64,000 nucleotides of DNA, taken from positions 12,942,932 through 13,006,931 of the forward strand of contig CAIIXF020000012.1 of NCBI GenBank assembly GCA_903813345.2, in the 5' to 3' direction. Below are positions 1 to 64,000 of the stretch, piece after piece. This DNA comes from Owenia fusiformis (Eukaryota; Annelida; Polychaeta; Sabellida; Oweniidae). Positions within the stretch are counted from its first letter, which is position 1. Each line of letters opens with the position of its first letter. A program made the position numbers and the translations under genes. The notes under the pieces are model-generated. The model worked only from the letters and a program-made list of their open reading frames with translations, was not told where the DNA came from and searched no databases.

Positions 1-2050
1 ATCTGAAATTTTCTGAAAATTCACCATTTTTCTTGTGAAAAACGACCAAGATGTAATTCACACATGGGCAGCATTCTAGCGTAAAGACGGACACTATTCA
101 AGAAAACAATATATCAACTCTGTTTTAACGAAAACATTTTACGAAATAACCAGCACGACCCCATCTATGAGCGAATATGGTGTGAAACTGTGACAATCGA
201 CATGCGTGAAAATCGACATGGTTATACCATTGAACTCAAAGCAGTGAATTAGTCATTTCTATAAATCACAAATGGATTGATTTGATTTTATATGATTACC
301 AATACACTGATAACACATGCGTAAGAGTTTTCTGAGAATTACGCATTAAGACCAATTGATAGAAAATGAAAAGATAACAGCTAAAGAGTTTTCTCTTTGT
401 TCAGCGTACCTTTTCCATTTTATACGTCTTTGCAAAAATACGTTACATGCAAGCAGATGATAAGTTATTTGGAACCTCCATAAGCATAATTTACCGAAAG
501 ATTTTCACTACAAAAATCATTATGAAGACCATTATAGCCCAAAATGTCTCAACCTCTGTGAATAACGTTTCGTTCAGTGCATTCCCGGGGATTGCTGACT
601 TCAATTATAAAGTCTATTAACGTTTGGGTTCAGTTTCCTTTTCAATGAATGTATCATTCTCAATGGTGAACAGCATAAACAGGCATCTCTTATTTATAAT
701 ATGAACGATTTTATAGCTTTTCAACGATGTTTATTTGCTTATCATTACTTTCTACTTTCATTATTACGATCTGATCTACTAGATACATTACGATCTGATG
801 TACAAGATTCGGAATGCCCTCGTCAAACGTAATTCGTTGCAAATCAATGTTCGAGAATAAAATAAATCAAAAAATCAAGAGATGAGGTGCATAAGATTAC
901 GTTCCTCATTGTAATATATCGCCAATCGAACTAGCATTATAGAAACATAAAGCACAAGATGCGCATGCGACGATAGAGGCAACAAAAGCGAGATGATTTT
1001 CCCCTTTTCAAGAAATAAAACCTGGGGTAGACCACTAAAATATATAGACTTCAAGAGCTTCAAACAAAACATCAGAAGAAACAAATTTAATAGCGAAAGT
1101 TATGAGATGTGAAATCAGAAATCTGGAAAAGGAATCGAGTCTGACAAGAACGAATTTTTTTCTCTAAAGCGAAAATTATGGCGACTAAAACAAAAATCTC
1201 AGAATGAAGCAAATCATAGTTATAAAAACACTTCCGGTGGTCATGGAAAAAAAGTCTTGTGATAGGAACTTGGAGAGAGAGGGGGGGGGGGGGTTATCGG
1301 CGAAGCGCTCCGCAGATAATGGTGTCAAGAGATGATTTTTATGATTGAACTATACGTATACGTCAGCCTTATTCTGGACTAGACTCGACATCAATATCAT
1401 ATGTTTCAATTGATAACGTACACTCGAGTAGAATAAGGATCGGGTTCTTGATTTGAAATATGTTAAAGGGACATTTCAGATCTAGATATCTAAATAGATG
1501 CTGATTGTACTCCAATATTACGTAAATGGTTGTCCTGTCGTTGTGATACATGCAGGAAAAACGTCACTACGTCAACCTGCAACTGGTCTAATCATGCATT
1601 AAAAGCTAAACCCAAAGGAAAAATTACTCAAATTGTAAAACGAGTCAAGGTACCATACCTGGTATACCTTGTATGAGATAAAAGGGAAAACATATACCAA
1701 GGGTGTCAAAAAATATTTTAACGACATGGCATCTGTTATCCAATTGTCATTCAATCTAAAAATGTAAGCCCTTGTCTCATGAATCAATGCAATGTTTTGG
1801 TAAAGTTGGTGTGAAAAGGATGTAGAAAAGATGTGTTCAGTGCATATAAACTTTGCGGACGTAATACGTACATGTCCTATATAAGTTTATTTTCTTTGAC
1901 GATATTTCAGGATAAAATGTGAAACACGAAAGGATTCTCCAAATCATGTTTTACGTATGTCGGGTTTTGACGGGAAATTTTACATAAACGTGGTCCTACG
2001 TGGCTACAAATACAAACTGGATGTTTCTCAATCCAGCTAGTTATATCTTA
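1..2050. other. Gene-free AT-rich stretch
   Basis: I see no exon-like reading frame with usable splice sites. The few open frames are short, AT-rich and resemble nothing I recognise. A G-run lies near 1280-1292. A dispersed repeat at 175-305 is listed separately. Confidence 0.5.
175..305. repeat. Dispersed repeat containing AATCGACATG
   Basis: This stretch matches 49190-49295 in the same orientation over roughly 100 bases. The shared part runs from the AATCGACATGGTTATA motif through a run ending near TATATGATT. The short motif GAAAATCGACATG also occurs at about 2945 and 3307. It is probably a fragment of an interspersed repeat; no terminal structure is visible. Confidence 0.5.
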
Positions 2051-2858
2051 CCCCCCTATCACACCAAACTAGTTCTTACCCGTTCTTGCCAGTCCTACGA
2101 AAACGTCGTAAAACGGGCTCAATCTGGCTGTGGTCGGGAAATATCTCTAAAATAATTAGCTACTTCGTTCATAAACAGTCTTCAATACGTCCATCTCATT
2201 CGCAGTTCGTTCAGGTCGTACCAAGATCGGTGTGCAACGTCGTATAACGCGTCCCTTGGTCTAGAAGGTCATCATGACCTGATTACAGAACGGTATGGTC
2301 GCCATCGAATTTTGAATCGATTCAAAATTCTAAAATCACCTTCCCGTCTGAGAACGTTCATGAAGTTCGTAAATAGACCTTAGAAAGTTGCAGCTACGTT
2401 CGTTCCGTTCGCACACAGTTTAAAACCAGTTTTGAAGAACGCAGTGGCAACTTTTGTGTGATAGCTATATTTTTGCTAACTTGTTCATAAGCATTCTTTA
2501 ATACGTTCTGAGTCAGTTTAAACCCGTTTGCAAATAGTTCTACCTCGTTCTCAATACGTCCTCAGGCAGTTCAACTCGTTGTAAAAACGTCCCTAGTAGG
2601 ATAGAAGTACGACGGTTCCGTTCGTAGTACGTCCAACTCGTCGTTAGTACGTTGTCACTCGTTCTAATTGTAGAACGTGACGACCACGAGAACATTTTGA
2701 GCATGTTCTAAGTTCTAGAGGACCTATCCGTTCGAGTACGTTCGATGAAGTTTGTAAACAGACCCCAAACGGTTCTAAGTACGTCCAGTCCGTTCGTACA
2801 CAGTTGAAGCCCGTTTTCGAGAACGTAGTGAGAACTAGTTTGGTGTGATAGTAGGGTT
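2051..2858. mobile_element. GTTC/ACGT-rich TIR element, copy 1
   Basis: The element begins CCCTATCACACCAAACTAGT and ends with the inverted form, GTTTGGTGTGATAGTAGGGT. Its interior is packed with short degenerate repeats built on GTTCGTA, ACGTCC and CGTTCT and has no coding frame. Related copies lie at 34009-34896 and 35582-36469, with a 100-bp version at 33187-33287. Defined inverted termini, an internally deleted short form and several copies suggest a non-autonomous DNA transposon. The superfamily is unclear because I cannot fix a target-site duplication; TTA-like flanks are visible. Confidence 0.7.
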
Positions 2859-5580
2859 ACATATCAAAAATGTCGATTTGTGAAGTAAGCGTTCCCTAAT
2901 ATGAACTTTCTAAATCATTGTCATTGTTTCTAATTGTCTTGTGAAAATCGACATGCGGTTGAATAGTGAAATAGCGTAATGATTAATTCTTCCCAAATAA
3001 AACTGTTATCATTTTCTATCGTCTTTAAGATCACTTTTCATGATCGCATCGATTCATGTTTCAATAAAGTCGACCCTTTCAATTTTATTCAAATGTAAAA
3101 CAAAAGGTAAGTAAAAAATCGAAAAAATGATAGATTTTATTGGTTCGTGATGACAAGTGATGCACATCAAAAGGGTAAAGCTTGCAGTCCAAATCCATTT
3201 GCGATTTTAAAGGACAGTTAAGTTCCATGAGGAACGTTCTTGGTTTTTAGAAAATGTTGCATTCTAATTTGAATAGCTTGACATATTAATCAGGGGGTCA
3301 ACATGTGAAAATCGACATGTTTGAGACGGACCCTAATTTCAATTTGAAAATTCGCCTATTTTTCCTTGGAGTTTACTTCAATGCCTTGGGTAACGAATGT
3401 ACAATTGTATACAGATATATACTATATGTCTATTTGAAAAAAACATTTTAGATTTTTTTTTCACTTTTTAACAAAATTAATTTCACACTTAAGTGGTTTT
3501 GAGTGTAATATCAATATCTGCACTCATTTGCTACGCTCATCCTTCCAGATATTGATATCAACTCGTGGATAAAAATGATATCCCTCAAAATCATAGAATA
3601 TCCTATACATATACGACGATTTATAAATTATGACGTAATACACACGCTTCATAAGTTATACTTTATACGGGATTCACACATAGCTAAGCAATTTGTGTCC
3701 GATTCCAGCCAATCCGATGAAAATATGTTATTTTGGTGATTTGTATCTTTTGGGTGATTTTATAGAAAATATTTTGCAATGTGTGAAAATAATTTTTCTC
3801 CTTCCCTACCCTATTGGAGCACCATCTGGCGTTTGGGAAGTGAATCGGGACTAAATATTTATAAGGTAGGTCCTAATTTATCTGAAAACATGTCAAAGTT
3901 CAGTGGGAAATCTCATTTTAATCTGGCGGCGATTTTGACCTTGATGATTTTACCAGAATTCTCTGAGAAATCTGACGATAGAGGGGGTTAGTATCTTCAA
4001 GTTTATTCATCTCGAAATTCGGTGGACAACCCATGGTAAGATTGTTATACCAGGCTAGGCGAGTCTCTCCCGAACACTGTGGTATGTTGCACCAGGCTTG
4101 GATACTAATCGTTAATAAGATACAGGGTAAAATGTTATAATGGCCACCTATGGGAAACTCTTTTGGAGTCTCTAACCTTCATTCAACACAGATGTGAAAC
4201 AACATCTTCACGGCTTAAATCTTTAAATAATAAACATTTTGAAGAACAACCTAGATAAGGGTTCCATTTTGATGAAAAAAAACCTAGAACTGGGTTTACT
4301 AAAATCCTAAAACTTGGAATTGTTTTTTTTAGAAAAGTGCCTGTAATAGGTCTTGTTTTTTAATTACCTTAAAATGGGTCTATTTCTGAAAGAACCTAAT
4401 GGGTCTATTTCTGAAAGAACCTAGATGTGGGTCCTAATTAGAGAAAAAAGCCCCAGATGTGGGTAAATATTTTGAATCTTAGCGGAACCCCCCCCCCCCC
4501 CCTCCTGTACAGAAATTTGACCAGTGCCCCAACCACCCCCTCCCCCGGGTTGCGAAATATCTTTCATCAGCACACTATTTTAGATATTTTATATGGTACA
4601 GTATGTCTTGGCCGCAGCAGCCAAGGTTTATAATGATATATATTTGACAGCTACTTCTCGACAACTGTGTTTCGCATAAGACAAAATGTCTCATCGATAA
4701 GACAAACCTAAGCGAAATTCAATTAATAAGCATAAGGGCTTTTTCTTAGGAAAACTTATGAGTCAATGTGTCACAAACCAAATGTTGATTTCCTCGAAAA
4801 ACAGTTACATCACCAATATTCGTCTTAGAACCAAGATGTCCCATGATCTTGGATTGCACCATTGTTAATGTTGATATGTTTTCCAGTTTGCCCTTGAACA
4901 TTTTGGAAATTCATTTGCAACCCTTTTCACGTTAACTGGGCAAGGCACTTCATAAAGTATTCACCTTGGGGATAAACAGAAAATAGACGTGACAAGGAAT
5001 GATATATATGAGCCCGAAACATTATAAAATTGAAACAATCATTGTCATTTCTTCTACTACGACTACTCTTTGTTAATACCACCTTTAAGGCATCATACTT
5101 GTACCACGATCATTTAAAGTGAATGTCATTAATGCGACAATTAGTTTGTGAGATGAAAATCATATCCATACAACCGTTTAGAAGATCATGTAATACGATA
5201 TATTTCAGCATTCACGTCTAAAGATATCTGTTTAAATTAGAAAACATTTCCCGATTCTGTTTTCCTAATTTCTGGATTTTCAGATCCAGCATATCGGGTT
5301 CACGTGTACATCTACATGTACATTAGTGTCTGATCGATTAATCATTTTCAACAGTTTTCTAAATATTCTATTACAAAACTGAAAATGTTTTTCATTTTTT
5401 TCACAGAAAATTTTACATTGTGATGGGTGTCAGATTGAGCCAATTTGATCATTTAATCAAAATAATAAACGGGAAACATTTGTTGTAAAATCACAATACA
5501 TGTATGATTTAAGCTCATGCTCATGATTTAAGATCGTGATTTTTAAAGATCATGTACGTGATGATAAAGTTTTCCTCGTT
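2859..5580. other. Gene-free stretch upstream of the FReD gene
   Basis: No supported exon. It holds a repeat around 3507-3610 (ATATCAATATCTGCACTCAT) related to 8880-9365, a perfect 25-bp tandem duplication starting at 4373, and a C-run near 4489-4503. The 70-codon open frame at 3779-3991 has no splice context or recognisable domain. Confidence 0.5.
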
Positions 5581-5586
5581 AAAAAC

Positions 5587-5592
5587 TATAAG
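5587..5592 (+). promoter_or_regulatory. TATA-like box of the FReD gene
   Basis: TATAAG lies 61 bases upstream of the ATG at 5653, a normal distance for a short 5' UTR. The assignment rests only on position and sequence. Confidence 0.3.
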
Positions 5593-5652
5593 ATGGTCAG
5601 AAACAACACAAATCTGGAGAAGTAAAGAAAGCAGGAACGCTCAAAGATCAAG

Positions 5653-8600
5653 ATGAAGTTAATACAACTCTTGGTCGTAGCTCTAATAGCAATCTCGTCT
5701 AACTGTCAAGCAACTATATCTTTATTATTCTTCATCAACATGCTTACGATCATCTTTGATCCAAAACTTATTGCTTGTTTGCGATCATGATGATGCCATT
5801 ACACAAATGCAAAATGATATACAAACGAAAGCTCATGAAATTACCGAAATAAAGGCAATTGCTCAGCGAGAACGTCAAAAAATATTCGCACTTGAGAAAA
5901 AAGTTATTGATTTGCAGACCAATTACAGCGAACTACAGGTATGTATCAAATTCATTAACGGTGGTAATAATACTAATAACGTCATTTCTGCGGGCAATAT
6001 AGTGAAATATTGATGACGTTATTGTACTATTATCATGATTAATTACCATATCATTATGTACATTATCAGGATCATCCCATAATTGCCATTGATTATTATT
6101 TACATATTTAACCAAAACATTTTTGATAAATCATGTTTACCATTGAGGACTATGGCAGTCTGGCCCAACCAAAAACAAATAAAAACAAGTGCAGAAATCT
6201 ATTTATTCAGCTTAAACTCCCTTATTGACAGTGCTGTATACATGTATATCCTTTTTTATAGAGGTCAATAAAAATATACATACGCAGTACAAGTATAATT
6301 TAAGACTTGACAGAGATCCTCATGAATCATAAGTTTTGATAACCCAACATAGTACCCCGGACAGGTTGGATGATGCAGTCGTGTTTTTACTCTATATTTG
6401 CAATGCAACAACTATTCTTATTGAAATTTTCATATTTTATTCTGGAGACAATTTTCAACATGGAAAAAAGTATTTCAACAAAATTCCTTCTTTTATAATT
6501 TTAATAGGCATTTTTTCAAAAAAGACGCCACTGTCAATAAAATACAGGTTTTTGCTTGAACAATTGTACTTTTAAGGTCATTTCAAAGATTGTCAAGCTA
6601 TTTAATTTTTGGTAGCCTTAAGTCTTTCCAGATGTATTTGATGCCATATTATATGGCTGATTATTGTTATTAACCTTTGTCATATAGTGATATTATTACA
6701 GTGCATTTGGTCAATGAAAAACTTGTCACTCTGGGTCACGTTTCCTCTGATAACGCACCTTTGTCGCCACTGGGTTTTTCCACCACCGTCACTCAGCATG
6801 CAACCCTGTGGCATGTAACTTGTACCACGCTTTGAATATGTCAGGTGTACCTGACAATTTCACAAAGTAATATGACACAGCTACTGTATATCAACATCTC
6901 TGAAAGATCTAATGCCGAAAATACTTGAAGTTGGAGATTCGTAATGTTTTACCTCATTTTGGACGGTATTGAACAATTCGATCTGGTTGAACTCGTGTTC
7001 GTTGACAAGAATATTGACCTCCTCTATCCGGCCTTATTCTAGGGAACGCTTCACAGAGTGAGACCCAGGGCAACAAGCTTTTTATTAGTCTAATGCACTG
7101 TAATAACATTGATTATGACGAAAGTGATTAACAATTATCGGCCATAATTATTAATATGGCAACAAATATATCTGGAAAGACTTCAGGCGGCCGAAAATTC
7201 AATAGCCAGCCAATATTTACTGGGGGGTATCGTGATGCAACAACACCGTGTTGTTGCATCAAGATGGCCACACTTCCGGTGATAGATTTTCGTACGATAT
7301 TTTGTTTTCCCAATTTAAACCCATTTATAGGACGAGTTGCTCAATAACCATACACGTGCAGTTAGCACATGATCTATATTTAAAAAAACTGTCATCAGTA
7401 TACATGTAGCATCATCAAGAAGCGATATATTCGCGGTTTTAATTCCTCACTATTGATGCAACAACACCAAACCGAAGATGCAACAACACTCCTCTAGATT
7501 TGAGCAATGATGCAGCAACACCAATTAATAGTATAATTTCAGAAGACCATAAATCTCGAGAGAAACAGATTTTTAAATGCTACTATTGCAACACCGGTCC
7601 ATTACCCATGTGCGTTCTTCTCAAGGCATTCAAAATACACGTCCTGTGGGCGAAGATTCTTTATATGTATTTTCAAAAATGTATACTTTTAAATATAATA
7701 ATGTACTGGAAGTTGTTCTATAATAGTTCAATCGCCTTTAACATAGCAAGCTAAAGTAACCATATCTATTTTCATAAACCACCGTTCCATAGCATGATGA
7801 CCCTGACTCCAGTTAGTATCATTTAAAATGGTGGACAATCATCTTTCGTTCTCGGTAAACATGACGAGCTATTGGAAATTATCTGTCATCCATCTGTGGA
7901 ACAGTGATAATCTAGTAGATGCACGTTACCACTGTTTATTAAAATTTATCCCACGATTAATGTGTTATCTGTACAATAACAGCTATTGATATTTCTGATA
8001 TCATTGAAATCCGTGTGATATTTTCCAGAAAATCGTTTATCAAACTCATATGCGTGTGATATCGTTTATCTCACGCATATCCGTGTGATATCACATTTGC
8101 ATTTCGCGCCACAAAATTGTTGGAAATTAGGTCAGATAATTTATTCTCTTTTGAGAAAATAGGTCCGTTAATTTATTCTCTTTAAGTTTCATTGGTGTAT
8201 TAAATTACAATTGTGTATATAATTTGATTAGAAGGCTGCTAAATAACGATTAAAAAATAATTGTATTTATGACGAACTATATCACAAGGTGATCGTAATC
8301 ATGGGATAAACCCAATATCACATAATTTCTCGTGATATCATTTTTAATTTGGAGAGCCAGCGTGTAAAAACGTCTAATTGACTTTATTAGGGAGGTGTAG
8401 TAACACGTTTTATGAAAATCTTGCACGGCGCACATGTAGAATCTCTTTGGATTCGTTCTCTCCGACTGAGTAAAAAGGTGAACAAAAGTGATAGGATTTA
8501 GGGCCCAAAAAGGTAAAATCCCAGATTCCCCCGGGCCCTCGGGGAATATCATATTTTATCCTACACTTAGTGTGCTTAATGTATAATAACATAAAAAAAA

Positions 8601-11600
8601 TGAATTTCAAATCTAATCGGCAAAATGAATAACCGGAGGATATCGCCACGATATATTTCGGAAAACCAATATGCGGAGGATATCGTGACGATATTACTCT
8701 GGAAAATCCAATATGCGGAGGATATTGTAACGATATAGCCTATCCGCTTGTTGATTTCCCGCCAAATTAACTCTATTTGGCATGAAATTCATTTTCAATG
8801 TTATTATACATTTAGCACACTCCTTGTAATCGTAGGATAATGAGAACATACTATTTTTTAGAATATCATTTTAATCTCCTCGGTGATATTGATATATGCA
8901 CTCATTCGCTTTGCTCTCTCGTGCAGATATCAATATCACCTCCACTGGCGGATCTGGGGGGGGGGTGCTTTTGGCCTGCCCACCCCCCGGGTGGGCCCAG
9001 GCCTTAAGGCCCCAGAAAGTGGGCCTTTTTGGTAATTACTGGGCCTTTTAAGGCCTTATTTTTTTAATTTCAGGCCAAATTTTGAAGAAAATGGGCCTCG
9101 AAATTTCAAATTTTTTCCATTGTATAACTGCAATATCATTAAACTAACACTATTGAGAACGATGTACAACTCCTGGATAGCTAACTCAACTCCTGGTCAT
9201 CGTATACAACTCTTCAACTTGATATATGACGTCATACTTTGGGTGGGATAAATAGAGGATATCCTATGATTTATGAGTGATATGATTTTTATCCATGAAT
9301 GGATATCTGCACGATATCAATATCCATGAGTGGATTACAATCATATCACGAGTAAATCATAGGATGTTCGTTTTATTCCATAGTTAAAGTCATCATCAGA
9401 ATTGTCTGAAATTAAGTTATTTGGTTCGAATTTTCCAAACTATCCGGCGATGTTGACACTTAGCCTCGTTTTGAGTCTGAAGTAGCAAAAATCCATTAAC
9501 CATCGCATACGGTGTCGTATGTCATGGCTAAAAAACCGTATGCTATGGTTAAGTGAAAATTTGTTAAAAATATCATATTTTACCACTGATTACAAAAATA
9601 CCGTTTTTATTTTCACATGTTATCCAATGAATATCATGCTAACTATGGAATAACAAAGGATATACAACACAAAATGACTGATATCTGTTGTCTTTCCATA
9701 ATTATATTAGTTCTTTGTAAACAATTTCCATACGGTAAATCAAGGGCATTTAATTTAGAAAATGTATAATCTTTATTTTTCAGATACAATATCAATGAGG
9801 TTGGCTCCCGGGGATTCAATACTTAGCCTATGTATTTATTTTGTCCTGTATATCCTTTTAACTTTGATGAAGACAAATGCATTAAGAAACCAAACAAAAT
9901 ACGTTTCATTCATGGACCACTGACTTGAAACGAGTTTTATTCATGTCCCGACCAACACCTAAAAACAGTTTCTCTTGTTATTCAATGATACATTATATTG
10001 GCATCAGCACATTGGTGTTGTTGCATCATCGATAATAAACAGAGTGGTGTTGTTGCATCAATAGTGAGGAATTAAAATTGCGAATATATCGCTTCTTGAT
10101 GATGCTACATGTATACTGATGACAGTTTTTTTAAATATAGATCATGTGCTAACTGCACGTGTATGGTTATTGAGCAACTCGTCCTAGAAATGGGTTTAAA
10201 TTGGGAAAACAAAACATCGTACGAAAATCTATCACCGGAAGTGTGGCCATCTTAATGCAACAACACGGTGTTGTTGCATCACGATACCCCCCAGTGAATA
10301 TTGGAAATGACGTTATTAGTTCAATTGTTCAAGCAAAAACCTGTATCTTATAAACAGTGGAGCGTTTTTGAAAAAAGCTTGTCAAAATCATAAAATTGGA
10401 AAGGGGCACGTAGGTTATCGCAAACAATTTCAGAAGGTTATATATCTTGGATTATGACTATTTTTTGACAATGAAGACAGGTTTATCTTTTAGATCAATT
10501 CATTATCTTAACGAAAATTATATACAGTAATAATAAAGTCAAACAAACTCGGAGATATTTAACTAGCAATCAACCCATCGACACACCTTTCAAAGATGTT
10601 GACTCCATTTTCACCAAAAATGCAATCATTTTTTACAATGTTTAATGCATTACTATTCTTTATTTTGATGTATCAAATAGTTCTTCAAAGAATTAAGATA
10701 AGTGTTTCCCATGTTATTTCCCCATTGAAAAATGTCATGCTATCCATTTGTTTCAGTTCATTTTGGTCATCCAAATTCAGTATCTTTAAAGTCCCTGGAG
10801 CAATCAACTTTTCCTTTTAGGAAATCGAACATGTCTCAAGGCACATTCTAATTATGCATTCAACAATATAATACAATGTTGCATTTTTGGTGAAAATTAG
10901 GTCAACATTTTTGAAAAAGTATGTTGATTGGTCCATTGCCTCACCAATATCACTTAGGTTTCATTAACTAAATTATCATTATATATACTTTTCTTGGAGA
11001 TAATGAATGGATCTAAAAGATAAACCCATGTTCATGATCTGAAAATATTCATAATTCAAGTTAGAATCGTTTGAAATTGTTTGCGATAACCTACGTGCTC
11101 CTTTGATAAAATATTCATTTTCCATATTGGAAATTGTCTCTAGAATAAATCTTGAAAATTTGAATAAGAATGGTTGTTCCATTGCAAATATAGAATAAAA
11201 ACACGACTGCATCATTCAACCTGTCCGGGGTACTAACCATTCCCATGAATTTCAAGGTCAATACACTAACGTTATTCCTTAAAACATTGCAAAATATATT
11301 ACTGAAGGCACCTCAAAATTGTTATTCTTAGAAAAAATAATGATTATAAGCAAAACATAGTTTTTGCAAGAGATTAAAATCGCCTATTTAAAGCATAAAA
11401 TCTAACTCGATTTTTCATCTTGTGCAGTGATTTTCTACTAATACCCATAAATGTTCTTACAGAGGCAGGGCAACCAGGGTTCTAAAAGGGATAACGGCAG
11501 TCGGGGTCCAAGAGATGAAAGAGGACCAAAAGGGGGAAAAGGTGAGAAATGGGCTATTGAATTTCAACAATCATATCAAATTCAAAGAACATGGGGTAAT

Positions 11601-12391
11601 GCAACGAAAAAGCAAATCACAAAAACAAAATCTGTTTCCCCGAGATAGTATTACCGAATGTTTTTTCGCTTTATAAAAATCAAATGGGAATAAAATATCC
11701 CTTTGTTTATTATATGGTGTTTTTGTAGCGTATATTGCCGATTGTGGAGAACATCCTTCCCTTACCGGTGCTATTACAATCATGACCGAAGGTGATTCGC
11801 CCAGAGCCTTCAGTGTCTATTGTAAACGAGGTTGGACTTACATCTTCAAGAGATTTGACGGTAGCATTAATTTTACCCGCCCATGGGCTGATTACAAACG
11901 TGGCTTTGGGGAAACTATGGGAGAGTATTTCATAGGACTAGATAACCTTGCAAGTTTATTGAAGGAGCGCAACTTTAAAGCTAGATTTGAACTCACGACT
12001 TGGCCGCCAGCAACTCCATCTTCTGGATATGCTGAATATTCAAACTTCTCCATTGCCGATGAGAGTTATAAGTATCGTCTAAGTATATCAGGATATTCTG
12101 GTACTGCTGGTGATTCGATGCAGGGGTACCACAATGGAAGGCAATTTACCACGTATGACCAGGACAATGATCATGAAAATAGTGGAAATTGTGCCATAAC
12201 ATATAAAGGTGCCTGGTGGTATAATGGTTGCCATCAAGCTAATCTTTTTGGTATTTATGCACGTGGGCCGATTTGCCCAAGTTACGCAACAATGTATGGT
12301 TTGGTTACTATGGCCAACGTGGCCAGTGCCAAGCATTCATAATTATCTCTATTCTTTCAAAGAAGCATCTCTGAAAATACACAGAGTCTAA
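5653..12391 (+). CDS. Secreted fibrinogen-related (FReD) protein with collagen-like exon; two frame breaks
   Basis: Three exons are visible. Exon 1 (5653-5938) starts at ATG 5653 with a signal peptide (MKLIQLLVVALIAISS), then a heptad-like coiled coil ending at a CAG|GTATGT donor. Exon 2 (11463-11541), after TTCTTACAG, encodes about 26 residues of imperfect Gly-X-Y, with Arg and Asp replacing two glycines. Exon 3 (11729-12391), after TTTTTGTAG, encodes the FReD: an opening DCG, GWTYIFKRFDGSINF, the calcium-site DQDND and the GAWWYNGCH motif. The exon junctions are phase 0 and phase 1 and match. Two breaks exist. The signal peptide is in a different frame from the coiled coil (shift between about 5710 and 5756). 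Near 12290 the frame shifts again: the original frame stops at 12342, while the shifted frame holds the expected FReD end (VWLLW...SFKEASLKIH) and stops at 12391. Known FReD proteins of this layout (ficolin-like) bind carbohydrate or acetyl groups in innate immunity. It may be a pseudogene, or the breaks may be assembly indels. Confidence 0.75.
8634..8742. repeat. Tandem repeat, about 42 bp x 2.5
   Basis: GGAGGATAT occurs at 8635, 8675 and 8717, each followed by a variable CG-containing spacer and CGATAT. The middle and last units also share CCAATATGC before the motif. Confidence 0.6.
8880..9365. repeat. Palindromic ATATCAATATC repeat region
   Basis: GATATTGATATATGCACTCA at about 8886 is mirrored by GTGCAGATATCAATATCACC shortly after. 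Similar sequence recurs near 9290-9365 and at 3507-3610. The region also contains a GGCGGATCTGG plus G-run segment at about 8945-9120 that resembles 55530-55700. Probably overlapping small interspersed elements. Confidence 0.4.
10410..11105. repeat. Inner inverted repeat with 440-bp loop
   Basis: GCACGTAGGTTATCGCAAAC at about 10417 and the sequence through about 10530 are mirrored by 10975-11105 on the opposite strand. The two arms flank about 440 bases without coding potential. It is nested inside the larger inverted-repeat element of the FReD intron. Confidence 0.55.
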
Positions 12392-12470
12392 GCGTTCTAA
12401 GCGTCAACTATAGAGAATTGGAGGTGAAAATTCGACGTCCGTCAAATGTAAGCAGTGAGAATATTATTTA

Positions 12471-12565
12471 AATAAATGCCAACCTTTTTTATAACACCAA
12501 GTCGCTAGGGGGGGGGGGTAATTTGATCCCCCCTCTGCGATTGTCTATTCTCTGATTTCAATAAA
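12471..12565 (+). terminator. Poly(A) signals of the FReD gene
   Basis: AATAAA occurs at 12471-12476 and again at 12560-12565, 80 and 170 bases after the shifted-frame stop at 12391. Either could direct 3'-end formation. A G-run lies between them. Confidence 0.5.
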
Positions 12566-13559
12566 GTTGGTATCGTTGAAAACCCTATTCGATTAACTCC
12601 TCAGAAAAGTATTGCATTCTTTTAAATTGCAGGTCAACAAAGGTCAAATCGAGGTAAACGTGACTAAGGGGATGTAAATTGTTGACATTTTGTGATAATT
12701 TTCTTTCAAAATGAAATTTTTTGACATATTTTTGGGCTATCCCCAAAGATTTAACATAATTTCATATAGTTTGAGAGGTGACGTTAATTGTATTTTACTT
12801 ATTCCTTATATTGTTAATAAGTTATCCTTATAGTACATATAGTTCCCCTTATATTATACATAAATTCTCCTTATAGTATATACGTTCTGGAGTATACGTC
12901 AGCGTTTTATATGATTCATTCTAATATGATACATGACATCACAATAACTAGAACAATTGATTTACTGGTCTATATTGGAGTATGTATGACCACTAAAATT
13001 CATAAATGCAAACATTTTCCTTTCTTGTCTGTTTATCATATTAGAATCGTAACAAAGACCTCGATTTTATAATTTATGTCAAATATATGACCTCAAATTT
13101 TATTCTGGCCAAAGACCTCAATCGCCACGCGATTTCGGTCTTTTCACAATGAACGGAATAAATGTTTCGGTCATATATCACGCCATAAATCATGAAATCT
13201 CGGTCTTTATTCGTTAATTATAGCATATTCATTATATTACATATAACTTATAGAGTATACTTTAGCCTTATCACGAGGAAAAATTATATTGTCTTCACCT
13301 CGCAAACCTCGGTTTCGTCTGTAGTTAATACCCTAGTGGATGTATTCTTTATGCCAAACATGTTTATTTGTAGATTATTTCCGAATACTTAAGTAGTAAA
13401 TTGTAATTGTAAACGTTATGTTGTCTCGTTCTTTGCGGATATAAATTTAAATACGCATAAGGATGGCACATTGTTTTCTGACATTTTGGACGCATTTTGC
13501 ATGTGTTTTTAACCAAAAGGAAGTAGAGCGATGTTGTTATACATGTGCCTACTAAGAAG
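12566..13559. other. Gene-free stretch
   Basis: Very AT-rich sequence between the FReD poly(A) signals and the duplicated flank of the linker-like gene. No supported exon and no repeat with clear ends. Confidence 0.4.
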
Positions 13560-14190
13560 CATATTTCAATTTCTTATGATACTTTGGTTAGCTAGTGAGC
13601 GGACATTTTGAAAACAGGCAGCCATTTTTACATGAGTTATTTCATGTTTTTCTACTCTTATTCGAAAAGTAATTGATTTTGTTTATATTTCATATGTGAA
13701 TACTGATTAGCGAGGCGCATTGTATGTCTTGTAGAAGGCCATTTGAAAAAATCATTAAGTTGAAGTTGTTTGGAAAAAAATATGTGTGTTATTTTAGGAT
13801 TTTTGCTACAACTGAAAAGAAGTAGCGCGATTTTGTAAAAGTGGCAGCCATGGCTGTTCGATGGGATTTCCTATGCCATGACTTTGCTGTTATCTAATTT
13901 ATTATCCTTTGCACGGAATTTTTTGTTCAAACACAATTAGTAATTTATGTTTCTGGTTGTTATCTTCAGCTATATAATATATTTAAATGTTAATGTACTC
14001 CTCTCTACAATATTTGAGGTACTAGATATAATAGAGTTCTTTGTGAAGGATTTATTGAAAACTACTCATCAATATTTGAGACCGAATTAAATGTTAATTG
14101 TTCGCAAAAGGACCAACATCAACTGAACGTTTTGAAAACATTTTATGAACAGGTCACCCATCGATTGTCTAGTATTCACTGCATCAATGG
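13560..14190. repeat. Duplicated 3' flank of linker-like copy 1
   Basis: Sequence from about 13560 on resembles 61870-62000, and 13930-14190 resembles both 22345-22610 and 61980-62170. Each of the three blocks leads to the CGATTGTCTAG motif and then to the last exon of a linker-like gene. This marks a segmental duplication including gene and flank. Confidence 0.7.
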
Positions 14191-14473
14191 GTGGCAGGAC
14201 TCGTATAGATGGCAGTTAACTACAAGGTTGTACGTCACATGTGGCCCATTGATTTGTGTGTAAATATTGCTGTTTTAAAACTTCAAATTCACTACACATA
14301 TCAAACAAATATCATATTTTCCTTCATTATTATTTACAAACATGTTTTAAGATTTAAAATTGAAGGGTTTTGGATATTTTCAATCACATTTCTCTTGAGA
14401 GATTTTTCGGAGCAATTTTTACATGTTAAAGTATGCTATTAAACCCACACAATTTTTCGCCATCTATTGACAG

Positions 14474-14640
14474 TCCCGAGGCCTTATTCACAAAGCATCG
14501 CAACTGGAATGCGATTGCTATTGCTTCGTGATTGCGACATCGCAATTTTGGCGCGGTATTCACAATGACGTGATATCGCAATCGCATAGCAATAGCAATC
14601 GCAATAGGATAGCAATGTGTTAGCAGCTTTACTGTACAAC
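14474..14640. repeat. Palindromic GCAATCGC-rich small element
   Basis: TGCGATTGCTATTGCTTCG near 14510 is mirrored by GCAATCGCATAGCAATAGC near 14578, with further copies of the core between and after them. It sits just downstream of linker-like copy 1 and is absent at the equivalent place in copies 2 and 3, so it is an insertion. Confidence 0.5.
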
Positions 14641-16450
14641 AAGTAAAGAAAACATAGGATGGTTGAAACCAATGGTATTCGATTGATTTTCGACTCTCCG
14701 TGGTGTTAATAATAAATACTAAGATTAAATAAAATGAAATTGTTGTTATTTGTTAATGATTTTATAGACATCCATTTGGAGAACTTGTTTATTCGTTGCT
14801 ATACACTGCATCGACGGTTTCATCAAACTCATCTGGTATCACCCACAAAAGCCGTCCACATGATGTCGGATTGTCGCCCAAATAGGTGTAAGATCGTATT
14901 GGCATGTCCTTGATGAAGTACGGTATGTATGTCTTGAATATAACTGGTTCATCATCAACCGTCCAAGCATGCTCAACCCCACTGCCAAGCATATACAGCT
15001 GTATGTGCCTTTCCAGTCTTTGGTTTCGTAAGTTTCACTTTAACAAATTATTATTTAACAACATGTAACGGGGTTGAGTTAAAACTGAAGTGTAATGATA
15101 TACTGATGTAAGTAATATAGAACAGTGAAATGTTTCGTTTATTTGTCAAATTTTCACAAAACCATCGAATACGGCGTTGGTTGGCGATATTTACGATTGC
15201 TGACCAGTAGTTTTCATTAGAGGTTAAGAACATGACAACTACCTTCAACTACATGTATAGAGTAAAAGAACATCCTATGAATTACCCAAGGTATGATTTC
15301 CATCTACTCATTGGATATGAGTACATAAAATGATAACTCAGAATAACTGACTAATTTGTCATATTATTTTTTGTCACATTCTGGTGGGAGTTTGGGGAAT
15401 TAGAATGTCCGAACCTTCCATTTATCCATTTGTATCGCCATCCAAGCGTTCCCGAGGTGAAGACCGCCTGTGGGAGATGAGGGAGTCTCACAACCTTGTT
15501 ATATTGAAATTCAATATACATTCTCCTTGCATCAATAAAGCATGTCTGACCACTTGCTAAGTATCCCTTGTATACCAAGCCTGGGGCAAACAGTGAGTCA
15601 TCTGAAAATGTTGGATTTGATCGGCAGTAAGTAACAGTTTTTGTTACAACACACATTTATTTCAAATGACCTTTAAACATTAACGTTCACTGAGATTTTT
15701 TCGAATTTATAAAATACGTCTCACTGTCTATTGCCTTATCTGGGTCTCCCTTTATTTATTTAATGGTCCAAACTGTCTGGTAAAACCAATCGAAAACTTT
15801 CTACTTCCCGGAAAAGACCAGTGGAAAAATGGCCTGCCATTATGGATTGCCCAGCCACGTTAAAGAAGTTCCTATGGACATTAAAGCTCTACACATTTTG
15901 AAATAAAAAATTTGCTTAATAGAATAAATCAGATGAGTGTCAATTCAATTATTATCTGAATAATTTGATGGAAGGCTTCTCAATCTCCCTGCAAGCTTAG
16001 TTTGGAGGGCCTGAGGATAATCAGATTAATAAGTAATTAAACTCGGAAAAAACGCGGATTTGAAAACAAAATTATTAAGACAGCGATGAAACCTGTAACC
16101 ACCATGAAAACTATATTAGTTTACCCAAAAGATAAGATCGAAAACTTACAAAAGTCACAAGTTTATTGACAACATACCATTTCAGATTTGCCAAAAGTCC
16201 TATGTAAGGGAAACTGCTAGAATAATCCAAATGGTACAGCTCAGCTATCACCACACATGTGTGCACCAGTAACTGTACTATAGATTGGGACAATGTAACA
16301 GTTCTAGATATGGTTTATATCCAAAGAACAAGTGTACGTTTTTATAGATTTTATTACATAAAATATAACATCTTACAAAACCTTTTGGCATGGGGAGACG
16401 GCTATCTATTTTGCAATATTCTCGTGAGTGTTCATGTTCGAATCGTAATA

Positions 16451-16612
16451 TAGACTTCAGAGCAGGGCTACTAGTTTCGAATACACCCCTTAGGTCTAGG
16501 CACAAAATCTTTCGAACCCCTCCCTCCCTTCGGTCGTACAGAAAACGTTTGTGCCTAGACCTGCGGGGTGTATTCGAAACTAGTAGCCCTGCTCTTCGGT
16601 CTATATTTCTTA
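16451..16612. repeat. Hairpin element, about 65-bp arms
   Basis: AGAGCAGGGCTACTAGTTTC near 16459 is mirrored by GAAACTAGTAGCCCTGCTCT near 16577, and the arms extend outward to ATATAGAC/GTCTATAT. The loop is about 35 bases and C/T-rich. It lies in intron 4 of linker-like copy 1. It is MITE-like in size; no target duplication is obvious. Confidence 0.65.
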
Positions 16613-16669
16613 AATTTTATATAAAGATGTCAGGTCAGTATAGGTGGGTACCTATGAACATGTAAGTAA

Positions 16670-16866
16670 CACCCCAGTCACATTTTCCTACGCTCGCCTT
16701 GCGGCCTCCGTACGGCGTATCCAGTTTTTTTCAGGCCGCAGGGTCGCCGTTGAAATTATATCTTGGAGTTATAATATTTATTCATTTCTGAGGTCCCCGT
16801 AGAAATAAAAAAAAGTATCATTTATCAACAGAAATTTAAAATTCACCGTGTGGCTGCCGTGGGAAA
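16670..16866. mobile_element. Truncated CACCCCAGTCACATTT MITE
   Basis: TAA followed by CACCCCAGTCACATTT at 16667-16685 is the left end of the element seen complete at 58469-58959. The internal match (GCCTTGCGGCCTCCGTACGG and AATTTAAAATTCAC) continues with a large deletion, and the right end breaks off within AAATGTGA next to the 3' end of the LINE. Confidence 0.65.
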
Positions 16867-16904
16867 TGTGAGTATAATAATATATAATATAATATACATA
16901 TTGT

Positions 16905-19705
16905 TAATTTTTTTTGTCTATGTGTTTTTTTGTTTGTTTTTTATTAAAAAAACATTTTGACTTCTGTAATATATTCTTACAAAGTATATTTTACACATTC
17001 ACTCCATTTCACAGACATCCTTCATCATTCATTCCATATCTTGGTATCATTTTCTTTACAGTATTTTAAATACATTTCGAATTTTTTGTACACTGGTAGT
17101 TCTCGTAGCAATTTTTGATTATACAAGAAGTATATTGCGATAATTATAATCATATTTTCGTATTTGCTCCATTTTTTAGAGCCAAAGAGCACATTGTTTA
17201 AATCAAAATATTTGAGTTTTTTTCAAAATGTGTTGCTTAACACTGTTCCAAAACTGATTTGTATATTCACAAAGATAAAATAAGTGATCAATCGTTTCAA
17301 ATGCGGTATGACAGAATTCGCACATTGGCGATTGTATTACATTATATATAAAAAGATCATTGTTTGTATATAAAATGCAATTTATAAGTTTAAATTGAAA
17401 AGCCCTGTGTTTAGAATACGTTAAAATGTAATGATAATACGTATAGTAAAAATTCCAGTCTTCTTCGTTTAATTCATAAGTAAGCTTTCCTTTCGCTGTT
17501 GGTTGTTCAACAATGTGTGACAATAAAATAGAATACAATAATTTTGATGTACATGTACATTCGTTAAACTGAAATATTTTTTTCCACGTACAATATCAAA
17601 ATTACAGTGTTTTGCATCTAAATTGACATTATTCTCAAATACATTATTTCTTATAAGCCAAGTTCTTGGGATGGCTTTTAAAATTCCAAACCATTTCAGC
17701 ATGTATCCATCAGATAGACCTGTTTGTACCTTAATCTGGTGCCATGTTTTAATTGATCATGATCCATCTATAAATAAATCTTTAATTTTTATTATGCCTC
17801 TATTGACAAATTCTTTCCAGAAGAGTGATTTATTTTGTATCGTGATTTTTTTGTTATTCCATATTATTTCCTCAGTCTGGTATATCAGTTTGTGAACGGG
17901 GCAATTCCATAAATGTTTGGAGCATGTGTATATAATACTTTGGCATATCAATATTCAATTTAGTTATATCATACTTGCAATTCAATACAAATAAGCCACC
18001 TTTTTGACGAAGGTAATAATTTGGAATGACAGTCCATGGAGGATTCTTGTTTGTATCTTTAATTAATTTCTGAACCCACTTTAGTTGGGCACTTTTAATT
18101 TTTGTTTTAAAATTACTCATTCTCAAGCCTCCTTCTTTGAAGTCGGAAATTAATGATTTCCTCTTAATTTTATCCCTGCCATTCCATAAAAATTTAAACG
18201 CAATTTCATTGATTTCTTTAAGGTATCTATCTGGTGTATCTATGACCGAACAAATAAAATTGAATTTTGATAACCCAAATGTTTTCACAATTTGTATTTT
18301 CCCTATTATTGTTAGTTGTCTAGTTTTCCACAGGTTAAGAGTTTGTTTTAAGTGATTTATCACGACTCTAAAATTTTGCTCATATTTCTTGGTTTCATCA
18401 TGGTTAAAGAAAACACCCCAAACTTTTATTTTTCGAACTTGTTTAAGTGCACCAATTTTCCAAATTTCATTTTTTGATTTGCCAATAGTGAAGAGTTCAG
18501 TTTTTTCTAAATTTGTTTTCAACCCACCACAATTTTCAAAGTCTTGTAGCACTCTCATAGCTTGGTGTACAGATTCTTTATCCCTTACAAAAAGTGTCAT
18601 GTCATCTGCGTAAATACTAAGTTTTATCTCCTTATCTTCCCCAATTTTAATCCCTTTGATTAAATGGTCATCTCTAATTGCTTGTGCCAGAAACTCTACT
18701 GAGAGAATAAACAGTATGGGGGACAAAGGATCTCCTTGCTTAATACCCCTTTCAATATTAAATTGTTCTCCACTAAATCCTAAATTCATAACTTTGGCAT
18801 GTATGTTAGTATAAAGTATTTTAATCCAAGATTTGATATACTCGTAGTCACCAAAAGTAAATGTTTCTAATGCTTGACAGAGGAAATCATGGTTTAATGA
18901 GTCAAATGCTTTGAGGAAATTAATTGCGATTAGAGCGCCATCTGTGTTTATATCACTTGTATAAAACATCGAATCTTCAATGAGTCTTGCTATTTCAGCC
19001 ATATGTCTATCTTTCACAAATGCAGCTTGATCTGATTGTATCGATTTATCCAAAAAAACTTCAATTCTTTTATAAATTACTTTAGCTATTATTTTTGGTT
19101 TTTCAAAAATAGAGCATCTCTATCTTTTTTGGAATAAGTTTCATTAATATTTCTCTTTGAGATGCTGACATTTCTTTTTTAGTGAAAGTAAAATTCATTG
19201 CCTCGATAAAAAAGCTCTTTATATTATTCCAAAAGAAAATGTAAAATTCTATTGTCAGTCCATCGCTTCCCGGGGACTTATCTAATTGAAACGTTTGCAT
19301 TGTCTTGAAGCATTCTTCGATTGTTATTTCAGACTCCATTGATAATTTATCCTTAGTGGACAATTTAGGAATATTAACATTTTTAAAAAACTTAATTGTA
19401 TTATTGTCGTCAACTTTTGCGTTACTTTTAGAATACAGATTTTTATAAAAGTCTAAAATGTTTCTCTGAACAGTTGAAAAATCTTTAACTATATCACCCT
19501 TTGAATTTTTAAGTCGTGTTATACTGTTTTTTGCAGCATTTTTCTTTTCAAGTTGCAAGAAATATTTTGTGCCTTTTTCGCCCTCGATAAAGTTTTGCGA
19601 TCTTGATCGAATCAGTTCTCTCTGTGTAATATACTCAAATATATTTTCAAGCTCTAATTGACATTTGTAAAATTCATCTTTAATGGCCATATCATTGGGG
19701 CTATT
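16905..19705 (-). mobile_element. 5'-truncated L1/Tx1-type LINE in linker copy 1 intron 4
   Basis: Minus-strand open segments at 19103-19690, 17872-19053 and 17203-17538 are successive parts of one reverse transcriptase ORF2. Visible in order are the pre-RT segment with GEKGTKYFLQLEKK, the SPGSDGLTIEFY and LIPKK motifs, FLKAFDSLNH, GIKQGDPLSPILF, the catalytic YADDM, and a C-terminal C-x2-C...H...C finger (CEFCHTAFETIDHLFYLC). The endonuclease domain is missing, the usual stretch between LIPKK and the DQAAF motif is deleted or scrambled, and frameshifts separate the pieces. The 3' end is A-rich, seen as T-runs near 16908-16945. It is a dead copy. This family inserts by target-primed reverse transcription; the clade is inferred from motif style. 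Confidence 0.8.
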
Positions 19706-20079
19706 ATCAAGTTAACGTTCATATATTGTATGATTTCATACGTTGTATCTTTTTCAGAGCTTGGATTCTTAAACTTCACAATCTTATGTAACTTTATTTA
19801 TGGAGCAAAATGATAATTAAATGATGAAATTTTAATGTCTCCTCTATAAGCTCGGGGGGGGGGGGTACAAAAAATATCAGAGTATGTTTTGTTACTCTTT
19901 TGAGACTCACCACAAACATCGCCCCATTCATCGCTTCCATCTGCGCAATCGACGTGACCATCGCAAACCTAAATCATATACGTACAGCACATATCAAATC
20001 ATTTCCATACGCTAACCACAGAGGTACAGAGTCGTTCCCTGTTCCAGATCGTGGCCGATTACCTTGGGGTACTTCGCTT

Positions 20080-20262
20080 GTATTTGCGAAAGCAAATAGC
20101 GGCTGACGGCTACCGGATTAACGTACTAGTTAATGGGCAACTCGTTTATATATGAATAGTACCTGCCGCTATTCCATTCATATTTAAATGCGTTGGTCAT
20201 AAAATGAAATGTTAATCCGGTAGCCGGTAGCCGCCATTTGCATTCGCGACTACAAGCTTAGT
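20080..20262. mobile_element. MITE with GCTACCGGATTAAC termini
   Basis: AGCTTGTATTTGCGAA... with GGCTACCGGATTAACGT on the left is mirrored by TTAATCCGGTAGCC... ending GCGACTACAAGCTT on the right. A related palindrome is at 42419-42763, a single end near 42058-42110, and a truncated end at 63600-63680. It lies in intron 3 of linker-like copy 1. Confidence 0.65.
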
Positions 20263-21514
20263 TTTAGCATGTTTAATGTCTGTTTTCGATTCGATGGCAT
20301 CATATGTGTCAAGCGATGATAAATTAATATTGAATCATTGTTCCCTTTATACTACAGTAGAATAACTTTACTTAATTTTTCTTTGGTTCGATATATTTAT
20401 AAACTTAAAGGCTATTAAAATTAATGATGTACCAGCATTTCATGTATGCATTCGCCAGACTCTAGACAGCGAAGGTGATTCCTTCCTTTGTCGCATTTAT
20501 TTGCTAAAATTAACAATAATCAATTTTTTAAAATCAATTTTTTAAAATCGAGTACAAATTCAGTACATAATCCTTATATATTGAAAATGGTCTTCAAGGG
20601 ATGGTCCCCATCTTAGTACAATTGTCCGGATCAGTATAAAAATAAAAGGAAATCGTTTTAATTAGGTTCATTGAAGATCAATGTAAAATAACATACTCAT
20701 CTTGTACACGATCTCCGTATTAATCTTTGCATATTTACTGTAAATCTTCAGCCGTTCAAAATTCACTTCACCTGCCTGTGAGATTTTCTTAAACTTGTCT
20801 TCCGCCCTGAAGAATAAATTCTTAATGGTGGAATCATTTCGGTTTTCTAGTGTGTTTTGCCAATTGGGTATATGACTAGTAACCAAGTTGTATCCTGCAG
20901 TTGATATTGCGTCAGAAAGTCTGAGAATACTAGACTATATTTACAGTCGACTTTCTAAAAATTAGCAATATAAAGTCACGTTTTAATCTGAACTTCAAGA
21001 TCATGCACCGTGTTGCGTTAAAACACGAATAGAGGCACATTGGAGTATGGACTTCACCCATCTCTCCATACTTTCTCGCACACAGCACACGTCTCATATA
21101 TTTGTTCAACTCACAAAGTACCCAATTTGTATGAATAAAAATGTTTAATTCAGTGACATCTGAAATTTCTGATTTTTTAGCAACCTAAAATGAAGACATT
21201 AGCCTCAGTGACACCTGCTCTATTATCTTCACAAAATCGATATAGAAAATCTACATTTCACTTCTTATTCCTATATTTTACCCTGCGCATTTCCCTCGAT
21301 TTTTAAAAGCAACGGCCGCCATACGGTTGCCGTAGATCAACCCTTACTGAGGCATAACCAACCTGTGAAGGCGCTCTTCAATCCCTTTGCGTTTCTGTTC
21401 CAATCCATTTGTGAAACCACCGTTCATGGGCATATGCCTCCATCTTATTCTCGGTTTATGTGCTTCAGCCACAATTTCAACAAACACAAAAACTAAACAG
21501 ATATACGTATTCAT

Positions 21515-22085
21515 AGCAGATATATGTTATGAAATGTACACGTTGCCTTTTCCTGCAACGAAAGCAACGAAAGTTTCAAAGTCCATTGTTTAATGAGAAA
21601 CTGATGACATAACTTGTGTTAGGTTACGATATTTATTTAATGTTTGATTCGGCCTCGAGGAGGATTGTAAACCATTATTTAAACTCGATACCCGTTGCCT
21701 GGCGTGGAACGATTTAGTAAAAATATTTCTCTAAAGTTCTCTGCGAACTAAGTATTTCGTTGGAAGATTGATAATTCGAATATTATGCTTAAGCTTCCTC
21801 CAGTCTTCAAAATATGAGTAAAATTATTACCAAATTGCTCCACGCAAGGCAACGGAGTATTGAGTTTGAATAAGGGCTTCCGATCCTTCTTGATTCGACT
21901 TACTTTCAGAAGTTTAAAAATTGTCAAATTAATAACTAGAGATCGATCGAGACTGAAAGCAATGAAACGAAGGCATTGATGGCGTTTTTGACCTTTTAAA
22001 GGGTAAAATTGGGAAAATGTCAATCGTGAAGCAGACTACCTAGATGTCATCTCAATTTTCAAGTAGACATTGATCAGTTCCACGG
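21515..22085. other. 5' flank of linker-like copy 1, no gene
   Basis: This upstream stretch is partly alignable with the 5' flank of copy 2: GATGACATAACTTGT near 21602 against 33943, and GGCGTTTTTGACCTTTTAAA near 21979 against 34938. The shared segments are likely old promoter-proximal sequence carried along by the duplication. No TATA box could be chosen with confidence. Confidence 0.4.
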
Positions 22086-22330
22086 CAGGGTTACGGTATC
22101 ACAACGAAAGGCAATTTGCACGTATGACCAGGACGATAGGAAAATATTGAAGCGATGCTCATTTGGTGGGCGATTGGTCATACGTATAGGTTGGCGTTTC
22201 GATTTTATATGCAAGCTTAGACTTCCTAGTGATCACGAAAATAGTGGAAATTGTGCCATCACATCGTATAAAGGTCGAACCATCAAGCAAATCTTTTTGG
22301 TATCTATACACGTTGGCCGATTTGCCAATT
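22086..22330 (+). pseudogene. FReD relic
   Basis: Two blocks match the FReD exon of the upstream gene: 22086-22135 resembles 12121-12170 (CGTATGACCAGGAC), and 22233-22330 resembles 12172-12285 (GAAAATAGTGGAAATTGTGC). An insertion of about 95 bases separates them and the segment encoding the GAWWYN motif is lost. Reading frames are broken. It is the remnant of a second FReD copy next to the 3' flank of linker-like copy 2, mirroring the FReD/linker arrangement at 12-15 kb. Confidence 0.8.
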
Positions 22331-22580
22331 ACTAGTAATCCTTATTAGTCAATTAGTTCTTCATGTTTCTGGTTGTTAAATTCAGTTATATAACATATAT
22401 AAACTTTAATGTGCTCCTCTCTATAAAATTTGAGATACTAAATATAGAAGAATTCTATTGTGAACGATTTATTGAAAAACTGCTTTTCAATATTTGAGAC
22501 TAAATGAAATATTAATCGTTTGCAAAAGGTCCAACATTAACTGAACGTTTTTGGAAACATGTTATGAACAGGTCGCCCAT

Positions 22581-22672
22581 CGATTGTCTAGAATTCACTA
22601 TATCGATTGTCTAGAATTCACTATATCGATTGTCTAGGATTCACTATTTCGATTGTCTAGAATTCACTATAT
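22581..22672. repeat. 23-bp tandem repeat x4
   Basis: Four units of CGATTGTCTAGAATTCACTA plus TAT, with one or two substitutions in unit 3. The same unit is present once downstream of copies 1 (about 14162) and 3 (about 62154), so it was amplified only here. Confidence 0.85.
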
Positions 22673-22697
22673 CAATTGGAGCTCTAGAACTTTTCGT

Positions 22698-25600
22698 TTA
22701 TTCGTTGCTATATACTGCATCGACGGTTTCATCAAACTCATCTGGTATCACCCACAAAAGCCGTCCACATGATATCGGATTGTCGCCCAAGTAGACGTAC
22801 GACAGTATTGGCATGTCCTTGGTGAAGTACGATATGTTCGCCTTGAATATAACTGGTTCATCCTCAATCGTCCAAGCATGCTCAAACCCACTACCAGGCA
22901 TATATATGCTTTTCCAGTCTCTGGATTCGTAAGTCTTGCTATAATAAATCAATACTGACAATATGTATACAAAATAAATGGGGTTGAGTTAAAACGAGAG
23001 TGTAGTGATGTAATATCAAACAGTGGAGTGTTTTATATTTTTATCACATTTTCACAAAAACCATCCAATACAGGGGCATTGCATTTGATGGTTAAAGGTT
23101 GTTTTCTTCTAACACAGGAGGTGACTTATATTTACACTGGGAGATCAGTGGTTTTTATTAGAGGTTAAAACATGAAAGTGTGGCTTTAATGAACATCCTA
23201 TGATGCTTTCATGATGATTTTAAATAGTTTCATGTTTATTGGTTCCTATGAATATTACTCAATATAAATGACTGTATTTTTCTCATATTCTGGTGTGAGT
23301 TTGGAAAGATAAATGCGGTTGGAATTAGTACCTTCCATTTATCCATTCGTATTCCCATTCGAGTGTTCCTGTGTTGAAAGCCACCTGTGGGAAGTGAGGT
23401 AGTCTCCTTATCTTTTCACACTGGAAGTTGAGATACACCTTCCTTGCGTCCATGAAGCATGTCTGATCACGTAATAAGTATCCCCTGTATAGCAATCCAG
23501 TGGAAAAAAGAGAGAAATCTGGAAATCATGTTGAATTTAATCCCTTAAAGCTCCTTCAGTGTGAATAGCTTTTGTTACCACATACATTTTTAATTAAGAA
23601 TTTAAGCCCTGGACTCAGTGCATTGTTTGCTGAATCATACCATGAAGGTGTTGTTTGCAAATCTTTGCATGACTGCGCAGCGGGAATGCAAAGTTTAGGA
23701 AACAATGCCAGTGGAATGAAGCAGCTACAATGCATGTCTTGGGCTTAAATTCTATTCACACATTGCAAAATATTTTCTACAAAATTACCTAAAATATACA
23801 AGTCACAAAAACATATTTTCAATGAAACTTTTTGCAAGGGTCAAGTCTTGGGAAACTTCACAACACAAATAGTTTGTAGAAACATATCAAACTAAAAAAA
23901 ACAAATTATACCCAAGTATACAATTACTCGCGGCTAAATCATATGTTTCGTCATATGACGATTCCAAAAATGGACCCCTAAGTAAGATGGAATATAAGTT
24001 GAGAGGAAATATCTCAAAAAGTCTCGAACTTAGGATCACCTTGATCACTTAACTTAATACAAAATATCATGGCAGAGATATTGTAGGCAATGTAAGAATG
24101 AAATAGGTGATGAGTTTCATTTTTTATTCAAGTGTAAAGTTAATCATAAATTAAGAGAGGAAATGTTTTGTAAAGTAAAAGGTATATATGATCTATTTGA
24201 GTCTTGTGATAATGAAAAGAAAACAATGTACTTATTGAATTCTAAATCACTCTGTAAATATGTTTCACATTTTTTGCTTTTGTCTTTGGAGGCTAAAGAT
24301 AGATTAAAGTAAGTGTTAATTCTGACTTATCTGCTTATAATATGATTGCAATTGTTTCTCATAAGCCTTTGGAGGCTGGCCGTATAATTACGGGTGACAC
24401 TGTAATAAATAAATAAAGTAAATAAATAAATATATCCTGTTTTGATCTTCTTAATTTTGGAACTCACCACAAACGTGTGCCCGTTCATCGCTTCCATCTG
24501 CACAATCGACGTGTCCGTCACAAACCTAAAATATGAATGAAATCATTATCGTACGCCAGTTACGTAGGTAAGTGCAGCGTCGATCCTCGTTCCTGATTTT
24601 GCACGACTACTTTTGGAGTACTTAGTTCTAGGGGGTACAAGCGCGTGCAGTATTTTCGTCTGGTACAAACCGAGATACTGGACGCAGTCCTCCATTTTTG
24701 ATCCAGAGAGAGATAGGTGTGATTTTACTCGGAAGCCTGTGATCGTTTTACAGTGTTTCCTTATCCAATAACAGGCTCATCAGATTCCCCAGTACATTGA
24801 GGAACATACAATTCTTATAAAGTGTACGATCATATTGTGTTAAAAAGAATTGGATCCCTTGCAAAAAATAGTATGCCTAACTTACAAGGTGCTTCTCAGA
24901 GTCATTGCTCTGCTGTTCATACTTCCCTTTTAGTTCAGGAAACCATTGCCCACAATGTCGAAAAGCATAGAAATGTAATATTAGCCACATTAGATATTAG
25001 TAAAGCATTTGACACCGTTTGGTTAGATGGATTGATGGTCAAACTACATAAACTTGGTATCCGTGGCAAACTGTGGCGTATGCTTTATGATAATTACCAT
25101 AAATATGAATGTGCCGTTCGTGTAGGAAGTTCAAATACACTTTCTAAACCTTTTAATGTCATGCAGGGCGTCCACCAAGGGGGTGTCCTATCTATGCTAT
25201 TTTATCAGTTGTACATGGCTGACCTTATTCAGGATCTATGTGAAATGAATATAGGTGGCCACATTGATGATGTAAATTGTGTATGTCCTTCTTATGCGGA
25301 TGACATGACCATTATTGCCACAAATCAAAAGGATATGCAACTTATGTTAAACGCTGCCTTTGAACATAGTAGAAGATGGCGATATGAAATCCATCCAGCG
25401 AAATGTAACTTTCTGACATTTAATGATATGGTCACTGATTCAAGTGTTAAAGGTCATGTCGTTCTCAAGATAGGTGACACGAGAATTCCAAAGGTCAATT
25501 TCACTGTTCATGTTGGTATTCCAATATCTAGTAAAAATGATATCTCACAATATGTTAATGATCGCTGCACTAGTGGTAAGCGAAAATTCTGCTCACTTTT

Positions 25601-28600
25601 GGGACTGGGGCACAAAACAGGTGGTTTGTCACCCTTAACAGCATCAAAACTGTACTGGGCCTTTTCTATTCCAACCATGCTGTTTGGGGCACCAGTTATA
25701 AATTACCAAGCGTCAGATGTTGAAAAGCTTGAATTGACTCATAGGGAGATTGGCAAACGTATCCAATTTTTCCCCAAAACCTCAGCCAATCCTAGTGCAA
25801 CGATGCCGTTGGGATGGTTGTCAATAGACGGCTATATTACAGTGTTGCAGATGATGTATCTCTGGAGTTTACTTAGGTTTAATAATATTTACAGGGATAT
25901 AACTATAACACGGTTAGTAAAGATGTTTCATGTCACTTATGACAACCATGCCGATATTTTCTCTCCTATCCGGCGCATTTTCCTTAAGACCAAAATGCTA
26001 GGAATTGAAAATCTGGTTAAAAATGCGCTGGACTCTGGATATCTTCCGTCGAAGAGGTCATGGAGACTGCAAATTGTCAATGCTGTAAGATCCGTCGAGG
26101 TCAAGCAATTTTTCTTGCAATGCTCATGTTATGGCAAACTTTTATACCTACGTGACTATGTCACAGACTTAAAACCTTGCATATGGTGGTTGATTTGTCA
26201 GAAATATCCTAAATGTCAAAGCCAGTGTAAAACTATGATGCAATTGATAGTACCCCACACACTAATTAGTCACAAACTTTAAAACTTGTTTTGAACACTT
26301 TCCCCTTATTGAATCATGATGAAATTTCACATGGACAAACTATAAACACTTTCCAACACTCAGATTTTTTTGATTTGCATGAATTTTAATTTTCAAATTT
26401 TTACAGTCATTTAAGATGAAGCACCAATTTCGCATTTTTTCACATTTTATGCTATATTTATGTATATTTGGCTTAATTCTTTGAGATGTACAAATTGAAA
26501 CACTTGGATAAACTTTAACATCAACAACTTTTTAAGTAGTTTTCTACTTACTGTCATACATTACATTACTGTCATATGTATTTCAAATTTTTAATAACTG
26601 GTGGATAGCATTATGAAGACAGTGGTTCATGTCTTTGTGTAGATTCATATACGCTTTCCGGGCCACTGGAATACATGGCGGGCATCTTTGGCTCTGTTTC
26701 TCCTGTTTTTCACCCGGCTTGCCACTTTACTTCCTGCAACGCGTCTATTGAAATCTTTACCAGTAGCTCTCTTTTTGTAGAATTCCTTAAAGGCATGAGG
26801 GTTGTTTCTCATTTCAAACAGCGCGTCATTGAGAGCAAGTAAACAAAATCCTGATTACATGCTCAGCTGTAATATCACAGTCGCAGTTTGTGAAGGTATC
26901 TCTCACAAAGAGGAATGCAGATGACTCCGTGGTCAAGAAGTTTGCAATTGCATCTGAAGCCAGGAATCGATATCTTGGTGGTCCAGGACTTCACCGGCTT
27001 TTACCTAGGGGGTCAACCCTAGTTTGGGATAGATTAGGATGCTAAGGGAGGGCCCTGAATCCATGCAAACAGCATTACAATCCTGAAGTCAGGGTAAAAT
27101 TAGAAGAAAATGGTGTAAACGTAGTGATGCTACCTCCAAAGGGCCATCTTCTTAATCCTTGTGAGCTCTTCAACAATAGCATCCAACAAAAAGTATCACG
27201 GTGGCATCCCCCTGGCATGAATATGGCCACTCAATTGTAGGCCCCCGATCCTTTGAGGAATGTTTACTTGCTCTCAATGACGCGCTGTTTGAAATGAGAA
27301 ACATGCCCGCCATGTATTCCAGTGGCCCGGAAAGCGTATATGAATCTACACAAAGACATGAACCACTGTCTTCATAATGCTATCCTCCAGTTATTAAAAA
27401 TTTGAAATACATATGACAGTAATGTAATGTATAGCAGTAAGTAGAAAACTACTTTAAAAGTTGTTGATGTTAAAGTTTATCCAAGTGTTTCAATTTGCAC
27501 ATCTCAAAGAATTAAGCCAAATATACATAAATATAGCATAAAATGTGAAAAAATGCGAAATTGGTGCTTCATCTTAAATGACTGTAAAAATCTGAAAATT
27601 AAAATTCAAGCAAATCAAAAAAATCTGAGTGTTGGAAAGTGTTTATAGTTTGTCCATGTGAAATTTCATCATGATTCAATAAGGGGAAAGTGTTCAAAAC
27701 AAGTTTTAAAGTTTGTGACTAATTAGTGTGTGGGGTACTATGTAACGCCCATGTATTAAATACGAACAACTTCAATGGTTCAAAACGATGTATATTGTGT
27801 AACCTCTGTGAAACTGAAACAATTGAACATTTTATATTAAGATGCCCTATGTATGAACCATATAGGCATAACATATTTGAAGCCCTTGGCTGTCGTGGTG
27901 ACAGTATGGGTGTTATTATGAAGAAAGTTTTAGGTCTCTCAGATGTTTCATGTGAGACGTTAATAATTGTATCATCATGTGTACACAAAATGTACAATCA
28001 CAGAGCCAACCTGGTGGCTCTGCTTGACACATAATTTCTCTATCACTTTATTTTCATGTTTTCCAAAACAACAACTTTTTTATCACATAATTTAATCTTA
28101 TCCTTGTATTTTATATTTTATATGTAAACCATATGTATACTAAAATGTATTCTCTCATATAAATGAGGCAATAAATATACAATACAATACAATAAAATGA
28201 CAGTCATTCATCTAGATTTTTGTAATGTGGGGTTGAGCATGGAAATATTTTGATTTTTTCCCAGGAAATACACGAATCGAGTCAGATTTATTTTTATTTA
28301 CCAAAATATTGAAGAGATGTGCAATTTACTTGTGTATGGAATTAGAATACAACTTCCAGTTGGCAAATTTTAGCTTTGAAATGACCGAAAAGAGAAAAAT
28401 GACAAAAAAGGAAATACCGGAGGAAATGAAAATGTACTGGATGAAAGCCATCCTGAATTAACAAGCTTGCGTCCGTTACATTTTTTATTTCGCCCGGTAT
28501 TTTTAAAATTTCGTCACTTTTCTTTTATCGATCACTTTTAAGCTTAATTTTGAAGATTGGAGGCTGCATTGTTAGTTCATAAGAAAATTGCATATCTTGT

Positions 28601-31600
28601 CAATGAAATGGTAAATAAAAAGAAATATAACTTGATTCGTGTGTTTACTGAAAAACAATCAAAATATTTATGTACTTAATCAAAGAGAAACTAGATGGAT
28701 AGCTGTAATTTTATAAGAATTGGATATTCCCCAATGTACTGGGAACCTGATGGGCCTGTTTTTAGCTAAGGACACACTGTAAAACGATCACAAACGACCG
28801 AGTAAAATTACACCTACCTCTCTCTGGATAAAAAATGGAGGTCCGCGTCCAGTATTTCCAGTTGTACCAGACGAAAATACTGGGCGCGTTTCTATCTACT
28901 GAGTTTAAGCATTTTTATTGTTACGTTTTCCGATGGTTTGCTGAGGTATTGTGTGTTAATTATGCAATGATAATATAATTACTCTACAAGTATTATTCTT
29001 GTTATATAGTTATTTAACATTTATATAATTAAATTATATTTGACAAAATATGTATATGTTAATATAAACAAGCCGGGGCAATTAGAATTAACAGATTAAT
29101 GAGTTACCAGCAGTTCATGTATGCATTCGCCGGACTCTAGACAGCGAAGACGATTCCTTCTTTTTTCGCATTGGTTTGCTAAAATCAACGTTTATTTAAC
29201 AGATTATAAAAATCGAGTACAAATTCTAAGATTGTGACCATATTCAGGCAACATCACAAAATCACAAGAATGATCTTTTGTTATATCTCCAAAAAGCATA
29301 GAAACGAGGAATCTAGGGATTGATACATGGCCATGTGATATTTTGTTGGTCATGTTGGTAGAAAACGTAAGCTAAAATGAAATGTAATATTCCCGAAGCT
29401 AGAATTTCAAAGTACACTGAAGTACAATTATTAGTAATTCAACGTGGGTATTCTTCGCAAAAACATAAGTTGTTATTAGAGAAACAAACGAATGAAAGAA
29501 TCTTGTTATTAAATCATAATTGACTACCACACATTTTTGATCATCTCTTTATGAATGTGACTCTCCGTGGAGCCATGTATTTTCAAAATAATACTGTCTA
29601 CATATTGAGTATGACATTACTATTGGCTCTAGATAGTATCATCAATAGGCTACATTACCCAAATATAGAACACTCTACTATACCTTGCACTTGGTGTTCA
29701 TGAGCAACCCATTTGGCTTATTGGTAATGATTGTGTTATTTCTTTTATTTGTCTGTTCCTTCTTAATGGTTTATCGGATGACTACTAGATGTTAATAAGG
29801 TACTTTCGAAAATATACTATACAAAACAATAAGACAAACAGAGTACTGTATCTTACGTATTTCTAGGGGTTATGTCATCATGATAAACCATGACATCTCA
29901 ATTCTTCTCAGCCCTGAGATGCATGTTTCAGGTGAAACAGAAAGATGCTATGAGTATCAGAATGGGGTTAGGTATAGTAGAGTGAAAAGTGGGTAATGTA
30001 TCAAGGGTAGAAGGTTAGTTTCGCGTTTTAGCATGGAAGGGAGCATCTCGAACCCGGATCTCGAATGATCAATTGGATAACTTACTGTATTTGAACAGTT
30101 AAGCTGTGACCCCCCTCCCTCCCCCTCATAACTGTGTTTGAGAAATATTGATATGCGTTACTTCATAGGTCACACTATATTTAACATAATATGTAACGCG
30201 GTTAAGGTAAAAGTAAAATAGTATAGATTAGGTTCATGTAAAATAACATACTCATCTTGTACACGATCTCCGTATTGATCTTTGCATATTTACTATGCAT
30301 CTTCAGTCGTTCAAATTCTACTTCACGTGCCTTGAAGATACTCTTAACCTTGTCTTCCGCCCTGAAAATTATATTCTGATTTACATGGCCAATCCATTTC
30401 GGTTTTCTAGTGTCTGGTGTAATATCTTCACTTTAAGTATAATAACTATGGAGTTGATTGCGTCAGATATTCTGAGAATATAGTTAATAAAGTCGACTAT
30501 ACTATGTAATAGATATATAACTAAGTCACGTATATATTAATCTGAACTAAAGATCACGCATCGTGTTGCGTTAAAACACGAATATAAAGGCACATTAGAC
30601 TTCACCCATCGCTCCATACTTCCTTGTGTTGTGCTTGGTTCGTGAGAGATGAACTTTGCTTTGGCGTTGGTATAGAGGTGTCGGAGCGGGACCAGAATTT
30701 GGCTATAAATACGTGGAGAAATGCACCACTGTGTAGAACACTGTGGAGACACTTGTGCATTTTACATTTGATATATATTCATGTCTGGCATTTCAATTTT
30801 TTGTATTGTAAATTCCTAAATTAAGCGCTCAGTTTGTGATTTTGGATTTTAAAAAGGTAAATTGTGCGATTTTTGTTTTTCATTAAATGTTAATACAAAT
30901 AGACTTTTACTGAGACGTTTATTCAAATATAGTATATACCTAGTGTTTTCACGTCAAGCAATTCAATAAATTATCTGTGAATTTTCTGCGCAGCTTGTAA
31001 AATGTTGCACTCGTCATGGTATTATACAAAAAGTTGATGCGCGCAGAGCAATGCAAAAATTTGTCATGCGTCATGAGTATTACTTTGCTGTAAATGTTAT
31101 TTGACATTGTTAAAGCAATTTGAACGTAAATCGGTTCCAAGTAATGGAAATGCAACGATTAAATTGTGATATGTTTGTTTGAAATGATATGAGAGATTAT
31201 TAAAGAAAATTGTAATGTTATTCATTCTTAATGTCATATTACATTAATAGAAGCACTTTAGATTTAAAACATTTCTTCTTTAATCCTTGAAGGACTTTTG
31301 TTAAAGTTACAAATTCCAATAAAGGTCTTTACTCTTAAACACTTCCCACTTGAAATAATTTCCCAGTAGTCAAGCGCGATATGCTGCTAAACCAATGCTG
31401 CTGCTATTTATACCCCCGCCGAGGCAACGCTCTCATGCGCAGAACGCCGCTATACCAACGCTCGCATTACCGCTAAACAAACGCTAGCTACCGCTCGCAA
31501 CCGCTTAACCAACGCTAAAGCAACCCCGGCTTCAGCGGTGCACCGCTAAGCCAACGCCCATGTTTTTGTTTTTTTCCCCATTTTGTGCGCGTTGACGAGC

Positions 31601-33831
31601 GTTGATGAATTTTTTCAACGTTCAAGGAACGCTCCAGCAACGTCCGGGCGGTGTGACCGGGCCTTTACCCAAACGCTCCTACATGCACGACGGAGCGTTA
31701 CATTTACGCGGAAACGCTCCGAAGCGAAATAAAATGGCGGCTAATGAAGATTCTACTATGACCGTAAGTATTGTTTCTCTCGTTTCTCTTACATATCATA
31801 TGTCATGGTGAAATATTATGTACCATTCGATGAACAATACCGTGAGCAAAGATCTTATTTATTCAACTTCTGGTGGTAAACTGTTATTTGCTTGATCAAA
31901 GCTCCGTAGTGTAGATCGAACGAATCTGAAGATGACGATTTGACCATAAATTACGAATTAAACTAGTATTTCTATGAAAACGTTAATCTTTCTGTTTAAG
32001 TAGTAGATCACAAACTCGTATATTCTCATTTCCTAAAATCCCAGTCCAAATCCATTACTTGTTCTCGAGAAATCGCTTGTTTTCTTCTAAACGCTCCGTC
32101 GATTTAGACCACAATTTTAGAAACGCTCTTACCATTTTGTTTTGATATCATTTTCAAATTATTAGAGTTCCGAATCGAATCTATCTCTCAAAAACGTGTT
32201 GTACTTGTTAGGCAAATTGAAACATCTGAACCTGGTGGTGCTAAACGTGCAACTAGCTGATTAAAGCCTATACATTAGATGATGTCATGCCTACATATGT
32301 GCTAAATCATAAAACTATAGAAAAAACGAAAAGTTATAAGTGAATTAATCTCTCTTCTATTGATGCCAAGGGGTATAATAGATATTTTCTTTCTTTTCCT
32401 GAAAAGGAAAGGCAAGCTATATATTTCCTTAACTGATCTAGACTACCGGAGCGTTTCCAATTCACTGTGTTAACCACATCGGAGCGTTTCTTGAATATGA
32501 GAATGTCATCATTTTTAAGACTGGATTTTCGGTCATCAAATCACTATTACGATGATGTATGGTGCGTTGAAGCATTAAAATTTGACTAAAATATACGTTG
32601 GTGCTTTAATCTTGGCTCAACTAATCACATGTATCGACAAAGGGGTTTTGACCGGTAGAATGACAAACACGTTTTTGAATTTTGATAACTATACTGCTTC
32701 GTACAGCTCTTCCTAATTGCTTCAAACGTCAACAGCCAGCCACGTACAGCATGAATATCACACCCATCGAATGGTATACTCGAAATATGTAACTCATACC
32801 TCTTATTCCCATTATTGGGGAAATTGTCAGACGGCTCATCATTCCCGCCAGACAGTTTTCCTACTCCGGAGCGTTTCTTTATTTAATTTCAGCAATGAAA
32901 CGCTCCGTCGTGCATGTAGGAGCGTTTGGGTTTTCCACCGTGGTGTTGCTCTATTGAGTCTACCAAACTGAATTTTACGCCCCATAGCACATGGGAATTA
33001 TGTATATTCACTGATAAATCTTTACAATAGCTCTGGTTTATAGTTTTATTACCCTTGTTCAATAGGAAACTTGTCAGCGGTCTTAAATGGCACACTCTTT
33101 TTGGCACTAAAGAGCATGTGACTTTGTACCTTCCCCAAGATCGGTAGTGCAGTACTGTATGAACGTATGAGATGCTTTCAATTTCTTACCCTACTATCAC
33201 ACCAAACTAGTTTTCACTACGTTCTTGAAAACGTGCTTCAACTGTGTACGAGCGAGTAAGAACGGGTTTGGTGTGATAGGGGGGTTAACTAGTAAAATAA
33301 ATATACAATTTATGTAAATTAAAGGTTGGTGGTGTTTCCATATGCTACACTTCTAAATAAGTGTGTGTAGTAAATGTACATAAATATAAATACAAATATG
33401 CGAGTAAAACTAAAATGTATTGGCTGCTTAAGATATAATCGTTTGTTGCCAAAACGTGAGGCTGCCGCGTTGACGTTGCAACTACCAATCAACAAAATGT
33501 ACCAGAAAGCAGATTTTCCTATTAAGAAATAACAGAATAACAGAAATTAAATGTAGTTTATATGGTTACAGTATGGAATGTATGCTAGAAGAAATGAGAT
33601 TAAGAGAATAATAGTGTATTAAGATTGATATTGTTCTGATAAACAAAATGTATGTAATAATATTGAAAGAATTACCAACCTGTAAAGGCGCTCTTCGATT
33701 CCTTGAAGTTTCTGATCCAATTCATTTGTGTAACCCCCGTCCAAGCGCATATGCCTCCATCTGAATCTCGGTTCATTTGCACCAGCAACAAGTGCAACAA
33801 ACACAAAAACTAAACAGGTATACGTATTCAT
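22698..33831 (-). CDS. Hemoglobin linker-chain-like secreted protein, copy 2 (intact)
   Basis: Six exons: 33680-33831, 30252-30361, 29108-29178, 24468-24525, 23332-23518, 22698-22938, with intron phases 2, 1, 0, 1, 2 and GT/AG borders throughout. The coding length is 819 nt, 272 residues. Residues 1-18 are a signal peptide (MNTYTCLVFVFVALVAGA). Residues 40-88 are charged and helical, a likely coiled coil. Residues 91-130 are one LDLa module (Cys 91, 100, 106, 113, 119, 130; CDGHVDCADGSDE). Residues 131-272 form the C-terminal domain, with cysteines at 151, 164 and 250. The start is the first ATG of the signal peptide. In annelids, proteins of this layout bridge globin dodecamers in the hexagonal-bilayer extracellular hemoglobin; assignment here rests on architecture. 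The stop overlaps AATAAA (GAATAAAC), implying a very short 3' UTR. Intron 3 holds nested transposons and intron 1 a 1.5 kb element, yet all splice sites are preserved. Alternative: another secreted LDLa protein family. Confidence 0.7.
24060..24430 (+). mobile_element. LINE 3'-end fragment in linker copy 2 intron 4
   Basis: An open frame at 24076-24312 encodes a reverse-transcriptase-type terminal zinc finger (CRQCKNEIGDEFHFLFKC) and about 60 further residues to a TAA stop. About 100 bases later comes an AATAAATAAATAAAG-type tail. This is the standard end of a 5'-truncated non-LTR insertion. It is a different family from the other LINE pieces in the window, judged by finger spacing and tail. 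Confidence 0.65.
24822..28195 (+). mobile_element. Non-LTR retrotransposon (RT plus zinc finger), split by a DNA transposon
   Basis: An open frame at 24822-26282 encodes a reverse transcriptase fragment: ATLDISKAFDTVWLDGL, NVMQGVHQGGVLSMLFYQLY and the catalytic SYADDMTII. No ATG context or endonuclease is present, so the copy is 5'-truncated. After a 1.5 kb insertion the frame resumes at 27741 with CILCNLCETETIEHFILRC, the terminal zinc finger, and stops at 28034. The 3' end is a short ATACA repeat (28176-28193). Removing the insertion with one TA rejoins the frame exactly. The motif style suggests the Jockey/I/CR1 side of the non-LTR tree rather than L1; the clade is uncertain. Confidence 0.8.
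26250..27738. mobile_element. Tc1/mariner-like foldback with TA target duplication
   Basis: The ends are GTACCCCACACACTAATTAG and its inverse, flanked by TA at 26248-26249 and 27739-27740. The inverted arms run about 450-590 bases (26250-26843 against 27263-27738), with about 120 bases in the left arm absent from the right. The middle contains a frame with VVMLPPKGHLLNPCELFNN (about 27117-27175), resembling the LPPYSPDLNPIE segment of DDE transposases, and no full transposase. An inverted duplication of the 3' part of a Tc1/mariner-type element fits. It interrupts the retrotransposon in frame-restorable fashion. Confidence 0.75.
28890..29107. other. Intron 3 remainder of linker copy 2
   Basis: AT-rich intron sequence between the nested transposons and exon 3 (29108-29178). 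Nothing recognisable. Confidence 0.4.
29179..30251. other. Intron 2 of linker copy 2, no further gene
   Basis: About 1.07 kb against 193 bp for the same intron in copy 1. No coding frame and no clear terminal repeats were seen; the added sequence is unexplained. Confidence 0.4.
31400..32945. mobile_element. AAACGCTCCG-repeat TIR element in linker copy 2 intron 1
   Basis: CCCAAACGCTCCTACATGCA followed by CGACGGAGCGTT at about 31669 is mirrored at 32897-32935, giving terminal repeats of about 40 bp. The motif AAACGCTCC, or its inverse GGAGCGTTT, recurs in between (about 31713, 32088, 32122, 32447, 32478, 32868). A GC-rich block at 31400-31600 holds many AACGCT and ACCGCT repeats. Copy 1 intron 1 is only 556 bp and lacks all this. 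A short ATG-led frame at about 31733-31762 ends at an excellent GTAAGT donor, perhaps a first exon. No transposase is visible. Confidence 0.55.
33187..33287. mobile_element. 100-bp miniature of the GTTC/ACGT-rich family
   Basis: TACTATCACACCAAACTAGT on the left and GGTTTGGTGTGATAGGGGGG on the right bound little more than the two terminal repeats. It is an internally deleted relative of the elements at 2051, 34009 and 35582. Confidence 0.75.
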
Positions 33832-34008
33832 AACAGATAAATATTAATGAACTGTACACATTCTCTCTCTTATGTGACTGGATAACCAACTGAGCAACGA
33901 AAGTCAAAAGTTTTAAAGTCCATTTTTTAATAAGATATTGATGACGTAATTTGTCTTAAGGTTACAATATTCTATTTTGGAATTGGCCTGCTTACAGGCC
34001 AATTCACA

Positions 34009-34896
34009 CCTATCACACCAAACTAGTTCTTACCCGTTCTTGACAGTCCTACGAAAACGTCGTAAAACGGGTTCAATCTGGCTGTGGTCGGGAAATATGT
34101 CTAAAATGATTAGCTACTTCGTTAATAAACAGTCTTCAATACGTCCATCTCATTCGCAGTTCGTTCAGGTCGCACCACGTCGGTGTGCAACGTCGTATAA
34201 CGCACCCCTTAGTCTAAAAGGTCATCATGACCTGATTACAGAACAGTATGGTCGCCATCGAATTTTGAATCGATTCAAAATTCGAAATCACATTCCCCGT
34301 CCTGGAAAGTCTATGAAGTTCGTAAACAAACCGTATAACGTTGTAGCTACGTTCATTCCGTTCGCACACAGTTTTAAAACCAGTTTTGAAGAACGCAGTG
34401 GCATTTTGTTTGGTGTGATAGCTATATTTTTGCCAACTCGTTCATAAGCAGTCTTAAAAACGTTCTTAATCAGTTTAAACCCGTTCGCAATTAGTTCACC
34501 TCGTTCTCAATACGTCCTCAGACAGTGCAACTCGTTGTTAAAAAGTTCCTAGTAGCTACCTCGTTCATAAACAGTCTTTAATACGTTCTTAGTCAGTTTA
34601 AACCCGTTTGCAATTAGTTCTACCTCGTTCTCAATACGTCCTCAGACTGTTCAATCGTTGTAAAAACGTTCCTAGTAGGATTGAAGTACGACGGTTCCGT
34701 TCGTAGTACGTCCAGCTCGTCGTTAGTACGTTGTCACTCATTCTAATTGTAGAACGTATCGATCACGAGAACATTTTGAGCATGTTCTAAGTTCTAGAGG
34801 ACCTACCCGGTGCTAAGTACGTCCAGTCTTTTCGTACACAGTTGAAGCGCGTTTTCGAGAACGTAGTGAAAACAAGTTTGGTGTGATAGTAGGGTT
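34009..34896. mobile_element. GTTC/ACGT-rich TIR element, copy 2
   Basis: Bounded by CCTATCACACCAAACTAGTT and the inverse GTTTGGTGTGATAGTAGGGT. It is closely similar to the copy at 2051-2858, with an extra internal segment around 34440-34620 that repeats GTTCATAA...CAGTCTT. The 156-codon frame at 33977-34447 is repeat-derived and I do not consider it a gene. Confidence 0.7.
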
Positions 34897-35581
34897 AAGA
34901 AAGTCGGAACTAGAAATCTTATAGAGGCACTGATGAAGGCGTTTTTGACCTTTTAAAGTTACCAAGATATAAAATCGGGAAAATGTCATGGGTTAAATCC
35001 TGTCATTTTGGAGATGATTTTGAAAAAATGACTCAATTTGAAGCAATTTTAAATACATTAACATTACTTTCGATCAGAAATATCGATTTTTAACACCATT
35101 CGCGCACCATTGACGTTTAACCGTGAAAAGTTCCAAATAACCGATCTGAAAAATTGACATTTTTATATTTTGAAGGGGACTGCTGGTCAACAACAAAAGG
35201 TCACATCTCAAATCAAATATCAGACATGAACTCCTGGCAACTAAGGAAGACTTTTTTTTTATAAAATCAAACTTTATTAATAAACATATTTTACATTACA
35301 TGCATACAATAAGATAAAATACAATTATAGAAATTTCAAGTTACATTACATCTTTCTGATCATTATTTCATTATCAAAAATAGCTTTTACATTACTAGCT
35401 GTATTGACCCTTTTTTTAAATCATGTATAGCTTTTTTAATTACCAATGTTTTAAGTAAATCTTCTTTTTTAACAATTGCATTTCCAATTCTTAAATTTTT
35501 TAATAAGATATTGATGACGTAATTTGTCTTAAGGTTACAATATTCTATTTTGGAATTGGCCTGCTTACAGGCCAATTCACA

Positions 35582-36469
35582 CCTATCACACCAAACTAGT
35601 TCTTACCCGTTCTTGCCAGTCCTACGAAAACGTCGTAAAACGGGTTCAATCTGGCTGTGGTCGGAAAATATGTCTAAAATGATTAGCTACTTCGTTAATA
35701 AACAGTCTTCAATACGTCCATCTCATTCGCAGTTCGTTCAGGTCGCACCACGTCGGTGTGCAACGTCGTATAACGCACCCCTTAGTCTAAAAGGTCATCA
35801 TGACCTGATTACAGAACAGTATGGTCGCCATCGAATTTTGAATCGATTCAAAATTCGAAATCACATTCCCCGTCCTGGAAAGTCTATGAAGTTCGTAAAC
35901 AAACCGTATAACGTTGTAGCTACGTTCATTCCGTTCGCACACAGTTTTAAAACCAGTTTTGAAGAACGCAGTGGCATTTTGTTTGGTGTGATAGCTATAT
36001 TTTTGCCAACTCGTTCATAAGCAGTCTTAAAAACGTTCTTAATCAGTTTAAACCCGTTCGCAATTAGTTCACCTCGTTCTCAATACGTCCTCAGACAGTG
36101 CAACTCGTTGTTAAAAAGTTCCTAGTAGCTACCTCGTTCATAAACAGTCTTTAATACGTTCTTAGTCAGTTTAAACCCGTTTGCAATTAGTTCTACCTCG
36201 TTCTCAATACGTCCTCAGACTGTTCAATCGTTGTAAAAACGTTCCTAGTAGGATTGAAGTACGACGGTTCCGTTCGTAGTACGTCCAGCTCGTCGTTAGT
36301 ACGTTGTCACTCATTCTAATTGTAGAACGTATCGATCACGAGAACATTTTGAGCATGTTCTAAGTTCTAGAGGACCTACCCGGTGCTAAGTACGTCCAGT
36401 CTTTTCGTACACAGTTGAAGCGCGTTTTCGAGAACGTAGTGAAAACAAGTTTGGTGTGATAGTAGGGTT
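35582..36469. mobile_element. GTTC/ACGT-rich TIR element, copy 3
   Basis: The tandem-duplicated twin of the element at 34009-34896, displaced by exactly 1,573 bp and almost identical. It arose by segmental duplication rather than transposition. Confidence 0.75.
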
Positions 36470-36826
36470 AAGAAAGTCGGAACTAGAAATCTTATAGAGG
36501 CACTGATGAAGGCGTTTTTGACCTTTTAAAGTTACCAAGATATAAAATCGGGAAAATGTCATGGGTTAAATCCTGTCATTTTGGAGATGATTTTGAAAAA
36601 ATGACTCAATTTGAAGCAATTTTAAATACATTAACATTACTTTCGATCAGAAATATCGATTTTTAACACCATTCGCGCACCATTGACGTTTAACCGTGAA
36701 AAGTTCCAAATAACCGATCTGAAAAATTGACATTTTTATATTTTGAAGGGGACTGCTGGTCAACAACAAAAGGTCACATCTCAAATCAAATATCAGACAT
36801 GAACTCCTGGCAACTAAGGAAGACTT

Positions 36827-39800
36827 TTTTTTTATAAAATCAAACTTTATTAATAAACATATTTTACATTACATGCATACAATAAGATAAAATACAATTA
36901 TAGAAATTTCAAGTTACATTACATCTTTCTGATCATTATTTCATTATCAAAATTAGCTTTTACATTACTAGCTGTATTGACCCTTTTTTTAAATCATGTA
37001 TAGCTTTTTTAATTACCAATGTTTTAAGTAAATCTTCTTTTTTAACAATTGCATTTCCAATTCTTTGATCATTTGTAACATTTACATCATCCCAAATTGG
37101 TTTAATACAGTCACAATTGATAAAGAAGTGGTCAATGTCATCTTTTACATGTGCGATACAAAAATTACAGATGTCAGAGTTTTCAATGTTACATTTCTTC
37201 AAATAAATATTTTGAGGGTAAATACCATGTAAAATTTTCCATTGAATTACCAAAAGGGTAGTATCGGTTGTACATTCAAAAAATTGAGACCAGACTTTAT
37301 TGTTTAGAATCTCACCATTAAATTTTATGTCACATTTTCTCTCTAAAACAACTTTTGTTCTCACAATTCTTGTGTTTAAAAGATGGCTCTCAATGCCTTT
37401 AAAAAATAATTTTGTACAAGGTGTTTCCATTTCATATTTGATAAGGAGATCTTGTGTTAAACATGCTTTAAGTGCATTATATTGAAGAATTGTTTGGCCA
37501 TTTCTCCCTATTTTCTGGACAATGTTATCATATGCTAACATCTCCCTATCCTGGACAACATCTGAAATATATGTAATGCCCTTTTCAATCCAGTTGTCAA
37601 AAAATAATGGAGAATTATCGAGAGTTACACTTTCATTGTTCCAAATAATGCTCTCATTTTTAAAATCATTGTGTTTTAACCATACATGTAATACATTTTT
37701 ATAAAAATTACTCAAGTTATGCAAACCTTTAATTCTATCAAAATCTATGTTTGAGTTAAAAATACTGAGTTCATTACCCATTTTTCCATACATGTACATG
37801 GGTAAGCCTCTCCAGTGACCATTGCCTCTTTCTTGCAACTTTTTAACCCATTGTGTTGTATAAGCTATTTGTAAATATTTAGCATTAATCATTTTTAACC
37901 CTCCATATTTATATTCTTGTACCATTGCATCCCTTTTCACTTTGTCAGGAATCTTTTTCAATTCATCCTCTTTAAATCTGCCTTTTGCCCAAATAAATTT
38001 AAACATCATTGTATTAATTCTATTCAAAAGTTTGTCAGGTAGAATGAAGGCTTGCATGAGATAGGAGAATTGTGATAAAAGTAAAGATTTCACTATAACA
38101 ACCTTTCCCATAATTGTTAAGTACCTTCCAGACCACGATTTCATAATGTTTTCACATTTTACAAATTTTGACTCAAAATTCAAGTCATTATCAATAACAT
38201 GAGTTGAGGTACTAAACGTTACACCTAACAGCTTTATACAGTTATGAGGCATTATTTTCCATTGCACATCTCCATGTTTTTCTCTCCTATTTTTCCATTT
38301 TCCTAACCACATTGCCTCTGTTTTCTTTGTGTTGATTTTAAGGCTTGATAAACCATAAAATGTGTTAAAAATTTCAAGTACATTATTAAAATACTTAATG
38401 TCATGCACAAAAACAGTTGTGTCATCTGCATATTGTAAAACTTTGGTTTCATCATGATTTCCAGGGGCTTTGATACCTTTAACCTCACTGGATTGTCTTA
38501 GTTTACAAGATAAAAGCTCACATGCTATTAGGTAAATCATCGGAGATAAGGGGCAGCCCTGCCGAATGCCACGCCCTAATTTGATATCACCTATAAGCCA
38601 GCCATTGTTAAAAATATGATTATGTCCATTTGTATTAATGACCTCAATCCATTTTATAAATTGGGGACCAAATCCAAAATATTCTTAGAGGTTATGTCAC
38701 TATGACGTGAAATATGCCTGAGTTCTCCCAATATAGGCCGACCTTAGGAGGCTCTATATTTGGGCAAGAACGAAGGCATATTTCACGTCATAGTGACATA
38801 ACTGATGTATTACATGCCTTTGTTCCCATGGTTACTTTGTACCAATGACGTGACGTCATGATATTATCATGGTTATTAAAGAAATCTAATATCAAAACGA
38901 GGTAAGCGGGCTATATCGGGGTAATCGGGCAATATCGGTGGATATAGCTCGCTAACTTTCCCATTGACTTCCATACAAATGTTTCGCTAGGTATGTAATA
39001 CTAAAGAGTATAACATGAACTCCTTTGAGATTGAATCAAAACATTTTTCGTAATCAATTGCAAACATAATGCCCTGTAAGTTATTTGAATCTATATATAC
39101 CATTAAATCATCAATACCTCTTAAAATAGTAGCTGCACTACGTTTCTTTATGAATCCTGACTGGTCTTCATGTACTATTTCAGATATGACCAATCTCAAT
39201 CTGTTAGCTAACACTTTGGCCAGTATTTTGTAGTCTACATTTGTTAATGTTAAAGGGCGCCAGTTTTTAAGGTCATCCCTAGGTAAATCTTTTTTTGGAA
39301 TTAAAACCATTAATCCAGTTTTTTGAGAACATGACAATTCACCTTTTAGAAAACCCTCATTCAGTGAATCTACGACTAAATTGCCAATCTTATTAAAAAA
39401 ATACCTTATAGAAAGCAGCTGTAATACCATCCAGTCCAGGGCTGGCTTCATTTTTCATATTTTTCAATGCTGCTGTACATTCCTGGTGTGTTACAAGACC
39501 TTCACAAATTAATCTATTTTCATCATTAAGTTTTGGAATATTTACATCATGTAAAAAATCATCAAGATTTGCTTTCCTAAATACAATTTTCTTTTCATAT
39601 AATGCATTATAAAACCTGTTTATTTCTTCTACAATCCGGTTCTGGTTACTTACATTTTGACCATTAATTTTCAATGAATTTATGTTCTTTTTATTTCCTC
39701 TAGCTTTCTCTAATTGCAAGAAGTATTTGGTACTTTTTTCTCCTTGTTCATACCACTGTACCTTGGACCTTATCTGAGCCCCTTTAGCTTCAACTGTTGA

Positions 39801-41236
39801 CAAAATTTCAAATAACAATTTGCATTCATTAACTCTCTGATTTAAAATATTATCATTAGGATTTTTACTTAAATCCTTACATGCTTGATCTAACTTCTGT
39901 TTTACAGTTGTGATTTTACACTTATTTACATGGGCTAGATGTTTACTATAACCAATAGAGAAATCTTTAATCTGTGTTTTACAATAATCCCAGAGTATTT
40001 GTTTATCTAGATTGTTAACATTAATTAATACCCTGTCAACAATTTGGTTTATTTCATTTACATAAGTTTGGTCAGTGAGTAAAGCTATTGTTTAACTTCC
40101 AGTAGGAAGGACCCTTCTTATTTTCATCCCATGTTACAGTAGTAGTAACACCTCTATGGTCAGATGTGGGCATATCTGTAATATTGGAGCACATAATTTT
40201 ATCAAATACACAATCATTAGAAAAAATATAATCAATACGCCTCATAATGCTTTTACTTTTATGCTTCCAAGTGTAGCTTTTTTCATTAATGTTATACAAT
40301 CGCCATACATCATTCAAATCATTATTCTCAACAAATTGTTTAAAAGCGTAAATATCATTTTTGTTGTGACTTTCTCCAGCTAAGTTATCATTTTTCTCAT
40401 TCAACACACAGTTAAAATCGCCACAAATTATTAAATTCATATCATCTTTATTAACATTTTTAACGACATTCTGAAGTTCTTGATAGAATATAACCTTATC
40501 CTTCGATTTGTTCGGTGCATAAATGCAACCAACCACGAACACTTCATTCTCATACGTGAATTCCACAAATAAAAGTCTGTCTTGTTTTACAATAACCTGT
40601 ATATCTTCAATTCCACAATGTTTAACTATTAATATTATTTCTCCCTTACTGTGCTTGGTTCCGGGGTTTGCAAATATTTTTTTAAGATATCTAAAAAATG
40701 CATGTCGCGTCATCCTATTCCGAAGTCCTTGTACATTTCCTTGGTATATGTTAAGCATAGAGTGTTTATATTATCTATTGGTATATCATGCTTAGTCCTT
40801 GTCATCTGGCGCTGCATTTATGATATCACTCTGTATAATTGCTGAGTTGTTCACTGGTGAAATATAACCTAGTTTGTGTTTCTTATCTTCATTTGGGTCA
40901 ATAGGGGGGCTTGCTGCTGACCTCTTCAGGTTAAAGTTAGGCAGAGAACCTGACTTCTTAAGAGGATTCATAACTTGTCTTTTTCTTGCTTTTACTCCAG
41001 CGGTACCTGGTTTTGTGAATTGTGGTTTCACGTTGTAAGGTGCTGCTGCTGATACTGCCTGAGTCCCGGATGTAGAGGGTTCTGGTTTACTCTTACTATT
41101 AGCTGCATCCTTTGGGGCTGGATCAGTGGGTTGTTGTGGGCCTAACTCAGTCGTAACCTGTGCAGATTCAGGGCAGTCACTTTGGCGATGCCCTACGATG
41201 CCACATTTCCAACAGGTGGTGTCGCGCTTTTTACTT
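36827..41236 (-). mobile_element. Tx1-like LINE, 5'-truncated and decayed
   Basis: Minus strand, 5' to 3': end of ORF1 (to 40792) with the zinc knuckle CWKCGIVGHRQSDCP; ORF2 from about 40758 with endonuclease pieces (IICGDFNCVLN, RIDYIFSN, TSDHRGV); then the RT in broken segments 39393-39818, 38987-39451 and 36960-38540, with LIPKKDLPRDDLKNWRPLTL, DQSGFIKKR, GRGIRQGCPLSP, the catalytic YADDTTVF and a finger CNFCIAHVKDDIDHFFINC. The endonuclease has lost the segment with the catalytic Glu. Frameshifts fall near 40072 and 39400, and hairpin elements interrupt the RT at 38691-38990. The 3' end is A-rich. AAGGAAGACTT at 36816-36826 and 41237-41247 is a probable 11-bp target duplication. Not mobile. 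Confidence 0.85.
38691..38990. mobile_element. Two small hairpin elements inside the LINE RT
   Basis: At 38692-38802, GGTTATGTCACTATGACGTG is mirrored by the stretch ending CATAGTGACATAAC, a near-perfect hairpin. The adjacent 38808-38990 has short inverted ends (TGTATTACATGCC and GGTATGTAATAC). Together they interrupt the RT frame between EFMLYSL and EYFGFGP. Confidence 0.65.
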
Positions 41237-41247
41237 AAGGAAGACTT

Positions 41248-41660
41248 ATTCAACCTGAAGTAAGTCACAATTTCACCATGACGAAAATGGAAGATGACCT
41301 TGATCGTTGTCGTTAAACATTGATGCAAGTTACACTTGGCGTGTAAATGACTTAATTATGATTGCAACCATGTAGATACACTTATTTAATAGTTTTATTC
41401 CTTTAAAGGGACCATAAACTATGTCATTGAAAAAAAGAAATAAAATATGCTTACCCCAAGTTTAACCGACCTTTCTTCTCAAATAGTAAAAGACATGCAA
41501 TAGTTTATGCTATACGTTAGTTTATATTTATTTTAAAAGTCTTATAATCTAAACATATATAATTTGCAATTTGTTATTTTGATCCATCGGGGAGGTTAAC
41601 TTCCGTGGTTACTGTCGCTGCAGTCGTCGTTGTCTTTGCCATCGTCTTCGTCTTCGTCGT
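41248..41660. other. Spacer between LINE and CAP gene
   Basis: No exon or repeat identified. A GTC/GAC trinucleotide-rich segment begins near 41607. Confidence 0.35.
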
Positions 41661-42217
41661 TGTAAACATTCAGGCCTGTTCAAACTGTCAGGGGCTGGAC
41701 CGATTTCATTCGCAAACTCTCCAATGTAGTTGTTATAAAATTGATAATTGTGTGCAGGAAATTTCCTGTTTTTCCCACAGGAGGGACATAATGATCAATA
41801 GACCGAATTGTCGGAAAATTCAGTCTATTGGATATAGACTAGCCTGACATGGCATTGAGACAGTTTAGTTATGCTACTTCTTCACAGTATCAAGGAGTAA
41901 CAAATAGAAAGATCCTAAATCTTAGAATACCTTATTCAATTGTTGTACCCATGGATTTTATTACTTCATAGTAAGATAAAATCGTGACCATTGATCACTG
42001 TTCGACAATGTCGTTACTTCAACTTCAAACTTTAATTCATGAAAGTTAATAGGTCAGCCCGGTAGCTGGCAGTCGGTAGTTACATTTGTGATCGAATACA
42101 AGCTCATTAATAATGCATTTGATAATATTTGATTGAAAAGAAAGGGTACTTATGTTATTACTATCGAAAGATCAGATTATACTCAGTGGAATCACTATTG
42201 TCTCGATAATTACTCAC

Positions 42218-43862
42218 TCCGTTTTGACTGTTACTTGCAAGTCCAATTCCAATGTTTGTAGTTGCACGCCAAACAACCTGAGTAAAATGTCCAGTGTTCT
42301 GAAATCAATAATATCTCTAAAAGACTTATGGCTACCCACCTGAATATATTGTTGACTTTGAATATCAATACGGATGAACCTAAAGATATTTGAATACAAT
42401 TAGCCACATCCAAATCGACAATCGTTAATTCTTTCAGCCTCGGCTAGACTCTATTCATAGTGGTCAGTCCGTACATAAAATTGTTTTAAAATGGGAGCAA
42501 AGATTCATTCGACAGCTGCGAATACAACTTTCGGCTATCGGCTACCGGATTAACATATTATTTTATGAGCAACTTATTTAAATATGAATAGTACCTACCA
42601 CTATTCTATCGGTTGGTTAAATATTAGGTTAATACGGTAGCCGACAGTCGAAAGTTGTATTCGCAGCTGTCGAATGAATCTTTGCTCCCATTTTAAAACA
42701 ATTTTATGTACGGACTGACCACTATGAATAGAGTCTAGCCGAGGCTGAAAGAATTAACGATTGTATGGGTGCGTATTAGGGAAAAAATTGAGTAATTCTT
42801 TCATGTTTTAATGTGAATCAAATAAGCCTCAATATTTTTTTGAATTTAGAAGACTTTTTTTCTCAATGGATCAGTAAAGCATTTTTTTATTAAATAAAAG
42901 AAGTGCTTGAAGCGCTTGTTCTCAACATTATTTTGTCAAGCATATATATAAATAAATATAATTACAACATTAGATCTGACACTTGTTCCAAACACTCATA
43001 AACATACATTATTTTGAAAAATGATACTATAAATATATGGAATAAACATATAAATTGACACTCAGCTCAAAATGTCACAAAATTAAATCAATTTCTTCCG
43101 AAAATTCTTCTTCAAACTTTAAACTATTCTGAACAGTATGTTTCAATTATAATATGTATATCTATTCAAATTCCCAGTCCAACGCTTGATTCAAAACAAA
43201 ATATACACTTGGGTACGAGTTGTCTTGGGTACCAGTTGTCTTGGGTACGACTTGTCTTGGGTACGAGTTGACCAGTTACCTTTCAAATTACTGGTCGTGT
43301 GGCGAAATTAGGTTGACTGCTGTAACATTAAGTAAATTAGGATACTCACATAACCAAACCCATGGTTGCAAAAGTCATAATCTTTCACCTCATTGTACCA
43401 AGCATCATAGCTATCAGTTTGGGCTAAAACGGAAATGGAAAGAAACTTCACGGTCAATATATTTGTACGGGACAGCATCTTTTCCATTCAATCGAGGTTG
43501 ATATTTGTACAATGGTATCATCGTAGGGCATTGTTCTTGGCATATTTGATGATGTGAGATTGATGATATTATATTCAAACATTGACTGATGTATTAATTT
43601 TTCTGAAACAAATATCCATGCTAAGGAAGGCTAGGTGCCAAAGCCATATCTACTGTATTTTCACACTAGGTGTGTGGAAATTACTATACAGTACAATACA
43701 ATACCAGAAGTCCAGGCTAGGTTTTCTCCGGCCGGAGTAGTTGAAGAATCGCATCCAATTCCAGGTATATTTTGATTCCTTCTGGTAGGGGTACAATGTG
43801 CCATAAACCCTTTATTGAGTAAATACTCTGCATATGATTGGGCTTCCTCATTAAGGACAGCG
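42218..43862 (-). CDS. CAP/SCP-domain protein, three internal exons
   Basis: Three minus-strand exons join in phase. 43705-43862 encodes LNEEAQSYAEYLLNKGF...AGENLAWTS, 43350-43423 encodes DSYDAWYNEVKDYDF...GFGY, and 42218-42298 encodes NTGHFTQVVWRATTNIGIGL. These are CAP motifs in canonical order, including GENLAW, W-Y-NE and the GHFTQVVW signature with its active-site His. Donors are GTATTG, GTGAGT and GTGAGT; acceptors end TTTTTAG, CGTTTTAG and ATTTCAG; phases are 2 in, then 1, then 0. The N-terminal exon with the signal peptide and first His was not found upstream. A likely last exon lies near 41670-41800 (frame with YNNYIGEFANEIG, preceded in another frame by YVPPVGKTGNF), so a frameshift or extra splice is needed there. 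CAP proteins are usually secreted, with sterol-binding or defence roles; the specific role is unknown. Confidence 0.75.
42419..42763. mobile_element. Hairpin MITE, about 145-bp arms, in CAP intron
   Basis: CAATCGTTAATTCTTTCAGC at 42419 is mirrored at 42744-42763, and the arms match almost without error to about 42565 and 42615. The centre carries GCTATCGGCTACCGGATTAAC, tying it to the MITE at 20080-20262. The near-identical arms suggest a young insertion. Confidence 0.8.
43208..43271. repeat. 16-bp tandem repeat x4
   Basis: Four units of CTTGGGTACGAGTTGT with single substitutions. Confidence 0.85.
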
Positions 43863-46128
43863 CTAAAAATGTATTTGTCTTAACTATAATCCTCTTAATG
43901 TTGCCCTTTAAGGCATCGAGATGATATTCGTAAAGATGAAGGCAACATGCTGAATAGATATTATGAGGTAACTTAACTAGAAATCAATTATAATGTATAT
44001 GGCCGTTTTTGCTATTTTGTGTAACGGCAGTGCCCTTAAATATTGAAAATAATTTCAACTTAAATATCTTAATTTTAGTGACATAATGAAAAAAAACTGT
44101 CGTGCATAACCCAGCACTATACAACGAATTACTGTAACTTTGAAAGTTATTCCAAAAACACAAAGATCAAAGTTTAGGCGGATGTACGTCGTATAGCTTT
44201 ATATTTCTACGACCAATTGTAATCCGACGGCCGCTGTAGACTATACAAGGTCACATATTATAGCATTACTCAAATATACTGCGGTAGCCGTGGGCCTACG
44301 CATATGTTGCCGTACGAAGCATTTTGAATTTGTAGCGACAGAAAATAACGACCACTAAAAACTGGAATACGTCGTACGGCAACCTTGAGGCGACTGTAAA
44401 TTTTGTACCACCGCCGTGTCTATTTTTCGATGTACAGCCATTCCAGATAGTAATGCCCCAATCGGTTTTCAGAAAATGATAAAAATAGAGTTTCTCTGTT
44501 TCACGTCATACCTTGTTATTTTATGACGTTATATGTCGACAGCATAATACTAAAAAATTGGCTTTTAGACTCTTTTGGTTTCGTAGTAATTTTGATTTGA
44601 AATATATGGTCCAAATCTTAAGTTTTTGTGCCATTTTAAATTACGTTATAGGTACCATCTTAATTGATTTGAATACTTCTTAATTTATGACAGTGCTACC
44701 AAATAAAATGTTTTTCTACCTTAAAGTACAGACATTATGGCACTGATACTTATCAGGAGGATTAATGATTGTTGGATTTTGAACGTTTTTTGCTCAATTA
44801 CAAATATTTTATATGTTTGTCCTTAAAATTGTAATTTCCATAATGTTTGTCAGTCATTCAATCATTAAGTGTAAATCTTCTGTGACCATTGCCTCGGTTT
44901 AATACTTTTTAGCAGAGCAAAGGAGTATATCTCTGCATTGTTAAACATCAATATTGGATACTGTCATGGTTATCTATTTGTAAAAAAAACCCAAGCATTG
45001 AACATGCCTATATTGTAACGTAGATTAATTGCTGGGAACTGACATTTTCAATTCAATCAGTTACACAATATAGTGATTTCCAAAGAATTAGCTTGATCCG
45101 TTTTAAATATAAGAGAAACGCATTTTATGAAAACACACTATGTTCATGTAAAACATAGCATTTGCGTACTATATTTAAACGAATGGTAACGTAGACTAAC
45201 ATCTTAGAACATCAGCTCCATGTGTCATTAAATCTGATCAAGAAGACATTTCAATGAAAAAAACAAACCAATCATTACATATTGTGAATAACAATGGTGC
45301 TAAATGTACTTGGTATATAGACCCCTCATCCTAGTACTGAATCAGCAAATGTTGGTAACGCTTGTTAAGAAACGGTATAGTCGTCATTAGATAACGAGAG
45401 CAAATATATTGTTCAAAGTCTATGCAAAATGTAAACTTCTTATAACAACTTTATCGCTCACTTCAACATCTCTAGAAACGTCGCTAAAACAGTACTGTCA
45501 ACGTGAACTAGTAAATGTTTACAATAAAACATATTTTCAAATCATATCTGTCCAAAATCACACATCAGACGTCATTGTCTCTTGATTCAATTTTTGGAGG
45601 CAAATAGTTCATCATCGATCAGTTCAGGTAATCTTTCAGGTAACTTTAACTTTAGCATTCTCCCACTTGGAAATCAAAGCCACTATTTGGCAAAGAACGT
45701 TTGCATGTTCTACCCAGAGTACATGTTCTGGCTACCCAGAGTACATCTGGTGAAGGCCACTAAAAATACTCCCGTCTGTTAATCATAAATGATGTTTTGT
45801 AGCACGCCATCCACATTAACTACTTTTCCAATGTACCAAGCACCATCATAGACTGAAGCAGTATAAATTTCAATCATGTACATAACAGCTGCTTCATTAT
45901 CATAAGGTTCGTCTGCGTCACTGCGCCAGGGGTTCATTTTTGCACTTCATGAGGCAAAGCAAGAAACAAACGTTTTTAAGGGGCGGGGTGTGGTATACCC
46001 TGGGTATGCGGTACCGCTTAATGTAATGGTGTAACGAAAACATTTCTGAAAAAATTTATAATCCTGCACATGTTATTTTCTGTTGAAAATAAAGTATGAT
46101 GGCATTTGTGCATTTCCTTGTTTTTCAG
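43863..46128. other. Stretch without recognised gene
   Basis: The 5' exons of the CAP gene should lie on the minus strand here but I could not identify them. A 52-codon minus-strand frame starts at an ATG near 45939 (MNPWRSDADEPYDNEAA) and includes DGAWYIGKVVNVDGVL; it has no partner exon and could be transposon-derived. 44140-44450 is rich in CG-containing motifs similar in style to MITE sequence. Confidence 0.35.
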
Positions 46129-46335
46129 GAAAAAATTATCATATTATCTTCTTTTGATAAACTTTGTAAAAGGTCCATGGTAACTCAAGTTACTACAGAA
46201 ACTTTGAGAAAACATTGGAAAATTGAAAAGACGTCCATTTTGAATGTTTTTCATGAAATTTCAGCATTCCCTGGAATTAAGATTTACCTCTTACCCGACT
46301 CAATAAAAGAAGACACTGTGACGATACTTTCCTGA
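46129..46335 (+). CDS. Putative 3' terminal exon of an unknown gene
   Basis: A strong acceptor (CCTTGTTTTTCAG) at 46115-46128 precedes an open frame of 68 codons (starting EKIIILSSFDKLCKRS and ending KEDTVTILS) to a TGA at 46333-46335, and an AATAAA follows 38 bases later. The composition is protein-like, with balanced charged and hydrophobic residues. I do not recognise the family, and no upstream partner exon was found. It could be part of a gene beginning left of the CAP exons, or a retroposed fragment. Confidence 0.35.
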   Translation, partial: EKIIILSSFDKLCKRSMVTQVTTETLRKHWKIEKTSILNVFHEISAFPGIKIYLLPDSIKEDTVTILS

Positions 46336-46373
46336 AATGTTTACATGCCTTCATACTTTATATTGTACAAGAA

Positions 46374-46379
46374 AATAAA
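46374..46379 (+). terminator. Poly(A) signal of the putative terminal exon
   Basis: AATAAA, 38 bases beyond the TGA stop at 46335. Confidence 0.4.
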
Positions 46380-47217
46380 ATGAGCAGGTATTGCAATTTT
46401 TTCAAAAATGTTTCTGTTCCACCATTTCCTTAACACGCGCCCTTTCTTTCTGTACTTTTCCCCATCTTTTCTCCTTTCCATTCAATATAGGCTTTTTGAA
46501 TCACTGCTTTTGATTTACCCATTTTCTGAAAGAATGTTCCCCTATTTGAAACTCTAAATCAAGTCAGAAAAGGATTGACAATCGTTTTAAGTAACGTTAC
46601 CGAACATAAGGTAATTTATCCAACATTTAATATCGAATTTCACCAAATATATTTCAAATTGAAAATTTTGTTCTTGCACAACAGATACCATGCTTCTAAA
46701 GAATGATGTGCTTCAAAATTGTTATCCAAAAATCATTTATGTTCTTTACTGAGATTGTAAATGGAGTTGGGCATTTACTTACATATTTTCAACTATTTTG
46801 ATGCACTTTAGTCGATTGTCAGAGATAATACACAGCTTTGAGTCAACATGGCGTCATAGTGCACCAAAACTAACCATGTGACCCATTGTCATTGTGCTTG
46901 TAGTTATATAACAAGTCAAATAGGGTTGTTTCGTAAAAAAAAGACTCACGTAGTTTAAGGTAACGTTATTTAATATTTGTGACATTTTAATTCGAATCAA
47001 TTATTAATTCACTACTAACTGACACAATAGGGTCTCATATCAAGTCATCCAAGGCTGTAGTACAATATATGTGGAAAACGGTGCCTTCATTCCTTGATTA
47101 TGTTGGAGATCTGGTAACGTAGTTTAAAGTCCTTATCCATACGTTTCAAAAAATATTTTTTGACAAGTCACAAATGAAATATCTTGGTCAATACATTGAA
47201 ATTCTGTATATTTAATG
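46380..47217. other. Gene-free AT-rich stretch
   Basis: No coding frame or repeat with clear ends between the putative terminal exon and the large inverted-repeat element. Confidence 0.4.
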
Positions 47218-48218
47218 AAAACAGGATCTTAAGAGGTTCTGGACAAATCATTTGATTCTGGACTTGTCATATTTTTTTTTCAACGAAATCACATCCAAGG
47301 GTTGAATTTTTATTAGCTATTTAGAGAGTGAGTCCTGCCTAGTATTAATTTCAATAAAAAAGTTAAAATAGAACCCTATTTGAGAGTCAATCTAATACTT
47401 ACATTACATTGATAAATTAAGGCAAATCCTGAAATATTTTTAAAGTGCGTTTTTTAATGAAATATTATCCAGCAAGTATTTAAATGAAACGGTCTTATTT
47501 AAATACAAATCATAACATGATATTTTTCATGAAACATTTTTCAATGAAATTCAATTGAAGGGTCAAGATAAAACGAGCTAATTTAGGTGAAAACCCTTAC
47601 ATGATGATGTGTTTTCATAACTTCTTTCATAAAATTCCATCAAGGGGTGAAGATAAAATGATCTAATTTTAGTGATTTAAGGATCACGAGAATATGTTTT
47701 CTTTGATATTTTCTATGAAATCCCATCCAATGGTCAAGGTAAAATTTTGATTTTGATTTTGATTTGGTCACGTGTTCGAAAGATCCATATAAGGCCCATA
47801 GAACCATATAGGAACGTCATTTTGAATGTCACGTGATAGATCCATATAAGGCTTTTAGAACCATTTATGGAAAGATGAGGGAAGCCCCTGACACCTGTTT
47901 CACGATTTTTATGCACTTCATTATTGTACCGAAGTTTGCCGATTCGATTCGTCGTATTTCGGAATCCTGGTGACAATTTTATACTCCATTGGAGTATTTT
48001 TGACCTACTTCTTATGACGGAAATTCCCGAACCTTGTTCGGATTCATCCGGATTTTCTGACCTACTTTGTCTACCGAGATTTCACGAGTTAACATTCGTC
48101 TCATTCCGGAATCCTGGTGACAATTTTATACTCCATTGGAGTATTTTTGATCTACTTTTTCTCGATTTTGCCCTACTTATTATATATTGACAACAAGCAA
48201 ATCAAAAAGTTCGACATG

Positions 48219-48291
48219 AACGGGTCTCGATCAACTAACCTAGACTATGGAAGCCAGGTACGCTAACCATTAGGCCAACGAGCTACCGATA
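48219..48291 (-). other. tRNA-like sequence in left arm
   Basis: Read on the minus strand, TAGCTCGTTGGCCTAATGG resembles a Pol III A box and GATCGAGACCC a weak B box, about 35 bases apart. The stems do not pair well enough for a functional tRNA. A second B-box-like GGTTCGTATCCC lies at about 48449 on the plus strand. The mirror copy is in the right arm. Confidence 0.4.
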
Positions 48292-49370
48292 TGAAAGAAC
48301 AAAAGTATTATATATTTATACCGAGCGTCAATTCAAAATGATCCTCACTTTTGTCTCCACTTAAATACGACTCGTCAGTTGTATCCAGAATAGTAGAACG
48401 CCTATGGCGCTAGTGAATAACCAAGTCCCGGGTGAGTGGTTCGTATCCCTCTGTGATATACTATTTTTGTTTTATTAAATACGACAGAAAGGAGCAAGGT
48501 GTAGGTTGAAAACAAGACGTTAGTTTGTTTCAAAACAGTTTGGAAACATTAATCTCTGATAATTTAAGGTTTTCCACTCCTGAAGGGCCTCTAGATCTAT
48601 GAAATTCAATAATCCACTCAGTAAAAATACGATTTCTCTGCAACCTGATGTCCAATCAAGATCATTCAAATATATATATGTTCCTGACACGTTTGGGCGT
48701 CCGGGAATAAAATTGCTTGTGAAAACTATTTACAAAAGTGTTCCAGAGACCCTTATCTACTTGGCTAAGGTTTTATTTGAAGATACATTGCCTTATTAGC
48801 AGGTAGAGGGGCATACAGAACACAGAAGCAAATGCTATGTTGAAAATTTTCTATATTTCAATTTGAACCTGTGTTTACATGTCACGTAGGCCAGTGTTTT
48901 ATATGGGGATTATATGTACTTTCCTTGTTTACATGAACGTAAATCATTACATGAAATCTGCATTCTTCTGGGTTTAATCTGGGTTTGTATTGTCTTATTG
49001 GGGCTTTTCGACTTTAATGTTTTTAATTATATGGTTGTGCTTTGATTTTACGCTGAAAACATTTATAACTACGTCAACTTTATATTAAAACATTTATTAT
49101 CTTTTCAGTTGTATTAAAATGTAAAATATGATATATGTCAGCTTATTGCTTTCTGGAGAACAGTCAAGGTTTAATTTTGGTACAATGAATCGGACACTCA
49201 TGTAAATCGACATGGTTATAACATTGAACTCAATGCAGTAAATTAGTTATTTCTATGAATCACAGCGGGATTGGTTTCATTTTATATGATTGCCAACTCT
49301 GGCGGTTTTTTTTGTAAATGCTTTTGACCGCTGTAAATGTGAAACTGATACAGTATTATTCAATTGTTTT

Positions 49371-49485
49371 ATGTCTTGGTCACATTTGCTCCGATTTTCA
49401 CTACGGCGCCCGGCCGATTGAGTATTGTGTTCAGAAATGTATTCAATTTTGAACAAAATACTCGCAGCAAATGTGATCCAGGCAT
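49371..49485. mobile_element. Small MITE, GGTCACATTTGC termini
   Basis: ATGTCTTGGTCACATTTGCT at the left and GCAAATGTGATCCAGGCAT at the right form imperfect inverted ends around an ATTCAATTTTGAACAAAATA core. A sister copy lies 86 bases to the right. Confidence 0.7.
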
Positions 49486-49571
49486 TACACAGCGGTATTT
49501 CGAACATACTATTGTTGCTTAACCACGACCTAGCCAATTTTAAAATCATACTCCTTATTTAAATCCAAGTA

Positions 49572-49713
49572 ATGCCTTGGTCACATATGCTCCGATCCAT
49601 CGGCCGACGCCCGGCCGATTGAGTGTTTTGTTCAATATTGTATTCAATTTTGAACAAAATACTCAAACGGGCGGGCGCCGTAGTGAAAATCGGAGCAAAT
49701 GTGACCAAGGCAT
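49572..49713. mobile_element. Small MITE, sister copy
   Basis: ATGCCTTGGTCACATATGCT and the inverse GAGCAAATGTGACCAAGGCAT bound the same core as the neighbour at 49371-49485, in the same orientation. Two family members so close together suggest target preference or local duplication. Confidence 0.7.
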
Positions 49714-49964
49714 AAACGATCAATGTCTAGGTATTTGGCGTTTGATGATACTATGGCCCTTGGCGAATTATGATTAGATGAACCGAGGTCAACATTAATG
49801 TTTCTTGTACAAGGTCATCCCAAGGTCTAAGATAAATATTTAGGTATTTTACGTTTCAAGACCTTTGGACAAATTCGATTCAACGATGTATTAAAGTTAA
49901 AATGTATACAGAGATAAAATAGGTTATCTCCTATCGTTTCCTTGTGTATACGTTTATGTCTCTG

Positions 49965-50215
49965 CGTAATAACGCAGATGCGAGCAGGTAGTTACCAATC
50001 TCACCACAAGGTGGCTCGTTCGGGTCAGATAGCATGGCGGGTATGGTAGAAAGTTCCCTTTAACTTAAAGTACATCTGTTTTCGTGGTTCAATTTTCATA
50101 TCACCCTTAAAATGTATCTAATAGCAATGCAATTAAAATATGTCCAGTGAACGAAAATGCAATACAAGAATAGATATTTCACTTTTTGTGATTTTGTAAC
50201 AATGGTGTTATTTTT
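49965..50215. repeat. Dispersed repeat shared with 57.7 and 61.1 kb
   Basis: The part with AATAACGCAGATGCGAG and GGTGGCTCGTTCGGGTCAGA recurs at 57676-57750. The part with TTCACTTTTTGTGATTTTGTAAC recurs at about 61110-61210. At the second locus the two parts are 3.4 kb apart, so a MITE, LINE and other DNA seem to have separated them. Confidence 0.6.
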
Positions 50216-50662
50216 TGTATATGTAACATGGTCATTTTCACATTTTATATTATTACTGTTCATATTAATCAATCCCTATTCATCTCAATATAACAGGTCC
50301 CTAAGTAGGTTGTTTGCAGTTTTACTCTTTTAATACCATGTTCACTTTTCACCTTGAGTTATTCAACTATGCAAACTGTGTCAGTTTTATATATCTATTG
50401 TTCCCCTATATGGTCTTTCTCACTCACATGTAGCTGAGTTTGCATTGGGTGTTGGCTTGTCAGTAGTTGCTGTAAGAGTTCATGTTGTACATTACAGAGC
50501 ATTGTATTTTAAACATTGAAGTTTGAAATATACTATTTTATATATATTTTAATTTGAAGTTCGAGTTATTTCATTGCCACCCACGGGCCTTCCACACGCC
50601 CATTTACATATAACGCTTTGAAACAACTTTAAAAAGTGAGCAATGTCAGTGTTGTGATAATA

Positions 50663-51454
50663 GAGAATTTTCGTTATAAGTTGTTTCAAAAACTTATACG
50701 TATACTTATAGTTTAAAGGGTCTTGTCGAACTAAAATCAATTCAAATTGATTTCCATAATCTGTACCAAGTGGGGCATAACTATTCCCGATATAGTCAAG
50801 CTTCATCATCAACTAGGGACTGCGAATACAATGTCCTTTGCTAGTGTCAATTATGAACACGATAAACTAAATTCTAGTTGACGGGTCCTTGTAGTGTACG
50901 ATAAACAAGACCCTTTAAAGTGAATCACTACACGAACGAGTCGATCATTTCAAAGTTCTCATGAAATTATAAGGTCAATTTTTAAGTTTTTACGTATAAA
51001 AGGGCCTTTATACGCAGATTATAAACTTACAGAGTTGGATCTCCGCATAGTATATGTGTGGACCTACTGACCAGAATGGCTTATTAAAATTAATCGGCTG
51101 AATAGGCATAGTATCCAATCAAATAGCTCGACTCATTCATTAGCTGAACTAATTCTCCCTTCGTTATTTCTACAAGGTGATTCAAAACGATCATCTACAA
51201 AAAATATATTTGAGAGTAGATAAATCTGTAAAACCCGTGTGCTATATCAGCCTATTTGATTCTAGAAAACACATATGACACAACTAAACATGCTTTACAT
51301 CAAGGGGGTACGGATGGTATGCCATTGGCCCTTTTTATTACCGTCCTAGGAGATATTTCCCGACGAATTAGGAAATTATGAAACACCTTGTTTATTGGGT
51401 TTATAAGTATAAGTATACGTATAAGTTTTTAAAAAACTTATAACGAAAATTCTC
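50663..51454. mobile_element. MITE with TA flanks, about 60-bp TIRs
   Basis: GAGAATTTTCGTTATAAGTT at 50663 is mirrored by AACTTATAACGAAAATTCTC ending at 51454; the arms extend through AAACTTATACGTATACTTATA. TA lies immediately outside on both sides, as expected for a Tc1/mariner-type insertion. No transposase frame. Confidence 0.7.
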
Positions 51455-51537
51455 TAATAACGCCCCTCATACCTATTTATTACAGGTCGTGTAGACCATT
51501 GTTGCCTGATTTATAGCAAAAACATTGACTTTTGCAT

Positions 51538-51562
51538 GTTGATGATGATGATGATGATGATG
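51538..51562. repeat. GAT microsatellite
   Basis: About eight uninterrupted TGA/GAT units. Confidence 0.9.
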
Positions 51563-52570
51563 CGCCTTTTATAATAGATCTCATATCTTAGAAGCGTATC
51601 AGTTCAAAAAATACTAGAAGACGTTACATATTTTGCCATGCACTGCGCCTATTCATTTGGCAATTCAGTTGTAAATTTTATCTTGAAAAAAACAAATCTT
51701 CCAAATTTGTTGAGTTTTCTTGCAGAAATCGCCTACCCCCCCCCCTCCATCCATTTTGTATGATCACAAGGCGTGATTTAAGCTGCTGATATTCTTCTTT
51801 ACACGAGTCGGATTTTCAAAATCTATAAGTTGGACTCCCTTTATAGAAGCTTTGAACTGAATTTGCACTGCTTAATGCTGACATTTTATTGTTTATCCAT
51901 ACATTTTAAGAAAAAATGTATAAAAAAAGATGTTAAAGCCAAATGTTGCCCTAAAAATTCAGAAAATGTGAAAAATTTCGAATTTTCTATGTACAGGCCT
52001 TGTTGCCCCTTTAAGAAGCTTAATATGTAAATTATCTAATCAAACACTTCGTCCACCATTTTGAAACACTAATCAATCCAATCTGTGCTAGCGATTCATA
52101 GGGCGAGCCAGTGGGATATTTCCAGGGTTCATACACACCTGGAAATGTCAGGGAAATTGACTTGATTTTCCAAGTGCTGGACATGTCAGGTTATTTTAAA
52201 ATTAGGTCAAAAGGGCCAAAGATGACCGGGAATTTTGAAACGGTAGACATGTCAGGGAAATGTCAGGGAAATTTGTATCAGTGTTGAAAAAATAATGTTC
52301 CAGAGATTAATGTTTCCAAACTGTTTTGAAACAAACGAACGTCTTGTTTTCAACCTACACCTTGCACCTTTCTATCGTATTTAATAAAACAAAAATAGTA
52401 TATCACGGAGGGATACGAACCACTCACCTGGGACTTGGTTATTCACTAGCGCCATAGGCGTTCTACTATTCTGGATACAACTGACGAGTCGTATTTAAGT
52501 GGAGACAAAAGTGAGGATCATTTTGAATTGACGCTCGGTATAAATATATAATACTTTTGTTCTTTCATAT

Positions 52571-52640
52571 CGGTAGCTCGTTGGCCTAATGGTTAGCGTG
52601 CCTGGCTTCCATAGTCTAGGTTAGTTGATCGAGACCCGTT
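52571..52640 (+). other. tRNA-like sequence in right arm
   Basis: Mirror of the left-arm copy, differing by one base in the part compared (GCGTGCCT here, GCGTACCT there). It may be the head of a tRNA-derived SINE embedded in the arm before the arms were duplicated. Confidence 0.4.
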
Positions 52641-53635
52641 CATGTCGAACTTTTTGATTTGCTTGTTGTCAAGATATAATAAGTAGGGCAAAATCCAGAA
52701 AAAGTAGATCAAAAATACTCCAATGGAGTATAAAATTGTCACCAGGATTCCGGAATGAGACGAATGTTAACTCGTGAAATCTCGGTAGATAAGGTAGGTC
52801 AGAAAATCCGGATTAATCCGAACAAGGTTCGGGAATTTCCGTCATAAGAAGTAGGTCAAAAATACTCCAATGGAGTATAAAATTGTCACCAGGATTCCGA
52901 AATACGACGAATCGAATCGGCAAACTTCGGTACAATAATGAAGTGCATAAAAATCGTGAAACAGGTGTCAGGGGCTTCCCTCATCTTTCCATAAATGGTT
53001 CTAAAAGCCTTATATGGATCTATCACGTGACATTCAAAATGACGTTCCTATATGGTTCTATGGGCCTTATATGGATCTTTCGAACACGTGACCAAATCAA
53101 AATCAAAATCAAAATTTTACCTTGACCATTGGATGGGATTTCATAGAAATATCAAAGAAAACATATTCTCGTGATCCTTAAATCACTTAAATTCGATCAT
53201 TTTATCTTCACCCCTTGATGGAATTTTATGAAAGAAGTTATGAAAACACATCATCATGTAAGGGTTTTCACCTAAATTAGCTCGTTTTATCTTGACCCTT
53301 CAATTGAATTTCATTGAAAAATGTTTCATGAAAAATATCATGTTATGATTTGTATTTAAATAAGACCGTTTCATTTAAATACTTGCTGGATAATATTTCA
53401 AAAAATGCACTTTAAAAATATTTCAGGATTTGCCTTAATTTATCAATGTAATGTAAGTATTAGATTGACTCTCAAATAGGGTTTTATTTTATCTTTTTAT
53501 TGAAATTAATACTAGGCAGGACTCACTCTCTAAATAGCTAATAAAAATTCAACCCTTGGATGTGATTTCGTTGAAAAAAAAATATGACAAGTCCAGAATC
53601 AAATGATTTGTCCAGAACCTCTTAAGATCCTGTTT

Positions 53636-54493
53636 GAATATTTTATATGTTTACTACTATTTGATGTTTGTTTGAAGGTAAACGTCACATTGGTATAAGC
53701 TCCATATCAGGCACACATGCAACAAGCAGTAACTTTCACAAATCTGGCGACATTATTATAACGTGAAAAAGAAGAGGTTTTTGTTAGTATTTGGATGTGA
53801 AACTTGCATGAATATTTCTTACACATCATTGTTACGCATGGAAATATATAATACGGATTGTGATAAATAAACTTAGTCTGTTTTCTTCCATATACCTAAA
53901 AATGCTTCTTGGCGACAATAACGTAACTTAAGAATTTCTGACTTAAACTGATTGTGACAACACATATGTGGACAAATGGAGCCAAACTTCTAGTGACAAT
54001 ATTAGGCACTGAACCATTCTATACAACCATAATGATTAACACTACAGACACAGTGTTATTTAAGAGAAAATACACGGCGACAGAAAAATTGTGATTGGGG
54101 GAATACTATCTGGAATGACTGGTAGCTTCTGTAGTTATTATGTGAAGCTAGTTCTCGAGCTCGATATTGAGCGATTGTTAAAGCTCTCTTTTCTATTCTG
54201 CCAGCTGCAAACAATTGGGTGCTTTAAACATGTTACATGCAAAAGATATATAAACATTATCAACTTCGAAAGCCTCACCAACAAACACAATTACAAAAGA
54301 TGGACATTTTTAGTTGAAGTATTCATTGACCACGTGCTCTGACATTTGCATATGCGGAGTTTTAGTTTGTTTTATGGCAATGCCAGGTAGACAATAAAAT
54401 ACTCAGGGCAACGTACTGCCATCGTACCAGAGGCAATATTAATTTAATATACACTAGACATACAATAATTAAAGCAGTTTAAACTGCCATCAC
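53636..54493. other. Stretch without recognised gene
   Basis: If the signal-peptide exon at 54494-54602 is real, its next exon should be on the minus strand in or beyond this stretch, but I found no convincing match. The 83-codon plus-strand frame at 54091-54342 has no splice context. Confidence 0.35.
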
Positions 54494-54602
54494 CTGACTC
54501 TCCCTCCCTTAACTTAAATTTGAGCATCTGTACGGATCCTTGGTCGGCAGGCATCGCCGCCGTCGTGACAAAAGTCAACAACACCAACAACTGCATAGCC
54601 AT
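54494..54602 (-). CDS. Signal-peptide first exon of an unknown secreted protein
   Basis: From ATG 54602 the minus strand encodes MAMQLLVLLTFVTTAA followed by a small-residue cleavage region and about 20 mostly polar residues, ending at a GAGTCAG|GTGATG donor (36 codons plus one base). It looks like a typical first exon of a small secreted protein. The in-frame upstream ATG at 54638 lies in transposon sequence. The remaining exons were not identified. Confidence 0.45.
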
Positions 54603-54625
54603 TTTTAACTTTGAAAACCTAAATA

Positions 54626-55500
54626 CACTCCCCTCCATAAGTTTGGCAACCTTTTTTCCCCATTGAACTATGTGTTAAAGCCTCTTTACGTTTGAATTTT
54701 CATTTACTTAACCGGCGATGAAATAACTTATAATATTGTTGGAAACGTAACTTGACTTTATTTCCAATACCTCCAAATTTTCTCAATTTTTTTCCTCAAT
54801 TACAATAGGTCGAAAATTGATGATAAATTTGATGAATTTTTGAAAATCGTCATTCTCATGTAATCCAATGGGAAATGGAGGGTTCGGGGCAAATCGAAAA
54901 TCAGGATATCTTTTCAGTAAAAGATTCAGCAAAAAATATTTTTTTATAGAAAATTGAATTGTCTAACTTTTTTTAACACTAAGTGTTTAGTTTATTTGAT
55001 GAATATTAAAGTTACAGCGCTTCAAAGTCATTTTTGAAAAGAATTTTTCGCCTCCTGTGTTATTTCAATGGGAGAGGTTTTTTGAAAAACAATTTTGACT
55101 TTAAAGCCCTATAACTTTGTTGAACCTGAAGAAACATATCAATTTTTTGTTAAATAAAGTTAGCAAATTCAATTGCCTGCCTAACTCGTATTTTTTGCAA
55201 GGACTCGGATGGATGGATATTCTGTCATATGACTTGCGGCAAACCTACCATTTCCCATTGGTTAACATGGCAATGTCGATTTTCAAAAATTCATCAAATT
55301 TATCATCAATTTTCGACCTATTGTAATTGAGGGAAAAAATTGAGAAAATTTGGAGGTATTGGAATTAAAGTCAAATTATGTTCCCATCAATAATATAAGT
55401 ATTTTCATCGCAGGTTAAGTAAATAAAAATTCAAAGGTAAAGAGGCTTTAACAAGTAGTTCAATTGGGGAAAAAGGTTGCCAAACTTATGGAGGGGAGTG
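54626..55500. mobile_element. Mariner-type MITE with about 250-bp TIRs
   Basis: CACTCCCCTCCATAAGTTTG at 54626 and its inverse ending at 55500 are flanked by TA on each side (54624-54625, 55501-55502). The arms stay alignable to about 54880 and 55240. The tip resembles Tc1/mariner ends, and the TA duplication agrees. There is no transposase. The left tip is 24 bases upstream of the start codon of the signal-peptide exon. Confidence 0.8.
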
Positions 55501-55502
55501 TA

Positions 55503-58463
55503 TATAGTTTGACACATTATAAAGGCAGTGGTAGATCTGGAGGCTAACAAATAGGGGGTCACATTTCAAGTAAAAAAAAGTCGGCCCAAATTTTGAAAAT
55601 TTAGGCCATTTTTGAAACGTTGGCTTAAAATTGAAAAATAAGGCCCAAAAGCCAAGCAATGCCTACTGAAAACCCAATAAGCGAGGCCCTACAAAATGTT
55701 TGGGCGCAATAAATTTAGAAGTGCACATCGTAAATCTCAATACATAATCAAAAATATATATGGTTAAGAATTGGCCAACAGCATCATGCGCAGGAGCAAC
55801 GATTTGACATTGACAAGTCTTCAGCCTCGGTCTATTCGAAATATAAAACTTGAAAACGACGTGTTTGTTGTGAATTAAAACAATTTAGATAGATCCAATG
55901 AATTATAGCACTCAGTAAATATTGGACAAACTTCATGGTTGAAAAATACCTACTTTTGCTCGATTGAATGGAGCATTTTTATCATAGAATTATGCACAGT
56001 GTATAACTACCTTGAGGTTAATGTAGATTATCTTACTTCCTTCTAACCTTTTAATGTTCTGCTTCCTTGTTCGTTATTGGTAAATTCTACTGCCTTGCAG
56101 CCCCATTTATAAAGCCCAGAAATTGTGAAAGGCAAGACTCTTGAAAATAATATTTGAATTGTACTTTTACCATTTCTGTATCATTTGATATTAAAACATG
56201 TAACTCAAATTTTATTACTTGCAACGAGTAAGATCACACAAAGAAGTTAGAATTTATTGCCTAACAAATGAAGAATATTTATTAAATTTAAAGTAGCAAA
56301 TTAAACACAGCAAACACATATGATCAAAAGTGCACATATGTAGAAGAAAAATGACTGCAGAATTTATATGACAATTCATTGAAAATTCTAAAGCTTCTAA
56401 AGCTTTTCTCTACGATATTTGGCTGCCATTCAAAATGACAGCCCTCGGTAAGGTTATTTGTTTCATTTTTAAAACTGTCAACTCCCCAAAATGTGTAGCC
56501 ATACGTACATCTAGAAGTGGTCAATTGGTCCTTGCATTGTTGACATATATAATTCGGGTGTGCTTATGTACGTCTTTTAAAAGTAAACAACTTATAAATC
56601 TTTTTTTTACATTAATTCCCCCTTACCTTCATAATATAGGTCATTTTGATATGTATATTTGGAAAGGTGAAGGATATTTATCTAAAACAATGTTTTCATA
56701 TGCTGCCTCCAATCTTATCACCATTGCATATTCATAAGACTTTAATGCCTGTTTTAAAAGAATATTCCTCACTTAAAAGCCTCTTCAAGAATGTAGCCAT
56801 TGGTCAAAATAAAAAGTGCATGCAGTTATATAAAAAGTTCTGCATTGCACTGAATGGAGAGGATAAGCTTTGCATATATAATCGAAACTGAACCTACAGG
56901 TACGTATCACTCGACCATATACAAATTCATGTAGCCTTCTCATATAAATAGCCGTTCAAATCCAGTGTTTGTTTAGACTACACCATAGCGTGTAATGATT
57001 CTATAGTATGTCATTGATGCGGTTTTATAGCTGGTTTTCTAATACATATTTTAAACAAGCTCGTTTCGTAAGACTTTTGGCGCTAAATCATGCATGACAT
57101 ACATCATCGTGTTCAGCAAGAATTCAACTGTGTATCGAAATCAAAATTGACAGCATAGTGTTCAATAGACACGAGCAAAATGGTTCCCGTTGACCCAACG
57201 TCAAATTTAAATCTCCCGTTCTAAACCCGAAACTCTGAAGCTGAAAGAGTATCTGAATTAGACTAAGCGCGCATAAATCTATGAGCGCTCGATACATTCC
57301 TTTGTTAATTTTTGTACTTTGCGTTCACGGTTACGTTGTGAAAAACATCGTTAGCTTAACCTCTCCACTATTAGTTATAACGTGGTGCGTGTTTTAGAAA
57401 GTAAAGGACAGAAGAAATAAAACAAACGCACCCCATGCAGACAGATCGCCTAAAATCACATTGTCATTTCAATCACCGTTATTATTTTTCGAACGAGTTA
57501 CCTTGAAATATCAAGACGGCATGCTATTCTCATACTTATAGAACTTAACACGATAGTCATTCATCATTTATTAAGCAGGAAAAAATTAATTTGCATCATG
57601 GGTGACAAAATGTTTCTAATTTCCTGGTGAATACGAATGTAAGTTGACCCTCATTTATTCCCATTTCGCCCCTACCCAATAACGCAGATGCGAGTAGGTA
57701 GTTTCCAGATTCATGTCCAGGTGGCTCGTTCGGGTCAGATAGCATGCCGGGTATTCACCTTTCCACAAAGTAAAGAAAATCGATAATTTCCAGCGCGCTG
57801 ATTGGTTGTATGCAAATGAGTCAAATCAATGACGTCAATGACTGAAAGTTTTGAAGAATTAATACAGCCAGCATAGGAATATTTTGAATTAACTGCAATA
57901 AAAAGGATTCTATTTGCCCAATGCACCAATTATTTTTAATCAAACATGAAATATTGATGAGGCACTTTCATTCCGAATCTTATGTAATTTAATTTAATTT
58001 ATTAAGAATTCTAAGATCAGCCTCACATACCCGGGCTAACATGGCTCGTGCGATGTCAATAATGATCAGCAATGTCAACATATCATCAATAAACATTATA
58101 TGATATACGCTCTTTGAAATCTTCCCAGTGATCATTATTCAAAATCGATCATCAATCATATAACTAATTTATCCTATGAAAAGTGAGGTTTCACAAGTGA
58201 AGTTTTCAGGACACCCTGTATGTCCAGGTTTGTTTTCCCATCCTCATTATTTTTGAGAAATCCATCATCATTTTGGTTAAGAAAAGTTCTACGGTCTGCT
58301 GGATCTATTTTGACAGTTTTGATTTAGCAAGATATTTTAACAAATTGACTGTTTCTACACTGAATAAAAAACATTTTCCCGGGAATATTTTTATCTGGAG
58401 ATACGCAGCGGGAAATATATATGCCAGCTACGTCTTAATACTTTGTAACGTTCGCGTAATGAC
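55503..58463. other. Gene-poor stretch with dispersed repeats
   Basis: 55530-55700 resembles the GGCGGATCTGG/GGCCCAAAATT sequence near 8945-9120. 57676-57750 matches 49975-50045. A minus-strand frame at 56324-56524 and plus frames at 56435-56891 have protein-like stretches but no start, splice or domain I can name. No gene is claimed. Confidence 0.4.
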
Positions 58464-58468
58464 TGTAA

Positions 58469-58959
58469 CACCCCAGTCACATTTGTCGCACGGCGGCCGC
58501 AAGTCGACCGCAGATCAATTAAATCGGTGAATTTCTGCGGCGAGCGTAGAAAAACTATGGTCGCCTTGCGGCCTCCGTACGGCGTATGCAGATTTTTACA
58601 GGCCGCAGGGAAGGCGTAGAAATTATAACTCAGAGTTATAATAGTTGTTCATTTCCGAGGTCCCCGTAGAAATCAACTGGCTCAACAAGATTGAATCATT
58701 ATTTGTCAATGTTTCACGATCACTTTTCATTTTTATATTACATCCTAGCACCATGAATAACATTTATAAATTGTCCCAATGTAAATGAAATGAAAAAAGT
58801 ATTATTTATCAACAGAAATTTAAAATTCACTGTGCGGCTGCCGTTGGAAATGTGACTGCAAAAGTATGAGAGCGCAGAAATTCCACGGCGAGCGTAGAAA
58901 TGTTACTGGCCGCAGAAATGATAGATCGCAAGGTCGCCGTAGGAAATGTGACTGGGGTG
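58469..58959. mobile_element. MITE with TAA target duplication (PIF/Harbinger-like)
   Basis: CACCCCAGTCACATTT and its inverse AAATGTGACTGGGGTG bound 491 bases, with TAA directly outside both ends. A 3-bp TAA duplication is typical of PIF/Harbinger elements. The interior has CG-rich motifs (GCGGCGAGCGTAGAAA) repeated near both ends and no coding frame. A truncated relative is at 16670-16866. Confidence 0.75.
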
Positions 58960-59194
58960 TAAACGACAATGGAGAAAACACAGACAATCGGGATATATTT
59001 AATGGTATGAAAAAGGGAAGGAGCATCCACTTAATCGCTCAAAAATTCGAGAAAATAAATATAGGAATATTTGAGAGAACAGGAAAATCCGCCCACGGCC
59101 AAGAAAACAAAACTTGACATGAATATTCTAAAACATTTCCTCGATTGAACAATGTGAACCAGATGACCAAGATTGGCATGGGATAAACATATTA

Positions 59195-59345
59195 TCCTAT
59201 AGACGGTTCAGGATATTGGGATAATCCCTTAGCCAATATAATATATTTTCCCTTGGGACCTGCGACCCTCGGACAGATCTATTATATTTGCCTCGGGATA
59301 ATCCCAATATCCTGAACCTCATATAGGATAATCTCTATATATGTC
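59195..59345. repeat. Imperfect hairpin
   Basis: TATTATCCTATAGACGGTTC...CAGGATATTGGGATAATCCC is mirrored by GGGATAATCCCAATATCCTG...CATATAGGATAATC. Arms about 50-60 bases. Probably a small MITE. Confidence 0.6.
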
Positions 59346-59621
59346 ACGCTCCTCCAAGATATCAATTCTATATCCCTATGCCTTCAAGTATAATATTTTC
59401 AAGATTCGATCTGATATGACTTGCAGAAATAAATAGGAAGTAATCGTTTAGTTGATTGAATTATGGAAGTAGTGAAGTAGTGAAGTCAATGATTTAATGA
59501 ATAAAAGCAAATGTTTTTAATTTGAACAGGTCATTCATCAAATGACACTGAAGATTAACTTAAAATAGATTGTCTATCTATATATTTTTATGCATGAGAG
59601 ACATGTTATAATGTTGGTGAA

Positions 59622-60940
59622 CTTATGATTATTATTATTTATTTATTTTTATTATTCAAGTTTAAGATTTTACAGATTTACATTGTAAGGTTACATGATA
59701 ATACAGTTACAGTTAATATAAATATAATTAGGGTCGCTCATTTTTTATAAGAATGTATATAAGGGGGGTTACAGGGGAGGGGAGAGGCTATACTACTAGG
59801 TCTAAGTATAGTGGGTCAAAACATCAAAATGTGAGAGTTTGATTTATATATTTAGGTCTTTTTTACCCCCTTTCTGGCTCTGTATGTATGTATTTTTCGG
59901 AGTATTTGGTTTCCAGCTCAGAAAGGGGGGTTATACATAATGTTCTATCATTGAATTTATAACATTCCATTTTTTGTCATGCAATTCTTCTTGTCCATGT
60001 GTTTTTGCAATATATTTGTCAGTCCTTTTTTCTCTTATTAAGTATCTTTGAAAAGCATTTATGGTAGGTGCTTTTTCTTCCAATTTATTAATGTACATGA
60101 ATCTTTTTATGAGTAAGGTAGCTAGGTTTTGGCTGATAAACAGTTTTGGAGATCCTAACATAAAATCTTGGTCATCAGGTACACGTATCTCTTCGTTCAG
60201 GATTCTGTAACATTGTTGTTTGAAATCTTCCATCACTTGGCATTTCAGGAAGCCGTGTTCTATATCGTCTATTTGGTTGCTATTGCACAGTACGCATGTT
60301 TGGGTTTTTACTTTTTTCATTTTGAAAAGTGTTTTCCTGAAGTATATTGCCCTATTTAGTATCCTATACTGAAAATACTTCATTCTCGTATCTTTTGTCA
60401 GTATGTTTATTAGATTATATATTTTCTTCCATTCTAAGTATTTTTGGAAGTAGTCTCCCCATTTAGTTTGACATGTAGGAGTATTTTGCTTATACTTTTT
60501 GCTGAGCATTTGGTACGTCTTCTTATTATCCCATGTTTTTATTCTCTCTATATTGTCTTGGTCATCTTGTAAGTTGATATTTGTCATTATGGTTTTCCAC
60601 CTTGGTGATATGCATCTCATAACAGTGTGGTAGTTGAGAAAGGTCTGGTTTTGTAAATTATATTGATTTCTTAGTTGATCATAACTTTTCAAGTGACCAT
60701 TCAGGTATAAGCGTTTAATTCTTGTTATACCTTTCCTTTCCCATTCTTTATTTTGAAGCGGGTTTTTGTTTTGCTTTATACAGTCATTGTTCCATATGAT
60801 TTCATTGGAGGGGTTGTCAATATCCTGTTCTTTTATGTATTTTACCTCGTGCCATATTCTAAGAACTTCATCCAAGCTTTTCAAATTTTTCATTTTTTGG
60901 AGTTGACTGTTCGGCGACCAAGCCCAGAATGACTTCTCTA
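59622..60940 (-). mobile_element. 5'-truncated Tx1-type LINE, ORF2 C-terminus
   Basis: A minus-strand frame at 59931-60893 (320 codons, uninterrupted) covers the post-RT region and the zinc finger CVLCNSNQIDDIEHGFLKC near residues 200-218, then about 100 residues to the stop. In-frame upstream sequence (FWAWSPNSQLQKM) extends it to about 60940, where homology to this family stops. The 3' end is a TAA/TAAA repeat tail at 59622-59655. The intact frame suggests a recent insertion. The RT core is absent, so it is not functional. Confidence 0.75.
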
Positions 60941-61424
60941 TTCATAAAACTCACTCACTAAACAAGGCCTAACACACAAAAATCTTTGCTCACCTCGAAT
61001 AGCATGCTACATTACCCAATCATGATTCATGCCTTTTCATCACTTCACTGCCTATATATAGAAAGTATTTAATATATTCTTAGATCACTTCGCTCTAACG
61101 AATATAAATTTTCTGTATCTAATAGTTATGCAAATTAAAATATGTCAGGTAAAAGAAATGTTATCTGTCCAATACAAGAAAAGATAATTCACTTTTGTGA
61201 TTTTGTAACATGGGGTCTATGGGGAACAAGAAGTCACATTTTCAAAAAAAAAAGTTTCAAAGTTGATAGACAATTTTCGAAACCATACTTCTAGATGTAC
61301 TTTTACATGCATATTCCAAATATGACATCGCTTTGACTGAATTTTGAATGACGTAAATCAAGACTATTTCTACTCGCATCTAGTCCATTGGCCCTTGTTC
61401 CATTTCGCCCCTCTTTCATTCATA
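60941..61424. other. Spacer with partial dispersed repeat
   Basis: 61110-61210 matches the distal part of the repeat at 49965-50215. Nothing else recognised. Confidence 0.4.
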
Positions 61425-61845
61425 TTTCGCCCCTTCCCAAAATGGGAAATGGCGAAATGGGAAGGGGCCAATTGGGAAGGGGCAAAATGGGAATAAATGA
61501 GGGACGAAATGGGAAGGGCCGAAATGGGAAAGGGGCGAAATGGGAAAGGGGCAAAATGGGACTGAATGAGGGCAAAATTGGAAGGGCCGAAATGGGAAAG
61601 GGGTGAAATGGGAAGGGGCGAATTGGAGAAGGGGCCGCGAAATGGAGAAGGGGCGACATGGGAAGGCGCGAAATGGGATGGGGCGATAAGGAAAAGGGGC
61701 GATATGGGAAGGCGGCAACACGGGAAAGGGGTGAAATGGCAAAGGGGCAAAATGGGAAAGGGGGGAAATGGGAAAGGGGCCAATTGGGAAGGGGTGAAAT
61801 GGGAATAAATGAGGGGCAAAATGGGAAGGGTCGGACTGGGAATAA
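61425..61845. repeat. GGGGCGAAATGGGAAA minisatellite
   Basis: About 26 degenerate copies of a 15-17 base unit around GGGGCGAAATGGGAAA. It stays open in several frames on both strands, giving spurious repetitive frames (His-Phe-Ala-Pro or Lys-Trp-Glu-Arg-Gly types). There are no splice or start signals of note; I read it as non-coding. Confidence 0.85.
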
Positions 61846-61869
61846 ACCGGAAAAATCATTTAGTTGAAT

Positions 61870-62190
61870 TTGTATGTAAACATATTACACTTTGGCTAGC
61901 GAGCAGCCATTTTGAAAAATGATAGTCATTTTTATGTGTGTTATTTTACGATTTTTGCTACAACTGAAAAGTAGTATGGGTTCATGTACTCCTCTTTATA
62001 AAATCTGAGGTACTAGATATAGTAGAGTTATTTGTGAATGATTTATTGAAAAACTACTCGTCAATATTTGAGACCGAATAAAATGTTAATTTTTCGTAAA
62101 AGGACCAACATTAACTGAAAGTTTTAAAAACATTTTATGAACAGGTCGGCCATTGATTGTCTAGAATTCACTATCAATTTGGAGAACTTA
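61870..62190. repeat. Duplicated 3' flank of linker-like copy 3
   Basis: Matches 13580-13830 in part and 13990-14190 more fully, as well as 22400-22620. The left border of homology near 61860 marks the edge of the third duplication unit, right next to the minisatellite. Confidence 0.7.
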
Positions 62191-62191
62191 T

Positions 62192-63494
62192 TTATTCGTT
62201 GCTATACACTGCATCGACGGTTTCATCAAACTCATCCGGTATAGCCCACGTAAACCATCCACATGATGTCGGATTGTCGCCCAAGTAGGTGTACGATCGT
62301 ATTGGCGTTTCCTGGATGTAGTACGATATGTTTGTCCTGAATATAACTGGTTCATCCTCAACCGTCCAAGCAAGCTCAAACCCACTGCCAAACATGTATG
62401 TTCCTTTCCAGTCTCTGGTTTCGTAAGTTTTGCTATAACAAATTTAACAGAATTTATTTACGGGATTGTGTTAAAACGGAAGTGTAATGATATGATGAAA
62501 ACAGTGAAATATTTCATATTTTTGTCAAACATTCACAAAACCCCTTCGAATACGGTGTTGGTTAACGATTTTTTTCTTCGTGAAAGGTGGCTGATATCTA
62601 CGAATGCAGACCAGTCGTTTTCAGTAGAGCTTAAGAACCTGACTTTTTATGTGTATTTGATATGAGTACATAAAATGATTACTGGGAATAACTGACTAAT
62701 TTGTCATATTATTTTTTTGGCACGTTCTGGTGGGAGTGAGAATGTCCGAACCTTCCATTCATCCATTCGTATTCCCATTCAAGCGTTCCCGAGGTGAAGA
62801 CTGCCTGCGAGAGATGAGGTAGTCTCACTATCTTGTCATATTGAAATTCAAGATGCACTCTCCTTGCATCAATAAAGCATGTCTGACCACTTGCTAAGTA
62901 TCCTTTGTATACCAATCCAGGGGCAAAAAGTGAGTCATCTGGAAATGTTGGATTTGATCGGGAGTAAGTAACAGATTTTGTTAAAACACACATTTATTTC
63001 ATTTTCTTAAATAAACTTTAAATTTTAACGTTCCTTGAGATTTTTAACAATTTATTAAAATATGTCTCACTGTATATTGCCTTATCTGGGTCTCCCTTAA
63101 TTTATTTAATGGTCTAAACTGTTTGGTTAAACCAATCGAAAACTTTCTAGTTCCCGGAAAAGACCCGCAGTGGAAACCTTTGGGTAGACGTTGTCATTAC
63201 CGGATGCCCAAACGTGGCAGGAACACGTACATAGATACTCGAGTGATGTTGATTGGACATCAGTGTGCAGAGAAATCGTTATTTTACTAACTGAGTGGCT
63301 TCACATTATGTAACTGTATTTATGGAGCAAAATGATAATAAATGATAATAAAATGATAAGGTTGTAATGCTTCCTCAATAAATTCAGGGGGGTACACGAA
63401 TATCAGAGTATATTCTGTTACTCTTTTGAGACTCACCACAAACATCGCCCCATTCATCGCTTCCATCTGCGCAATCGACGTGACCATCGCAAAC
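62192..63494 (-). CDS. Hemoglobin linker-chain-like gene, copy 3 (exons 4-6; 5' part outside window)
   Basis: Three exons: 63437-63494 (second half of LDLa, with CDGHVDCADGSDEW), 62752-62938 and 62192-62432 (C-terminal domain, starting DDSLFAPGLVYKGYLASG). Lengths 58, 187 and 241 nt and phases 0, 1, 2 are identical to copy 2, and the frame is open to the same VDAVYSNE end and TAA stop overlapping AATAAA. Protein and intron sequence are closer to copy 1 than to copy 2. The exon for the first LDLa half, the helix and the signal peptide should lie beyond 64000. Intron 4 is only 498 bp, free of the LINE seen in copy 1, and so probably shows the ancestral form. Confidence 0.7.
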
Positions 63495-63599
63495 CTAAAT
63501 CATATACGTACAGCACATATCAAATCATTTCCATACGCTAACCACAGAGGTACAGAGTCGTTCCCTGTTCCAGATCGTGAACGACTACCTTGGGGTACT

Positions 63600-63690
63600 T
63601 AGCTTGTATTTGCGAATGCATAATAGCGGCTAGCGGCTACCTGATTAACGTACTAGTTTATGGGCAACTCGTTTAAAGAGAGAATCAGAG
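63600..63690. mobile_element. Truncated GCTACCGGATTAAC-type MITE
   Basis: GCTTGTATTTGCGAATGCA through GGCAACTCGTTTA matches the left half of the element at 20080-20262 in the equivalent intron of copy 1, then breaks off. It was therefore already present before copies 1 and 3 separated. Confidence 0.65.
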
Positions 63691-64000
63691 ATAGCGAGCA
63701 GCCTAACAAAAAATTGTTTCAATTTTAAAATATTTCTGGCTTATGTCATTCCTTTTTTTATCTATTATCTAAAAATCCCCAAAGTGCACAATTTATTCCA
63801 GGAAAACTAAAGATTTTTGCAGTAATGTTGTATTTTTCTTATAAGAATGGTTACCATTCTTATTATTTGGGAGAATTTAAACATTTTTCACCCATTTTTG
63901 CACCTTGAATCCATTATAACTTCACCAATTTATAATATATCGAAGATCTTTTGGGAGATATTGTATTTGAGATTGTAAGGAATAGAGTGGTAGGTCAATT
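63691..64000. other. Window end, no recognised feature
   Basis: AT-rich sequence, presumably within intron 3 of linker-like copy 3. No exon seen before the window ends. Confidence 0.35.

What the first reader, a model, noticed from the sequence alone, without database searches (positions are those of the whole stretch)
14789..63494. A three-member cluster of hemoglobin linker-like genes, same strand, same intron phases
Seen: three gene copies share exons of identical length (58, 187, 241 nt for the last three where undisturbed) and phases 2,1,0,1,2, encoding signal peptide, helix, one LDLa, and a C-terminal domain. Known: annelid giant-hemoglobin linkers have coiled coil, LDLa and beta-barrel. 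Inferred: these are linkers or linker-like paralogs. They seem to lack some cysteines I would expect in the linker beta-barrel, so they may be a divergent branch with another role.
Basis: partly seen in the sequence, partly recalled or inferred. Interest (0 to 1): 0.75.

Follow-up and report, generated by a model that had tools for sequence, protein, structure and literature searches.

The report
Hidden family of haemoglobin linker-like genes
These genes are diverged cousins of the linker proteins that hold giant worm haemoglobins together, part of a large linker-like gene family in this genome, so the linker design may have jobs other than building haemoglobin.

Summary
In detail: three minus-strand copies share six exons with intron phases 2,1,0,1,2, and copy 2 encodes 272 aa. 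The window cuts a larger array of six genes over about 100 kb, which looks like three tandem copies of a two-gene unit, plus one copy on C1.

Four genuine linkers that Pfam recognises lie on C6 beside four extracellular-type globin genes. The window genes share their exon plan and intron phases, align with them end to end and match them over the C-terminal barrel alone, above shuffled controls. At least 32 loci in the genome carry this barrel exon, four of them the linkers. A short barrel tree puts linkers and linker-like genes on opposite sides of a 99/98 branch, with long branches. In five linker-like proteins tested Pfam passes only LDLa.

Verdict: linker-like, a divergent separate branch, under long-term purifying selection strongest in LDLa. 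Most likely secreted oligomeric LDLa/barrel adaptors outside the main haemoglobin; structure, expression and function are untested.

The parts
21363..21514 (-). copy A (1) exon 1: signal-peptide-like start and beginning of helix, 152 nt, phase 2 end
20697..20806 (-). copy A exon 2: helix, 110 nt
20433..20503 (-). copy A exon 3: first half of LDLa, 71 nt
19911..19968 (-). copy A exon 4: second half of LDLa, 58 nt
15415..15601 (-). copy A exon 5: first half of barrel domain, 187 nt
14789..15037 (-). copy A exon 6: second half of barrel, 249 nt; 8 extra nt shift the frame under the homologous acceptor (other in-phase AGs exist at 15017 and 15008)
33680..33831 (-). copy B (2) exon 1: signal-peptide-like start and beginning of helix, 152 nt
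30252..30361 (-). copy B exon 2: helix, 110 nt
29108..29178 (-). copy B exon 3: first half of LDLa, 71 nt
24468..24525 (-). copy B exon 4: second half of LDLa, 58 nt
23332..23518 (-). copy B exon 5: first half of barrel domain, 187 nt
22698..22938 (-). copy B exon 6: second half of barrel plus 16-residue tail, 241 nt; whole protein 272 aa
63437..63494 (-). copy C (3) exon 4: second half of LDLa, 58 nt (exons 1-3 lie beyond the window, L004 2681-2530, 714-605, 408-338)
62752..62938 (-). copy C exon 5: first half of barrel domain, 187 nt
62192..62432 (-). copy C exon 6: second half of barrel plus tail, 241 nt

Best explanation
The window holds part of a tandem array of linker-like genes, homologues of annelid giant-haemoglobin linker chains but on a separate branch. 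SHOWN by sequence: a signal-peptide-like start (judged by eye), about 50 residues with helix-like periodicity, one LDLa module with six cysteines, a C-terminal domain that matches the linker barrel by profile, and the linkers' exon/intron plan. INFERRED: the helices pair into a short coiled coil, so several chains oligomerise; the LDLa folds around calcium and, with the barrel, makes a multivalent binding face, as the same parts of linkers do with globin dodecamers. INFERRED, less sure: these copies are not the worm's main haemoglobin linkers, because those sit in a separate linker-plus-globin locus on C6, while the window genes have lost the N-terminal CxC and have a faster-changing barrel. 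They most likely act as secreted oligomeric adaptors for some other partner in body fluid.
For: Same intron phases 2,1,0,1,2 at matching places in the window genes, intermediate genes and C6 linker K1; K2-K4 lack only the mid-LDLa intron, and K2's exon 1 was not found. Models were sought under these phases, so a phase-free check was made on seven genes (B, I4, I9d, K1-K4): within 20 nt the best-scoring splice site has the modelled phase at 60 of 63 boundaries; the other 3 tie with a site 4 nt away. hhalign, seven linker-like proteins against K1-K4: 239 colinear columns, probability 99.9. Barrel only: probability 97.2; window-type vs linkers score 44.5, intermediates vs linkers 75.4; best of 150 column shuffles of the linker alignment 22.6 and 21.8. 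Window-type vs intermediates 92.9 (no shuffle control). The linker-barrel profile scores 14 of 17 linker-like barrels above the best of 420 shuffled sequences; the window-type and intermediate profiles each score 4 of 4 linkers above theirs. Best PDB hit of the 15-row linker-like barrel profile among 177,635 sequences is 'Hemoglobin linker 1', in register but weak (E 0.16). Omega for pairs between subtypes or with the C1 copy is 0.23-0.62, LDLa 0.17-0.32; 12 of 15 intervals exclude 1. Four of 19 globin hits lie beside the C6 linkers, none on C12. CxC absent from B, C and F. Role of LDLR-like domain, barrel and coiled coil in linkers: passages of PMC5383013.
Against: No structure was predicted or solved. 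The barrel profile of window genes plus three intermediates does not find linkers in PDB (best hit eL30, E 0.29), and Pfam's linker model misses them. Three intermediate barrels (C11, C1b, I4) score below the best shuffle with the linker profile. The tree program warned that the window-type and linker branches are long and may be misplaced; the 13 intermediates group with only 43/22 support. Nothing shows expression, oligomerisation or binding. LDLa is well conserved, which also fits continued globin binding. Of six same-subtype pairs only A-C has an interval excluding 1 (B-F: 0.92, 0.54-2.04), so present-day constraint on each copy is not shown. Absence of CxC does not by itself exclude incorporation in haemoglobin.
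Confidence: 0.6

Rival explanations
1. They are working haemoglobin linkers of a special stage or tissue: diverged chains that still bind globin dodecamers and build a variant hexagonal-bilayer haemoglobin.
For: LDLa with six cysteines and the CDGHVDCADGSDE core kept in B, C and F (CDGHVDCADGTDE in G) and most constrained; same overall build as linkers; linkers are said to be able to replace each other (PMC6400237, passage).
Against: They lie outside the linker clade with 99/98 support, long branches noted; B, C and F lack the N-terminal CxC; no globin hit on C12; 28 extra loci would far exceed the reported one to 11 expressed linkers per species (PMC6400237 passage).
Confidence: 0.25
2. The array is mostly decaying relics of a linker-like gene, lengthened and broken by retroelements, with no present function.
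For: Copy A frameshifted under the homologous acceptor; copy E with a stop in exon 2, exon 1 similarity lost after residue 35 with no donor at the usual place, and 9 nt missing in exon 5; reverse-transcriptase ORFs inside introns of A and B; same-subtype omega 0.36-0.92, five of six intervals including 1.
Against: B, C and F are open over all six exons; D's exons 3-6 were read and its exons 1-2 seen as open frames; A has other in-phase acceptors; 12 of 15 between-subtype or C1 pairs have omega intervals excluding 1.
Confidence: 0.12
3. They are unrelated LDLa proteins and the linker resemblance is only the LDLa module.
For: Single-sequence phmmer ranks LDL receptor slightly above linkers; Pfam passes only LDLa above cut-off; barrel profile of window genes plus three intermediates finds no linker in PDB.
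Against: Barrel-only profile matches above shuffles; same intron phases on both sides of LDLa and within the barrel; intermediate genes that bridge the two.
Confidence: 0.03

Closest known systems
Annelid hexagonal-bilayer haemoglobin linker chains (L1-L4; Pfam PF16915 plus LDLa), including this genome's own K1-K4 on C6
   Same: Order signal-peptide-like start, helix, one LDLa, barrel; exon phases; barrel cysteines in exon 5 and near the C-terminus; 252-272 aa in the full-length members read.
   Different: No Eryth_link_C match; barrel 23% identical by profile alignment; N-terminal CxC lost in B, C, F; extra 16-residue C-terminal tail in B, C, E, G; separate clade; no globin hit on the same chromosome.
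Linker genes reported in ten phyla (PMC6400237; outline, abstract and passages read)
   Same: Says linkers are wider than annelid blood.
   Different: That survey required a Pfam linker or globin domain at 1e-10 and an LDL-A signature; the five linker-like proteins tested here give no Pfam linker domain, so I infer they would be missed.
LDL-receptor class A modules in LDLR/VLDLR/LRP
   Same: The LDLa module itself.
   Different: Those proteins carry arrays of LDLa; in the alignments printed the match stays within LDLa.

Membership tests
HBL-Hb linker chain | Secreted protein with helix, single LDLa and C-terminal domain in that order | tested here: met
   signal peptide judged by eye; helix periodicity over the full stretch p 0.006, 0.040, 0.010 in B, C, F (500 shuffles each), in 35-residue windows 0.026, 0.258, 0.094
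HBL-Hb linker chain | Pfam Eryth_link_C (PF16915) domain | tested here: not met
   B, C, I4, I9d, I2: no match at E up to 1; K4 1.6e-16 and K1 2.4e-11 as positive controls; genome scan lists six exon hits, all on C6, four of them over the cut-off
HBL-Hb linker chain | Linker barrel homology by profile | tested here: met
   weak or absent in PDB searches
[quoted passage not shown]
   B, C, F fit at every place except the first spacing, which is 8 instead of 5-7 (sequences)
HBL-Hb linker chain | Same exon/intron plan as bona fide linkers | tested here: met
   (yardstick: this genome's K1-K4 only; exon 1 of K2 not found)
HBL-Hb linker chain | Falls inside the linker clade | tested here: not met
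   six linkers (K1-K4, two PDB chains) and 17 linker-like barrels on opposite sides of a 99/98 branch; 132 columns, unrooted, long-branch warning
HBL-Hb linker chain | Assembles with extracellular globin dodecamers | not testable with these tools
   needs protein work
HBL-Hb linker chain | Eight-stranded barrel fold | not tested
   the folding tool's description asks for proteins read letter for letter from DNA; these are spliced from six exons, so none was sent

The most novel reading that the evidence does not exclude
Giant-haemoglobin linkers are one specialised offshoot of a larger, older family of secreted oligomeric LDLa/barrel adaptors with non-respiratory work (for example ligand capture in body fluid), and this family has been overlooked because the linker domain model does not recognise it.
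Probability: 0.35. Interest if true: 0.75.

Novelty: new variant of a known kind. Interest (0 to 1): 0.55.

Why it matters
The evolutionary history of haemoglobin linkers is called unclear in print (PMC6400237, passage). A large set of sister genes with the same exon plan gives sequence, intron and expression characters with which to ask whether linkers were recruited from secreted adaptors or the reverse. It also warns that linker counts based on the Pfam domain can miss most of the superfamily: here four genes recognised against at least 28 further loci (Pfam run on proteins of five of the 28).

Tried and rejected
PDB search with the barrel profile of window genes plus three intermediates gave only chance hits; adding more intermediates put a linker first but at E 0.16. 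A CAP/SCP reading by eye of window 43661-43879 was dropped: no Pfam match at 0.01. My first judgement that no other acceptor could rescue copy A's frame was wrong: a script finds two in-phase AGs, so A is called likely, not surely, broken. The idea that missing barrel cysteines mark these genes as odd was rejected: K1, K3 and K4 have two as well. Weak genome hits on C3 (12.55 and 6.14 Mb) and C8:10.56 Mb (E 3.0-6.4) were left out of the count of 32. Species: 498 Mb with the hits I saw on contigs C1-C12 resembles Owenia fusiformis (505.8 Mb, 12 chromosome-scale scaffolds, passage of PMC9977687); not tested further. Eight literature searches: no listed title or abstract start, and no passage read, describes such linker-like genes; only open-licence papers are held, so this is not proof of absence. 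Papers: PMC6400237 outline, abstract and passages; PMC12403961, PMC8789280, PMC5383013, PMC7771090, PMC6862839, PMC9977687 passages only; the rest listings only.
Full report
THE OBSERVATION. The three copies exist as described. Copy A (window 21514-14789), copy B (33831-22698) and copy C (exons 4-6 at 63494-62192; exons 1-3 beyond the window) are on the minus strand, with exons of 152, 110, 71, 58, 187 and 241 nt and intron phases 2,1,0,1,2. A's last exon is 249 nt because of 8 extra nt relative to C; under the acceptor homologous to the other copies its frame ends early. Two other in-phase AGs 20 and 29 nt downstream would keep the frame and drop a few residues. B and C each encode 272 aa.

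THE ARRAY IS LARGER. Searching the genome with B's last two exons finds six exon-5 loci on C12, at 12.958, 12.966, 13.006, 13.011, 13.044 and 13.050 Mb, all minus, and one on C1 at 45.573 Mb. Exon identities sort A, C, E into one subtype and B, D, F into another, e.g. exon 5: A-C 90%, B-D 93%, A-B 74%. The order suggests three tandem copies of a two-gene unit. B, C and F are open through all six exons. D's exons 3-6 were read and its exons 1-2 seen as open frames. E is broken: a stop in exon 2, exon 1 similarity lost after residue 35, 9 nt missing in exon 5. D and F carry 2 extra nt that end the protein at CGFLAWM (D) or CGFFTWV (F; 256 aa, 16 shorter than B); the intermediates and C6 linkers aligned here end 6-13 residues after the last conserved cysteine too. 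Copy C has a second exon 2 and a broken exon 3 upstream.

THE GENUINE LINKERS. Pfam's linker C-terminal domain (PF16915) has six exon hits in the genome at E up to 10, all on C6 between 27.028 and 27.050 Mb, four over the cut-off. They resolve into four genes K1-K4. As whole proteins K4 and K1 pass the cut-off (1.6e-16, 2.4e-11). K4 matches solved linkers (22jw_M, 2.8e-22); two LRP2 entries rank above through many summed LDLa repeats. Four of the genome's 19 globin hits lie at C6 27.056-27.082 Mb; each has an upstream first-exon candidate with a signal-peptide-like start followed by cysteine, as in extracellular annelid globins (the type is recognised by eye). One of the four hits has an in-frame TAA near its start. 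Four linkers and four extracellular-type globins therefore sit in about 56 kb.

HOMOLOGY. K1 has five introns in the same phases as the window genes; K2-K4 lack only the one inside LDLa (exon 1 of K2 was not found). Exons were searched under these phases, so a phase-free check was made on seven genes: at 60 of 63 boundaries the best-scoring splice site within 20 nt has the modelled phase; at the other 3 it ties with a site 4 nt away. Profile-profile comparison of seven linker-like proteins with K1-K4 gives 239 colinear columns, probability 99.9. Because LDLa could drive that, the barrel was tested alone: probability 97.2. In a separate run window-type vs linkers scored 44.5, intermediates vs linkers 75.4 and both pooled vs linkers 84.8, against best scores of 22.6, 21.8 and 17.8 in 150 column shuffles each of the linker alignment; window-type vs intermediates scored 92.9, without a shuffle control. 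With hmmsearch the linker-barrel profile scores 14 of 17 linker-like barrels above the best of 420 shuffled sequences (9.2 bits); C11, C1b and I4 fall below. The window-type profile scores 4 of 4 linkers above its best shuffle (6.9-17.6 against 5.1 bits), and the intermediate profile 4 of 4 (30.2-40.1 against 4.8). Against this reading: Pfam's model does not recognise them, and PDB searches give linkers only weakly or not at all.

THE FAMILY. Barrels of intermediates I4, C2c and I9d as queries add many loci. One exon-5 locus per gene gives at least 32: C12 6, C1 3, C2 5, C4 3, C5 3, C6 4 (the linkers), C8 1, C9 6, C11 1; 28 are linker-like. Exon 5 splice boundaries were modelled for 27 of the 32, in the searched phase; five loci (three on C9, one on C5, one on C2) are known from the hits alone. 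How many of the 28 are intact was not tested. Pfam was run on five linker-like proteins: five of five have LDLa above cut-off and no linker domain. A 23-row barrel tree puts the six linkers (K1-K4 and two solved chains) and the 17 linker-like rows on opposite sides of a 99/98 branch; the four window-type rows group at 98/99; the 13 intermediates group at only 43/22, and the program warns of long branches on the window-type and linker sides. The solved linkers fall with K2-K4, so the split looks older than the one between this worm's linkers and those, with the same caution; the tree is unrooted.

CYSTEINES. K1, K3 and K4 have two barrel cysteines, as has C; both positions are shared by B, C, F and the linkers; B, F and K2 have a third. 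The difference is at the N-terminus: CxC in K1, K3, K4, I9d, I4, I2 and I5a, none in B, C or F. Linker trimers are held by disulfides and hydrophobic contacts (passage of PMC5383013); that CxC takes part is my inference.

SELECTION. Nei-Gojobori omega for the 15 pairs between subtypes or with the C1 copy runs from 0.23 to 0.62 (LDLa 0.17-0.32, barrel 0.24-0.95 among those with data); 12 of 15 intervals exclude 1, B-E, D-E and E-F do not. The six same-subtype pairs give 0.36-0.92 and only A-C excludes 1 (A without exon 6, E without exons 1 and 5, D without exons 1-2, G without exon 1, exon 6 cut before the tail). The picture is a constrained LDLa and a faster barrel.

MECHANISM. Shown: a signal-peptide-like start, helix-like periodicity (p 0.006-0.04 over the full stretch in B, C, F; 0.026-0.258 in 35-residue windows), LDLa, linker-type barrel by profile. 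Inferred from linkers: helices oligomerise, LDLa and barrel bind partners. I judge a partner other than the main haemoglobin most likely (0.6), a special-stage linker next (0.25).

KNOWN OR NEW. Alvinella has 4 linkers and Riftia 6 (passages); the metazoan survey reports one to 11 expressed per species; one genome survey found linkers only in four annelids with extracellular globins (PMC7771090 passage). None of the passages I read describes a linker-like family beside them. I therefore rate this a new variant of a known kind.

Noticed in passing
G000 C6:27.026-27.082 Mb (L001-L003, L017-L019): Four linker genes and four globin genes with signal-peptide-like, cysteine-bearing first-exon candidates lie in about 56 kb: both parts of a giant haemoglobin in one locus.
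   Followed up: partly
L001 908-1313 (linker K1): K1's LDLa has lost its fourth and sixth cysteines together (a disulfide pair by recalled LDLa pairing), and K1 alone of the four linkers keeps the mid-LDLa intron of the linker-like genes.
   Followed up: no
L004 1932-1558: Copy C has a second helix exon (exon 2') and a broken second exon 3; exon 2 and 2' could be mutually exclusive.
   Followed up: no
window 11677-12339 (+): Fibrinogen C-terminal domain exon (Pfam 7.6e-48), next to the array; a degraded-looking similar piece at 22030-22335 seen by eye.
   Followed up: partly
window 17875-19119 (-), 24801-26279 (+), 36963-38684 (-): Reverse-transcriptase ORFs (Pfam RVT_1); the first two lie inside introns of copies A and B and add to their length.
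   Followed up: partly
window 33922-34221 and 35495-35794: Direct duplication with 1573-nt spacing, 99% identical over the 300 nt reported, just upstream of copy B.
   Followed up: no
C2:7.006-7.075 Mb, C9:24.15-24.18 Mb, C5:25.96-25.97 Mb: Other groups of linker-like genes (five, four and two exon-5 loci).
   Followed up: partly
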